64,000 nucleotides of DNA from Asterochloris sp. CNOR1 (lineage: Eukaryota > Chlorophyta > Trebouxiophyceae > Trebouxiales > Trebouxiaceae), in contig OZ017749.1 of assembly GCA_963969365.1 (NCBI GenBank), positions 2,542,001 through 2,606,000 of the forward strand, given 5' to 3'. The translations under genes and the position numbers were made by a program. The notes below the pieces were generated by a model. The model made no database searches and had not been told where the DNA came from. It saw nothing but the letters and a program-made list of their open reading frames with translations. Positions 1 through 64,000 of the stretch are shown here, in pieces. Numbering within the stretch: the first letter of the stretch is position 1; each line of letters starts with the position of its first letter.

Positions 1-61
1 GATTCATCACGATGCTTGCGCTGATAGTTGTCCCAAACCAACATATATGCATGTGATGCAG

Positions 62-2262
62 GCCTGCTGCCATTGAGTCATTCGGCCCCCCTCAGGTGGT
101 GGCATACAGTGCACCTCCGCCAGCACCCTCAGCCTACGGCACACCTGCCCAGCAGTCGCCTCCGCCAGCAGTGCAGGCCTTCACTGGAGGGGCCCCCCCG
201 AAGGGCGCACCTGCGCCGCCAGCAGTGTATGGCACACCCGCCAGCTCCCCGGCTGCAGTGCCTCCCACGCCGGCGCTGTTTGGGACTGCACCACCTGTGA
301 CTATCAGCCCTCCGTCTGCTCCTGTCAGCTATGGGCCGCCACCTCAGGCCGCGCCTGTGATCTATGGCACACCGGCGGCTCAACCTCCAGCACCTGCTGT
401 CAGGTCAGGCCTTCAAGTCTGCCAGCTAGGCTGTGCCTCTGGCACCCCCTGGGCCATGTCGGGCTGTGCAATTGCTTGGGGTAGCTCCCCATACGTGGAA
501 GGCCTGCACTAGTGCATTGAGCTGCCCTCCCGCCGCCCGCTGCAATCAGCTGACGTTGTAACTGCCTCTACTGCAGGCCCTTCACCGGTGGAGCTGTGCC
601 CCCCACGCCAGCAGCCTACAGTCCAGCCTCACCACCACCAGCGGTCTACGGGACGCCTGCCCAGCAGACGCCTCCACCAGCGGTGAAGGGCTTCTCTGCA
701 GGGGCACCCCCTGTGGCTGCTCCCGTGGCCTACAGCTCACCTGTGCAGGGTCTGTTCGGCCCCGCCATCAGCTTACCGCCCCAGCCCGCGGCGCCAGCCT
801 ACTCCGCGGCGCCAGCCTACTCCCCAGCACCAGCCGTCAGGTGAGACGCCACTTCTCGATGAGGCCTGGCCATGGCGGCTGTCTCTCAATAGCCAGGGCA
901 GTGTTGTCTGGTCGGTGGCCTAACTTCTCATGGAAGGGGATCGTCCTGTGGCTGCCCTTCATGCCCTTCACATGCTGTGATGCTGCTGCCTGGCTTGCAG
1001 CCACACTGCTCACTGCAGGAGAACTGCTTTCCTTTGCTGGACACCAGGAGAGCAATCTTGTTGTTGCCTTTTGCTTGAGCCGCAATCGCTGTGCAGGGTC
1101 CTTGCTGGCCAGGCTGGCCCATTGCTTCCTGCCGGGTTGCCTGTGGGATTGCGTGCTGGACCATGCCACTCCCACTCTGGGATGGCATGCTGGACCATGC
1201 TACTCTCATCTCCACATACACGCTGGGTGGCTGCCTGCAGGCCTGCTTCCATTGAGTCCTCAGGGCCACCCCAGGCAGTCTACAGTGCGCCACCTCCAGC
1301 CCCAGCAGTGTATGGCACGCCTGCCCAGCAGGCGCCTCCACCAGCAGTCAAGGGCTTCACTGGATCGGCACCTCCCACGGGCGCTCCCAGCGCCTATGGG
1401 CCCCCGCCCACCCCTGCACCAGCAGTGTACGGAACGCCTGCCCAGCAGTCACCGCCCCCTGCAGTCAGGTGAGAGACTTGTGTTGTCTCACTGCTGACAG
1501 GCTGCTGCTGAGCATAGTGATCAGTCAGGCTGCTGGAGGCAGCTCAGGACGGTAAGGCCAGCAACCTGGCCAGGCCCCATGGTACAGCCCGCAGCCAGCC
1601 CACCTGGCTCAGCCGTGCTGCCTGCCCTGCTGCAGGTCGTTTGCTCCAGCAGCGGTGGCACCCACCCCTGCGGCCTACAGCAGTCCCCAGCCGCCGTCAC
1701 CACCAGTGTACGGCGTGCTCGCCAGCCCGCACCTGTCACCCACAGTGCAGGGCTTCTCCACGGGCAGCCTGCCCCCCAAGGGTGCCCCGGCTGCCTACGG
1801 GTCACCCGCGCCTCCCACCTACGGGGCGGCAGCGCAGGCCCCATCACCATCAGTAAAGGGGACAGCCTTGAGCATGCCCCCTGCCTATGGCCCAGCACCA
1901 TACGGTGAGCTCCAACATCTTGCTTGAGTGCATTGTCCAGCCTGTGGGCTGGGGTTTGTGCCCATCCGCCGGCTCTAAAGTAGAGCCTAGTTGAATAAAC
2001 TGTGCAATGTAAGAGCTGCAATAAGAGCTGCAAATATATCAGAATTTCAGTTGTCCTGGCGCTCCTTGCACGTACTGGGGCCTGCATCCTATGTCTGCTG
2101 CAGCTCAGGTGAATGATGGCTGCATCTCTGTCCAGCCGGGATGAGCCTCTGCCAGGGTTACCGTTCCCATAACCTGCAGGCACTTACAGCAGCGGTGCAT
2201 ATGTCACACCAGCAGCTCCCTCGCCTCAATTATTTGGAGCAGCGCGGCCTGTGGGCAGGTAG
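62..2262 (+). CDS. Pro/Ala-rich tandem-repeat protein (5' end outside window)
   Basis: Five visible exons at 62-403, 577-840, 1241-1468, 1636-1904 and 2180-2262, ending in TAG; about 395 residues are visible and the N-terminus lies upstream of the window. The protein is almost entirely degenerate repeats of the type PAVYGTPAQQSPPPAV followed by KGFTGGAPP, with no charged globular domain, membrane segment or recognisable catalytic motif. The introns between exons 1 and 4 are all phase 2, so those exons are symmetric and can be duplicated without frame damage. Exon 3 is clearly a copy of exon 1: both open with P-A-(A/S)-I-E-S. Low-complexity YGxP repeats suggest a disordered scaffold, an RNA/vesicle-associated region or a cell-wall-type protein; I cannot choose. 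Exon joins are well supported, function is not. Confidence 0.7.
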
Positions 2263-3288
2263 CCCTACTGCGCCAGGCTCCACACCGCGGTGAGTGGCCT
2301 CAGTTGTGGCCCCCTCTGTTCCATATTGCAGCCTGCGCCCACCTCCTCCAAGGCCACGGCTGTTCTTTGTTTGGCCTCTGCGTGGCTCAGCCTCCAGGGA
2401 CGTGCTCAGCACTTGCTCCTGCTGCATGTGACCGCTCAGACCAGTACTGTCCTCTGCACTTGTCCAGCACCTTGCTGAGCTGGGCTGAACAGGCCCTTCC
2501 ATGTCCCCTTAGAGTCGACTCATCCTGTCTGAATTCCTGTGCGCAGGCCTGGCAAGCCTGGTAGTTGGTACTGATAGGGGCCCCCCTGGTAGCTGTGCAT
2601 CTGTTAGGCCAGACAGCCAACAGCGTGGCCGCCTAGACCTCACCTAGCATGGGGTGGCTTACCGCCCAGTTTTGAATGAACTCGTCTCCCCCACACCCTG
2701 GGGAAACACTGACCTCTCAACAAATGCCTCCAGCAAGCGCTGAAACCAGGTTGGACAGTTTATTTCTGGACCCAGCCGGCTTGAGGAGTCCCAGCTGGTC
2801 AGCTGCTCCAAGTCTGCCAATGGTCAGGAACTTCATTCTTGCCAGACAGGCTGTTGCAGCCTCTTTGGTTGACTTGGTCAAGTCAGCCGATGGCCCACAA
2901 CCAGTAGTTGCATCGTAGCTTACAGATACCCCGTTGCCCACCAGTATCATTGAATCTTGACAGCCCTCTGTGCGGCAGCCTTTTCTCCCGTACATAACAT
3001 GGTCTGCACCTCTCTGGATTGTCTCTGGCACACACTTGATGGCAACACGTTTCATCTCACATCCTTGAAGGCGGCAGAATGATCCCATGGAGTGCTAAGA
3101 CAGTGGGCTGACGCATAACCCCATTAATTGTTGGCCATTCTTCACATGCTGGAAGAAGCAGACCAGTCCGAAACTTCTGGGAAGGGGACCTGGCAAGTGA
3201 TCAGAGCTTGCTCTGAAGGGGGCAAATTCTCCACATGTGGAAAAAGCAGACCACACAACATATTGTGAGAAGGGGACCAAGCAAGCAA
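2263..3288. other. Convergent intergenic region with a two-copy direct repeat
   Basis: This lies between the stop of the proline-rich gene and the stop of the NAD kinase gene on the other strand. No ORF here has convincing coding character; it presumably holds both 3' UTRs. The right end carries a roughly 90-bp direct repeat described separately. Confidence 0.5.
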
Positions 3289-3305
3289 TCAGAGCTTGCT
3301 CTTGG
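3138..3305. repeat. Two imperfect tandem copies overlapping the NAD kinase stop
   Basis: Copy A (about 3138-3216) and copy B (about 3227-3305) share the order TTCTxCACATG, AAGCAGACCA, GAAGGGGACC and ATCAGAGCTTGCTCT. Copy B contains the last codons and stop of the NAD kinase on the minus strand; copy A repeats that end in the 3' flank. Confidence 0.7.
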
Positions 3306-6300
3306 GGGGGCCAGAGTCTGGCAAAGTTGATGGTGGCACCTTGGCTGTTGGTCGCGACACCACCTTGGTGCCTGAGGGCAGCACATCTGGTCCTCCCTGG
3401 CCGTCATTGCCAGGTGCATTTGAGGGTAGCGCCTCCTGATGTGAAGTCGTTGCCTGCCCAGTGCTGCTGGCCTCAGAAAGACTGCTTTCTGACAGCCCAC
3501 CATCAGGCTGATGCTGAGCTGCCATGCTGGCGTCCTCGGACTGAGCGCCAGCCAGCACAGGCTGCTGTGCCTGTGTTGAGGCACCATTGGACGGCGCAGG
3601 CTTCCCCTCTGCCGCGCTGAAGCCTGGGGGCTGCTGCGCAGGGCTGCTGCCGCCGTTGGGAGTTGTCAGGCGTGGGCGGCGCACTGACCTGGGGTCTGAC
3701 AGGCTGCTCTCGGAAGAGTCGTGCTGGCGGAGCTCTCTGGGATCAGAGAGACTCCCATGCAGCCCTGCAGCAGGGATTACTGTGGTGTTTGCTGCCTCAG
3801 CAGACAAGGCTGTCTGTTGCGGACCGCTAGGTTCTCACACTGAGGATGGCGTATGGTGCCTTCCTGCCAAGGCCCGATTAGAAGAGCCGACCGCTCCCTC
3901 CAAAGCGCGCAAGGCAGCTTGCATGGCCACGCAGACTACACTTGCAGCCACACGCTGCATCCCTCAACCAAGCCAGCAGCCCAATCGTCACAAGCATCAA
4001 TGCAGGCCATGCTTGTGCCACCCACCCCTGCCATCAGCACCAGCCCCACCCGCACCTTCAGCGTCTGACAAGCTGTGACGCGCACGTGCATGCCGCATAT
4101 TGCTAAGCGTATTCACCCTGCACCGCCTGCGCACCTTCAGGATCCGACATGCTGTAGTGCGGCGGCGCACGCTGGGTTCCCCTCTCCCGCTTTACCCTCG
4201 CTAGGGCCTGCCTCCTCGTAAACTCCTCCACCTCAGCTGTGTTGGTGTCTCTGATGGCCACATTCCACTTGAGCTTCTGAGTGATGCCCTCTACAGCAGC
4301 ATGGCAGTCTCACAGCGCAGAAGGGTCCCCTACACATGTGTCCGTCCCATACGACCTCCGTGAGCTTCTGGCTGATGCCCTCTGCGGTGCAAATGCTCAT
4401 GGGTGGGCAAGAAACAGCGGTACCATACAGGCGTGGCGCATGCATCTTCCTGCACTTGCCTTACAATATATGCGTCGGCTCACATGCTGGCGGGTGCACT
4501 AGGCCATCAATCCAGTTGTGCTCCATTCAGCCCACACCTTCCCTGTGGTCTCAGAGTGCTGCCACCCTAGCTGGCACATGCACAGAGATACTGGCTGGCA
4601 GGTGCACTTGCTCACCATACCAGTCGCGGTCCAGGTAGCCCAGATTGATCATGGGCAGTGCGCACTGGCTGGTGGTGCAGCGGATGCTGCTGTCACGCAG
4701 CATGCGCATGGTGTGGCGCCCATCAAAGCTGGCCCTGCAGGCATGGCGCATGAGGCTTGCAGCTGTCCACAGCATAGCGCATCCACCACGGGTTGCAGTG
4801 CTGTGGACATGCAAAGGTGCACCGCGGGTAATCTGCTGACCCTGCAAGGCAGCCAGATACCATAGTTCTGAGTGCTGCTTGCGGGTTGAGCGCCACCATG
4901 GTGCATTCATGGAGAGCAGCTGGTGTTGGTGGGGCCTGAGCTCCCGCTGTGCATGAGTGGCAGGCTGGGCAGTGCTGCAGTTGGGTAGCAAGGCTCACCC
5001 TTCAAGCTGCTGAAGCAAGAGGTCCCTTGAGCTCAAGGCAGGTCAAGGTCCTCAGGGCAAGCAGATGCGGTGCGATCATGCTTTTTGGCCAGAGACGGGC
5101 GCTAGGCAGCCCATGGCCTGATCTCCATGTTGCAGATTGCAGCACTGCCGGTCTTGAAGCAGGGGGGCTGGTCTTGGAAGGAGAGGGGCAGCCAGCACAC
5201 CTGACATTTGAGCAGGAGAGTGTCGGCAGGTACTCAATCTCAGAGCTGACGGGCACCACCAGTGGCCCGCAGGACAGCAAGTGTGACATGCAGATGCAAT
5301 CTAGGGGCAGCCAAATACCACAATGGGCGTGGCAGGTCATTGCACCTGGCTTGCAAGCAGGAGTGTGGCAGCAGGTCAGTGTCAGCCTGTAAGCCGCCAG
5401 AAGTGCAGCAAGTGTCATATGCAAGGTCCTTTCAGGGACAGCTATGAGCGATCCCTTACAGGATGTCAATGATGGGGAGTTCAGCTCGAGCCCTCAGGCT
5501 GCAGGGCTGACTGCTTGCCTAATCTGCAAGCTGAGATTTGACATCATGGAAGAAGTCAGCCAACAGGCTGCCAGTGGCCTGCACCCCATGAACAGCTGCA
5601 AATGTTCAGCCTTGAGGCATGCATGACATGCAGGGGCATCCAAGGGCCACATCAGGCTTTGGCGCACCTTGCATGCGAGCGCGAGTGCGGCGGCAGGTAT
5701 ATCTCAATCTCTGAGCTCTCGGGCACCACCAGCGGCCGGAAGGACAGAGAGTGGGGGGCAATGGGGGTCAGCAGCGTCCCAGGCACTGAGGGGGCCACCA
5801 TCGGGCCCCCAGCTGACATGCTGTAGGCTGTTGAGCCTGAGGGTGTGGCAATAATGAGGCCATCTGCCTGCAGCGTGGGGACATCAGGTCAGCACACATT
5901 GGTAGGCATGGGAGCAGCTCTGCTCACAGGAGAGGCGAGTAAGCTGTGCGGCTGATGCTGGCAATGCCAATCTACCTGCAAAGTACGGGGACAAGAGGTG
6001 AGCCAGTTGTGATCAGCTGGCTGATTTGAGCGATGTGGTGCTCACAGGCATCCCCATTTTAGGGATGGCCGACAGTGTCACAGACACTCCTTTTGGAGAA
6101 GTGTACTGTGCAGCAGGCCGCTGTCATCATGTCCAGGCGCCAAGCATGCTTGGCACACCCTGGATTGACCGTGCACGATTTCAGAAGATCAGTCTGACAT
6201 CATGTGCACCAAGGCCCTACAGGCAGATGGTGGCCTGCTTCCAAGCACCTGCCACTCCCTGACAGATGGAACAGATCATGAGGGGGAGCACAGACAGCAG

Positions 6301-8250
6301 GTGGGGTGCTCCTCTTTGTGTTTAGATAGATGCCATGAGCAGCTGTGTTGCTTTTAAGCACTGTGTTCCAGCCTGTTGAGTTTGGTATAGATGCAAGAAC
6401 TTCACATCTGAAGAGAGACAGGGCTACATGGTACTCGCAGAGTGAGCTCGCCTGCACAGTGGTGATGTGGTGGCCATCGATGTAGGCTTCTAGGTTGACC
6501 ATGTTGGGGGAGGCCCCTCTGTCCACGAGGCACTCGTTCAGCACGTGGTGCACTCGCTGCAGCTGTCCCTCCCTGCAGGTGCACAGACACAGACATCAAT
6601 GCTTGGGCAGTGCAGGCGGCTTGTGGGGCACTCGTCGCAGCTGCACCTCCCTGCAGGCACTAGCAGTTGCGAGACGTAAATGGGTTGGGAGTGTAGCACA
6701 CCACGGGCTCAGCCAGGTCTCTTTGAGCAAGCTAGAGAGCCACCTGTGCCTTGCAGGGGCCCAAGCAGTGGCCTCACAGAGCGTAAGCGTGCTGAACACA
6801 GGCTCCTCCTCAAGTTCTTCACACCAGACGGCAGGCAGCCTCACATGGTCCACTTGGGAGGAGCTCGCAAGCCAGCAGACCTTTGGCAGCCAGCCAACGG
6901 AGCGCGGGACACGCAACAAGGCATACCAGAGCAGCCCTTTCAGTCACAACCCTCACCAGTACACTTCGCAGCGCTTGCGCGTGCGCAGTGTGCAGAACAC
7001 GGGGTCCTCGTTGGCACGCAGCACGCGCTGCAGGCAGGGCACAAACTCCCCCACGTCGAAGGGCGTCAGGAAGCCCAGGGTGCCCATGCTGAAGCTCATC
7101 ACGGGCGGCAAGGGGGTGTCCTCCACAAACAGGGAGGTCAGGTGCAGCACGGTGCCATCACCGCCCAGGCTGATGCAGAAGTCCACGGCTGCATGTGATT
7201 GCAAGGCAGGGTCAGTCTGTGGGTCTGGGCAACTGGATGCAGCGCGATGCAATAGTCCAAAGCTGCAGGCAGGTGGGAGGTCATGGCCACCTGTCACAGC
7301 CTCACCCTCAATGCTGGACACATGCCCAGGTCTGGCACAGGCGGCGTCTATGCTCAGCAGCATGGCAAGCTGAGCCAGGAAGAGGCCGCTTATGCAAAAG
7401 GCAGCACCGGAGCAGAGTGGCTGCCTCACCATCGTCTGCTGGGTCAAAGGGCTCAATCTCTGGAAACTCTGTACGCTGCACAGCACGTTCCACCAGGACT
7501 TGGACCCCCTGCTTCTGCAGCCTGCACAGGAGCCAACATCTTCTCAATCCCGCAAAGCTTGCTGACTGCTACCCCATCCTGCTGCTGTTGCCAGCCTGCT
7601 CTGCTGACATCGATCCAGGTTCAAGAATCCAGGACACCAGGGAGAGAATTGCGAGAGGAGGACTGTGCAACATGTGAAGGCAGTGCAAGGCAGGGGCTAA
7701 ATGCAGGCCTGCCATTGTTCTGACGTATCATCAGGCTCAACAGGCATGGCACACAGCGCACCATCTGGCGATCTCCTGCAGCTTGGCAGACGCCTTGGCG
7801 CTGCCAGGCTTCTTGACGATGAGCACCGTTTTGGGGCCGTCGTTCTCCCACATGATGTGCGCCCGCCGTTGCAGCTTGAGCGCAGCTTTGTCGGCCCACA
7901 TCTGCAGCATCGAGAGCAGCCCTGTCCAGGCACTGCAACAGGCACCTGCCTGCAGGAGTTCGATCAGGGTGGCCACAGGAACCAGGAAATGGTCTGGCAG
8001 CAGCCACTCTGAAGCAGCACAGGAATTCTCAGGCGTGACCGGGCCGGCTCTGGCTCTGGCAGGCCATGCACAATGCCTGAGGACACTGGCACGCATGTGT
8101 GGCAAGCACAGGCTGAAGTGCCAGGCACAATGCATGACTCAAGGGCTCGGGCCAGACCAAACATTGCAACAAACTCACCACTGCTGCGCCCCGCACCAGG
8201 CCTGCCTCCATTGCGCTGTCGTCGTACGCTTTCACTGCCTTTACCAGCTT
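3289..8250 (-). CDS. NAD kinase (ATP-dependent NAD+ phosphorylation to NADP+)
   Basis: Exons in transcript order: 8250-8179, 7901-7762, 7521-7430, 7188-6957, 6572-6452, 5867-5668, 4734-4616, 4290-4135 and 3809-3289, about 550 codons. The kinase core is unmistakable: [16 protein letters not shown] near the start, then the GGDGT motif in [68 protein letters not shown] and [10 protein letters not shown]. These match plant and algal NADKs that make NADP(H) for photosynthesis and biosynthesis. The first exon listed ([18 protein letters not shown]) joins in phase but has no visible ATG, so further 5' exons or a start at the ATG at 7901 are both possible. The intron after 6452 has a GC donor. The last exon adds about 170 Ser/Pro/Gln-rich residues beyond the usual end; its junction is the least certain. 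Compartment unknown. Confidence 0.85.
4052..4082 (-). repeat. Decayed copy of an NAD kinase exon 3' end with its donor
   Basis: On the minus strand this reads as a variant of the end of the exon finishing at 4135. Both carry ACAGC(A/T)TGTC, then GA(T/C)xCTGAAG directly followed by GTGCG. The copy lies in the downstream intron. Confidence 0.55.
5186..5290 (-). repeat. Partial copy of the NAD kinase [11 protein letters not shown] exon inside the next intron
   Basis: Minus-strand translation gives [14 protein letters not shown] and ends with AG followed by GTGTGC, the same splice phase as the true exon end at 5668. Only the 3' part of the exon is present and no good acceptor precedes it. It is either a decayed tandem duplication or a rarely used alternative exon. 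Confidence 0.7.
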
Positions 8251-9257
8251 CTGCCCAGCATGCCAGTGGTGCGTTGAAAAGTTGCTGGGAGGGTGGGAGG
8301 ATGAAATGCCCCGCAGGTGTGCCAGGCAGATACAACCTGATTGCTGTTCCTTTGACCTGCTGAGATGCACCTGCTGCACGCAATATCCCTTCAGGAATCC
8401 TCGAATGTTCAGCAGACTGCAGGGCCTGGGCAGCATGACCGGCCTGCTATGTGCTTGTGGCAGCATGGCCTGATGTCGACCTGATCTGATCATGCATCAA
8501 TGCCTGTGCAGACGGTTAATGGGCCACTGGCAGTAGGTCTGCATGTTGTCTACACCCCTTCTTCAACGGCATGAATGCACTCCTCTCTATGCTGCCAACC
8601 TCCTTGCAGCTGCTGTCCAGATGCCGATGATGGCTGATCGGAATGAACGTTTCTGTTGTTGGAAGCAGGTGCTCATGCAAACTTAAGAGGGGGCACATCA
8701 GAGGGGGTGCGTGCAGCAGTCATAGAGGAGGCAGCAGTCATAGCCTCATTTGCAGCATAATTGATCATATCAGCAGGACAGCATCATGGTGCCGCAAGGC
8801 ATGTCAGGACTGGCTCCTGCATTATATACATATATGTGATGCACACAATGTGGCAGAGCAGCCCTTTCTGTGGCAGAATGTATGATGCTGGCAGGAAGGG
8901 GACACAGCCCTGGTGCCAGTAGCAGCCAGGTTGAGTGGTCAGCTTCCCAGGCCTGAAGGCATCATACCACAGAGGCATGCAGTGTTGGCGCCAGCCTGCA
9001 TCTTGATCATGTCTGCCAGCGGTCATGAATTTGCAGCCAGTGCTGAAGTCTTCAGAATTGACTTTAGCTTAGGAGTTGCAGCTCCATGTCCAGCACCATG
9101 TTGGGATACGCTGATGCTTACTTCCTCCCTCATAGTTTACTCTTGTCTGAATGCCAACTGACATCAGAGGGAGACAGTACACATCGTTTCATGGCAAGGC
9201 AAGCACAGCAGGGGACCTCATTCAGCGTGTTTATGCATCATCAGGCTGTTGGGCACT
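8251..9257. other. Region between the NAD kinase 5' end and the ferritin-like gene stop
   Basis: Both flanking genes are on the minus strand. It should hold the missing 5' exon(s) and promoter of the NAD kinase and the 3' UTR of the ferritin-like gene. I see only short unconvincing ORFs and cannot place a start codon. Confidence 0.35.
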
Positions 9258-12200
9258 TTAGGCAACCACCCGGGCAAACACTTCCGGGTGTGCTGTGATG
9301 TCGCAGGGTGACTGCATCTTGCTGGACTCCTTGCAAAGGGCGCGGTTGATGGGGCCCTCCTGCAGCCTGCAGGGAATGACTGCCTCCAGGCCAGCGGCAC
9401 AGGCCAGCGGCTCAACAATGAAGGGCAGCCTGCAGGGCAGAGAGGGAAGGTATCTGCAGCAGTGGGGGAACAGCAGCAGACAGATGCAGGGCAGACAGTG
9501 CAGCGCAGGTGGCCAAGCCCTCCTCATCACGGCAACCTGCCCTAACACTCAGTGCTTTCAATCCAAGCACAAGGTGGTAGGCAGCTGCCAAGAGCTGGCA
9601 GCTGTCCTATCACCAATCCTGCAGGCTGCAATCTGCACAATAATGGCCAGCAGCATGGCACCCGGATGGCTGGCGCTGGCCTGTCCCAACACAGCAGCTG
9701 TCTCTCATGCCGACAGCGTGCTGCAGAGCTTGCAGGAGCCACACAGTGCCCCATGGCAGCCTGACCTGCGGTCGAAGGTTTTGATGGCATGCTTGTTGGA
9801 GCCCTGGCCGCCGCTCCTGCCCCCAGTGATGGCCTTCAGGTGAGCGACCTCATGGGAGATGCAGCCCAGCTTGGCACCCTGCAGGGAACAGGTGTGAGGC
9901 GGCTGACAGAGGAGAAGTCACATACGAGCCACAGCAGCCAGATTCACAATCGGCCTCAGGCGTTCCAAATGCAGGTGCAACACAGCTGCCTCAGCTCTCG
10001 ACATGCATAGACATGCTGCCTGCAATGCTTGCCGTCTGCATGCAATGCCGAGGCAGCAATACACAGCAACTGGCCCAGGCAGGCACCAAGAGCAGGCAGT
10101 GCAGGGGCCTTTTGCCTGCCTCAAGCACAGCAAAGGGCACCTTGGCTGAAGCTCTCAACCAATGAGAAAAGCAGCCCTCAGAAGAGCTCCCTGCCTGCCT
10201 CAAGTTGTACCAGCATGTGCGGCAATGAATCTGCAAGCTGGCAGGCAAGACATCGAGCAGTCAGCAGGGGCACACACCGCCTGCTTCAGGCAGCACCCAA
10301 TGTGCTCCTGTGCCTCGCCATCCTTCTCGGAGACGGCCAGGTTGTGCAGCTTTTGCGCTTGCTCGTAGGCCACCTGCAGCAGCTCTCAGTATGCTGGTAT
10401 CAAGCATGGTGGCCAGCACTGGAATGTAAGCAGGCTGAGAGCAGCGACTGGTCCCAATGCATGGGATGCAGAACACCTTTATTGCATACGCTCTGAAGAC
10501 TGCGTACCCTGGGAAGACTGGGGGGGTGCAAGGGTTGGGGGGGGGGGGGGGGGGGGGGGGGGGCGGGGGGAAGGGTGCATGGCTGAAGCTGCAGACACGG
10601 CTGAGAACTGGTACAGGTGTGGGCGCAATGCAAGGCATGCCACAGTGCAAGGAGGAAACAGCTGCCAGAGGGCTGGCAATCAAGGCATGCCTACTGCGCA
10701 CATGCGGACAGGCCGCTTGTAGCATGCAGCCAGTGCGCCCGCACAGAAGCGCTGCGCAGGTTGATGCTGCAGCACACACAGCAGTCTGCTGCTGGCACTG
10801 GACTGCCACACCACACTTACCCTGCTCAGAGCCAGCGCACACTCGAAGGCATGCAGCACATCGCTCTTGTCTTTGCTTGGGAAGTTGAGCTCAGGTTTGG
10901 CAGCGCCGGGCACTTCAGTCAGATGGTCCCGCTTAGCCAGGAACTGCAAACAGAGCAGGGCTGGGTTTGGAACACATTACTCCTGCAAGCATGGCAGAGA
11001 CTCTGGGAGGCCAGGACAAACAGCAGGCACTGACTTGCAGGTGCAGGCAGCAGGAGGGCGTACCAAAAGTGCACGAGCACGAGGAAAAATTGGAGAAGAG
11101 AGCATCAGCAGCAGCAGAGACTTGTGACAGCAGGGATTTGCGCAGTGCAACATCTCATGGTGGCGAGTATTGGGCATGCTGCCAGGCTTGTTGCCAAAGC
11201 ATGACAGGCTGGCGGGCAAATGGCATGAGCATACTGCAGTGCATAGCAACCGGACAGCCCACCTCTATGCCGGCCCAGCCCTCTGCCAACTCCACCTGGG
11301 TCAGCACCTTGAAATACAGCGCCACACCGGGCAGGCCCACGTTGTCGCGTGAGAAGTAGTAGCTGTAGGCCTGCACAGCATGCGCATCAAGTTGGGATGG
11401 GACTGCCGGGCTGGGCAGCATGCACAGATGCTGAGATTGATGCAGGCACACAAGCACTGGCTGAATGCCTGCAGCCCCACAGGGCATGTATGGCTGAGTG
11501 TGCATGAGCTCAGTCTGCTAGCTGAGCCGGCTGCACATACATCGAGTGCGGCGTCACGGAAGTGATCCTGCAGCTTTCAGGCAAGGTTGCATGGCCAGGT
11601 GAGCTGCAAAGGCGCAGCGGGTGCGGAGGGTGAGTCATGTGCTGCATGCATGCTGACGCAAGTCAGCCGTTGACTGGGAACAACTTCTACAAAGCCTCGC
11701 ACTACAGGCAGCCTGGGACCCTCAGCTGCTGCTTGTGAGAGCTGCGCTGTCACCAAGCAGACATGGAGTAGCCATGCAGCATCTGTCTGCATGAGGGTCA
11801 GGTGCTGACTGGGGATCTGACAGCCAGCCAATTGCATATAGACAGCCAGTGGGCCAGTGGATAAGGCATGCAGCACTTCATGCACGCTGAGTGGGCAGGG
11901 CTTCAGCCAAGAAGTGAGCCTGAGGCAGTGCGCACCTGGAAGATGCTGGCAGCGTTGGCTGGCAGGGACAGTCCCTTGTTGAGCTCACAGTTGACCTTTG
12001 TGCTGGTGCTCTTGGTGGCGGCAAAGGGAGTCGAGGGGTCTCCGAGCTTGGCCGTGTCAATTGCTGCAAACTCCTTCTTCACCTGCAGGAGACAGGGCAG
12101 CAAGTAGTTTCAAGCCTGCAGGCTGCTGAAGCCCTGCAGGAGCCAGGGGCAGCATAGCCTGCGCAAGCCATGGCAGCGTTGAGCTGCAACCCCCTGCAGG

Positions 12201-12498
12201 AGCTAGGCCAGCATTGTGGAGCACGCCCTGCAGGAGGAAGGGCAGCATCTAAGTGCAAGCCTGCAGGAGCCAAGGGAGCGGGATGAAAGATGAGGAAGGG
12301 CGGCGAGCCTGTGGGAGCCAGGGCAGCAGGCAATGCAAGCCTGCAGGAGCCAGGGGTACCATGCACAAAAGCATGCAGGGCTTAGTGCAGCCGGTCAGTG
12401 CTGCTTAGAAGATGTTAATTCAGCGCCTGAAGGTCAGCATATCACAGGCCCACCTCCTCCATCAGCGGGAAGAGCTCTGCGTGCGTTGTGGCAGGCAT
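9258..12498 (-). CDS. Ferritin-like protein with a divergent ferroxidase centre
   Basis: Eight exons: 12498-12454, 12082-11936, 11567-11541, 11370-11263, 10943-10821, 10373-10278, 9878-9766 and 9429-9258. They sum to 831 nt, 276 residues plus stop. Ferritin landmarks appear in order: LFPLMEEVKKEF (plant ferritin extension), AYSYYFSRDNVGLPGVALYF (end of helix A and loop), KPELNFPSKDKSDVLHAFE (BC loop, helix C), YEQAQKLHNLAV, and a C-terminal helix with FDRR where ferritins have HFD. Aligned by eye to H-type ferritin, ligand positions read E27 to D, Y34 to L, E62 kept, H65 to E and E107 to S. A roughly 60-residue C-terminal extension follows. Ferritins store iron as 24-mers, in algae usually in the plastid. 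No transit peptide is visible from this ATG, so an upstream exon is possible. It may be a structural or regulatory subunit rather than an oxidase. Confidence 0.7.
10537..10570. repeat. Long poly-G tract
   Basis: An uninterrupted run of 27 G residues (10537-10563), one C, then six more G. It lies in the intron of the ferritin-like gene between 10821 and 10373, so it is poly-C in the transcript. It is a possible slippage or assembly-length uncertainty site. Confidence 0.95.
12083..12370. repeat. Imperfect minisatellite in the first ferritin-like intron
   Basis: The phrase CCTGCAGGAGCCAGGG-CAGCA (variants CTGCAGGAGCTAGGCCAGCA, CTGCAGGAGGAAGGGCAGCA, CTGCAGGAGCCAAGGGAG) recurs about six times at roughly 45-60 bp spacing. 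The first unit touches the splice acceptor of the exon that starts at 12082. Confidence 0.7.
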
Positions 12499-13198
12499 CT
12501 CCTGCAAACAGGGAGGGGATCTGACAAGAGATAGGGGGTGAGTCAGATACAGCTCAGCGCACAAGCAATATGAGGCAAGGCCTGCCTGTAAGTGCTTTGC
12601 TTAAGTGGTTCCTGTTGTGAGTGGTGGCCGCCCTGTGAGAATGCTGTGTGATTCAATGCAGGGCACAACCTTCAAGAGGACCTTGTCAGCTCTTGCGAGT
12701 TGACCATCTGACAGGCAGCACCATTGCTTTGCATGGTGCAGGCAGGAAGCAGTGACATCTTTGCACGTCATGTGACCCGAAGTCTGTATGAGCATGGGGA
12801 AGCCAAAGCAGGACAGACAGCAGCAGGCCACACTAGGCGCTGTGCGAAGAGGTGGCTGCACTGCAGGTGCAAGCTCCTCATACGATGCCCTGGCATGCTG
12901 CACTGCTGCATTGCCATTTCCACAAGCTGCATCAAGCTGCAGCTCCTGCATGCTGCCACCACACCATGCTGCCAGTAATGTGGCAGCAGATTTTGGTGCT
13001 GGTGTCCTTGCTGCTAGGCCTGATGATCAAGCCTGGATGCTGGGAACATGTGAAGCACTCTCAGGGGCATCAGTTGAGCTCAAGACAGGCCGACAAGGCT
13101 GTTATGTGCCAGTCTGGCAAGCATGGAGGCCATGCATGACTAAGTCAGGTCAAAGTACACAGATCATCTTATCACCTGTCCGCCCTTCCTGCTTCACA
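12499..13198. promoter_or_regulatory. Divergent intergenic region, ferritin-like gene / TPI
   Basis: About 700 bp between the start of the minus-strand ferritin-like gene and the ATG of TPI. No convincing ORF. It presumably contains both promoters and possibly an unrecognised 5' exon of the ferritin-like gene. I could not identify a specific TATA or iron-responsive element. Confidence 0.35.
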
Positions 13199-15821
<2,623 letters not shown>

Positions 15822-16032
15822 AGGCCCCCAGCCCAGCAGTGCCCCTGTCCATGCTGACCCTCAATGGAGCTGCTGATTAGCATCAGTGAAGAGTCGCTTC
15901 ACAGCCTCCATGTGACAGCCAAGCTCAGGCTCAAGATCGAAAGGCGCTCTGGCAGGCCCAGGCAGCAATCATGCAGGATTAGATGCCAGCATCGGACTGG
16001 ACTGGTGCGACGCCAACACAGGACTGTAGTAG

Positions 16033-17034
16033 TCACTTCTTGGGCGGCGGCGGCGGTGCTGGGGTTTGCGTGGCTGGACCGCCGCCAGCCTTTACATCTA
16101 CATCCTCCTCCCTAATTGACTCTATCTGCACAAAAGCATGCAAGCCAAGGTTGACAAAGGGGAGCAGATGCAGGTGGCATGATCGAGGGTGCATAAGCAT
16201 GGTTGAACAGAAACGCGCATGCACATGGAAGTAGAAGCAGAGCATCACACGTGCAGGCTATGCCTCACGGATGACAAGCAGCAAAGGCATTCACTAACTG
16301 CATGAGCCCCCAGCAGGCCGGCAGGTGACTCACTGTGTGGCCCTCTGGCACATCCCATGGTGCCCACTCTGCAAAGACAGCCAGCTTCGGTTGAGGTGAT
16401 GAGAGACGAGATCAGCTATGCGAGAGACAGACCCCGCTTAGGTATGCAATATGCAACACATGCACAGCGGGCGGTGACTGAGTGCTGAGCTTGAGCCCAG
16501 TGAAGCTTCAGCCACACAATAGGTTAACGGCGTCACCCAGGATGGTGGATTATGAGGCCGGCCAAACCCCTCACCTGCCATCTGTGGTATCAAATCGAGT
16601 TCATCATTGCATAGAAGGATCAGCTCCTCAAGTTGTGCTGCCAGCTGCTCCTCAACATCATCATCTGGCAGATCAGAGTTCACTATCTGCATGGCACAGA
16701 GAAAGGCACCCCTTGTCAGCCTGCTGAAGGTAGGTGCTAGCAGGGATCTGCTGTGCTTGTGCTCGCAAGCAGGCAGCGCCAGTGTGCTGCAGCTTGCCTG
16801 TAGCTTGTGATTGATGGTGGTCTCTACAGACTGTCTATACGCGGCCTCTGCGGGGATGATTCTGATGGCCTGCAAGACCTCCTGCAGCTTGCTGGCTGCA
16901 TTCTGCCTGCCCTGGGGATCGACATCAATGCCTGTGATGCCAGTGGTGTTCTTGAGCCCTCTTATCTGCAGAGCCTCGTTGAAACACTGGGCCCTGAGAG
17001 GCCTGATGAGCTGCGCTGCTCCTCGACGCAGCAT
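16033..17034 (-). CDS. NDUFA5: Mitochondrial complex I subunit NDUFA5 (B13-type)
   Basis: Exons 17034-16798, 16686-16575, 16368-16334 and 16125-16033 total 477 nt, 158 residues. The N-terminus (MLRRGAAQLIRPLRAQ) is Arg-rich and amphipathic, as expected of a mitochondrial presequence. The family core follows: TTGITGIDVDPQGRQ, then QEVLQAIRIIPAEAAYRQSV, an acidic helix LEELILLCNDELDLI, and the conserved EWAPWDVPEGH. The subunit sits in the peripheral arm of NADH:ubiquinone oxidoreductase. The tail is Pro-rich and ends PPPPPKK. The first intron (after 16798) needs a GC donor, CAG-GCAAGC; no GT is nearby in phase. The ORF stays open upstream of the chosen ATG, but the presequence argues for this start. 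Confidence 0.9.
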
Positions 17035-17310
17035 GCTCCTTGCTCCCTTGGCATTTCTTGTCGATCGTCGGGCGCCATAAGGGGCGCTCCCGACTGCTTC
17101 ATGTGTATTGCTTTCGATTGCTGCCATAACGGACAAGTCCCACAACGATTCTTGCATTGGTCCAGAAGTCAGGGTACTTCACATCCCTGCTTGAGTGATT
17201 GCAGAGTGGACAGCAACCTGCAGTGACCTGATCTTGGCAGCACACTGCCTCAGTCCTCTGTTCCTTTCGACAAATGCAGACCTCAGCCACACCACCCTTC
17301 TGACTGTACA
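17035..17310. promoter_or_regulatory. Short divergent promoter region, NDUFA5 / methyltransferase
   Basis: Only 276 bp separate the two start codons on opposite strands, so the genes probably share a bidirectional promoter. No classical TATA box stands out. Confidence 0.45.
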
Positions 17311-18847
17311 ATGGCTGAGGCAGAGGGAGACATTGACACCAAGGCCTTCCTCAAAGGTTTGTGGCGCAGTTTGTCAACTCGGAGCCCAATGGACGGCAGC
17401 AAGATCTGATCCTTTGAATTGTGCTGCAGCATGGTCTTGGAAGAGAGAACACAGGCCTGACAAGTGAACTCATCTCCTTAGTCAATGCTGCCTCCAGCTT
17501 GGTGGTCCATTGTAACGAGCATGGTGCATGCGGCACGTAAAGTGACAGGTCTCCCTGCAGGGTGCGCTTCCACAGGCCCTATAAGCACAAGATGCAGGTG
17601 CCGAATTCAGATGAGAACAAAGTGCTGACCATCCGCCAGGCAAAATTTGAGGCTGAAGGCTTTGCCTCCACAGGTGACAGGAGGCCACAGGCGCCAGCAC
17701 CCTGCCACCTGCTGCAAATGCCGATGCGATGCATCGCTTGCTGATGCTATGCTGTGACGCGCAGTGTGGGACAGCAGCATTGTCATGGCAAAATTTTTTG
17801 AGCGGGAGGCACACCAGGTCCGAGGCAGACGCTGCCTGGACCTGTCGGCTGGCTGCGGTCTTGTAGGTGATTGTGCATGCCGCTCTGCCGCCTCTTGCTG
17901 CACTGCTTGCCTGTGGACTAGCTGTGACATCGTTGGCAGTGTGTGCCTGTGTATTGCGGCACTGCTGTCAGGTGCTGGAGGGCGCTGCACCCTGTTGGCT
18001 GGCTGCAGCCTTCTGGGTGACAGTGCAGCTGCACTGCCCATGGGTGCATGAATGGGCTGCTCTGCACCAAGCTGCCAGGGGTCAGACATTGGGCTGCTAG
18101 TCCAGGCTGCAGACGAAACCAATTTGCATTGCACTGCTTCTGGCAGAGAAGCAACACCTGGAATGCGCTGCAGTGCAGGCATTGTGCTGGCAAATCTGGG
18201 GGCTCTGGTGACGCTGACGGACCTGGCTGGGAACCTGCCTCTGCTGCAGGAAAACGTTTTCAGCAATGGTGAGCAGATTGTGCTGCTGCTGCACAGTGCA
18301 CATGGGGAGCTGGCCACCAACATGGCTGCAGCCTTACGTTAGCATGTTGCTTTGCTGTAACCTGGCAGCATACTTATGACTGAGCCCTGTAGAGGTCCTC
18401 TGTGCAGTGTGGGAGGCTAGCCAGTGCCAGTGCAGAGTCTTGCAGCACACCTGGGGAACTGCTGCAAGCCGTCTACATCCCCCCTTCGACTACGTGGTTG
18501 CCTGTGGTGATCAATTTGTATGCCCTAGCTGTGTCAACAGCTCTGTGTTGTCCTCTGACCCAACGCGCCTGATCGTCGGAGATGTGTACATGCTGGCTGA
18601 TGGCTGCACTGCAGATGTGATGTACATTGTTGAGGCCATACCTGCATTGGTGCGCACCCTGCGCACTGTCTCGGATGCGCAGACCACTCGCATCTTTCTG
18701 GCGCATGGACGCAATCGCCAGGCTGAAGCGGCCTTTCTGGAGCAGTGCCAGCCCCACTTCACAGTACGCACCCTTGACAGCTCTGAGCTGCATCCCAACT
18801 TCCACAGCATCGACATTGATGTAATGGAATTGCGCTTGAGACACTAA
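17311..18847 (+). CDS. METTL21-family (family 16) protein lysine methyltransferase
   Basis: Exons 17311-17360, 17561-17673, 17765-17866, 18179-18268, 18408-18506 and 18615-18847 sum to 687 nt, 228 residues. The seven-beta-strand SAM-methyltransferase pattern is clear: a Trp-Asp entry (VWDSSIVMAKFFE), motif I in CLDLSAGCGLVGI, an acidic residue after motif I in LVTLTDL, W-G near HTWGTAA, and the family DxxY-type motif in PFDYVVACD. Members methylate lysines on chaperones, elongation factors and similar substrates; the substrate here is unknown. The donor of exon 1 (GGTTT then GTGGCG) is weak but is the only one that keeps phase; the stronger GT four bases earlier does not. The other junctions are good. 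Confidence 0.85.
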
Positions 18848-19236
18848 CTCGCTCTCATCGCGATGTTGATGTACTGTATTGTTGGCTGAACGGCACCAAG
18901 CAATACAAGCATGTACTGGCAACTGCTAAGCAGGTACTTAGAGTTTTGATTCTTTGTCTTATAGCCAACCGCAGTGCAGGCCTGCACAGCCGCCTGCACC
19001 GAGAAGATCTTCACCGAGAAGGATTTCACGGCTGCCTACCGCCGCCGATCTGCTGCCACACAGCCTCTCGAAAGTGTTCCCTTGAGCAGGACTGAATTCT
19101 AAGCCCACCACAGATCACTGTTCCTCAGGTAAGTGACGGTAGCGGTTCTGGCGCCCCTGTTCGACCGGGCCTAAGCTGGCTGTGTCTGCACCATTGCCTG
19201 CTTCGCGCTGCTTCCTGACCCTGCTGTCCCTGTTAT
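18848..19236 (+). other. Intergenic stretch with a possible unassigned coding exon
   Basis: About 18985-19099 reads as a plausible protein C-terminus (EKIFTEKDFTAAYRRRSAAT, ending in TAA) behind a CAG acceptor. The segment before a good donor near 18933 (GTKQYKHVLATAKQ) is in compatible phase. A strong donor, TCAG-GTAAGT, also follows at 19128, probably a 5' UTR intron of the next gene. No start codon can be placed, so I do not call a gene. Confidence 0.3.
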
Positions 19237-19638
19237 ATGAGCAGGCCTCAAGCCTCTGTTCGCATACCAGTTGCCAGCCCTCAGTGCTTGCAGGCCATGT
19301 CATCAGTCACGTCAGAGAGAATGGCTCTGTCGCCAGCCAGCTCCCTGGGCAGCATCACATCCTCTGGGGAGGCCAGTCCCATGGACATCCCCTACCCAAG
19401 GCCGGCGATGCCTTCGCTGGGTCGGCAGTCACTGGAAGAGCCTGCACTGCGCACCATCTCAGAGGAGCCCCAGCTGACAGGGGTCAGCCCTGACTTCAGG
19501 CAGGACAAGGACTCTCCTGTCCTCAAGCGCGAGTGCTTCGTCACGGAGCTGCAGTATCAGCCGCCCAAACTGGCAAGGCAATCCCTACGTCAAAGCTCCA
19601 GGCTGGCCACGGTCTTCAGCGGAGTGATTGATGACTGA
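19237..19638 (+). CDS. Hypothetical Ser/Pro-rich protein
   Basis: An uninterrupted ORF ending in TGA with a Ser/Pro-rich first half (ALSPASSLGSITSSGE), then RECFVTELQYQPPKLARQ and SSRLATVFSGVIDD at the end. An in-frame ATG at 19297 is an alternative start and may be the real one, because an acceptor (TGAGCAG) at 19240-19247 could join a 5' UTR exon ending near 19128. It has no transmembrane segment, signal peptide or family I recognise. SP and TP dipeptides suggest a phosphorylated disordered protein; this is inference only. Confidence 0.5.
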   Translation: MSRPQASVRIPVASPQCLQAMSSVTSERMALSPASSLGSITSSGEASPMDIPYPRPAMPSLGRQSLEEPALRTISEEPQLTGVSPDFRQDKDSPVLKRECFVTELQYQPPKLARQSLRQSSRLATVFSGVIDD

Positions 19639-20010
19639 CAGGGCAGTGCGCCTATGTCCTGCACCTCAACCTCAGACGTTCAGCTTTCATGCATTTCAAT
19701 GTCTGCACTGCACTGCCCTGGGTCATGAGGCTGTGCTGCTGAGGCAGCCAGCAGAAATGCCTTCCTTCATCGAGAACCAAGTTTCGAGCTGAATTTCATT
19801 TTTTGTGGACACATCCTTTTCAGCATAAGCAAGAGCAGCCTCAACAACAGTACACTGGCTCCTGGCAGCGTAGGCTGCACCCATATGGGTGATGCCAGTT
19901 GTGCAGTGGCAGCTGTGAAGGCTGGCACTGCATCACTTCAACTGATCCCAGGAAACAGATATTCATATTGTGGCTGATAGGCTAGATTACTTCCTGTGAG
20001 ATTTTGCAGC
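19639..20010. other. Intergenic, nothing recognised
   Basis: About 370 bp of AT-richer sequence between two plus-strand genes, presumably a 3' UTR followed by the promoter of the DUF1348 gene. No ORF or repeat stands out. Confidence 0.5.
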
Positions 20011-21169
20011 ATGGCAGAGCAGCCAGAGAAGCCCCCCCTCCCACCTTTCACCAAGGAGACTGCACTGGCCAAGGCACTCTTGCTCTGCCACTCGTGCCCT
20101 CACGTGTGCCATGTGCATGTGCAACACTGCCCCAGCCATGCAGGTCAAGGCTGCTGAGAACGCATGGAACACCAGGGACCCCAGCCTAGTCTGCATGGCC
20201 TACACACCAGGTGAGGAACCTGCATCAAACGTTGACGTCAGCATGCACCATTCTGTCCATGTGATGATCGGCTGCCCCAAACCCTTGCAGACTCAAAGTG
20301 GCGCAACCGCTCAGAGTTTCTTGAGGGGAGGTCAGCTCAGTGCTCAAATGTTTGCTGCAAATGAGGTTTCTGCCCATTGCTCACGACTTAGTCTTGGAAG
20401 TGTCTGTGCAAAGGCAGGCCATCAAGAAATTTCTCACCAGCAAGTGGCAGAAGGAGCAAGACTACAGGTATGCTGCCAGCACACATTTTACCCAAACAAG
20501 ACATGCATGCTGCATTCTGCTGCCTGCACAGCAAGGCTTTGCGGACATGCTGAGCACCAGTGCACTCCTGTGAGCTGCGCAGCCAATGCTGCATGCATGC
20601 TCTGTGCTGCTGCCTGCACAGTCATGCAGACATCATTTGCAGCGTAAATGCTGCTGCTGGGGCTCTCACACACTGCATACACTGCTTGTAAGCTACGCAG
20701 CCAGGCATGCTGTGGTAATCATGCAGCAGGATTGGTGTGACTGCCTGCAGGTGCACAAGCTGCATGTAGGCTGGACATGCTGAGCAGCTGAACTTCACAT
20801 GGTGCATGCAGGCTGATGAAAGAGCTGTGGTGCTTCACTGAGAATAGGATATCAGTCAGATTTGAGTACGAATGGCATGATGCAGATGGGCAGTGGTGGC
20901 GGAGCCATGGCAATGAGCAGTGGCAGGTGTGCTGTTCGCGCTGTTGACACACCTCAAGGGCTACTGTTGCCTAGAGGGTTGGCTAGTCTCACAGTACGCA
21001 GGCATGCATGCCCGCCTTCGGCGTAGCTTGAGCGCAGGCCGCTTCTGCTCACAACAGCTTACCTGCCGTGCAGTTTGCTCCAAACGGGTTGATGGAAAGG
21101 CGGGATGCGTCTATCAATGACATTCAGATTCAGGAGACTGACCGTCGTTACCGCTGGGACAGGACTTGA
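20011..21169 (+). CDS. DUF1348 / SnoaL-like (NTF2-fold) protein
   Basis: Exons 20011-20073, 20144-20210, 20291-20330, 20414-20467, 20812-20926 and 21074-21169 sum to 435 nt, 144 residues, a normal full length. Family landmarks in order: [93 protein letters not shown] and [11 protein letters not shown]. The NTF2-like fold is a small soluble alpha+beta cone; the biochemical role of DUF1348 proteins is not established. The first intron (70 nt) requires a GC donor after AAG, since the GT alternatives are out of phase or leave too short an intron. No targeting peptide is seen. The family is common in bacteria and patchy in eukaryotes. Confidence 0.88.
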
Positions 21170-21253
21170 ATTGCTGATCTAGTGTTCAAATTGGACAATG
21201 ACAGCATTCAATGGTGGGCATGAGTTTGTGAGGATGGCACTCGCCAAAAACAC

Positions 21254-24200
21254 TCACTCGATGTATATGCGGGCATGCACAGCTGAGGGCTGCCCCGTCT
21301 GCCCAAACAGCTTGGCAGACAGCACAAGGGGAACCTTGTCAAACATCTTCAGTGATAGAGGCAGGCTGACAGGCTTGAGATGGGAAGGGTTGGTCAGTGC
21401 CTGAGGAAATTCTAGGCCATCCAGACATGAAAACATCTGCCGAGTCTCACTGGTGCCACCACTCTGCTGCTGAGATGAAATGTCACCACCAGGCGATGGC
21501 GACACATCAGTGCCCACAGAGCTCTGAAGTGTTGGGGGTCTCGACAAACTAAGCACCCTGCAGCAGGGATCGAAATGCTGATTCTTCCACCGCACCTCCT
21601 GGTGGCAGCCTCCAGGCAACACAAAACATGAAGACTGGCCTGCCATTGCACCCATGTTTGACTGGAGCGGACAATAGCTCAATGAGTGGGTCTGATGGGA
21701 AGCCCAACACATATAGTCGACCAGCAGCACAGAGACATCAGGGTGCTGGGGAGAGTCAGACAACCCACAGCACGATGACTTGCCGGCACGCAGCCAGGTG
21801 CATGTCAATGCAGCACTTGCTTTGCAGCTTCACCCCGTTGCCCTGCACAGAGCCTTGCACAGCTCCCCTCCCTCATGGCATGGTCACACAAAGAAGGCTG
21901 TGCTCTCCCAGTCTTGGGACTGCACTCAGGTGCCAGGAGCATCGCTCTTGAGCACTCTGCATGGGCTCTTTCAGTTGCAACTGCGGTCCTGTGCAGGCAT
22001 GACCAACATGCAGCAGAGCTCAGTTTGTCTCAGGGTAATCCTACTTCCTGGCCGTGGCACTGATGCTATGAGTACCAGAGCTGAAGGCACCAGGGCTCAC
22101 TTAGTCGCAGGGCTCCACTCCCCGTGCACAGGCGCTGGCAGCATCTCTGCCACCTGGATCCGGACCTCGACTCCAAACTCCGGCACATACAGGTCCATGA
22201 AACGGGGCCCGCCCAGCTGCAGCATGACTGCCTCGCATACGCGGGGGTGCAGGCGCAGCATCACGCACAGGTACAGCTTGAGCGAGGCGTCCTGCACAGC
22301 AGGGGCGGCGCAGTCCTGTTGGTGTGGGTTGCAGGCAGGCATCACGCAGAGGGACAGTTTTGGGGAGGCGTGCTGTGCAGCAAGGGCAGCGCGTGACTGG
22401 CTGAGGCGACCCGCGTCAGCAGGTGTGAGCCCCATTGCAGTGAGGCACATGACTGGGCTGCCAATGGCAGATGACGCTTTGAACAGGCCTGACTCATGGG
22501 AATACCTGTGCCCCGCTAAGCCCAGGCCATTCCAGGTAGACAGGGGTTTGCAGCCACATGCCCACAGAGGCAGTCTAGAAGGCCAAGCCAGGCCGATCTG
22601 CAGCAGATGCATCCTCGCCCCTTCATGTACACAGCAGCAGAGCACTGATGGAAACGAGGAAAGGCTGACAAGAACATGACGAGCTCCATGCAAGCACACC
22701 TGCGCGTTCTTGGCTGCAAACTTGCGGTCATTGGCGTGCTCGCTTATGGCCGACACCATCTCCTGATGCATGAGGTGGTGCTGCTGTGCGACACCAGCGT
22801 CCTCCGCAGACTCCTCCTGCGGCTGCGCTCCTGCGCGAACTGTCTCCTTCATAGAGTCACCCTCAGCGAGAACTGCCTCCGCACCTGCAGGCATCGCATG
22901 TGAGAGGCAGACGTGTTGATGAGTTGCAGGCGTGGCATGTGGCACCCGGCATGCTGCTGATGCTGGACAGCACACAGCCAGGAAGACTCTGCACACAGCT
23001 CTTCTGACAGGTGGCCTTGCGCCCTGCCAGCTGAGCTGCTGACCCGTGCGCAAGCCATCGGTCAAGCATGGTGAAAAGTTGTGTCGCAGGACATGCAGCC
23101 ATCGAGCTGCCTCACTGTCTGGTGTCTTCAAGCATGGCTCGGCCGGTGGTTTGCCCTTTGTTCCAGCAGCTCCCTTGGCAATGGCGGCTGCCAGCAAGCG
23201 GTGCACCACCACGTCAGGATATCTGCATGTGCGTCCAGGCAAGTCAAGCAAAGTTGCACGGGAAAGCTGCCATAAGTCCAAGCCTGCTGCCTGAAAGCTA
23301 GCAAGCACAAGCGCTGTGCGATCCCAGCTCGGCAGATGCCGCGAAGAGGTGCAGCACACAAGGGTATGCAGGCTCCGTAGGGAGGCCTCTGCTTGCCGAG
23401 GCAGCGACATTGCTGAGGCCTGCAGTCTTCAGCTGTTCGATGAGTGCTGTCGTCCAGCACTGTCAGTGCATAAAGTGCAATGTCTGGCCGCACGTCTAGT
23501 TGTTTTTACAGGCTGCTCCATGCACACAGAGGCCTGCAGCCATTCCATGGCTGCAATGAGGCACCAAAGCACCTGCAACCTGATGTACCTGCGGATGGGG
23601 GACGTGAAGTGGGTATAGAATCGAACGGCCAGCGCATAGTGGCCCCACTGGGAGCGGTCCTCTATGTCGCCCGTGCAGAAGTAAAGAGCACGCTGCAGGC
23701 AGCAGGATGAACGTTGAGGCTGGATCACACAGCGATGGGCAGGCAGCAAGGGCTAGCTCAAGGCTATGCAGCAAGCAGCAGTCGGCTCCCTTCCATGTAG
23801 TATGCAGATGTGCAAGCACAAGGCTTGTCACTTGTTCACAGGGCAGACAGGGTGTCATCCTGATCAGCACCAGCCAGCGCCCACGCTGCTGCCCATGTTG
23901 ACAACAAGTGGCGCCCTGCGTGAACCAGATGCAGTGCAGCATGCAGGGTGCACCTTCATGGGCTTTGTGACCATCTGGGTGACCACGTCGATGACGTCCG
24001 CATCTGCCCCGCTGCCACGGAAGGCCTGCAGGCTCTGTGCCAGGGAGGCCGAGCTGCTGGTGTCCATCTCAATGCCCTGCGGGGAAGGAGCAGGGCGCAC
24101 TGTCAGACAGAGTGATGCCACTGCCAGGGAGGCTGAGGTGCTTGTGTCCAGCTCGATGCCCTGCACAGGGCGGGCAGGGATCTTCAGATCTCACAGGGTT

Positions 24201-27200
24201 GCCTTGTGGTACCACAAGCAGTGGGGCCGCAGGCTGTGGAGCTCGAGCAAAGGCAGCTTGGGCTACCTCAATGCTCTGCAGGGCAAAAGCGCGTCAGCCT
24301 TGCCACTGAGTTGCTGCGGCGGCCATTGGCAATTGTGTGCCCTGCTTGTAGAGGCATGCAATTGGGCAGCTCATGGCTTGTCCAGGCGCAGCGTGCAGCA
24401 TGGCTCCCGTCTTCTAACACTCTGAGTCAGGTCAAACCCAAATCGCTGCACAGTCCCAGGGCACAGCTGACATGAACAAGCTGCAAGGAAGCTCAGCCAC
24501 TGCATTATTCTATGCTGCCAGGTTGCATGCGCATTCATTTGGTGCAAACAGCCGCACTTCATGCAGTCTCCAGTACGCTGCACAACAGGAAGGCATAGGC
24601 ACCCCCTGCCCTCAGCTGATAGTGCCAAGTTCTGGGCGCTCACCAGCCTATGCAGCACAGCAGGCCCACCAGCGTGTCAGGAGTTGGGCAAACCAGGAGA
24701 TGCATGATCTGCTCTGCGCGTACGCAGCTTGCAGGGTGAGGCTGGCAGACGTGAGCTCGCTGTACAGCTCCCTCGGCTGGCTGCTCAACAGCATGCCAAC
24801 AAGGCTCCAACAAGGCGCATACCAGTGCCTGGCACGTGCCTGGCAGGTTTACTGACATGCAACACAGCAGGCCTACCAGCACATCGGCAAATCTGGTGAG
24901 GTCATCCATCTTGCGCAGGTTGGGCTCGGGGTGGCGCCGCAGCAAGGCACGCAGAGGGAAAGCTGTGGCCACCACTCTTGCCACGCTCATGTTGGCCAGC
25001 AGCATGAATTCCTCCACCAACTGATTGGCTGTGCGCTGCACTGCACAGCAACAGGCTCAGGCTTGCAGCACAAATGCGTCCCAAGCAGCATGAAGGCTTC
25101 TAAGCAGCACAATGGCCTCCTCATCGGGGCGATGGGGGCTCCCCTGCAGAGGACACCATGTGGCAGCTTCTCACCCTCTACACTGCCTGCACCCACCAAG
25201 GGGCCAGGCAGCCAGTTGGCTACTGCCTGCACGCACAGCATCAGGTCTCCACTCTGCCTGGGCTCACCATGGGAAGACGCAGCCAGGGGGTTGCCTTCTT
25301 CGTCCATCTGGAAGCTGAGCTTCACGTTGTCCAGCTTGAGGCAGCCGCGCTCAAAACGCTGGGCGCGCAGCCTACTTGCGATGCCATGCAGGCTCAGCAC
25401 GTCCCTCACCACCTGGAGTGTAGCCACCTTACATATGGGTACCCAGGGCCAGCAAGCAGCGGCACTGCCTGCCTTGCGCGTGAGAAGGATAGCCAGGCAG
25501 CTGATGCTGTCCTCTTGCTGTTTCTCGATCGAGAGTGAGAGCAGCTGTCTGAGGCACTCGCACCAGCTTCAGGGGCACACATGCAGATGCTCTGATGGGT
25601 CTGCTGCATAACGCAAGGGTGCTGCTCAAACATTCAGCAGATACACTGCTTCAATGATGCAGGAAGCCCCTCCACCTCGCGCTGACAGAGGCCAGCTGCT
25701 GAACCTGACCGATGCAGTCCAGGGTGCCCCTGCATCCTGACCCGTAACTGTGCACTGACCTCGGGCCACTGCCTGTCAGGGGAAGGCACACCTCGTGCCA
25801 GTGGCTGTCTCATGCAGATCATGCTGCTCTGGGGAATGCATTTCAGCTCAGCTCAACTGGTGCTGACCTCCGGCCACTGGCTGTCATGCAAATGCACGGG
25901 CGGCGGCTCCTGGCCCTCCTCGGCGCTGAAGTGGCCATCGATCATCAGCTGCGCATGCTCGTATGCCAGCTTGGCACAGGTGCGGATGATGGAGCGCCCC
26001 GTCCACTGGTCCATAATGTGCCCATCAGGGGTCAGCTCCCACACAATGGAGAATGCAAAACGCTCCACGCCTGCACAGGAGGGAGGCGTGCTGTGGGCTG
26101 TGGGCTGCCAGAGCGGCTGCAACGACCCCTCTGCTGAGCACCACACCTAAAGAGCAAAGCCACATCCGGAGCCAGGCTTTACCATATCCAGGATGTGATA
26201 GGCTCCTGCATCTGACAATGACTGCAACCACTTTCTACAGTGTTGGATGCAGTCATTGTCAGATGCATGCAGCACCCCCCTTCCATACCAAGTGCCTGTC
26301 AGCAGCAGGCTGCTGCAGATATGCCAGCACCCTAGTGTTACACCACTTTACCCACCAGGCTTTCGACTGCACAGGCGCTCACACAAAAGGGCGAGCGGCA
26401 TATGCATGACCCTTTACACCAGGTAGGTGCTGGTGCTGCTTACTGGAGCAGCCAGTAGGCCACAAGCCCTGACCCACCTGGGTTCAGACTGCACAGGCGC
26501 TCGCACAGCAGGTGGGGCAGCATGGGGATGACGCGCTGCACCAGATAGGTGCTGGTGCTGCGCTGCTGAGCTTCTTTGTCCAGAGGGGTCTCTGGCCTGC
26601 AGGCAGCAACAGGGACAGAAGTTCTACGGAGAGGCTACATGACCACAGTATGCTGTGTGACCCAGCTTCCTGCCTAAAACATATAAGGCAGGCAACAGTG
26701 CTACAGGCCCCCTCACAGGATTGGCACCAGCACTGCAATAGCAGTTGCAAGGCAAGTCAGAGTGTGTGCTAACTACAGGGCTTGCACCACTGCCCACCTG
26801 ACAAAGTGCGCCACGTCAGCAATGTGCACACCGACCCTGTAGTTGCCGTTGGGTAGGGGCTCAATAGACAGGGCATCATCCAGATCCTTGGCTGTCGAGG
26901 GGTCAATGCTGAAGATCCTGCACCGCAGCACATACAAGCTCAATAAGCTGGACCACATTGCAGCTTGGGCAGTGCAGGCGCCGCTGCCTCAGAGCCGCTC
27001 ACCACTCCACAATATGTCTGTTTGTAAACAGAGTAGCAGGCTGTCAGCTTCTGTCCTGAGCTGTCTGAAAACTGTGCACACATGCTGGGGCCTAAGCCCA
27101 ATGGCAGCTGACATGGCCTGCACTGACTTGCTGTCTGGCATATGACAAGCAGGCAGGAACTTCCCTACCTGGTACATGACTGCCAGAGCTGTCAGACAAC

Positions 27201-30200
27201 GAGGTACTTGGAAACACTCCCCGGTCAAAATGACCATAGGCCGGAGCCTTCCCTTTCAACTAGGGAGTGTTGTGGAGCACATGGCATGTGGTCAAGCAAG
27301 CGCACAGGTCAACCTCTCCACTTCAGGAGAACTGTATGAGCCCCTTGCTGGACTGGGGGTTGTGACCTGGACCTCACCTTAGGCCAGTGAAGTCCTGCCT
27401 TTCTGCTCTATCCTGAGGCGTGATGGTCCACTCCTCAGCTGGCAGGCAATTGAGTACCTCCTCGCTGAAAGGTTCGTCAATGACGCCCTCAGCATGCAGC
27501 ACGCCCTGAGTCTCAGCCTCAATCTCCCCTGCAGAAAGAAACAGACTGTTGAGCACACATACTTAATGGCAGCAGAGGCCCCTGCCTCGTCTTCTGTCTC
27601 CTCTGCAGGGTGAAGGATTGTTGTGCCCAATGAAGACCCTGGTCACAGCCTCAATCTTTGCAGGACTCTGTGGATCCGTTCTGAAAGCAGCCATGGCAGT
27701 CAGCAGAAGCATAGGTGGCTGATCTGCAGGCCTTCATGTCGGCCATGGTGTCTCCTTCATGCCTTGCCTGCAGGCCCTAGCTGCACAGGCTCCTGGACGC
27801 ACCGCTGACGGCAACAGGTGCGAGCTTGATGGGAGCTGCAGTCAGGAGGGCAGCTCACCTGCCTGCCCAATGCTCTCACGCACTTCAGCGATGGGGTGTG
27901 AGTTCGCTTCGCCCCACCCCTTCATGACAGCAGACACCAGTGTTCTGCAGACCACATCAGGGTTGCTGGCTTCTTCCTGCAGACAACATTGCACCTTTCA
28001 GCAGTCCTGAGATGATTCTGTTCTGCGATGTACAGGGTACATGCGGCACCTGTCAAAGAAATTTGCCCTTTGTGCCGTGCTTCTCCAAGAGTGCCACTAA
28101 CAGCACCTCGTCTGTGCCCAGCAGCGGGCAGGCATCAGCCGCGTTTGACAGCACCACGTCCCCTGGGTTAAAGTATATAAGGGAGATCCATCACGAAAAG
28201 AGCCACAGCCACCACCTTGAGATACTTGCATGTAATTCAGGGCAGCAGATTTAGAACCAGCCAGCACCCCACCTTGAGAGGTTCCCGTATTTCATGGGGC
28301 AGGTTGCCGGGGCGCACCATCATGGGGGGCAGCCGCGGGTCCGCTGGGGTCAGCTCTAACAGGCCGGACCCCAGGTCAGGGCTCTCCCTCAAAATGCCCA
28401 CCACAGTGTTGCGCCGCCGCGACACTGGCTCGCAGTGCACCACCTCGGCGCAGGGCCTCAGCTCTGGGCACTCTGCCACCCTGCAGGCCACAAGCCCAAA
28501 ATCTCAGCTGCAGCTTGTGCCAAAAGCGTGTCTTCATGCAGAGAAGAAGTGCTGAGCGCATAACATGCGTGATCAGAAACAACTGTGCCACGTTAATACA
28601 GCGGTTGGCAGGAACCAGCTTAGCAAAGCTGCCTGCTGTGTTGGCGCAGATCATGCTGCAGGGCAATGTGACTGCAGGGCTCACAGCTCGACAAGAGTTG
28701 CCAAAGCCTCCTCTGGAGATGCAGCGCCCTCCCAGGGCACACTGGCGCTCTTGTCCTGGACTCTGCCCCTATAAGACAGGCAATATGAAGATGGAGAGGG
28801 TCAGGAAAGTATAATCGCTCCCTATACATGTTGGCAGCGCTCTTGGAGCCAGCCGAGAATGCTCACATTGAAAGCATGTGAGTTTCAAGGTTTTGACACC
28901 TGGCCTGCAGAAGGCTGCAGCTCATCACCGAGACACTTGGCTCAGTAGCATGAAAGCCACACAGCAACGCCAGGGGCCTCTGATTTTTCCATGCAGATGA
29001 GCTCAACACTGGTTCAGCTTGGCCCCATTGCGCTGCCCACGCTGAGCCCTCAACTTCAATTCCCAGTGGCAATGGCCAGCAGAGGGCAGCTCACTGCCAT
29101 ATGTGCACTGCCCCTGCTGCTGGCGCGTACACATCAGCCTGAACGCCACACAGAGAAGTCCAGCTAGGCAGCCCAGCAGCCCACCGCTGATTCAGCCTGG
29201 CACCATTGCGCTGCCCCTGCTGCCAGCGCTGGTGGCTGCCAGGGCTCCCTCTGGAGGCGGCGCCATGTGCTGCTCCACCTGCAGAGCCCCTGCTGGCCCT
29301 CGTTGGGGTGGCTGCCGCTGGCGGTAAGCTGGTGGCGACATCTGACCCCGCAATGGCAGCTGTGGACAGGTGCGAGCCTGAGCCCACACTGGACAGCGCA
29401 GCTGATGTCTGTGCCTTCTGCAGCTGCAGCGTTTTCAGCAGCTCAGCTGTCATGCTGAGACCCTCAGAGGTCTCCGATGCTCCTTCAGGTCCCCCTGCAT
29501 CCTGGTGCTCCAGGCCGCTCTGCACGCTGCCTGACGCGCTCAGGAGGCTGCTGGGCACTGATGCCAGCTCAGCAGCCATGCTGTCTGCAGTCGGAACATG
29601 AATTATTTTGAGCAAGTATGGGTTTTAGCGGGTGTGGTCAGGCTGGTGGCAGCGGACATGAGTCTCCTGAGTCCTGATGCCAGCTCAGCAGTTGTGCTGC
29701 CTGCAATGCCAAAGGACAGACAGTTGCAGGTGACGGAATGCTCATGAGGCTGCCGCGCCATGATGCCAGCTCAGCAATTCCTGCAATTACACAACCCAAC
29801 AAGAAGCGCCTCAGCTTGTCACCTGACAAGCACTGTGGTTTTGGTGGATGCACCGGCCAAAAGGCCTGCAACAATGGCACAACTCCAAAGTCAAACAGCC
29901 TGACTTTGATGTCAAGCCTGAGAGGCTTGGGAATCATACAAGCTGTGTGTCCTTGCTGCAGAAAGGCCCCACAGCGAGGCAACTGCTGCAGTGCACACCT
30001 TCAGCAGCTGCAAAGGAGCTGTCTTTGTTCAGCGTCACACAATCTCTACCTCACAGCAACAGAGCCTGAACCAGGGCAAGCGCTGCAGTGCTCACCTCCA
30101 GTGGCAGCCAGCGAGACATCATCAGGTCCAGTCACTGCCGAGGCCGCTCCTGACGCCAGGGATTGGCTGTCATCACCCTCAGCTGGGCCTGGTGCAGTCT

Positions 30201-33200
30201 GCTCAAGGCCAGACATCTGACCCGTCAGCTCATCGCCTGAACTGCCCTGCGGGGCTGCCAGAGTGGTGCACAGCCCTGACTCGCTCACCAGTTCAGGTGC
30301 ACCTGCATCATTTGGCACGTCTTGTCAATGGTCAAAGCAGTCAGCCCAGTGGCTGCAGGCATGCTGCTTACACATCAGGCTAGGCACCCTCACATGGCAA
30401 TGGCCAAACAGGACACTCGCTGCAGAGCATGCAGGAGCATGAGGGTCACAGCTGGGCAACAGAAGGGTTGAGCAAAGGGGGGTCACATGTGGACGGTCCT
30501 ATGCTGCACCTGACGAAGCAGCGTTCCAACCTGCCTCGCCACCGCTGTCTGCCCTGTCCATCAAAGTTGACAGCCCTGCAGACAGGAAAGACGCTGTCTG
30601 CTTAAGGCCAGATCTTGGCTCAGGATGAGGGCAGCATTCGTGAGATGCCTTGGGAGCAGGAAAGCACGCTTGAAATCGGCAACAGCTAGGACACCAAGCT
30701 CAAGACGAGCTCTGCCAGGAAACACTGAGCTGATACAGGGCATGGCTGAATATGAGGAGCAGCAATCGTGTGAGAGAAGCAGTGTAGTAACGGTGAGGGT
30801 CCTCGAGGACGGAAATCAGCTCAAAATCAAGCAGGGCGCCAAGCTCATGGCAATAAGCTGGCTGACGACCCCATGGGCTGATATTGAGCTGGACTCGAGG
30901 ACAAGGAGAGGCTGTGATATGCTGGGCTGGGCTTGAAACTAAGCTGCTGCGAAGCAGTGGCAGGTGATAAGCCGTCCACTTCTGTGTTGTGCACCCTCAT
31001 GATTGTGACACTACACGTGGCCCACCTGCAGCGATTCCAATCTCTTCAGAGCCATCATCGCCAGCAGGAGTCTTCCCCTTGTCGGCTGCGGTGTCTGCAT
31101 CACAGTAAAAACTGATGCACAAGCAGCTGGGACAAGGATTGAAAGGCACGGCACTCTGAGCTTGATGGTTGGCTCCCCACAAATCACATGTCTGTCTGTC
31201 TGGGCCCACACGGTGCTTGTTGTCTGTGCTAGTCTGACCTGCTCGGAGAGAGAGTGCGGCACAGCTACACTTCAGCATTTCTGTCAGCAGCACTCACACT
31301 TCACTTCAGGGACCATGCAGCACGGCCCAGCGGTAGCAGCCTTTCCCCCAGCAGCAATCATCAGAGCATTCCAAGCACCTGAGACCTTGCCCACCTGCGA
31401 CAGCTGCCCTCCTCTGTGTGGCCTTCTTCATGTCCCGCTTGAAGGTGAACCAGGAGGTTTGTGGCAGGATCCGTATGATGACCACATCGCCGTCCAAAGC
31501 CCTGTTCTGAGCAATAACGCCCTGCAGCAGCAACAGCATGGTGTCCTCGGGGTGAGATCACAGCCCTGTTCTGTGTCATGGCGGCCTGCAGCCTAGAGAT
31601 GCAAGTTGCAAGCTCTGCACCTCAGAAGGGGCTGGCCCTGTTCTGCGCCATGCTGCCCGGCAGCGCAAACAGGACAGCCCTGCACGCTGAGCGCTTGTTG
31701 CCCGGCCAGCCAGTACTTTGTTGCACAGTATGTTTCTGAACTGACAGCTTGCACCAGCAGCCAAGTCAACCTGAGGACTGACAGATTACTGACTGGGACT
31801 CGGCGAAAGCACCAGGTAAGCACATCGGGTCATTTCAAGACACCACCAGCAGCTTGCTGTCCTGCCTACCAGTATTTTTCTGGCTGGCACTGCTCAAAAA
31901 GGCTGCTCACAAGTGTCGCACCTGAATCAGCACATCTGCTGGCAGGCCCTCCACGGAGACGAAGCCCTGCTTTCTGTCCCCCGGGTTGACCCTGAGCTCC
32001 CCTTTGAACAGCAGCCCTGACTTCATGCCCTTCATTAACCTCTCTTGTGACCAGTAGTTGGGGTAACGGATCCGCCAGGGCTTCGTGCTGGACACTGCAT
32101 GGACATAAAGGCTAGTGAGCACGGCCAGCAGCAGAGCAGTGGGCTAGCCTGCACAGATTAAGTGACAGCCTGGACTGGTGAACAAAAGTTGCGTTTCAGA
32201 AGGCAACACTGCTGCAGCCACACTTTCATTGGAAGGCTCTGCAAGGATTGAAGATGCACCTCCACAAGGATGCACCTCCACGCAGCATGAGGAGGGGGGG
32301 TGGAGCCTTCCAGCTCATCAGGAGATCTGAGGATCTGCAAGGGGCACTGTCTAAGTCAGTTGAGGGCTCTTTGTGGAATGTTGAGCAATACACAGCCATT
32401 GCAGCAGGGCAGGGTTACACCTGCAGGAGAAGTGCCGGGGCTGCCCCTGGCGGCAGCATCCCGCTGTGCTGCCTTCCAGTCGACGTCAATGCCTGGACTC
32501 CCCCGATCCTTCCGGTGGCGGTTGCTGGCCAGCCTGTTGTACGGTATTGGCACGATATTGTTGCGCTGCTGAGGCTGGGACTGGGACCCTGGTGGTGTGC
32601 TGGCCAGCCCCTGCTGAGCCAAAGGAACTGGTTCAGAGGGACAGTGGAGGGCCTGTTCAGCATGCTATGCTGGGCAGCAAGCAGCTCTTCGGGGCTTTGA
32701 CAACCAAGAAGATTGGAACACTCTGCAGCCTGTGTGCGCTTGAAAACTAGCATTGCATGAGGGCAAGCGTGGAGCTGCATTGCCAGTCTGGTGGTTGCTA
32801 GGGCCCGAGCACATGGAGATGCTCTGCAGGCTGCTGGTGCAAACATGAGCCTCCACAGGGGGGCAAAGCTTGGCATTGCATGGGAGCCAGCCTGGGGTTG
32901 CACGGCCAACCCTGGGGCTGGCAGGGCCTGAGCAAAGTAAGATGCTCAGTAGCTTACTGATGCAAGCATGGGGCTCTTCCAAAACCAAGAGAAGCAGCAA
33001 GAGCTGCACGACTCACTTGAGGGTTACCATTTGCAGCGAGCTGCTGCGCCTGCGCCCGCCAGAACTCTGGCATGCTGGTCGCACCGGCACTGCCAGTCAC
33101 CGGCACAGTCACCACCTGGCGCTGCTTGCCCCTGTTGCTGCCGCCAGCCTGGGCCCCGCCGGGAGGGACCTGCCACGGGGGTGATCGAGAGGCAGGCCCC

Positions 33201-33688
33201 TGGCCCCCAGAAGCGCTGATGCCTGGAGGGCCCTCTGAGGGCTGACTGGTCTGCCCTGCCCGGCTCCCACGAAGCCTCTGGCCACTGCCATGGCCACTGC
33301 TGGCGCCGGCGCCGCCTGAGCTGCTGCCGGCTCCCTCATCGGGCAAGCGCCCTCCGCTGGTCTGGGCGCCGTCGCTTGGACTGCTGCCTGGCCTGATGCA
33401 GGCGGGACTCTGAGACCACCAGCTGCTGGCAGCGGCAGGGCTGGAGGGCACGGCAGAGACTGCCATGGCCTGTGCCATCAGGCTCCGGGCAGTGGCAGGG
33501 CTGCCGGCCACCTGTGGCTCCTGCACAGGCCTGTGCTGCTCCTGCTGCTCCGTGTTGTCCGGGTACAGGCCGGGAGGAGGTGGGATAGCATTGCCTGCAG
33601 TTTGGGTCCTATTGCCCCCGCGCCTGCCCCGGGTGGGCCGGCCCCGGCCCCGTCCCCTGCTGTTGCGCCCGCCCTGCTGCTGCTCCAT
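21254..33688 (-). CDS. DIS3L2: DIS3L2/SOV-like RNase II-family 3'-5' exoribonuclease
   Basis: Twenty-three exons: 33688-33017, 32613-32421, 32094-31922, 31521-31395, 31094-31026, 30575-30510, 30302-30096, 29584-29095, 28768-28685, 28480-28273, 27976-27859, 27528-27378, 26917-26798, 26596-26478, 26070-25868, 25412-25268, 25040-24877, 24076-23954, 23692-23589, 23222-23116, 22884-22700, 22291-22154 and 21598-21254. They total 4311 nt, 1436 residues. The N-terminus is Arg/Gly-rich (about 1-25), then Ser/Pro-rich. Cold-shock domain 1 spans roughly 310-400 ([16 protein letters not shown]), CSD2 roughly 665-765, RNB roughly 800-1250 with the catalytic acidic cluster [15 protein letters not shown] and [20 protein letters not shown], and an S1-like C-terminus. 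There is no PIN domain, so it is DIS3L2/SOV-like rather than RRP44. It degrades cytoplasmic RNA without the exosome; uridylated substrates are known for animal DIS3L2. A disordered insert of about 260 residues separates CSD1 and CSD2. Confidence 0.9.
22333..22383 (-). repeat. Copy of a DIS3L2 exon 5' end with acceptor, in the upstream intron
   Basis: On the minus strand it encodes [13 protein letters not shown] beside the true exon's [13 protein letters not shown] (22291 downward) and is preceded by the same CTGTGCAG/CTGCACAG-type acceptor context. Confidence 0.75.
24123..24170 (-). repeat. Copy of a DIS3L2 exon 5' end with acceptor
   Basis: It encodes [14 protein letters not shown] next to the true exon start [14 protein letters not shown] (24076 downward), in the same frame and with a CAG acceptor. 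It could be included as an alternative segment. A weaker third trace lies near 24255-24285. Confidence 0.75.
24645..24690 (-). repeat. Copy of a DIS3L2 exon 3' end with donor
   Basis: It matches 24855-24900 across the exon end at 24877, including the GTGGGCC/GTAGGCC donor and CTGCTGTG beyond it. Confidence 0.65.
25755..25785 (-). repeat. Short copy of a DIS3L2 exon 3' end with donor
   Basis: Plus-strand CACTGACCTCGGGCCACTG resembles GCTGACCTCCGGCCACTGG at the exon end at 25868. The copy sits in the downstream intron. Confidence 0.55.
26345..26440 (-). repeat. Decayed copy of a DIS3L2 exon end in the downstream intron
   Basis: It corresponds to 26470-26565 across the exon end at 26478. Shared words on the plus strand are GACTGCACAGGCGCTC, CACCAG and TAGGTGCTGGTGCTGC. 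Confidence 0.7.
29671..29790 (-). repeat. Two extra copies of a DIS3L2 exon 5' end with acceptor
   Basis: The exon beginning at 29584 (encoding MAAELAS) is preceded in its upstream intron by copies at about 29671-29710 and 29758-29790. All share TGATGCCAGCTCAGCA on the plus strand followed by a CTGCA acceptor. Confidence 0.75.
29972..30015 (-). repeat. Copy of a DIS3L2 exon 3' end with donor
   Basis: It resembles 30072-30115 across the exon end at 30096: on the minus strand GCTGCTGAAG-GTGTGCACTGCAGCAG versus GCCACTGGAG-GTGAGCACTGCAGCG. Confidence 0.6.
31560..31665 (-). repeat. Two decayed copies of a DIS3L2 exon 5' end
   Basis: The plus-strand words AGCCCTGTTCTG and GGCCCTGTTCTG, each followed by CATGxxGxC and a CTGCAG/CCGGCAG acceptor, recur at about 31560 and 31622. 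They mirror the exon start near 31521 (QNRALDGD). Confidence 0.6.
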
Positions 33689-34143
33689 GTTGTGTCTGAG
33701 GGCAGATCAGAGATGGTGCTCTGCTGGCAAAAAGCTGCCTACCTGCATGCAAGGATGCACAGAAGGCCTTTGCTACAGCTGATGTCTCTTAGGATGCCTG
33801 CATCAGGTATGGCAGCACGCAGCTGCCCTGGATCTGTCCCATGGCAACTTGATGCAGCAAGAAGCTTCACCAGCAAGCTCAATGATCGATAGTAAACGTC
33901 TGCTCTAGCTTTGATTGATTGAGATCCTTGTTGTGTCGGAACATGACTGGCCACGCCATGGATGTCATGTCCCAATTTCTTCTTCTTGTGGCTGCACAGC
34001 CCAAGAGGATGTAGTATGTACACCCTGCCTTGGGCTGGCTGGCAGTGAGAGTGTTGGGCTCCTTGGCTGCCCTTGCTGCCTGACAAGTGGGGCAGCTGCA
34101 ACAACTCTAGGTTGGATGCTGCTGGAGCATCTTGGAAGGTTGA
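33689..34143. promoter_or_regulatory. Divergent intergenic region, DIS3L2 / MFS transporter
   Basis: About 455 bp between start codons on opposite strands. It must hold both promoters; no specific element was recognised. Confidence 0.4.
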
Positions 34144-37100
34144 ATGAGTCCTGAGTTTCACCAGAACAGCAACGGCTTTGAGATTCAAGAGGAGGTGAGC
34201 TCCCTTCTACCTGAGAGCCCTTCTGAAGGCCAGCACGAGCTTCTAAAGTAGTTCTGTGTGCTGCAGGTCTCCAAGAGCAAGGTTGTCAAGTCCGTGCTTC
34301 TACATCTGGTACCTCCATGCTTTGTAGCGGCCTTATTCTGCTACTGTGACAGAGCCAATCTGGCATTTGCTTCAACCCAGATCCAACAGGACCTGCACCT
34401 CTCTACTGCACAATATGGGGCAGGCGCTGGCATCCTTTTCCTGGGATATTCAGTGTGAGTGGTGGCAACATCAGATCAGCATTGCCACTGCAGACTGCCG
34501 GTCTGGTCCTGGAGCAGGCCTCTAAGTCCTCGAACACTGCAGGCTGGCCTGCTTGACGTGTCTGCACTGTGTGCTGCAGCATGCAGGTTCCCAGCAATGT
34601 CATCCTGTCAAGGGTGGGTGCCAAGCGCTGGCTGTCCTTCGTCATCATTGCCTGGGGCTGCATTGCAGTGGCCTCAGCAGCCCTGCAAACTCCCGCCCAG
34701 TTCATGGCGCTGAGGGTACTGCTGGGCGCTGCAGAGGCGGGCACCTTCCCAGGTATTTTGTGCAGCAAGGGGCTGCTGCAGATCAATGCACACCATTGCG
34801 CCTGGTGGCCAGCTCACGCTCACCAAGCACCAGGCAATAGCGCTTCACACGTGCAGCTTGTTGGTACCTTCTGCGCTAGGTAAGATTTTTGGCTGCAGGC
34901 TGGCCCAGCCAGCCTAAAGGGATGTGCAGCCTAGATGCAGGCTGGTCTGTGCGCAGCTGCCGATCTGCTGCAAAGCATGGCCCCTGCCAAGACCCCTGCA
35001 CTGCTCCTGCAGGCATCCACTACCACCTCGGCCTCTTCCTGCAGCCCCATGAGCAGGGGTATGCCTATGCCCTGATCTGCACCAGCACCGCGCTGTCTCA
35101 GGTGGTGGGAGGGCCCATGGCTGCTCTCATAATGCTGCTGGATGGTGTGGGCATCCGGGGCTGGCGCTGGCTGCTGCTGCTGGAGGGGCTGCCCTCGCTG
35201 GCAGTGGGACTATACATCCTGGTGAGCATTTGTGAACAGGGAGAAAGTTCTATGTTGCTGCTGCGGGAGCGGCCGCCCCTTGCTGTACTTACAGGTCAGC
35301 CTGTACGGGGACTTGGTAAATGTTATGTTTGCGGATATTCAAGGCTTATACTGCTGCTGGAGTGCCTGCCCTCACTGGCAATCGGGATGCACCTCCTTGT
35401 GAGCCTCTGTGGCGCGTGAGGGAGCCTGTATGTGTTTGCATCTGCGGCTGGTGCTGCCTGCTGCTGCTGGAGAGCTGCCCTTGCTGGCCATGGGATTGTA
35501 AATTAAGGTGAGCCTGCATGGACAGGCAGGGGAACTTTCCGACTGCAGCTTTGCTAACAAAAAGGTCCTGGGAATGGCTGTCATGAGTTTTAAGAAATTC
35601 TGCATCTGCTGTGCACGAAATTTAGCATCATGTCCCGGAATGGCTCATGTCGCAGGCACAATGCGTGGCTTCACACGCTGCTTCATGGCCCACAAAAAGC
35701 TGGGGAAGCCAGCCTGCCTGTACGATGCCCTGAATGACACCTCTTGTTACAGCTCCTGCATTGATGTGAATGCCTCTGTTCCTGCTAGCTGTGAACCATT
35801 CTTTTGTCTAGGCTTCCTGCAGGTAGTCAGGGAGTCTCTGTTGCGTTGACCATGTTCACCATGCTTTGCTGCCTCATTTGCATCTCATTTGCATGCCTGC
35901 CTGCAGTGGTTTCTGGCGCCAAACCCAGCAGGCGCCAAGTACCTGACCCCAGCAGAGCGCGAGTTCCTTCAACAGCGCCAGACCAAGCTCACTGAGGCAG
36001 CACCCTTGGCAGAGCCTCTGCTGCAGCCCATATGGGGTGAGCACTTTCCTGATGTGCCTGACCTGCACCAAGGCATGTGTGGATGCGGTGTCTGTTGCTG
36101 CAAGCTGCAGTGGCTTGCTGCAGCGGGTTGGGTGCAGCCCCTGTGCCAAACCCCATTGCTGCTGTGGTGCTGCTTCTCATGTGTTGCTGTCCATGATGCA
36201 GACTGCATGCGGGACTGGAGGGTCTGGCTACTGGGCCTGGTGTGGGTCCTCACTGAGACCTCAATCTATGGAATTCTATTTTACTGTCCACTACTCATCC
36301 AGTCTTTGCTCAGCAAGAACGAAGCTGACACAACAGAGTCTTGGCTGTGGCGCCACGAAGGTCTGTCGCTGCGCTCTTTGCGTTGCTCCCTGTACATGCC
36401 GTGCCTGATGGCTGCCACTGCCACTGCCATCCCTGCAGAGTCTGGATCTGCTGAAGAAGCCAGCAGGCTAGCACTGCTCTCAGCGGTGGTGTTTGCGCCA
36501 GCTGCTGTGGGAATGGCTGCTGTGGGGAAGCTATCCCAGCGGGCAAATGAGCAGCGCTGGCATGGCTTCACTGTGCTTGTCTTGGGCGGGGTATCACTGA
36601 TGTGGGTCCTGCAGCGCTGTCCACTGCCTCATGTCAGCACTGTCCTGCCCCATGGTCGTGACCATTGCTGCCGACCCTGCTGGCTGCTGTTGCAGGTTAA
36701 TGTTGCCCGCAATCACTTGTCTTGGCTCTGTGGCAGGTTTCTTGTTGCTTATATGTGCAGCTACATTCATCTGGTCAATTCATGGTGAGACTCCTCTGAT
36801 TGCCACGTAGCGTGATCTGTCACACACCTGAAAAAGGTGCTAGAGCAGGCCCGTTGTATGCAGGCCCCTTTTACTCCCTCCCTAGTCAATTTCTTTCTGG
36901 ATCCAGAGCTGCAGTCGGTGTTGCCTTCATCAACACTGTGGGCGCAGTTGGTGGATTTGTCGGGCCGCTCTTGCTCGGCTTGAGCACACAGCAATGGACA
37001 ACCTTGGTTATCTTTGGTATCTTTGATATCCTTGCAGCCTTGCTGCTTCTTGGTAAGGCATGCTGTCAGTGAGGAACCAGTTTTGCTCTTGTCCTGGCCC

Positions 37101-37255
37101 CGCGCGTATCAGCTGAAGATTTGCCCTGACTGGCTGCAGCCATGCCCCATCAGACACTACCTGAGCAAGATGAGAAGCTGCAAGACCCTGAGCACGTGCC
37201 CATGCTGGAACCTCTTCCCTTCGAGCACATTTTCATTCCAACAGTGGCCAAGTAG
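34144..37255 (+). CDS. MFS transporter, anion:cation symporter (ACS)-like
   Basis: Exons 34144-34194, 34267-34454, 34580-34752, 35013-35221, 35907-36036, 36202-36360, 36439 to about 36613-36665, 36737-36784, 36864-37052 and 37140-37255. The end of exon 7 is unresolved. A 12-helix MFS pattern is visible: helix 1 with FCYCDRANLAFA, then GILFLGYSV, the loop motif PSNVILSRVGAKRW, the helix 4-5 signature RVLLGAAEAGTFPGIHYHLG, WRWLLLLEGLPSL, a long cytosolic loop (YLTPAEREFLQQRQ), and GPFYSLPSQFLSGSRAAVG followed by FINTVGAVGGFVGP. These match ACS-type transporters of carboxylates, phosphate, allantoate and vitamins; the substrate cannot be told. The C-tail is hydrophilic and acidic (EQDEKLQDPEHVPMLEPLPF). 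No transit peptide is evident, so a plasma or organelle membrane remains open. Confidence 0.85.
35345..35520 (+). repeat. Two decayed copies of MFS exon 4 3' end, each with donor
   Basis: The end of exon 4 (CTGCTGCTGGAGGGGCTGCC to CTG-GTGAGC at 35221) reappears at about 35345-35410 (LLLECLPSLAIGMHLL, then GTGAGC) and 35455-35520 (CTGCTGGAGAGCTGCCC, then GGTGAGCC). Both lie in the following intron. Confidence 0.8.
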
Positions 37256-37894
37256 AGCAGCATTGCTGATGCCAGCTTGGTTTTGAACAAAGTTCATCTG
37301 GACTCGTGCCAGATGTGTTTCCTTTGAGGCATTGAGGACCACCCTGCAATTTTGAATTGTGTCAAGCACTCATGAAGGGGATTGTTCTTGAGCCCATCAA
37401 GTCATCCTTTTGATTGAAGCGCACATTCTGCCTGGAGTGTCTGGCAACTGAAAATTTGCATGAGCATGCATTCTTCAATCTATGTCATCATTGTTTCCAG
37501 TGAGCCAGAAATCGACCACAGAGTGCAGCAAGGCTTGTACGTCGCAGCCAGAGCTTGCTAATATCGTAGTGCACCACCTTGCATCTCACACTGTCATGAC
37601 GTGTACAGGGCAGCCTGGCCGATGCTCTGCAAGTTCGTGCAGCCAACGATATTGTGGCAGCCCAGCTGCTGCTCTGCATGTGCTAACAGCACCGTGTCAG
37701 TGCTATGGTCGTCTTTGTGTGCTGCAATGGTCTGCTGTATAGAGAGATTGCACATGTGCTATGTCGATGCAAGCCCTACGTCACATAACACCCCCAACAC
37801 CTCAAAAACCACGGTGCACCTCATCAAAGGTGGCATCAACTGCTTGGCTGGCCCATGTCAGGAATCTTCTCTCACTCCAAAAATGTACTTGACC
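37256..37894. other. Intergenic, nothing recognised
   Basis: AT-richer sequence downstream of the MFS gene with only short ORFs on either strand. It is probably 3' UTR and spacer of a convergent pair. Confidence 0.4.
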
Positions 37895-39157
37895 TCAACA
37901 ACAGACAGGAAAGGGGGGTTCATTCTGAAAGATAGAGACGCCACGCACACACACACATGCAAGCGCGAGGTACAGAGGCCTGCCAAGCAAAAGATAACAG
38001 CCATCAGCACAACTCAATGTGTCCCTGTCCTCAGAAGGCACGCTGTGGTCATCTTCATACTCTGAAGGATTCTTGATTGCAAGAAGGGCCAGCCTCAACC
38101 AGAAATTCTCCGCCTCATCAAGTGTTTGCAAAATGCCATGGCAGATCAGGATGAGCTCCCTCTGGCCAACATACAAAGTGCCAGTTCTGGCCACAAGCAG
38201 GATGCACAGGCCACCTGAGAGGCGTCCAGACTTCTTGCCCTGGGTCACACCCTTTGTGCCCAGCTCGGTGAAGATCATCAACTCTGCTGAAGGGTGCTTT
38301 CTCACTTTCAAAGAGCCTATCCATGACACCTGCATCGCAGTGGGCCACCTTGGTTCAGCATCATACATGTTGTCAAGCCTGCCAGGCAGCAGAGCAAATG
38401 GCCAGCGCTATCCCCATCATGCGAGAGCTGCGGATGCAACTCACCTGCTTCGGCTCGGCCACAGACAGCCGCAAGACAAGCACAGCCTCCTTGCTAGCAA
38501 CCATCCAGCATCAGGTCAAAGAGCAACAGCACTATTCCGTGCCTGCACACATCTGGGTCACCTGACAGGCTTTGGAGACCCTCACCCGTTCTGGCTGGAG
38601 GAACCTGTAGCTCTTCACTGTAAGCAACCAAACCCACAGAAGCAGCCTCATAAAAAGCTGGCAATCTGCTCAACCACGTGGGATTCAGTTGCATTCAAGG
38701 GTTGGCAGGTCTGGTCAGCCCCGGCAGAGAGCTACAAAGAGCTTCCTCTGCAGGGCGGAGTCCATCAAGGCATTCGCACCCGGACCAGTCAGCTGTCCCG
38801 AGACATGGCAGCTGCAGAAGGTAGATGAAGGACATAATGGCAAAGATTTCACAGATCAGGTGTATGTAGCGTAGCATGCCACAGACATCGTGGCGGTATC
38901 TTTTCAAGCATGCAGAAGCATGCTTCTCACAAGACAAGGCTCAAACTGTTTGAGCAATGAGAAGAGGACGAATTCCTGTTTCTTTTCTTTCTGCCCACCC
39001 TAGTGAGCCTCACCCATCTCGAGGCTGGCTCATCGGCACCTGAAGGCTGCGTTTCCTGGCAAGTCAGTTTTCGTGTCTCCAATAAGGCAATCTTCCTGTC
39101 TCTGCCGGCATCAGGTCCGCCCAGACTGCTGTACAGCCGTTGGCTCAGGTGATGCAT
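37895..39157 (-). CDS. Possible unidentified minus-strand gene
   Basis: Evidence is indirect. An ATG at 39157 opens MHHLSQRLYSSLGGPDAGRD and runs to a good donor (AGATGG-GTGAGG). Further candidate exons are a segment near 38890-38815 with a hydrophobic stretch (LICEIFAIMSFIYLL), KEAVLVLRLSVAEPKQ before a GTGAGT donor near 38440, and an open stretch at 38368-37895 containing GLCILLVARTGTLYVGQREL. I could not join these in a single consistent frame and recognise no family; PEX11-like proteins came to mind but do not fit. A (CA)6 tract at 37946-37957 lies inside the last segment, which argues that its end is not coding. Treat the extent as approximate. Confidence 0.25.
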
Positions 39158-39294
39158 CTGGGGTAAAGGAGCTCAAACCCAGGCAGCAAGCATGCCAGCT
39201 GATGCAAGCAAGGTGGGCACATGTTAAGTTTTGCCATCCTCTTTGGAGCAGCGCCTTAACTTGACTGGGTCCTGACCACAAGTGGAACACCCCA
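39158..39294. promoter_or_regulatory. Short gap upstream of the coiled-coil gene
   Basis: 137 bp separate the ATG at 39295 from the putative minus-strand start at 39157. If both genes are real this is a bidirectional promoter. Confidence 0.25.
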
Positions 39295-40220
39295 ATGCCC
39301 CTGCTGCAGGCCGACACACTGCAGCTCGAGGCTGAAAGGCTACAGGTGCAGTCGCTGCTGGGTGCAGGGGGACTGGGCACATGTTGCACGGCAAGACTGC
39401 TGTTACCAGGAATGCGTCCAGCTCAAATGCTGTTCAAATGCTGCAGGAACTGCAACAGGATAAGGAGGAGCTGCTGCTCCGAGTGCAGAACCTGAAGAAG
39501 GTTTGTGGGTCGGACGCATGGCAAACCGCAACTATGAGCTACCTGTCACACAGCTCTTACACAGCAGCCAGCAGCCTGAATCAGACCAAGTACTGCCATG
39601 TGCAGCTCCAGCTCTGCAGCCCTTCCCTTCCGGCCATCTACAGTGGCAAAGTGCAGCCGCTGCCAGCCAATCAAGCTGATGATTCCTCTGCAGACTCGTG
39701 AACAGCCAGCCAGCTTCTGGATCCCCTGCAGCAAGACTGCAGTGCTTGCACCTGTTGCAGTGTCCCACTGCTGGCCACGACTGCAGGAGCTGTCTGAATG
39801 GCGCCAGCGCCTGAACACCCAGGTCAAGACCTACCAGAGCGAGATGGGAGAGCTCAGGGACTCTCTGACTAGTGAGGTCAATGACCTGCGCAGCGACTTT
39901 GAGACACTGCGCAGCAGTCTGCGCCAGCAGATTGACGCCACCACCACACTGGCGCAGGGAGAGATCCGGCGCGATGCAAACAGTGCTGACCAGGTGCGCC
40001 CGCCGGGAGACCAAGCTGTAGTGTGGTGGCGGCCATCTCATGAGCAGAGCAGCATGCCTTTGTCCATCAAAGCCTGAAGCCACCTTCCCAACATGCATGT
40101 GGTTTGCTGGTGTCATGGAGTAGCAGAATGATTCGCTTCCAGCACGGTAGAGCTGCTGTCCTGTTGCAGGTCGGACCCATAGCAGTGAGCTCCCCCATTA
40201 AACAGTCAGCGCGGCAATGA
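39295..40220 (+). CDS. Small coiled-coil protein, DUF1640/CCDC90-like core
   Basis: Four exons, 39295-39345, 39447-39500, 39787-39993 and 40170-40220, all joined in phase 0, encode about 120 residues. Almost the whole protein is predicted coiled coil by heptad pattern: LQADTLQLEAERLQ, LQQDKEELLLRVQNLKK, and then EVNDLRSDFETLRSSLRQQI followed by GEIRRDANSADQ. The third exon resembles the DUF1640 region of MCUR1/CCDC90B mitochondrial inner-membrane proteins. However, the C-terminal transmembrane helix of that family is absent; the model ends SSPIKQSARQ. A missed last exon or a soluble relative are both possible. No mitochondrial presequence is obvious. Confidence 0.55.
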
Positions 40221-40479
40221 GAGTGGCAACTAGTTCCCCACCAGGCCTTGGCTGGCTGTTGCTGCATGTCAGAAGATTTAATTTGGGCCCCAAACCTTAG
40301 CTGGCCATTGCTGCTTGGCAAGAGAGCTGCATGCTGAATACAGAAACCACAATGTCGAAAATGTGCCATATGTCACAGCCAAAGCGCTGTGGCACATGAG
40401 TCTGTCAGCAGGCCGCATGCCCATGCTCACAGCCCGATCAATCTTACTTGCAACGCACTGATAGACCCCGACAACTGGC
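40221..40479. other. Intergenic, nothing recognised
   Basis: 259 bp between two plus-strand genes. It should contain the promoter of the polymerase eta gene; no ORF or motif stands out. Confidence 0.4.
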
Positions 40480-43400
40480 ATGCTGCCAGCCAGGCAGAGG
40501 CAACCAGCAAACCAATGTCAGAGGGTCATCCTCCACATCGACCTGGACGTGAGCTCATGCTACAGTGACCACCTGCATGCTGTGCTGGCATTGTTTTCAT
40601 GGGTTTCATTTCGTGCTTACAGGCCTTCTACTGTGAGTGGAGGACTGTTCGCAAAGCTGTTTTGCACATTGGATGAGTGGGCGACTCAAAAGCTTGGCTG
40701 CCAAATCGCTGCTGCACCATGCAGGCCAGGTAGAGATGAAGCGGTGTGGCATTCCAGCGCATCTGCCTTGCGCTGTGCAGCAGTGGGAGGGCCTCATTGC
40801 AGTGAACTACCCTGCAAGGACAGCCGGCGTCACACGCCACATGCGTGCACCTGAGGCCAGAGTGAAGTGCCCAGAGCTGCAGTGCGTGCACGTGGAGACC
40901 ATTGGTAAGGCGCAGTGCCTGCCCCAACTATGCTTGCTGGCAGTGGTCCTGCGCTGGACCAGTGACAGTGCACAGCGTCACAGATACTGCTGGATGCTGA
41001 TGTGAGCCTAGTCTGACTGGCGCAATGTAGGCGGGGAGACCTTCAAGAGCGGTGACAAGGAGGGCGAGTGGGAGCCCAGTAAGGAGGACAGGAAGCATCA
41101 GAAGGCCTGCCTGGAGAGATACAGGTGCAGCTTTGCTGTCTGCACGAGGTGCACCCCCAGTGCTGCAGCTTGCCCAGCCAGAGGCTGGCCTGGTTGTGCA
41201 GTCCCCTGCCGGATGAAGCATGGCTGCTGATATGCACTCAGGTACACTCAGGTTGCCTGGCAGGTATAGTTTGCTCTGTCAATTGCTGCGGTATGCCCCC
41301 TGTACTTCCCTCCACGCAGGCAGGCGTCACTGGAAATCATTGGCGTGCTCCACAAGGCAGTCCCCAGCGCTGTGATTGAGAAGGCCTCCATTGACGAGGT
41401 CTACATCGATGTCACCAATCTAGTAGATGATGAGCTGCAGGCAAGCCAAGCCACAATCTGCCGTGCAGCAGCTCTTTGATGGTGCTGCACTTGCATATCA
41501 AGTCTATCTCACCTGGAAAGTGACAAGTTTGGTGCTCTGGACCTTGTAGCCAAGGGCATGCTGCAGCCTGGGCTGCCATTGCAGGTCTTGATGCAAGGTG
41601 AGCCATCTGTCGGTCTGCCTTCAAGCTTTACACATCTGTTATTAGATGCTGCATTCACCCACAGAGTTCCGGGCAGGTCTGTGATTAGGTCAGCGCCCTT
41701 CACCATGTGCTCTAGTCTGAAGTCCGGCCAGATGACTGACGCAGGTCTTCAGTTGAGGGGCAACGCTGCCTTCAGATGCTTGGCGGCTGCCTGCAGGGCA
41801 GGAGGCGCACCGCTGGCAGTGCGGGCGGCCCTGAACCCCCCCTCAGCCCTGGGCTGGACAATTTTGCCTGGGGCAGCGTGGTGCCAGAGGGGCCCCTGCA
41901 GCTGGACAGCGAGTTCGAGCGCCGCCTGGCCACAGGGGCTTGCATCGCCTGCCGTCTGCGCGGCGCTGTGCGGCAAGAGCTGGGTGAGCGTGCAATACTT
42001 TGGGTTGTTGGATGAGGGTGCATGAATGTGGGCACGCTGAGGCTCAGCCTGGCTCAGGGGTCCAGCAGGCTGCAGCGCAGTTTTGCAAGCTGCGTGGGCA
42101 CACCGTGGCATGTCTGAGCTGGACCCTGCCTGCCATGTGTTTGTTTGTGGCTGCCTTCACCCAGCGTGACCAGGAATACCCTTCTTCAATCAAGATATTG
42201 TCCAGTGCTCACGGACCACCATCTGCTGCAGGGTTCACCTGCTCTGCCGGCATCGCCCACAACAAGCTGCTGGCCAAGCTGGGATCGGCCATGCACAAGC
42301 CCAACCAGCAGACGGTTGTGTGCTGGAGGTGAGGCCAGATGCAGCCTTGCCACCCACTGAGCTTGAGTGACACAGCTCACTGCCATCGGGACTCACCTGC
42401 TGCCTGCACTTGACCTGCGGCACCTGGCCTGCACCATGCTGCATGACGGTGCCAACCACTGCTTCACTGTCCTGCGGCTGATGCAAAGACTGTCCTGGAG
42501 TGTCAGTGCAGACCTTTTGTTGGGCTGACAGCCTAAGAGCAGCTGTGCACTTTGAGGACTTTTGGGGGTGAGCAGGCTTGTAAGCGTCCATCTGCGCCTG
42601 TAGAGCCGTGCCAGGGCTGATGCAGAGCCTGCCCCTGAAGAAGCTGCGCAACTTTGGGGGCAAGCTGGGAGCTGAGCTGGAGAAGCTGGGCTGCAGCACA
42701 GCTGGGGAGGTAGCGGGGATGCCAGCTGCCACCCTGGCCAAGCACTTTGGGCAGGAGCGGGCCAGCAGCATTTTGTACGCAGTGCAGGGCTACAGCGACG
42801 AGCTTGTGCAGGTGATGCTGTCCTGCTGGTGTTGGGCGCAGGCCTTCCCTTGTGGCTTATTGCTCGGCGTGGAGGGGATGAAGCTGCCAGCATGTGCAGA
42901 TGGTGTTCTGTGTTGTGATGCTGTTGTGGGACGTACGCCCAGACTTATGGCTCGCTGCTCTATCCTGTGGAGCTGGCGGTCATGCCTGCTGCCGCTCAGA
43001 TCAAGACCTTGTGGTAGAGACAGGCCCGCTGCATTGCGTCGCAGAGCTGCAGCAATGAGCTCTTTTTTGGATATGAAGCTGTGCTGTGATGCTGCGGTAT
43101 GGCACAGGCCTGCAGGGTGTCAGCTGCTATGCCTGCTGCCACTTTGGCCAAGCATCCTGGGCCACCAGCATTCTGTACAGCATGCGGGGCCGCAGCAGCC
43201 AGGCTGTGCTATATGCGCCAGGCTAAACGGACGAGAGAGATGCGTTCCATTCCCTTTCACGAACGGCTTTGGTATTGAGGTTCCTGTCTGCCTGAAGGCA
43301 CCAACTCCCTTTTGTGGGGCATCTCCCCTGCCGCTGCCTACACATGCTGAAAGCTGGTTCATACAGGAGGGCGTATGACATTTAGCTTGAAAGTGCAGCT

Positions 43401-45291
43401 CTCCTTCGGTCCTGAGGCCACGTACCAGAGTGTTTGGGGATCAGTACCAGCAACCTAGATTGACTGCCCCCTGCAGGAAAAGGAGCGCCCCAAAAGCATG
43501 TTGGCAGCCAAATCCTTTGAGCCGATCCATGAGATGGCACAGGTCGAGCGCTGGGTGGGCATATTGTGCGAGGAGCTGGCAGTGCGCATGGTGGCCGATG
43601 CTGTCCAATACAATCGGCGGCCCCGCAGCCTTCACCTCCATTACAGGCAAAGCTTTGATGATGTCAGTGTGACTCCGCTGCTCAGCAGCCTGCACCAGCA
43701 GGACGTGTAACAACTTGCAGAGGCCTACATGCCTCTCTGCCCAGCAACATGTGGCAGCACTTGGGTCCTGTGCCTGCCAGTCAGGCTGCAGCTGTTGCTA
43801 GGCTGCAGCATGTTGCAGGGATGCACCAGCTGGGACGTCGGGCAGCATGCAGCTGCCGCCTGGTCTGGGCTCAAGCTGTGCTGCTGACACTGCAATGAAA
43901 GGCCATCAGTGCGCACCACTGCCCATGCAGGGGTGGTGGCAATCTATATGGCGACAGGTCCAAATCACAGCCCATGCCCCGCTTTGGCAGAGAGGGGCCC
44001 ACAGCTGCAGCCCTGACGGAGGCCGTGATTGGGCTGTTTCGCAAAGCTGGGGACGCCATGCCATGCACACGTCTCGCGGTGTCCGCGTCAGAGTTTGCAG
44101 ACGGGCCCTTGGCAGACGACCAGGGCTCTATCATGCGCTTCTTTGCTCCCTCTGCTGCGGCCAAGCGAGGTGGGCGTTTCAGACAAGGCACCGGCTTCTT
44201 GGCTGGTGACCCTGTCTGCATGGAGCTGTTGATGCCATCGCTGCAAGATGGCTTTGGGGTCATTGCTCTGGAGTCGTGCCATGTGTCACCTGTCTGTGCG
44301 GTTTGGCCATGCTGGCACTGCCAGATAGGTCTCGCATGTGCTCGGGCTTTGTCAGCCATGTTGCCCCTGCTGGCTGAGGGAGCGCTGCAAGGTGGGTAGT
44401 CATGGTCACGTTGCAAGACCTTGGCAGCCTGCATCCTTTCGGTCCCTGGTGCAGCTGGGTCAGCACTGCTAGCTGTTCAATACAGCTGCAGGAGGTGTGC
44501 AGCCTATGTGCAGGTGGACTTCCCTCATGTTGCAGACCCCTGTTGCCTGTCTGCATGAGCACCATGGTTTTGGCACTGTGTGCAAGATGGCACCCTTGCT
44601 TGCAGAGGCCGAAGGGCAGGCAGAGCCGCCACAGACTGAGGCGCCAGCAGCCCCAGCCCAGCAGCACAGCAGGACTGTCCAGCAGGACAACCCTCAGGTG
44701 AAATCCCAGCAGCGGCAGTCAGCAAGCAAGCCGCTGGAGCGTCTGTTGCAGCAGGCTGCAAAGGCGGACAGTGCATTGCCAATGAAGGGCGTTGACTCGG
44801 GGAGCGGACGAGCGCCTGTGCAGTATCCACAGCCAAGCAGGGAGCAGCTGAAGCAGGCTTCAGACGCTCAAGAGGCCTCTAGTGCTGGTGACGCTGCTCA
44901 GGCCAGGCCAGCCTCCGCATTCGCCGCAGAGCAGGTTCCGTTTGATCACTGCCAGGCACATTCACTTGATGGGCCAAGTGCTGCGCAGCTTGGCAAGCAA
45001 CATCGGCGAGCAAACTTGCAGTCAAGTCGTGATGTGGCAGGTGGGTCCCCTGTGACTCAAGACACAGGCAGCGCAGCTGAACAAAGCTGTCAAAATGAGC
45101 AGACTCATTCTGTCCCAGGCGTCGATGTGGCTGAGCAGAAGCGCATTCTACATGACATTTGGCTGCGTAATCAGACTTTGAACAGGCAGGGAAAACGCAC
45201 CAGCACTGCACCCTCTGAACGGTCCACCTCCAAACGTGGCAAACACGACAGCAAACAAATGAAGCTCAATTTCAGTGCAAAGCCATCATGA
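40480..45291 (+). CDS. POLH: DNA polymerase eta (Y-family translesion polymerase)
   Basis: Exons 40480-40548, 40623-40632 (10 nt), 40725-40904, 41031-41124, 41320-41440, 41797-41983, 42232-42328, 42604-42811, 43477-43646, 43931-44169 and 44606-45291 sum to 2061 nt, 686 residues. Catalytic motifs: VILHIDLDAFYCQVEMKR (metal ligand D21) and ASIDEVYIDVT (D143/E144). Thumb motif FTCSAGIAHNKLLAKLGSAM and helix-hairpin region LPLKKLRNFGGKLG follow, then the little-finger domain with MAQVERWVGILCEELAVRM. The polymerase inserts opposite UV cyclobutane dimers during replication. The first 14 residues precede the usual start. The C-terminal 230 residues are disordered and end with a basic stretch and KQMKLNF, a possible but non-canonical PCNA-binding motif. 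EQKRILHDIWLRNQ is a conserved-looking helix of unknown role. Introns after 41440 and 43646 have GC donors. Confidence 0.92.
43120..43212 (+). repeat. Decayed copy of the POLH exon 8 3' part in the next intron
   Basis: It parallels 42717-42811: ATGCCxGCTGCCAC, TGGCCAAGCA, CCAGCATTxTGTAC and CAGxxTGTGC appear in the same order. The reading frame is lost and the donor is not preserved. Confidence 0.7.
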
Positions 45292-46807
45292 ATACTTGCA
45301 ATAACTTCTTCCTGAGGGTTAGGCAAAGCCGAGCAGCAGCATGTCTCAAGGGTAACCCCTCCAGGGCAGCTGAGCTATCTGCACAGCTGCACATGTGGCC
45401 CACACAACAGCTGCCTCTGGACGACCTTCCTCATCTCCCAGGTCTCAAGGGATGTGTAACAGTCTGCTGCCCAGCAGGCCCGGCACTGCAGAGGTGCCAG
45501 CTGATGATGATGGACCTTCTTGAGTTTTGTGTGCCTATAGACTGCTGATCAGTCTGCCAGCCACCACGCATGTGTCACCTCTGATACAGTCATGCTGCAA
45601 GCAGAATTTGGACATTTGTCAGCCAGCTACCCTGTGGAGGTGGCCTTAGCCAGGCATGCAGGATGCACTCTGCATCACTTTGACCAGTTCCCGGGCTCGC
45701 GCACTGCCTTGACAGCGTGCTGCAGCCTGCATCCTGCATGCAGGGCCCTGCAGCTGTCATTGCTCTGGACTGATCCTGCACTGCCAGGTGCATTGCGTCC
45801 ATGTCACAAGCTCGTGCACGGCGCCAAGCAGTAGCCTGGTACCACATGCTGCCAAATTTCCTGCACTTGAGGAGTCACCTCTTTGCTGGCAGGCTGTCGA
45901 CGCTGCAGGGAGGAGGGGCCGTGCAGCAGATGATAGCATCCCAGGCAGCCGTGTGATTCCAGTTGGTGCTGAAGGTGCATGCCAAGGTGCCCCCAGACAT
46001 TCCTTGCAGTGGCAGGTGACAGCTGCAGATGGCGATGAGCATGCCCGCTGAGCTGCAGGAAAAGGCAGGAGCCCTCAGCCAGGCTGGCAAGCTGGATCTG
46101 CTGCCTGCACAGCACCCAATACCAGGTCTGCAGCTTCAAGAGCAACATCTTAGGAGCAGTCTGTGAGCTCTTACAGGCTCCAAGGGCCTCAAGCCTGACC
46201 AGCTGACACAGTCAGCAGCAGCGCATCAGCCTCCTGTCGCCATGCCACACTACAAACTGGGCAAACCCGCACAGTCGCAGGCGCGGAGGTGAGCAGATTT
46301 GCTGTCCACCTTGGGAGGGTGCTAAAGCAGCGAGTGCCTTGCAGATGCTGTTGCTGCCGCCTGACAAACATGATGCGCAGCTTGCCACAGGCATATTAGG
46401 TTTACATGTACAGACCTTCAGTGTCTCGTCGTAAGCTGTTGCCCCCTCCAATGTCCTGTCCCAATGGACACTCAGCATGCATCAACTTTCTCATGCATTT
46501 GAGTTCATCAATTTGTGCCAAGAGATTCAGCTGCCAGAGTGGCAGGACGCCCATGCAGCTGGGCCACAATGCTGCCTTCAGAGAGTGCGAAAGGGGTAGC
46601 CTTGACAAAACTGTTGCGGGTCAGGCACAGTGGAACACAGGGAGCCAAGAACGAAAAGGGAGTCAGCAATGGCTCCTGTTCCCTGCAGACTACACCGCAC
46701 TGCCTCAGCCATTGATGGTGTCAGAATGCTCAGATGAGACAGACTGATTCCTCAGGCTGGTAGTGTCAATCAGCTACGTGACCAGCGAGCACAAACACAT
46801 TCCAGCA
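45292..46807. other. 1.5 kb upstream of the ABCA gene; possible small gene fragment near 46029-46400
   Basis: Most of this interval shows no coding signal. Near its right end, 46029-46289 reads MAMSMPAELQEKAGAL... and later GSKGLKPDQLTQSAAAHQPP in one frame up to a GTGAGC donor, but a TGA interrupts it near 46165. The interruption is flanked by a GTGAGC and a CTTACAG only about 15 nt apart. A following acceptor could add a short tail ending in TAG near 46400. It may be noise, a pseudogene or a misassembly. Confidence 0.3.
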
Positions 46808-49800
46808 ATGCGCAGGGAGTCAGAAGACCCTCAGCGCAGTCATCAGCTGCTGCCTCAAGGGAATGCTGATCAAGAAGCTGGAGGAAGGACAGAGCATGCA
46901 TGGCAGCGGAAGCCCAGCCAGGGCACCCAGTTTGCTGCGGTGCTGCGCAAGAATCTGCTGCTGCAGACGCGTGGCCGAAAGGCCTGCTGTGGGCTGGGCG
47001 GGTGAGCAACTCACGTCTTAGTGCACTCATGCAGCGTGGTTTCCAGCTGCATTCTGGATGCAGGTCTTGCTACTCTGCTCCCACTGAGCAGCTGAGTGCC
47101 GGCACATTGCCACCTGGGCTTGTTTGCTGCGCACTTTCTGGCTGAAGGCACCTGATCTGCTGAATGCTGTGTGCAATCAGCATCTGCAATCTACCAGCAG
47201 TGTTGCTGTCCCACCTGCAGATGGCTGGGGCTGGTGGTGAACATCCTTGTGCCCCCAGCTTTCTTCGTCCTCATGTGTTTGCCCAAGCACTTCATCAAGC
47301 CCATCCCCTTCCCGCAGCAGCTGTTCTCAGCCATGGACTTGGATCAGCCACAATGGGCACGCGAGTATCGGGGTGAGGCGCCACAAGTGCAGATGAGCGC
47401 CCAGAGCTGGGCAGCAGTCATGTCGTCTATGGTCTCCAATGCCAGGCACTGGGCTAGTGTCTAGCTGCACCTTGTTTGTGTCGGGTGCTATCACATACTA
47501 TACTGCCAGTACACACTGTGCCCTTCTCTTTTGAGACAAGGCGCAGCACTAGAATCAGCACACCATCATCCAAATGCAATGGCCGCCAGCAACAACTGTT
47601 GCCACCTGCAGGCCCTGCCTCTGCAGAGCCCCAGCTGGCTCAGCTGCTGTTTGCCCCCAACACCACAGCCACCCAGTCCATCATGCACGGCTTTGCCCAG
47701 GCAGCAGCCTGCCCAGCGGATCCCGCCAAGAAGGCGGTCTACTCCAACAGCTTCTTCTACCTCTTCCGCAGCACCGCCGCCCAGCCAGACACCTGCAGCG
47801 ACCAAGTGACCTGCCGCAGCACACCTGCCTGCTATCAGCATGTGCTGGATAGTCAGCTGCATGCCTTTGCCACGGGGGACGAAGCAGTGTCGTACACCCA
47901 GACCCACCCCCAGGTGGGCTGGCAGTCTCTTGCAAAGCTCCTTTCTTTGCATGCCTGCCTGCGCGGGTGCCCAGGGCTCAGGCTGCTGGCTGCAGTGTTC
48001 TTTGCGTCGATTGCCCCCAATCGCGCTTTTATGATACTTGCTTTAGGAGGGCTAATCCACCCTGTCGCCTCTCGCGTTGCCGGCATTGGGTGTCAGCCAT
48101 TGTTGCGCTGGCAATCCCACCAGAAAGCGTAGCGCCCGCCTGCAGGAGGTGGATGCTGCCGTCATCTTTGGGGAGCTGGACCCGGGGGCAGGCAGCGCAG
48201 CCTACACAGTCCGCATGAACCACACAGCGGTGCCCCCTACCCGGCAGGTCCTGAACATCTTTGACCTGCAGCCAGACGAGGCCTACAAGGAGTACTGGTT
48301 CTTTGCCAACCTGCAGCAGCTGCTGGATGAAACGCTCCTGGCAGAGGCAGCTGCTAGCAGGGCAGGGTGCCAGCAGGCAGGCGGCGACAGCGCGCCAATG
48401 TGCCAGCAGCTGCTGGGGCGGAGGCCTGCTGCTGAGCAGAGCAGCCTGCCTGCCTCTGTCCTGGGCAGGCGGCGCCTGCAGCAGGCAGGGGCAGCCAGCG
48501 GCCAGCTCCTTGGGAGCAGCATGCAGGGAGCCCAGCTGGGCGCTGCCGGAGCAGTGCCCAGTGACGCCACGCAGGCGCTGGCTGTGCGCTTCAAGCCCTT
48601 CCCCTGGCCAGCAGCCACGCTGGACCTGGGGGCTGGCACTGCCGGCCTGGCCTTCAATCTGCTCCTGGTGTTTGCCTTCCTGTCACCCACCAGGTAACAG
48701 CAACTGACTGGTCATCAGGCAATGGGTGGTCCTCTCTGCGACAGTCATGCATCCTCTTGGCCCTGCCGTAATGCAACTGTCACCAACATGCACAGGCTGC
48801 AGTGCCAGTCACAAGCGCTTTTGGACCCTGAGCTGATTGAGGAAATTGATCGAGGCTCAGACACATTTCAGCAGCAAACCCTTAGTCAGGCTACTGCTTT
48901 GGCCTGTAGGGCAGCGGTGGGGGCCATTGTGCGGGAGAAGGAGCTCAGGCTGCGGGAGGGTATGCGCATCCTTGGTCTCAAGGTGAGCGAGCCTGTACCA
49001 GCAAACAGCAAAGAGGTGCAGCCTCAGGGCGAGAACATTGGAAGGCTCAGCCCATTCCACGCTTTGTGAATGTCCAGGATTGCTGCTCAGTGGCCGCTGC
49101 ATTGCCCTCATGTTGCCCTCAGCAGCACCAGCTGTGGTACATCACACAAAAGAAACATGTGCAGTCAAGGCAGTTGGACTAGCTCTGCACTTGCAGCCTG
49201 TCCCTGCAGCCTTCCATTGCATTAGCTGGCTCTTGGAAGCCGCCTGGGTCCTTCGCCTACTGCTTGTGCCAAGCCCACCTGCCGGTGCTCTCAGGCTGCA
49301 CTGGCTCTCCCTCCACCTGATGTCCCGCTGCCCTGCCTGCAGGGATTTGCCTATTGGTCCAGCTGGGCCCTGACTCACTTTGCAGTCATGGCAGCCTCTG
49401 GCACCATCTGCGCCACAATTGGGCTGTACCCCTTCCGCCACAGCAGCTTTGTCATCATGGTCGCCTTCTTCTGGCTGGTGGCCTGCGCCCTGCTGTCCTT
49501 TGCCTACTTCCTGAGCACGCTGTTCAGCAAGTCCAGGATCGCCACCACAGCCGTGGCGCTGCTGTACTCAGTTGCCATGATGCCTGGGTGAGCTGGTCGC
49601 CACGCTGCAGCATACTTGTATGTACAGGTCGTGCTCATGACAAACGGTTACTGCAGCCAGTCTGGGAAGCACCCCGGCCTTCATGCAACCCGGGTCCCCA
49701 GTACCTGCCAGCCCCTGCTGCAGCAGGGTCCAGCCTGCCTGACCCAGAGTGCAGGCGCCTCCACCATGCCAATGCTCTCCTACTTGGGGCCTGCAGGTAC

Positions 49801-52800
49801 CTGATGCCCAGTCTGCAGCCCTACGGCGGCTTGGGATGGACTCTGGCCTGCCTGCTGCCCCCATCCTGCATCTCCCTGTTCGCGTCAGCCATCATCAAGT
49901 TTGAGACAGCTCAGCGCGGCATCACCTGGGACTCCCTGGCTGTGCCGGTCACAAGCGAGCACCCCTTCTCGGCTGCCACCGTTTTCCAGATGCTGCTGCT
50001 GGATGTGGTCCTGTATGGGGTGCTGACCTGGTATCTTGACCAGGTACGCAGCTGGTGGCTTGTCAAGAGCTGATTTCCAGGTCTTGCCTGGGGCAGCCTG
50101 CTGGCCGGGCACCTCAACAGGTGTATAGCTGGCTATTGATGCTAGATGCTGGGCTATGCAGTGGCCCTCTGTCAAGCGCAGCTGTGACTGGGCAGCTGTG
50201 CTATCTTTGCCTGCAGCTCTCTGTCTCAGGGGATTGGGCTGTTCAGACAGTCTTTCGCTGGGTGCCACTAAGGCTGGGTCAGGTTTCAGCAGAAATGCAG
50301 CCAGACTGGGGATGTTCTGCCATATAGCACTTTGCCTGAAGACTCTCTACTGCAGGCAAATACATTTTTTTGTGGCCTCTGCCTGCCATGCTGCAACTTA
50401 GCCCACTAAGGCACCCAAAGTGGCGGCAAATGTGCTTAGATGGGTCCTGCAAGGCTTGTGCTTGCATGTGCAGGTGTGGCCCAGCGATGTGGGGCAGAGG
50501 CAGCCCTGGTATTTTTTTGTCCTGCCCTCCTATTGGTCAGAAGGAAAGCCGACTGGAGATCCAGCTGTGGGGGCGCATAAGGAGGCCAATGGTGAGCAGG
50601 TGCACTTGCAGACCCTCCATTGATGCAGTTCTTGAACATGCCAACGCTGCTGCATCACTCCCAAGCCTGCTGCCACCGCAGTGGGCTATCTCTTGCTTTG
50701 CTTCTCTGTGAGCGTGCTGGCAGCTCGTGCAGGGAGCGGCCTGGTGCGCAGCCTGCTTTGCCTGCAGCAGAAGGAACTCAAACTTCATCTGGCAGAGGTT
50801 TATTGGGATCTGTGCCAGCAGCAGGCATTGCTGCTGTAGTTTGCTTGCGCAACTTTCTGAGCCCTCAGCCTGCTTCTGCGTCCGACTGCAGGTGCCGCCG
50901 CTGTCAGGATCAGCGACCTGCACAAGGACTTCCGCACCACAGATGGCCGGGTGAAGCATGCTGTGGACGGCCTGTCCCTGGACATCCAGTCGGGCCAGAT
51001 CACAGGGTTGCTGGGGCACAACGGGGCTGGCAAAACCACCACCATCTCCATGCTGACAGGGGTCACCCCTCCCACATCGGGTGAGTTACAGATAGGCTGG
51101 GGTGTTGCATCTCCCAGGTCTGGCGGGATTACGTGCTCACAAACAAAACTCACATGGTTTTTCGTTGCTCAGCACTGTCTTACATCTCAGCCAACACAAT
51201 GGGGGCTCAGACTGGCGCCCACATTGCATCCGCACGCCGCTTCGAATCTCACTGTCAACCACTTCTTTGGCCACAGTACTTTTGAAGGGCCTTCTGCCGT
51301 GCCCTATGTGAGGTGGCGTCCACCCCCTGCAGGCTCTGCCCTCATCAAAGGGCTGTCTGTGTCTACCCAGATGGCCCGCATCAGGCAGGACTTGGGGGTA
51401 TGTCCCCAGTTTGACATACTGTGGCCAGAGATGACTGTCCTGGAGCACCTGTTGCTGCATGGAGCCATCAAGGGCTTCTCAGGGACTGACCGGCATGAGG
51501 CAGCAGAGGCTGCCGCCCAGGACGTGGGTGAGTGTGGCCACGGCCATCTGCCCAGCCCTGTGCTGCACAAGCTGGCAGTCTGGATGTCACAAGGCTGCTG
51601 ATGTGTGCATTTGTGCCCAAGGGCACTGGCAGGTCCTCGACAGAGCATGGGTCCTGCTAGAGCCACGCAGGCCCCATGTCAGAGATAGGAGTCTCCTGAC
51701 GGTGGTCTGGGTGCTGCATATACACCACTGCTGCTCAGCATGAAGCGCAAGGCCACACCCCCTTTCACCTGCACTGCCCTCAAATGCGGCCGCCCCTGTT
51801 GCGCCAAAGAGGGAGGCGTGCTGCAGGGCTGCATGAGAAGATGGGATGCCGTGCGAGGGACTTGTCTGGGGGACAGCGACGCAAGCTGAGTGTGGCCATT
51901 GCCTTCCTGGGCAGCCCAGCTGTCGTCTTCCTGGACGAGTGCACCAGCGGCATGGACCCCTATTCTCGCAGGTCAGCCCATCATGTGCAGTCTGACCAGG
52001 TGGCAGGCAACACGCAACATTGCAAATCGCCTTGAGCTGCTTCTCTCTGGACATCAGGTCCAGCCACCCACTCTGACAGCTGCTGCACTGTGATGTGAGT
52101 GCTCTGAGCTGCAAGCCTCTTCAATTGCTGCTGCAGTTAGCTGGCTGCTTAGCAAGGTGTGGGCCAGGCTGTTGCCCCAGGATAGCAGGGGAGCCGGCTG
52201 ATGGTCGTCCATGTTGGGATGCAGGTTCACATGGGACGTCATTAAAAGGCATCGGGACCAGTGCGCAATTGTGCTCACGACACACAGCATGGTGAGCTTC
52301 AAGGGTGCTGTCAGCCCAGCTGCTGGCTGGGTGGGTCAGTGCAAGGGCCGAAGGAAGACAGCCTGTCTTGGAGACCTGGGGCAGACTACGTGCTGTGAAA
52401 GGCTTGATGGGCATCAGGCCTGCGCGTGCAGGCATGGTACTCGGTGGAGGGATGCATGAGCTGTGTGCACCAGTGAGACAGCCTCCCTCTGACCTTTAGC
52501 AGGTTCATCGCTGCCAGCCTGCCATGTCACCAGCAGGCTTGGCTCCTCCCTGCAGAGTGTGGCTGCTCGGCCTTGACAGCTGGGACTGCGCCTAGACTTG
52601 ACAGACAGGACTGTGCCCAGGTTGCCATGCAGTGTCCTTCCTGCAGGAGGAGGCTGACATTCTGTGTGACCGCATTGCCATCATGGTGGATGGGCGCCTG
52701 GCTGCTGACGGGACCCCTCTGGACCTCAAAGCCAAATTTGGCGTGGGCTACACCCTCACCATAGTCACAGACCAGCCAGTCGCAGCAGAGTGAGCCTTGC

Positions 52801-55800
52801 GTTGCCCCTGAGTGCTCTGTGCCAGAGCTGCTGTGTGCTAGGGGGGGTTCAGGCCACTCAGCAAGAGCAGCAAGCTGACGTCTGTAAACCCATGCGGCCA
52901 TGCAGCATGCTGCCTGGCCGCCTGAGGCACCACGCAATCAGCAGGAACTGCATGCAACAATCTTGCAAGCACAAGCACGTCTCTTCACATCCAGCCTCTC
53001 TGCAGGCCTGGGCAGCCCTCTGCTGACCTGAAGGGCCTGGATGACATGATCACCCGGAAGGTGCCCACCGCCCAGCGCTCAGCCGCAGCAGGGTCCGAGG
53101 TGTCCTACAAATTGCCCAAGGACGAGGCCAGCAGGTGCGACCTGGGACGTCTAACCTCCACTGATGGCCTGCACACAGATGGTGTCCTGAACTTCACAAC
53201 ACAGCCTCTCCAGTCTGGCCTCCTGAGGCTGCATGACGCTGCCTTTTGAGCTTCCATGCCCAACCACACACCTGAGAATGTTGTTCTGTGTGCAGTCAGA
53301 GGGCAGGACTGGCCTGTCATGCCTGTCACCACCAAATGTGCTGACACTGATGCACGTGCCTGTCTGAGGCTGCGTTCAAGCAGTGGTGTCATGCTGTCAT
53401 GTGCCTCTTCAGGTTCCCTGAGCTGTTGAGGCAGCTGGACGACAGCAAGCAGCGCCTTGGGGTCGCCAGTTATGGACTGGCAGTCACAACCCTGGAAGAG
53501 GTTTTCCTAAAAGTCTCCCTTCAGCAAGGGGGCTCAGACAGCGGCAGCAACCACCAGGTGAGGGGCATGCTCTCCCAGTTTGTAGGGAGCAGCCTGCCAC
53601 CCTCCTTTGCACTGTTGCTGCATTCTCTGGCGCAGACAACAGCAACACTCAATGGGATGTCCCCAATACAGGCAACAAATCTGTTGCCTCTCGTGATGGA
53701 GAGCTGTGTGGTTCTCTGACTGCTCGAACCGTTCATGCTAGTACAATGCATTGCAACGCATGACCCACAATGTCGTAAATCATTAGATCCCTTGAAGCTG
53801 CCCTCACACTGCTTCCTGTGCCTGCAGGCAGCCCCTCAGGAGGCCCATGCTGCCCCAGCAGCCGCCCAGGGCAGCGCACCTGCAGAGCCCCCGCTGAGGG
53901 GCCCCGCGCTGTACCTGCAGCAGCTGCAGGCCCTCTTCATGAAGCGCCTGCTGACCGCCAAGCGCGACAGGATGGCGCTGGTCACGCAGCTGCTGGTGCC
54001 CATCCTGCTGGTGCTGGCAGCCCTGTGGGCAGGCAGGGCCTCCTCAGGCTTTCCTCAGGAACCAGCCCTTGCCATCTCCAGGTGCAAGGCCCCACCTGCT
54101 CTGTGTGGGGCTCTTCTATTCATCTGTTTGCTCACAGCATGCATCTGTCGCTTGATGTCTAGCAAAGCCAGCGAGCATGAGCTGAGTGCCCAGGGCTGCT
54201 GTCACTGGTGACTCACCCATCAGTGCTAGTCATCTCTGCAGTTTGCTGGCAGATTGCTTGCACACCGGCAGATCAAGTGCTCTCTTCTGCAACCCTTAAG
54301 CACTGAGCTGTCTTGACAGCTGCATTGGTGCCTGCAGGGCCACCTGCCTGGTTAAGGAGCCAGCAGCCCTCGCTGCCTCGCAAGCCGTGCGCAGCAACAG
54401 CACAGCAGTCTTCACCACGCTCCAAAAGGCCCTTGGCCCCCAGACCCTGGTGGATACAGACCAGACAGTGCTATGGATGCCTGGCAGGCCCATGTTTGGC
54501 ACACTGGACAGCTATCTGCTGGGGCACTGGCCCACAGGCCAGCGCTTCTATGATGCGCTGTATCTGGATGCAATGCAAGGGGACCCTTATCAGGTGAGTC
54601 AGGCTGCTGAACAGGGGCCCAGAAGGCAGCTGATTAGGCAGCATGCTTCCTTCGTTCGGGCATACATGCAAGGCAGGGCCTGAGCAGCCTGTTGAGGAAG
54701 GAGCTCAGCACCTGGCAGCTGTTGAGGGCACGCTTCCTGCTTGCATGTGAGAGTTTTGCTGTCGCTAAACAGCTGGCTGGTGGCAGTGGCAGATCATCAT
54801 TGCTGACCCTCCTGCTGCAGCTGTTCAACGGCAATGCCACTCTGGCGTATACCCTGATGGTCAATCAGACGGCCCTGCATGGCCTGCCGGGTGCCATCAA
54901 TAGCATGAACAGCGCCCTGCTGCGCGCCATCACTGGCAACATTGCTGGGGCCATCATCACCACCAGCCATCCCCTGCCCACCCTTCCTGATGAAGTTTCT
55001 GTCAAAGTCAGCCAGCTCTCAGGTCAGGCATTGAGAGTAGCCAGACATGTCTTGGACCCATGTCAAGCACCTTTCCTGCCACAAAACTGGGCCTCTGCAT
55101 GCTGCACTATGTTTCTCATGTGGCTCCAGCATTGGATCCATTCAGAACATTCAGAACAGCACTGTGGTTAAACAGCTGAGTTTATCAGCCCTGATGATTG
55201 CAGCATAGCACTCAAAGGGTTAACTGCTGCGTTCCTGCAGGGGACTTGCTCCTAGTGCTGTGCATGACCATGATGGCAGCTGTCCTATCTGCCAGCTTTG
55301 CTGTCTTCCTGGTGCGTGAAAGGGAGAATAACTCCAAGCAGGTTCAGGTGAGCACTGTGCATGCTTTTAAGCTTGAGCTCACATGACTGCTAGTGCAACG
55401 AGCTGTCCACAACTCCCTTATTTAAAAATCAATGCAGCATTGTGCTCCTGACCTCCTGCAGCTGCTGTGCCTCTGTTGCCTTGCACACCTTTCTCAGTCA
55501 GTTGTGCACTGTCTGCAGATGATCTCTGGCGCATCAGCTTCAGCCTTCTGGCTTGCTACATATGTCTGGGATTTGCTAAATTTCATCATTCCAGCAGCAG
55601 GTGGGCAAGTTCATGTACTATTTGCTGTTTGTGCTCCCTATTGCTGCATTATGTCACCATTCCATCGTGCCCAGCCGACATGTGCTTGTCTGATGCAGGT
55701 ATCCTGCTTTGTTTTGTGCTATTCAACCTACCTCAGTTTCGCGGCGCCCGCCTGGTCGCTGTGACTGGCCTCCTTGGGCTTTTTGGGGTCGCCGCCCTGC

Positions 55801-58800
55801 CGCTGACCTACTGCCTCCATTTTCTGTTCAATGTGAGGCCCCACACCACTGCCTTTGGCTGTTAAGAAGCCCTGCGCATCATCCTCATCTGGGTCAAGCG
55901 GCCTTGGTTGGCCTGCTGGCCACCTGCTGCACAGGCTCATGCCTGCATTTGCTGCGAGAGCATGCTGGCCTGCCGAGCAAACTGCCTGTCCACTTAGTTA
56001 CCCTGCGTCAGGTGTGCGTAGGCTTCATCCTCGTTTTGTGCAATCTGCGTCCTTTAGCTAAGTGGCCACCTACTGCACTGCACAGCACTGACGCCTGCAT
56101 CTGTTGTGGAAACTCTGGTGGCCTGCCCAGCAGACTGCTCGTCTGCCAGCCAGGAGCTTGTGTATCAGCTTGCGTGTCCTGTTGTGCCACCCAGCATCCC
56201 CGTCCTCCTGACTCGATGTGGCCTTAGTCTGTATGACGTGCTCCAGCTGCTTGACTTCTGTCAGGCAGTCTTGCCCTCTCCTGCAAGACAAGCTGGAGCC
56301 TTGGATCGTGCTGACGCCTGCCAGCCCCTGCCTGCAGGACGAGATGAAAGCCTTGCAGTACATCAACACGGGAGCCTTCCTGGTGGGGTACCTGGGGTTC
56401 CTGGCCACTTTCATTCTGGACCAGATCTACACCTACTTCCGGGTCGCAGGGGTCGTGCGCCCCAACAGCATTGTCAAGCACACCCTGCGCACTGTGTCCC
56501 CCCACTTCAACCTGGCCAGGTGGGCATGCTGCCTAGGGCCAGGGCTCCTTCTGAGGCAGCTATCTGTCAGCGCGTGCATCTCTGCTAGGCGGCCTGAAAC
56601 AGCAAGCTGGTAACTTGTGCGACTTGACAGCACTGTGCAGGCATGTTTGCTGTGCTGCAGACTGGGCTTGGGGGTCCACATCAGGGCAACCCCAGGGCTA
56701 TGCACGCTTTTGGAGGCCGTATGGATCTCAATGGCATTACTGCGCATGTCTGCTGCTGATGTCGTGCTGTCCTGCCGCTTGCCATCTTCTGTGCATGCTG
56801 AGGACCCACCCCAAAAACAGGCATAGCTCTCATGGGGTGCAGGGGCCTGTACGACATCTCGGCCACCTATGACCCGTCCCATCGCATGCCCGACAAGAGC
56901 CCCTGGACCTGGAGTGCCTCTGGCCTGACCTTCTTCCTGCTCTGTGTTCAGGCAGCAGGTCAGCCCCATAGCTGGCCAAGCCCTCCAGTTCATTCCTGGC
57001 CCCTGCGCTGCCGGCATTGCTTCTTATGTGGTTGCATCTGGCATGTGAGGTGTCCCTGCAGTCCCCTGATGTCATCAAGGTGCCTGCTGCCATGTGCTTG
57101 AGCTCTGCCCCCATGGGGTTCCTTGCCTGCTGCCTGTGCTTTGGACATCACCGTTGCACTGCCTGTTGCAGTGTGGTTGACTGCGCCCTGATGCAGTTGC
57201 TGCTGGCCTGCTGCAGTGTACTTTGGCTTTGTCCTCTTCCTGGAGGCTGGCTGGCCACAGTGGTTGTACAGCACAGCTGTGTACAGGCTTCAGAGGGCTG
57301 CCCAGGGGGTTCAAAGGAGTTCCCAGAGCGGCGAAGGGGACGCAGCCTCGCAGGAAGCCCAGCGCCTGCTGCAGAGTGACCTTGAGAAGGGCACTGCTGT
57401 CACAGAGGATGCAGACGTCAGACGGGAGCGCCTGGCCCTGCAGAATGGTAAGGCTTGGGTGCTTACGTCTGGCCATCATTGCATGGGGCCATGACTAGGG
57501 GGCAATGATGGGCTGGCGCAATGATGCTGCAGGGCACCAGATTTATTGGCAGCCAGAGTGTGTACCAGGGGCACAGATCCGACACTCGCTTGTGGCAGGT
57601 TTTGGCATGCGTGACTGGCAGCATGTCAGGAAAGCCCTTGTGCGCAGGCATGGGGACTGTTGCTGCTTCCCAGCTGCACAGGAGCAAAAATTCAGTGCAC
57701 ACTATCACTCCAGAGGAGCTGCATCACATTGCATGTTGCTCGCTGACAGTGTCAGGCTGCTGCCTGCTTGCAGATGCGCCAAGCATCAGCTCACAGCATG
57801 TGGTGGTGGAGGGGCTGCAAAAGCGCTTCAGCCAGGGCTTCAGGCGGCCGCCTCTGCGTGCTGTGGATGGGCTCTGGCTGGGCATCCCTGCGGGGCAGTG
57901 CTTTGGGCTGCTCGGTGTGAATGGCGCTGGCAAGTCCACCACATTCAAGATGGTCACAGGTGCGCACTACATTGCCAGCCACTGATAACAAGACCATGCC
58001 TCTGCTTCAGGCTGGTCAATGTCTTGCTTACACGCCTCAGGGAAGGCCGCAGCGCAGCTCACTGGACTCCTGCATGACAGAATGAAGATTGCGTATTGTG
58101 AGTCATCAGCGAGCGTCAGCTGCAGACAGTTGCATTTGCCATGCGGTCTCTCTGCAGGAGAGCTTCTCCCCGATGGTGGAGATGCTTACATCCAGGGGCT
58201 CTCTGTCAGCAGGCAGCGGCAGCAGGCCCGCCAGATGCTGGGCTACTGCCCCCAATTTGATGCGCTGCCTGGCCACCTCACAGGTGAGACCATGCCTGAA
58301 CAGCAGTTCCAACAGGCGGAGCCACTGCATTTTAGTCGCCTTTGCATACATGGTGATGTCTATGTTGTGGCAGGCCAGAATTACGTCTGCTCATGTCAGA
58401 CAGTGCTGACGGACTGTGCCAGCTGGATTTTGCTTTCGCCTGATACAAGAGTTTGTTGACGCACAAGCTGTGTGTGACATGCTAGGAGGCCCTTCAGTTT
58501 GAGCTGACTGCCCAACGCTGCTATGCAGGCCGCGAGGTGCTACGCCTGTATGCCCGGCTACGAGGTGTGGGCCCGGCCAATCGGGAGCAGGCAATCGAGC
58601 AGCTGCTCATGCGCATTGGCTTGCAACAGTACTCTGACAGGTGGGACCAGCTGCCTGGCATGCAGAATGAGCTGTGGATGGGACTGTGCATCCAGTGGCT
58701 GATGCAGGATTGTCTGAGGTGCCCTCTTGGGATGCTCATCAGCTCCAGTCCTGCTGTGGTGCTGCCTCAACAAATGCAGGTGGGGAGGTTGTCATGCACT

Positions 58801-60353
58801 CTGTCTGGCTGTCATGCAACTTTAAGGGGGCCTTGAGCGCTTTCACTAGGCATGACTGTGATCGCTGAGCTTCTGCACATGGCTGCATGCAGACTGTCAC
58901 CGGGGCCCATGCTGCATACCTTTGGCTTTGTTACAGTTTGAGCCTGCGGCCTACTGCTCATCAGACCCCATGTGGCAGCAGAGTCTCAGCTTCACACATG
59001 GCAAGCTTGCTGCAGACTGCTCATGAAGGCCAGGTGGGCATGGCTGTCACGTGCGGTGTGTGCAGGACCTGCGACAGCTACAGCGGTGGCAACAAGCGCA
59101 AGCTGAGCGTGGCCATTGCCCTGGTGGGGGACCCCCCTGTGGTGCTAGCTGACGAGCCCTCCACAGGGGTGGACCCCAGCGCCAAGCGTTTCCTGTGGGG
59201 CATCATCCAGAAGCAGCTCATTGACTCAGGTAGGCAATCTGTGCATAGAACGGCTCGCTCTTGCGTAGTGTGCAATGGGCCACCTTGCAGCAGCAGCTTA
59301 CTGGCTTGTGATGCGCGTCGGCCAAAGCCCCGCCAGTGTTCCACAAGAGGAGCGCTGACTAGGCAGGGCTGCCTGCGTGAGCTGCAACTGGGTTGCAACA
59401 AGGTCCTGATTTTCAGAGAGCTGCGTACCTGCCTTGGAGACAATGTGCACACGCTGATGATGACACCTGCTGCAGCCTTTAGCCGGGCTTGCATCTGTCC
59501 GGACCTGGTGCTGCTGACCTGTCCAGCGCACAGCCTGCGCTCTTTCTGTTAGCGTGGGCTTAAAAGGTCTTGAAGCTTCACCAACTTGTGTGATAGCCAA
59601 GTTGCAGTGCTGCCCTGCGCACTGCCTGCAGGCTGTACAGTCATGATGACCAGCCACAGCATGGAGGAGTGCGAGGCGCTCTGCGCGTGCATTGGCATCA
59701 TGGCCTCAGGGCGCCTTCGCTGCCTGGGGACTGTGCAGCACCTCAAGAACCGCTTTGGGGCAGGGTGAGTCTGCCTGTTTGCACTGCTTGAATCGGTCTG
59801 TGGTGCACCTCATGAGCGCTGCCGCGTGGTGTGGACTGCAGCAGCTGCAACAGGGTGCATCTGCTGTCGGCCACAGGTTTGCACAGCCCCATGGTATCAG
59901 CAGCTGTGGCCATCTCTGCCCGGTCCCTCGCCAGCACCAAACAGTTTGACCCACGCTCATCATTTGCCTGGTGGCTGCAGATACTCCCTAGAGATGCGCC
60001 TGCCAGAGCAGAGCATGCAGGCTGCCACTGACCTGGTGGTCCAGAGCTGCCCGCAGGCGCAAGTCCAGCAGCAGTCGGCTTACCGCCTGTCGCTCAGCAT
60101 ACCTCAACAGGTCAGCTTGCTACCATGGCTCCTGTGCAGCTCCCTGTCTGTGGCTGCTGTGCAACGTTCTGGCAACACTGAGTGTTCAGCTGCTCTGCTG
60201 TGCTGGGTGCAGGGTCTGGACCTTCCTGCCCTGTTTGAAGTTGTGGAGAGTGTCAGAGCTGAGCTCAGCATTGATGAGTATTCCCTGTCCCAGACAACCC
60301 TGGAACAAGTGTTTGTGGCCTTGGCTGGCTCTTCTGACACTGATCCAAAGTGA
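46808..60353 (+). CDS. Full-size ABC transporter, subfamily A (ABCA1-like lipid transporter)
   Basis: Thirty-one exons from 46808-47001 to 60213-60353, all GT-AG and in phase, sum to 5448 nt, 1815 residues. Architecture is TMD1-NBD1-TMD2-NBD2. The first helix is about 66-85 ([20 protein letters not shown]), followed by a large lumenal loop, then [20 protein letters not shown] and five further helices. NBD1 (from about 630): Walker [11 protein letters not shown]-loop CPQFDIL, signature [12 protein letters not shown], Walker [14 protein letters not shown], switch His in TTHSMEEAD. NBD2 (from about 1490): [41 protein letters not shown] and [13 protein letters not shown]. Both ATPase sites keep the catalytic Glu and His; NBD1 has Cys where Walker B is usually followed by Pro. 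ABCA proteins move phospholipids, sterols or fatty acids across membranes, in plants at the ER. Exon bounds beyond the first and last are listed in the findings only where unusual. Confidence 0.94.
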
Positions 60354-60551
60354 AACCCCCATCCGCTCCAATTTGCTTCAGTCAGCACTAGCTTCACTTC
60401 TTTTGAGATCGGCGATTCCGGTTGCTTTCATCATTCTAGCACAGCGTGTACACACGTGAGCAAGCTGTGAGACCCAAGACGAACCTAAAGCAAGAGTCTG
60501 CCTTCGGTGGTTTCAACCTCTCACCCCCGCAGCAGTTCTGCAGTCAATACC
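60354..60551. other. Short intergenic spacer
   Basis: 198 bp between the ABCA stop and the SETD9-like ATG, with nothing recognised beyond a probable 3' end and promoter. Confidence 0.4.
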
Positions 60552-63278
60552 ATGGTGTGGACATCGTTTCGGAGGGTCAGTCCTGGCTGTGATAGACCGC
60601 CCTTATGATTACTTGAAGTGCACATACAGCCATCTTGACTATGATTCGCTGCAGGTGTTGGAAGGTTGGTCAGTGAAGGCTCTGATGAACAGGTTTGACA
60701 AACGCAGCCTCCAGATGCAGATTGATACACACAAGCTCTTCCTGCTGACCAGCTATCATGCACGGCCACAGACTGGTGAGTTCTCATCACCCAAGGCAGC
60801 TCTGCTGAGTTCCAAATCCACATCACGGTGCAGTGCCTGCAGACTACGAAGTCATCATAGCAGAGGCTGGCACCCTTCAGCACAAGGTAAAAGCCTTCTG
60901 GTGCACCTGCCGACACCTTCTTCAGTGGCATGATCAGTATACCCGACACTGCTTTGCCTGTTACTGGTATTCAGGTGGTCTCCAGTGCCCTTGTGGCTCT
61001 CTTACAGTCAAGCTTCACTGTCTGGCTGGGTGGCCCACAGCCTGCCCAGGGCAGGCCTGAGACAATCCACATGCTCACAGCAGGCCTTGCTCTGCAGGAC
61101 CTGGCAGCGGGGGTGGCGGAGAATTTGCAGTTGCAGCTGCGCTACATCACTGCTTCCCTGCATGCTGCCATGACCCAGGCTGGCGACCCTGCCCCTGCTG
61201 CCGCTCGCTGCGCCCAGGTGAGGTGAGCATGCGCTCTGCAGTGCGCCGTCTTGCCTGGATGTAGCGAAGACTTTCTGAACTCTATGATACTTTTCCATCG
61301 TTTACTCAGCTGGCAGGGCCCCTGCTTGAAGATCTCTCAAAGCGACTGGAGCTTAAGCTGCATGCCCTGCAGGTAGTGCTATCAGCCACCTTATGAAATC
61401 CAGGCAGGTGCAGTGCAGGCCTCAAGCCGGCAGAAGGCTGAGACGGCAGCAGCCGCCTCCAGGGCTGCTCTGAGCAGGCAGCGGCCCCGCGGGCTGGCAG
61501 CAGCTGTGGGGAGCTATGGGCAATGTGCAGCAGCAGGGCCAACCCAGCAGCCATCCTCTGAGCCACACCAAGGCTCCCATGCGGCCCTGCTGGACGCTGC
61601 AGCAGTGTCAGATCTGCTGCACCAGCGACTGGGGTTCACAACCATGCTGGCGCCGTCAGGCATTGCGTCCTCTGAAGCTGGGACAGGGCTGTGGCTGCGA
61701 GGCTCCGCGCGGCCGGGCGCTGTGGTGTCGCTGTACCCTGGCATAGTCTACAAGCCGCTGCACTACAGGTAGTCCGTCTTCTGCTTCAAGCTGCCGGCTC
61801 AGCAGCCTGCAGTTGGACGGGATTGGCTAGCTTCGAGGCCACTGCTGCTTCACCCTTGTCGCCGGCGTCCTCTGGGACCCTCTGCGGCAGCACTCTTAAG
61901 CGGAAGCTGGCCGCAAGTTGGGAGGTTATGGGCTGCCACTGCCAGCCGAAATTTGAGGGTCCATCCAGCTGCAAACCCTACCCAAGATGCCAGGGCATGC
62001 GACTGAATGCCAGACTGTTTCATGAGCCCCTCATGCGCAAAAAGGTAACTGCGCTGCAGCTTGAGGCCTGAGGCATGCACTGCACGCTGTGTGTGTCCAG
62101 GTCCATGCCCCACTACCCCAACATCGACCAGCAGAACGACTACATCATGTCCCGGTTTGACGGATGTCTCATAGACGGGCTGGCATGGTCACAGGCTGCT
62201 ACCCTGGTGGCCACCCAACCTGAAGGTAGTGAGTCAATGAAGGCAGCTAACTCCAGCATTGGTCTGGGGCACTCCCAGGCACAGCAGCAGAGTGCAGCGC
62301 GTCAGGGGCGGGCGGTGGCTCTGCAGGAGCTGAATCAAATGCGGGAGGTGAGAGCATGCTGTGTGGTGCTGTCATGTGCTGTCTGGCAGCTCAGCAAGAC
62401 CAGGAGGTAAGGAGCCATGTGGATCTTTCAGCATGCCGCCGTGTTGCTGCTAGTTGCTGGATGTCTAGCATTCATGTGCCGCCCCGGACCTGTCTCACAT
62501 GACCCTGCTCAGGAGATTTGCTACCCAGGCGCTTCCCAGCTCCTGTCTCCAAGACTAACACGGCTTTCAATGCCTCCTGGCCCTCTCTCTTAGCTCGCAT
62601 GCCTTGATGTACACTCTGTACTGCTGCCAGCTGAGGCCTCAGTCATTGCCGTATTCGTGTCCACCACGACTGTCCAGCAGCTTGCCAGCCAGCACAGCTG
62701 TGCAAGCAGCGAGCTCTGTGTGTGTCAGGCGCCTGGCTGTCAATGCTGTTAAACCTTGGAATGCTGCTTGTGAAACCACTGTCTGCAGGACATTAGGTGC
62801 AGGCAAAACATACTGTGGGTGCCCTGCAGTTGCGCCATCCCCTGGTACTAGCCCACTATGCCAACCACCCCCCACGCGACACGCAGCCAAACGTGATGGT
62901 CGCAACTGTCAATGTGCAGCTGGAACGTGAGCAAGCCTCTGCTTGTGCCAGAGCTGCTGCTTGAGCGTCATCAGTCCTGGGCTGCTTGCACACAGCTGAG
63001 TGCATGCATACTGGGGCCAAGCTTTGCCCATGCTGACTGCAGGGCACGAGCACTGGATGCAAGCCTACATCCCCAATGTGGTGTATGGCGAGGGACATCA
63101 GCCAGATGAAGGCAGCCTATCGCAACGGGTAGTCCCAGGTCTTGCACTGGTGGCCACCAGGCAGGTGACCAATGAGGAACTCCTTCTCAACTACCGCCTC
63201 CCCCCCAATGCATATCGGCAGAGACCTGCCTGGTACTCTCCAGTGGATGCAGAGGAGGATCAGAGGCGCTGGGCATGA
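60552..63278 (+). CDS. SETD9: SETD9-like SET-domain protein
   Basis: Exons 60552-60575, 60655-60775, 60843-60886, 60975-61217, 61310-61372, 61419-61768, 62101-62347, 62830-62926 and 63043-63278 sum to 1425 nt, 474 residues. The C-terminal half matches human SETD9 in order: LHQRLGFTTMLA, RPGAVVSLYPGIVY (SETD9 KGAVVSMYPGTVY), SRFDGCLIDG (RCLDGVLIDG), ELRHPLVLAHYANHPP (HNPLAVGQYVNN), YIPNVVYG and VTNEELLLNYRL (INQGEELFSNY). The HYANH stretch occupies the SET NH-motif, and the final E-E-L-L-L-N-Y the pseudoknot Tyr region. The N-terminal half is helical and Ala/Leu-rich with no known domain and is much longer than in the human protein (299 residues). Substrate unknown. The first exon is only 24 nt; its GTCAGT donor and phase fit, but this start is the weakest part. 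Confidence 0.85.
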
Positions 63279-63599
63279 GACTCTCCAGGTCTCTGCTCTG
63301 CTGGGGTGTTGCCCCATCCTATAAACAGCTGATCCCCCCTTGAACATGACATTGGCCTCGGCAGCTGGCAAGGAGTGGTCCGCCAAATTAGCTGTTGGTC
63401 AAGCAGATGCTGCAGCCGCTCCGTGTTGCAGCAGCTCCTTGGCATGTGTGGTGCCAGCATGGACAAGATGGCAGTTCATTCCAAGCAAGCTCATGTGAAG
63501 AGATTTGCTCATTTCATTGGAGTCTTGAGACAAAATGCTGTGATTTGACAACGTGACAGACAGAAGAGGGAGACAGAGCAAGCATTGGCAGAAACCACT
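63279..63599. other. Convergent intergenic region, nothing recognised
   Basis: About 320 bp between a plus-strand stop and a minus-strand stop, presumably the two 3' UTRs. Confidence 0.4.
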
Positions 63600-63971
63600 T
63601 CAGATTCTCTGAGCAGGGGTAAGCAGTGCCATAGGGTCATAGTGTGTTGCTGCCTTCAAGAAATGGCGGCCTCCAAAGTAGACACTTGATAGTACAGTGA
63701 TGATGAGAACAATGACTGCAGTCAGCAGATGTTCTGAATGGTGGGATTGTAAAGACGCAAAAGTGCACAGACAGTGATTGCTGGCAGCAGCTCCATTCAG
63801 ATAACACGGACTGACCTGCCAGGACCACTGTCGCCCAGATCTGATCTGCTGTGTTCTTGTAGCTGCACGTGCTTCCAACAGGCTCCACCTTTTGAAAGCT
63901 GCCGTTTGCTGGATAGCAGCAACATACAAGACCACTGCAAAAGCAAAGACCAGGCTGAGGGCATGCACCAT
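63600..63971 (-). CDS. Small hypothetical membrane protein
   Basis: One open frame of 123 codons. The N-terminus (MVHALSLVFAFAVVLYVAA) is a strong hydrophobic segment or signal anchor. A second hydrophobic segment lies near the end (LTAVIVLIITVLSSVYFGG), followed by a short polar tail ending PAQRI. The middle is polar and irregular, and a good donor (TTTCAAAAG-GTGGAG) and several acceptors suggest it contains an intron of about 75-200 nt, which would leave a two-helix protein of roughly 60-100 residues. The family is not recognised. The start lies 29 bases from the window edge, so upstream exons cannot be excluded. Confidence 0.45.
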   Translation of the reverse strand: MVHALSLVFAFAVVLYVAAIQQTAAFKRWSLLEARAATRTQQIRSGRQWSWQVSPCYLNGAAASNHCLCTFASLQSHHSEHLLTAVIVLIITVLSSVYFGGRHFLKAATHYDPMALLTPAQRI

Positions 63972-64000
63972 CGCTCTCTGCCGTCATGGCCATGGCAGGG

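What the first reader, a model, noticed from the sequence alone, without database searches (positions are those of the whole stretch)
4052..43212. Recurrent decayed tandem copies of exon ends, splice junction included, in neighbouring introns
By eye I find the same structure at least ten times: a 30-100 bp block covering the last or first part of an exon plus its donor or acceptor is repeated, diverged, in the adjacent intron. Cases: NAD kinase (4052-4082, 5186-5290), DIS3L2 (22333, 24123, 24645, 25755, 26345, 29671-29790, 29972, 31560-31665), MFS exon 4 (35345-35520, two copies) and POLH (43120-43212). It looks like a lineage-specific process that duplicates DNA across exon-intron borders, a possible engine of intron growth and of new splice sites. 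I know of no standard name for this pattern.
Basis: seen in the sequence. Interest (0 to 1): 0.75.

Follow-up and report, generated by a model that had tools for sequence, protein, structure and literature searches.

The report
Old tandem duplications fossilised in introns
Introns of this alga-like genome carry many worn-out copies of the neighbouring exon ends, splice sites included, left by old short tandem DNA duplications; the process is of a known kind but looks frequent here, and it lengthens introns and plants spare splice sites.

Summary
In 354 kb (window plus 290 kb from elsewhere in the genome; gene models from a self-trained HMM), 94 junction-type matches lie 45-300 bp away, against 0.5-3.1 per equal band beyond 600 bp; 74 of 1090 predicted junctions are hit. 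Copies are direct, local (mode 60-150 bp) and, in the two cases searched, found at one place in the genome. They decay: mismatches are nearly even over codon positions, and splice sites are lost about as fast as neighbouring bases.

Intron-only duplications occur too. A simulation of uniform tandem duplication plus decay, with the exon copy conserved, reproduces the excess at borders without border-targeting (best factor 0.5-1.5; 2 not firmly excluded). A constant rate is strongly rejected: nearly all copies are old. Intron birth by tandem duplication was tested and not seen. Best reading: ordinary small tandem duplications of an earlier active period, kept where splicing still used the outer site.

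The parts
4130..4172 (-). NADK exon 4135-4290, 3' end with donor (source copy)
   Evidence: score 19, P=0.008; gene model; NAD_kinase domains by Pfam
4051..4093 (-). decayed copy of the above in the downstream intron
5662..5753 (-). NADK exon 5668-5867, 3' end with donor
   Evidence: (77%, 92 columns)
5195..5283 (-). copy 467 bp downstream in the intron; frame open by eye, donor-like GTGTGC kept
22244..22305 (-). DIS3L2 exon 22097-22291, 5' end with acceptor
   Evidence: score 32.5
22326..22386 (-). copy about 81 bp upstream in the intron
24038..24080 (-). DIS3L2 probable real acceptor and exon start (CGCAG|GGCATTGAGATGG)
24122..24164 (-). copy 84 bp upstream, in frame, with intact GTGCAG|GGCATCGAGCTGG acceptor; the gene finder took it as the exon start
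25855..25897 (-). DIS3L2 exon 25868-26070, 3' end with donor
   Evidence: score 24.5
25746..25789 (-). copy in the downstream intron, spacing 108
26472..26561 (-). DIS3L2 exon 26478-26596, 3' end with donor GTGGGT
   Evidence: score 52
26350..26439 (-). copy in the downstream intron, spacing 122, donor kept
29523..29589 (-). DIS3L2 exon 29185-29584, 5' end with acceptor
29639..29705 (-). first copy upstream in the intron, spacing 116
29731..29776 (-). second copy upstream in the intron, spacing 202
30075..30115 (-). DIS3L2 exon 30096-30302, 3' end with donor
   Evidence: score 21
29978..30018 (-). copy in the downstream intron, spacing 97
31495..31528 (-). DIS3L2 exon 31395-31521, 5' end with acceptor
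31559..31592 (-). first upstream copy
   Evidence: score 20
31635..31668 (-). second upstream copy, 72 bp from the first
35138..35243 (+). MFS exon 35013-35221, 3' end with donor GTGAGC
   Evidence: MFS_1
35351..35411 (+). first copy downstream in the intron, spacing 177
35426..35529 (+). second copy, spacing 288, GGTGAGCC kept
42670..42845 (+). POLH exon 42604-42811, 3' part with donor
   Evidence: POLH-Rev1_HhH and IMS_C
42965..43111 (+). copy in the downstream intron, spacing 263
43077..43209 (+). copy in the downstream intron, spacing 407
32750..32976 (-). example of an intron-only tandem duplication (123 bp unit, 71%) with no match to its exon ends

Best explanation
Short tandem duplications (mostly 60-150 bp) fell over this genome during an earlier active period. 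One inside an exon usually wrecks the protein and is lost. One inside an intron is neutral and both copies decay. One that spans a donor or acceptor survives if splicing keeps using the outer site (the upstream donor or downstream acceptor): the protein is unchanged, the intron grows by one unit, and the inner copy decays while the exon copy is held by selection. That makes border-spanning duplications the easiest old ones to see. Repeats of the event give ladders of exon-end copies about 100 bp apart. Shown: local direct copies, decay without coding constraint, no need for border-targeting, old age structure. Inferred: which splice site is used, and the molecular cause (fill-in and end joining at staggered breaks is the most likely, from the literature).
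For: Spacing: 205 direct segments of score 16 or more at 45-300 bp; background 0.019 per diagonal outside exon-exon pairs. Direct, not inverted: 12 inverted segments at 45-300 bp, one of them exon-intron (pairs in a coding repeat of L024 left out there, not in the direct count). Identity is highest at the junction and falls off faster on the intron side (95 cases). Locality: 0 of 72 and 0 of 71 at far intron ends. Two cases searched have no other reported match in the 56 Mb genome. Mismatch by codon position 0.251/0.218/0.290 and 16 of 63 copies with an in-frame stop: the copy is unconstrained, and the third-position excess fits change in the exon over time. GT kept in 13 of 35, AG in 13 of 26, like neighbouring bases. 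Simulation: best border factor 0.5-1.5 over four settings and three ways of counting; constant rate lnL -97 to -169 against about -31 to -38 for the best free-rate fits. Tandem copies that abut: L002 678-803/801-926; L014 array across a donor.
Against: Copies abut within 20 bp in only 33 of 176 non-overlapping pairs (median gap 50 bp; 12 more overlap); the rest must be explained by decay of the ends. Intergenic stretches hold fewer duplications than introns: 5 observed against 29 by random placement, where intron-only has 55 against 59; P=0.013 after setting aside the 21 of 52 intron pairs related to exon ends; 7 of 1073 tiles against 95 of 1951. Counting events with either copy more than 30% intergenic gives 13. 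Uniform duplication does not explain a deficit. Free-rate fits pile up at the edge of detection, so the size of the old phase is poorly fixed. Gene models are self-trained, without RNA, and checked by Pfam for five of 13 window genes only.
Confidence: 0.72

Rival explanations
1. A border-targeted process duplicates DNA at exon-intron junctions, for example through splice-site motifs acting as microhomology or through RNA intermediates.
For: 113 exon-intron events against 64 by random placement, intron-only 55 against 59; 21 of 52 intron-only pairs are themselves related to exon ends; intergenic deficit. With those family pairs removed a factor of 2 is only 0.2-5.7 log units worse than the best.
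Against: Best factor 0.5-1 with all pairs, 0.75-1.5 with family pairs removed; a factor of 3 is worse by 2.3-11.6. Intron start, end and middle all show about 4% hits, above chance. Both donors and acceptors are hit (57 and 38, P=0.064).
Confidence: 0.17
2. The copies are functional alternative exons or alternative splice sites kept by selection.
For: DIS3L2 24122-24164 copy is in frame with an intact acceptor; NADK 5195-5283 copy has an open frame and a donor; spacing of exon-intron events leans to multiples of three (48, 35, 30; not significant by my estimate); some copies score like real sites. In the set found with the splice site included, GT (0.82, 0.72) and AG (0.87, 0.82) are slightly better kept than most neighbours, but detection biases that set.
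Against: Mismatch nearly even over codon positions, stops in 16 of 63; in the set found without the splice site, GT and AG are kept no better than neighbouring bases.
Confidence: 0.08
3. Introns here arose by tandem duplication of exon sequence with AG|GT (intron birth).
For: Duplications of the right size exist.
Against: Exon end against intron end and exon start against intron start: 1 hit each of 376 introns under 400 bp at score 13 or more, none with both ends at score 9 or more.
Confidence: 0.02
4. Dispersed mobile elements or introners carry the repeated blocks.
For: None found beyond the repetition itself.
Against: Matches between different 10 kb pieces are rare (0.046 per pair at score 26 or more); two cases have no other reported match in the genome.
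Confidence: 0.01

Closest known systems
Small tandem duplications from break repair (Schimmel 2021, PMC8355091, passages seen; Vaughn and Bennetzen 2014, seen only in its reference list)
   Same: Direct, local, short copies; [quoted passage not shown]
   Different: Here they are old, diverged and seen mainly because one copy is an exon end; many units exceed 100 bp.
Repair-mediated duplications in vertebrates (Pace 2009, PMC2671141, passages seen)
   Same: Short local copies (acceptor mean 162 bp) that include exons and intron splice sites, with intensity falling over primate evolution.
   Different: That set left out copies within 50 bp of their template and includes an exon copied in opposite orientation; here copies are near and almost only direct.
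Intron gain by tandem genomic duplication (PMC4974935, start of abstract; PMC2891723, passages; Gao and Lynch 2009, seen only as a reference in PMC3296678)
   Same: Tandem duplication of exon sequence with splice-site motifs.
   Different: Here existing introns grow; the signature of intron birth was tested and absent.
Tandem exon duplication and mutually exclusive exons (PMC9013439, PMC6071210, starts of abstracts in listings)
   Same: Exon sequence copied beside itself in a gene.
   Different: Here part of an exon with one junction is copied and then decays.

Membership tests
Small tandem duplications | Direct orientation | tested here: met
   205 direct against 12 inverted segments at 45-300 bp
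Small tandem duplications | Copies close together | tested here: met
   Mode of spacing 60-150 bp; junction-type matches 94 at 45-300, 8.5 per equal band at 300-600, 0.5-3.1 beyond
Small tandem duplications | Copies abut exactly | tested here: inconclusive
   Gap 20 bp or less in 33 of 176, 12 further overlapping; L002 and L014 cases abut
Small tandem duplications | Empty site in a relative | not testable with these tools
   No relative is held for this genome
Intron gain by tandem duplication | Intron end matches the upstream exon end and intron start the downstream exon start | tested here: not met
   1 and 1 of 376 at score 13 or more, none at both
Repair-mediated (captured) duplication | Either orientation, not tandem | tested here: not met
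   1 inverted exon-intron segment against 101 direct exon-intron events
Tandem exon duplication | Copy under coding constraint | tested here: not met
   Mismatch 0.251/0.218/0.290 by codon position, 16 of 63 with stops
Tandem exon duplication | Copy spliced into RNA | not testable with these tools
   No RNA data
Introners | Related sequence in many genes | tested here: not met
   Between-piece matches 0.046 per pair of 10 kb pieces at score 26 or more; two cases searched genome-wide, no other match

The most novel reading that the evidence does not exclude
A large part of the intron DNA of this lineage, by the model roughly a sixth to a half, was made by a past phase of tandem duplication that has since nearly stopped, and the same phase sowed decoy donors and acceptors at a sizeable share of all splice junctions; a change in DNA repair or population size switched it on and off, and introns record it because exon ends act as fixed reference copies.
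Probability: 0.3. Interest if true: 0.7.

Novelty: new variant of a known kind. Interest (0 to 1): 0.5.

Why it matters
Intron-internal duplications erase themselves, because both copies decay. Copies that span a splice junction keep one conserved partner, so they let such events be counted and dated long after intron-only ones are unreadable. If the age structure holds in relatives, intron growth in this genome came in a phase rather than steadily. The many junctions with a second, decaying splice site nearby are natural cases for asking how the spliceosome keeps to the right one. It is also a warning for annotators: in DIS3L2 my gene finder took the copied acceptor as the exon start.

Tried and rejected
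A sharp peak of spacing at 120-160 bp in blastn self-hits did not survive: a diagonal scan without blastn showed a broad mode of 60-150 bp. My reading, from memory of how blastn treats hits near a stronger diagonal, is that it drops them.

Strong intron-specificity (tiles, about tenfold above chance) shrank at the level of events once pairs related to exon ends were set aside (P=0.013); left unresolved.

Intron birth by tandem duplication: no signal. Error-prone copying at birth: the exon-to-copy changes are not biased to one base (transitions 504, transversions 458), and the third-position excess points to age. Constant duplication rate: rejected in all settings tried, with border factors of 1, 3 and 6. 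One search was meant to remove family pairs but a slip in the script left them in; one search is the mended run, and it raised the best border factor from 0.5-1 to 0.75-1.5.

Searches for earlier reports listed no paper that, by title and start of abstract, describes decayed copies of splice junctions in introns of an alga; only four papers were opened, as passages, so this is weak evidence of absence.
Full report
Setting. The window lies at C4:2542001-2606000 of a 56.4 Mb, 21-contig assembly with no held relatives. GC is near 58%. I infer a green alga from gene content and splice consensus, from general knowledge; the taxon was not determined. Besides the window I could fetch 290 kb, 354 kb in all. 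A self-trained gene finder settled on donor CAG|GTGAGC and acceptor CTGCAG|G and, after a penalty on introns, 628 exons (median 144 bp) and 545 introns (median 285 bp). Pfam finds NAD kinase, triosephosphate isomerase, RNB/Dis3, MFS and DNA polymerase eta domains in the five window proteins I submitted, of 13 predicted.

Is it there? Yes. I made 16 alignments: 15 for the 12 listed places and one for a further POLH copy. Fifteen of the 16 have P of 0.008 or less against 1000 draws of 1 kb from other introns; the one at 24645 does not (P 0.084). Some are striking: 92 columns at 77% in NADK, 90 at 79% in DIS3L2, two copies of about 60 and 105 bp in the MFS gene.

Is it more than chance? Direct segments of score 16 or more number 205 at spacing 45-300, of which 94 are of junction type; equal bands hold 8.5 at 300-600 bp and 0.5-3.1 beyond 600 bp. 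With a 40-bp query, 42 of 433 exon ends find a copy in the next 55-255 bp of intron (1.3 expected from other introns) and 32 of 444 exon starts (0.9 expected); the far ends of introns of 560 bp or more give 0 of 72 and 0 of 71. A looser gene model gives 35 of 436 and 27 of 454. Loci outside the window show it more strongly than the window.

What is copied? Identity along the diagonal is highest at the junction (about 0.65-0.87 per position), falls slowly into the exon and quickly past the first few intron bases (95 cases, 57 donors and 38 acceptors). Several junctions have two or more copies at steps near 100 bp, and 21 of 52 intron-only pairs are related to an exon end of their intron. L014 845-1340 is a young example: by eye five units of about 100 bp across a donor, three of which keep ATG|GTGAGC.

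Do copies work? Mismatches per codon position are 0.251, 0.218 and 0.290, and 16 of 63 copies have a stop in the exon's frame. In copies found without using the splice site, GT is kept in 13 of 35 and AG in 13 of 26, no different from the bases beside them. By my count in those tables, 7 of 35 donor copies reach the fifth percentile of real donors and 8 of 26 acceptor copies score as high as the weakest real acceptor listed. In DIS3L2 the copy at 24122-24164 is in frame and has its own good acceptor, and the gene finder included it. So most copies decay and some remain possible decoys or alternative sites.

Is the border special? Random placement of the same 185 events predicts 64 exon-intron, 59 intron-only, 32 exon-only and 29 intergenic; observed are 113, 55, 12 and 5. 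The exon-intron excess is what unequal decay should give: an intron-only pair diverges from both sides, an exon-intron pair mostly from one. I simulated tandem duplications in the real gene stretches, let them decay, and detected them in the same way. With all pairs (101 exon-intron, 60 intron-only) and rates free over age, the best border factor on the grid is 0.5-1 in four settings, and a factor of 2 is worse by 3.6 to 16 log units. Removing the 22 intron-only pairs related to exon ends moves the best factor to 0.75-1.5, with or without counting each of the 80 junctions once; a factor of 2 is then worse by 0.2-5.7 and a factor of 3 by 2.3-11.6. Border-targeting is therefore not needed, though a mild form is not excluded. 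The intergenic deficit is not explained by this model (P=0.013 after removing family pairs).

When? In the base setting a constant rate predicts about 21 exon-intron and 25 intron-only events of score 55 or more; 2 and 2 are seen. Constant rate has lnL -146 to -169 with all pairs, and -97 to -164 with family pairs removed and border factors of 1, 3 or 6, against about -31 to -38 for the best free-rate fits. The number of surviving duplicates cannot rise with age under a steady birth rate, so fixation of duplications was higher in the past. At border factor 1 the fits place the bulk at 0.24-0.45 substitutions per intron site. Total duplications implied in 272 kb range from about 300 to 1150 by setting and factor; they sit at the edge of detection, include those assumed lost to selection, and are soft. 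Bases directly visible as duplicates are 10,836 of 182,155 intron bases (6%).

How? Copies are direct (12 inverted segments at 45-300 bp, after leaving out pairs in a coding repeat of L024; the best of the 12 come mostly from L012), local, and in two cases searched without another match in the genome. This fits tandem duplication by fill-in and joining of staggered breaks (PMC8355091, passages) better than capture of nearby DNA, which can insert in the opposite orientation (PMC2671141, passages), and speaks against intron birth by duplication as the source. The molecular step is inferred.

Verdict. A true and rather widespread feature, of a known mutational kind, with an unusual age structure and a useful property: exon ends make old tandem duplications readable.

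Noticed in passing
window 14399-14812 (intron of the triosephosphate isomerase gene): The whole intron folds into one long hairpin with perfect arms of 45 bp (14507-14551 and 14669-14713); RNA folding z-score -10. It could be a small-RNA precursor. The genome search reported only the place itself, on both strands.
   Followed up: partly
L012 2088-2251 and 3225-3716: Long inverted repeats (up to 422 bp, 65-85% alike), the larger in predicted exon and intergenic DNA.
   Followed up: no
L024 8620-9359: Predicted coding stretch that is both a direct and an inverted repeat of itself; may be a misread repeat.
   Followed up: no
window 62-2262: Predicted proline-rich protein with internal repeats in several exons.
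   Followed up: no
L014 845-1340: Array of about five units of 100 bp across a donor site, pairs 83-90% alike: successive donor positions, three still GTGAGC.
   Followed up: partly
all 354 kb: Predicted intergenic DNA holds fewer tandem duplications than introns; cause unknown.
   Followed up: partly
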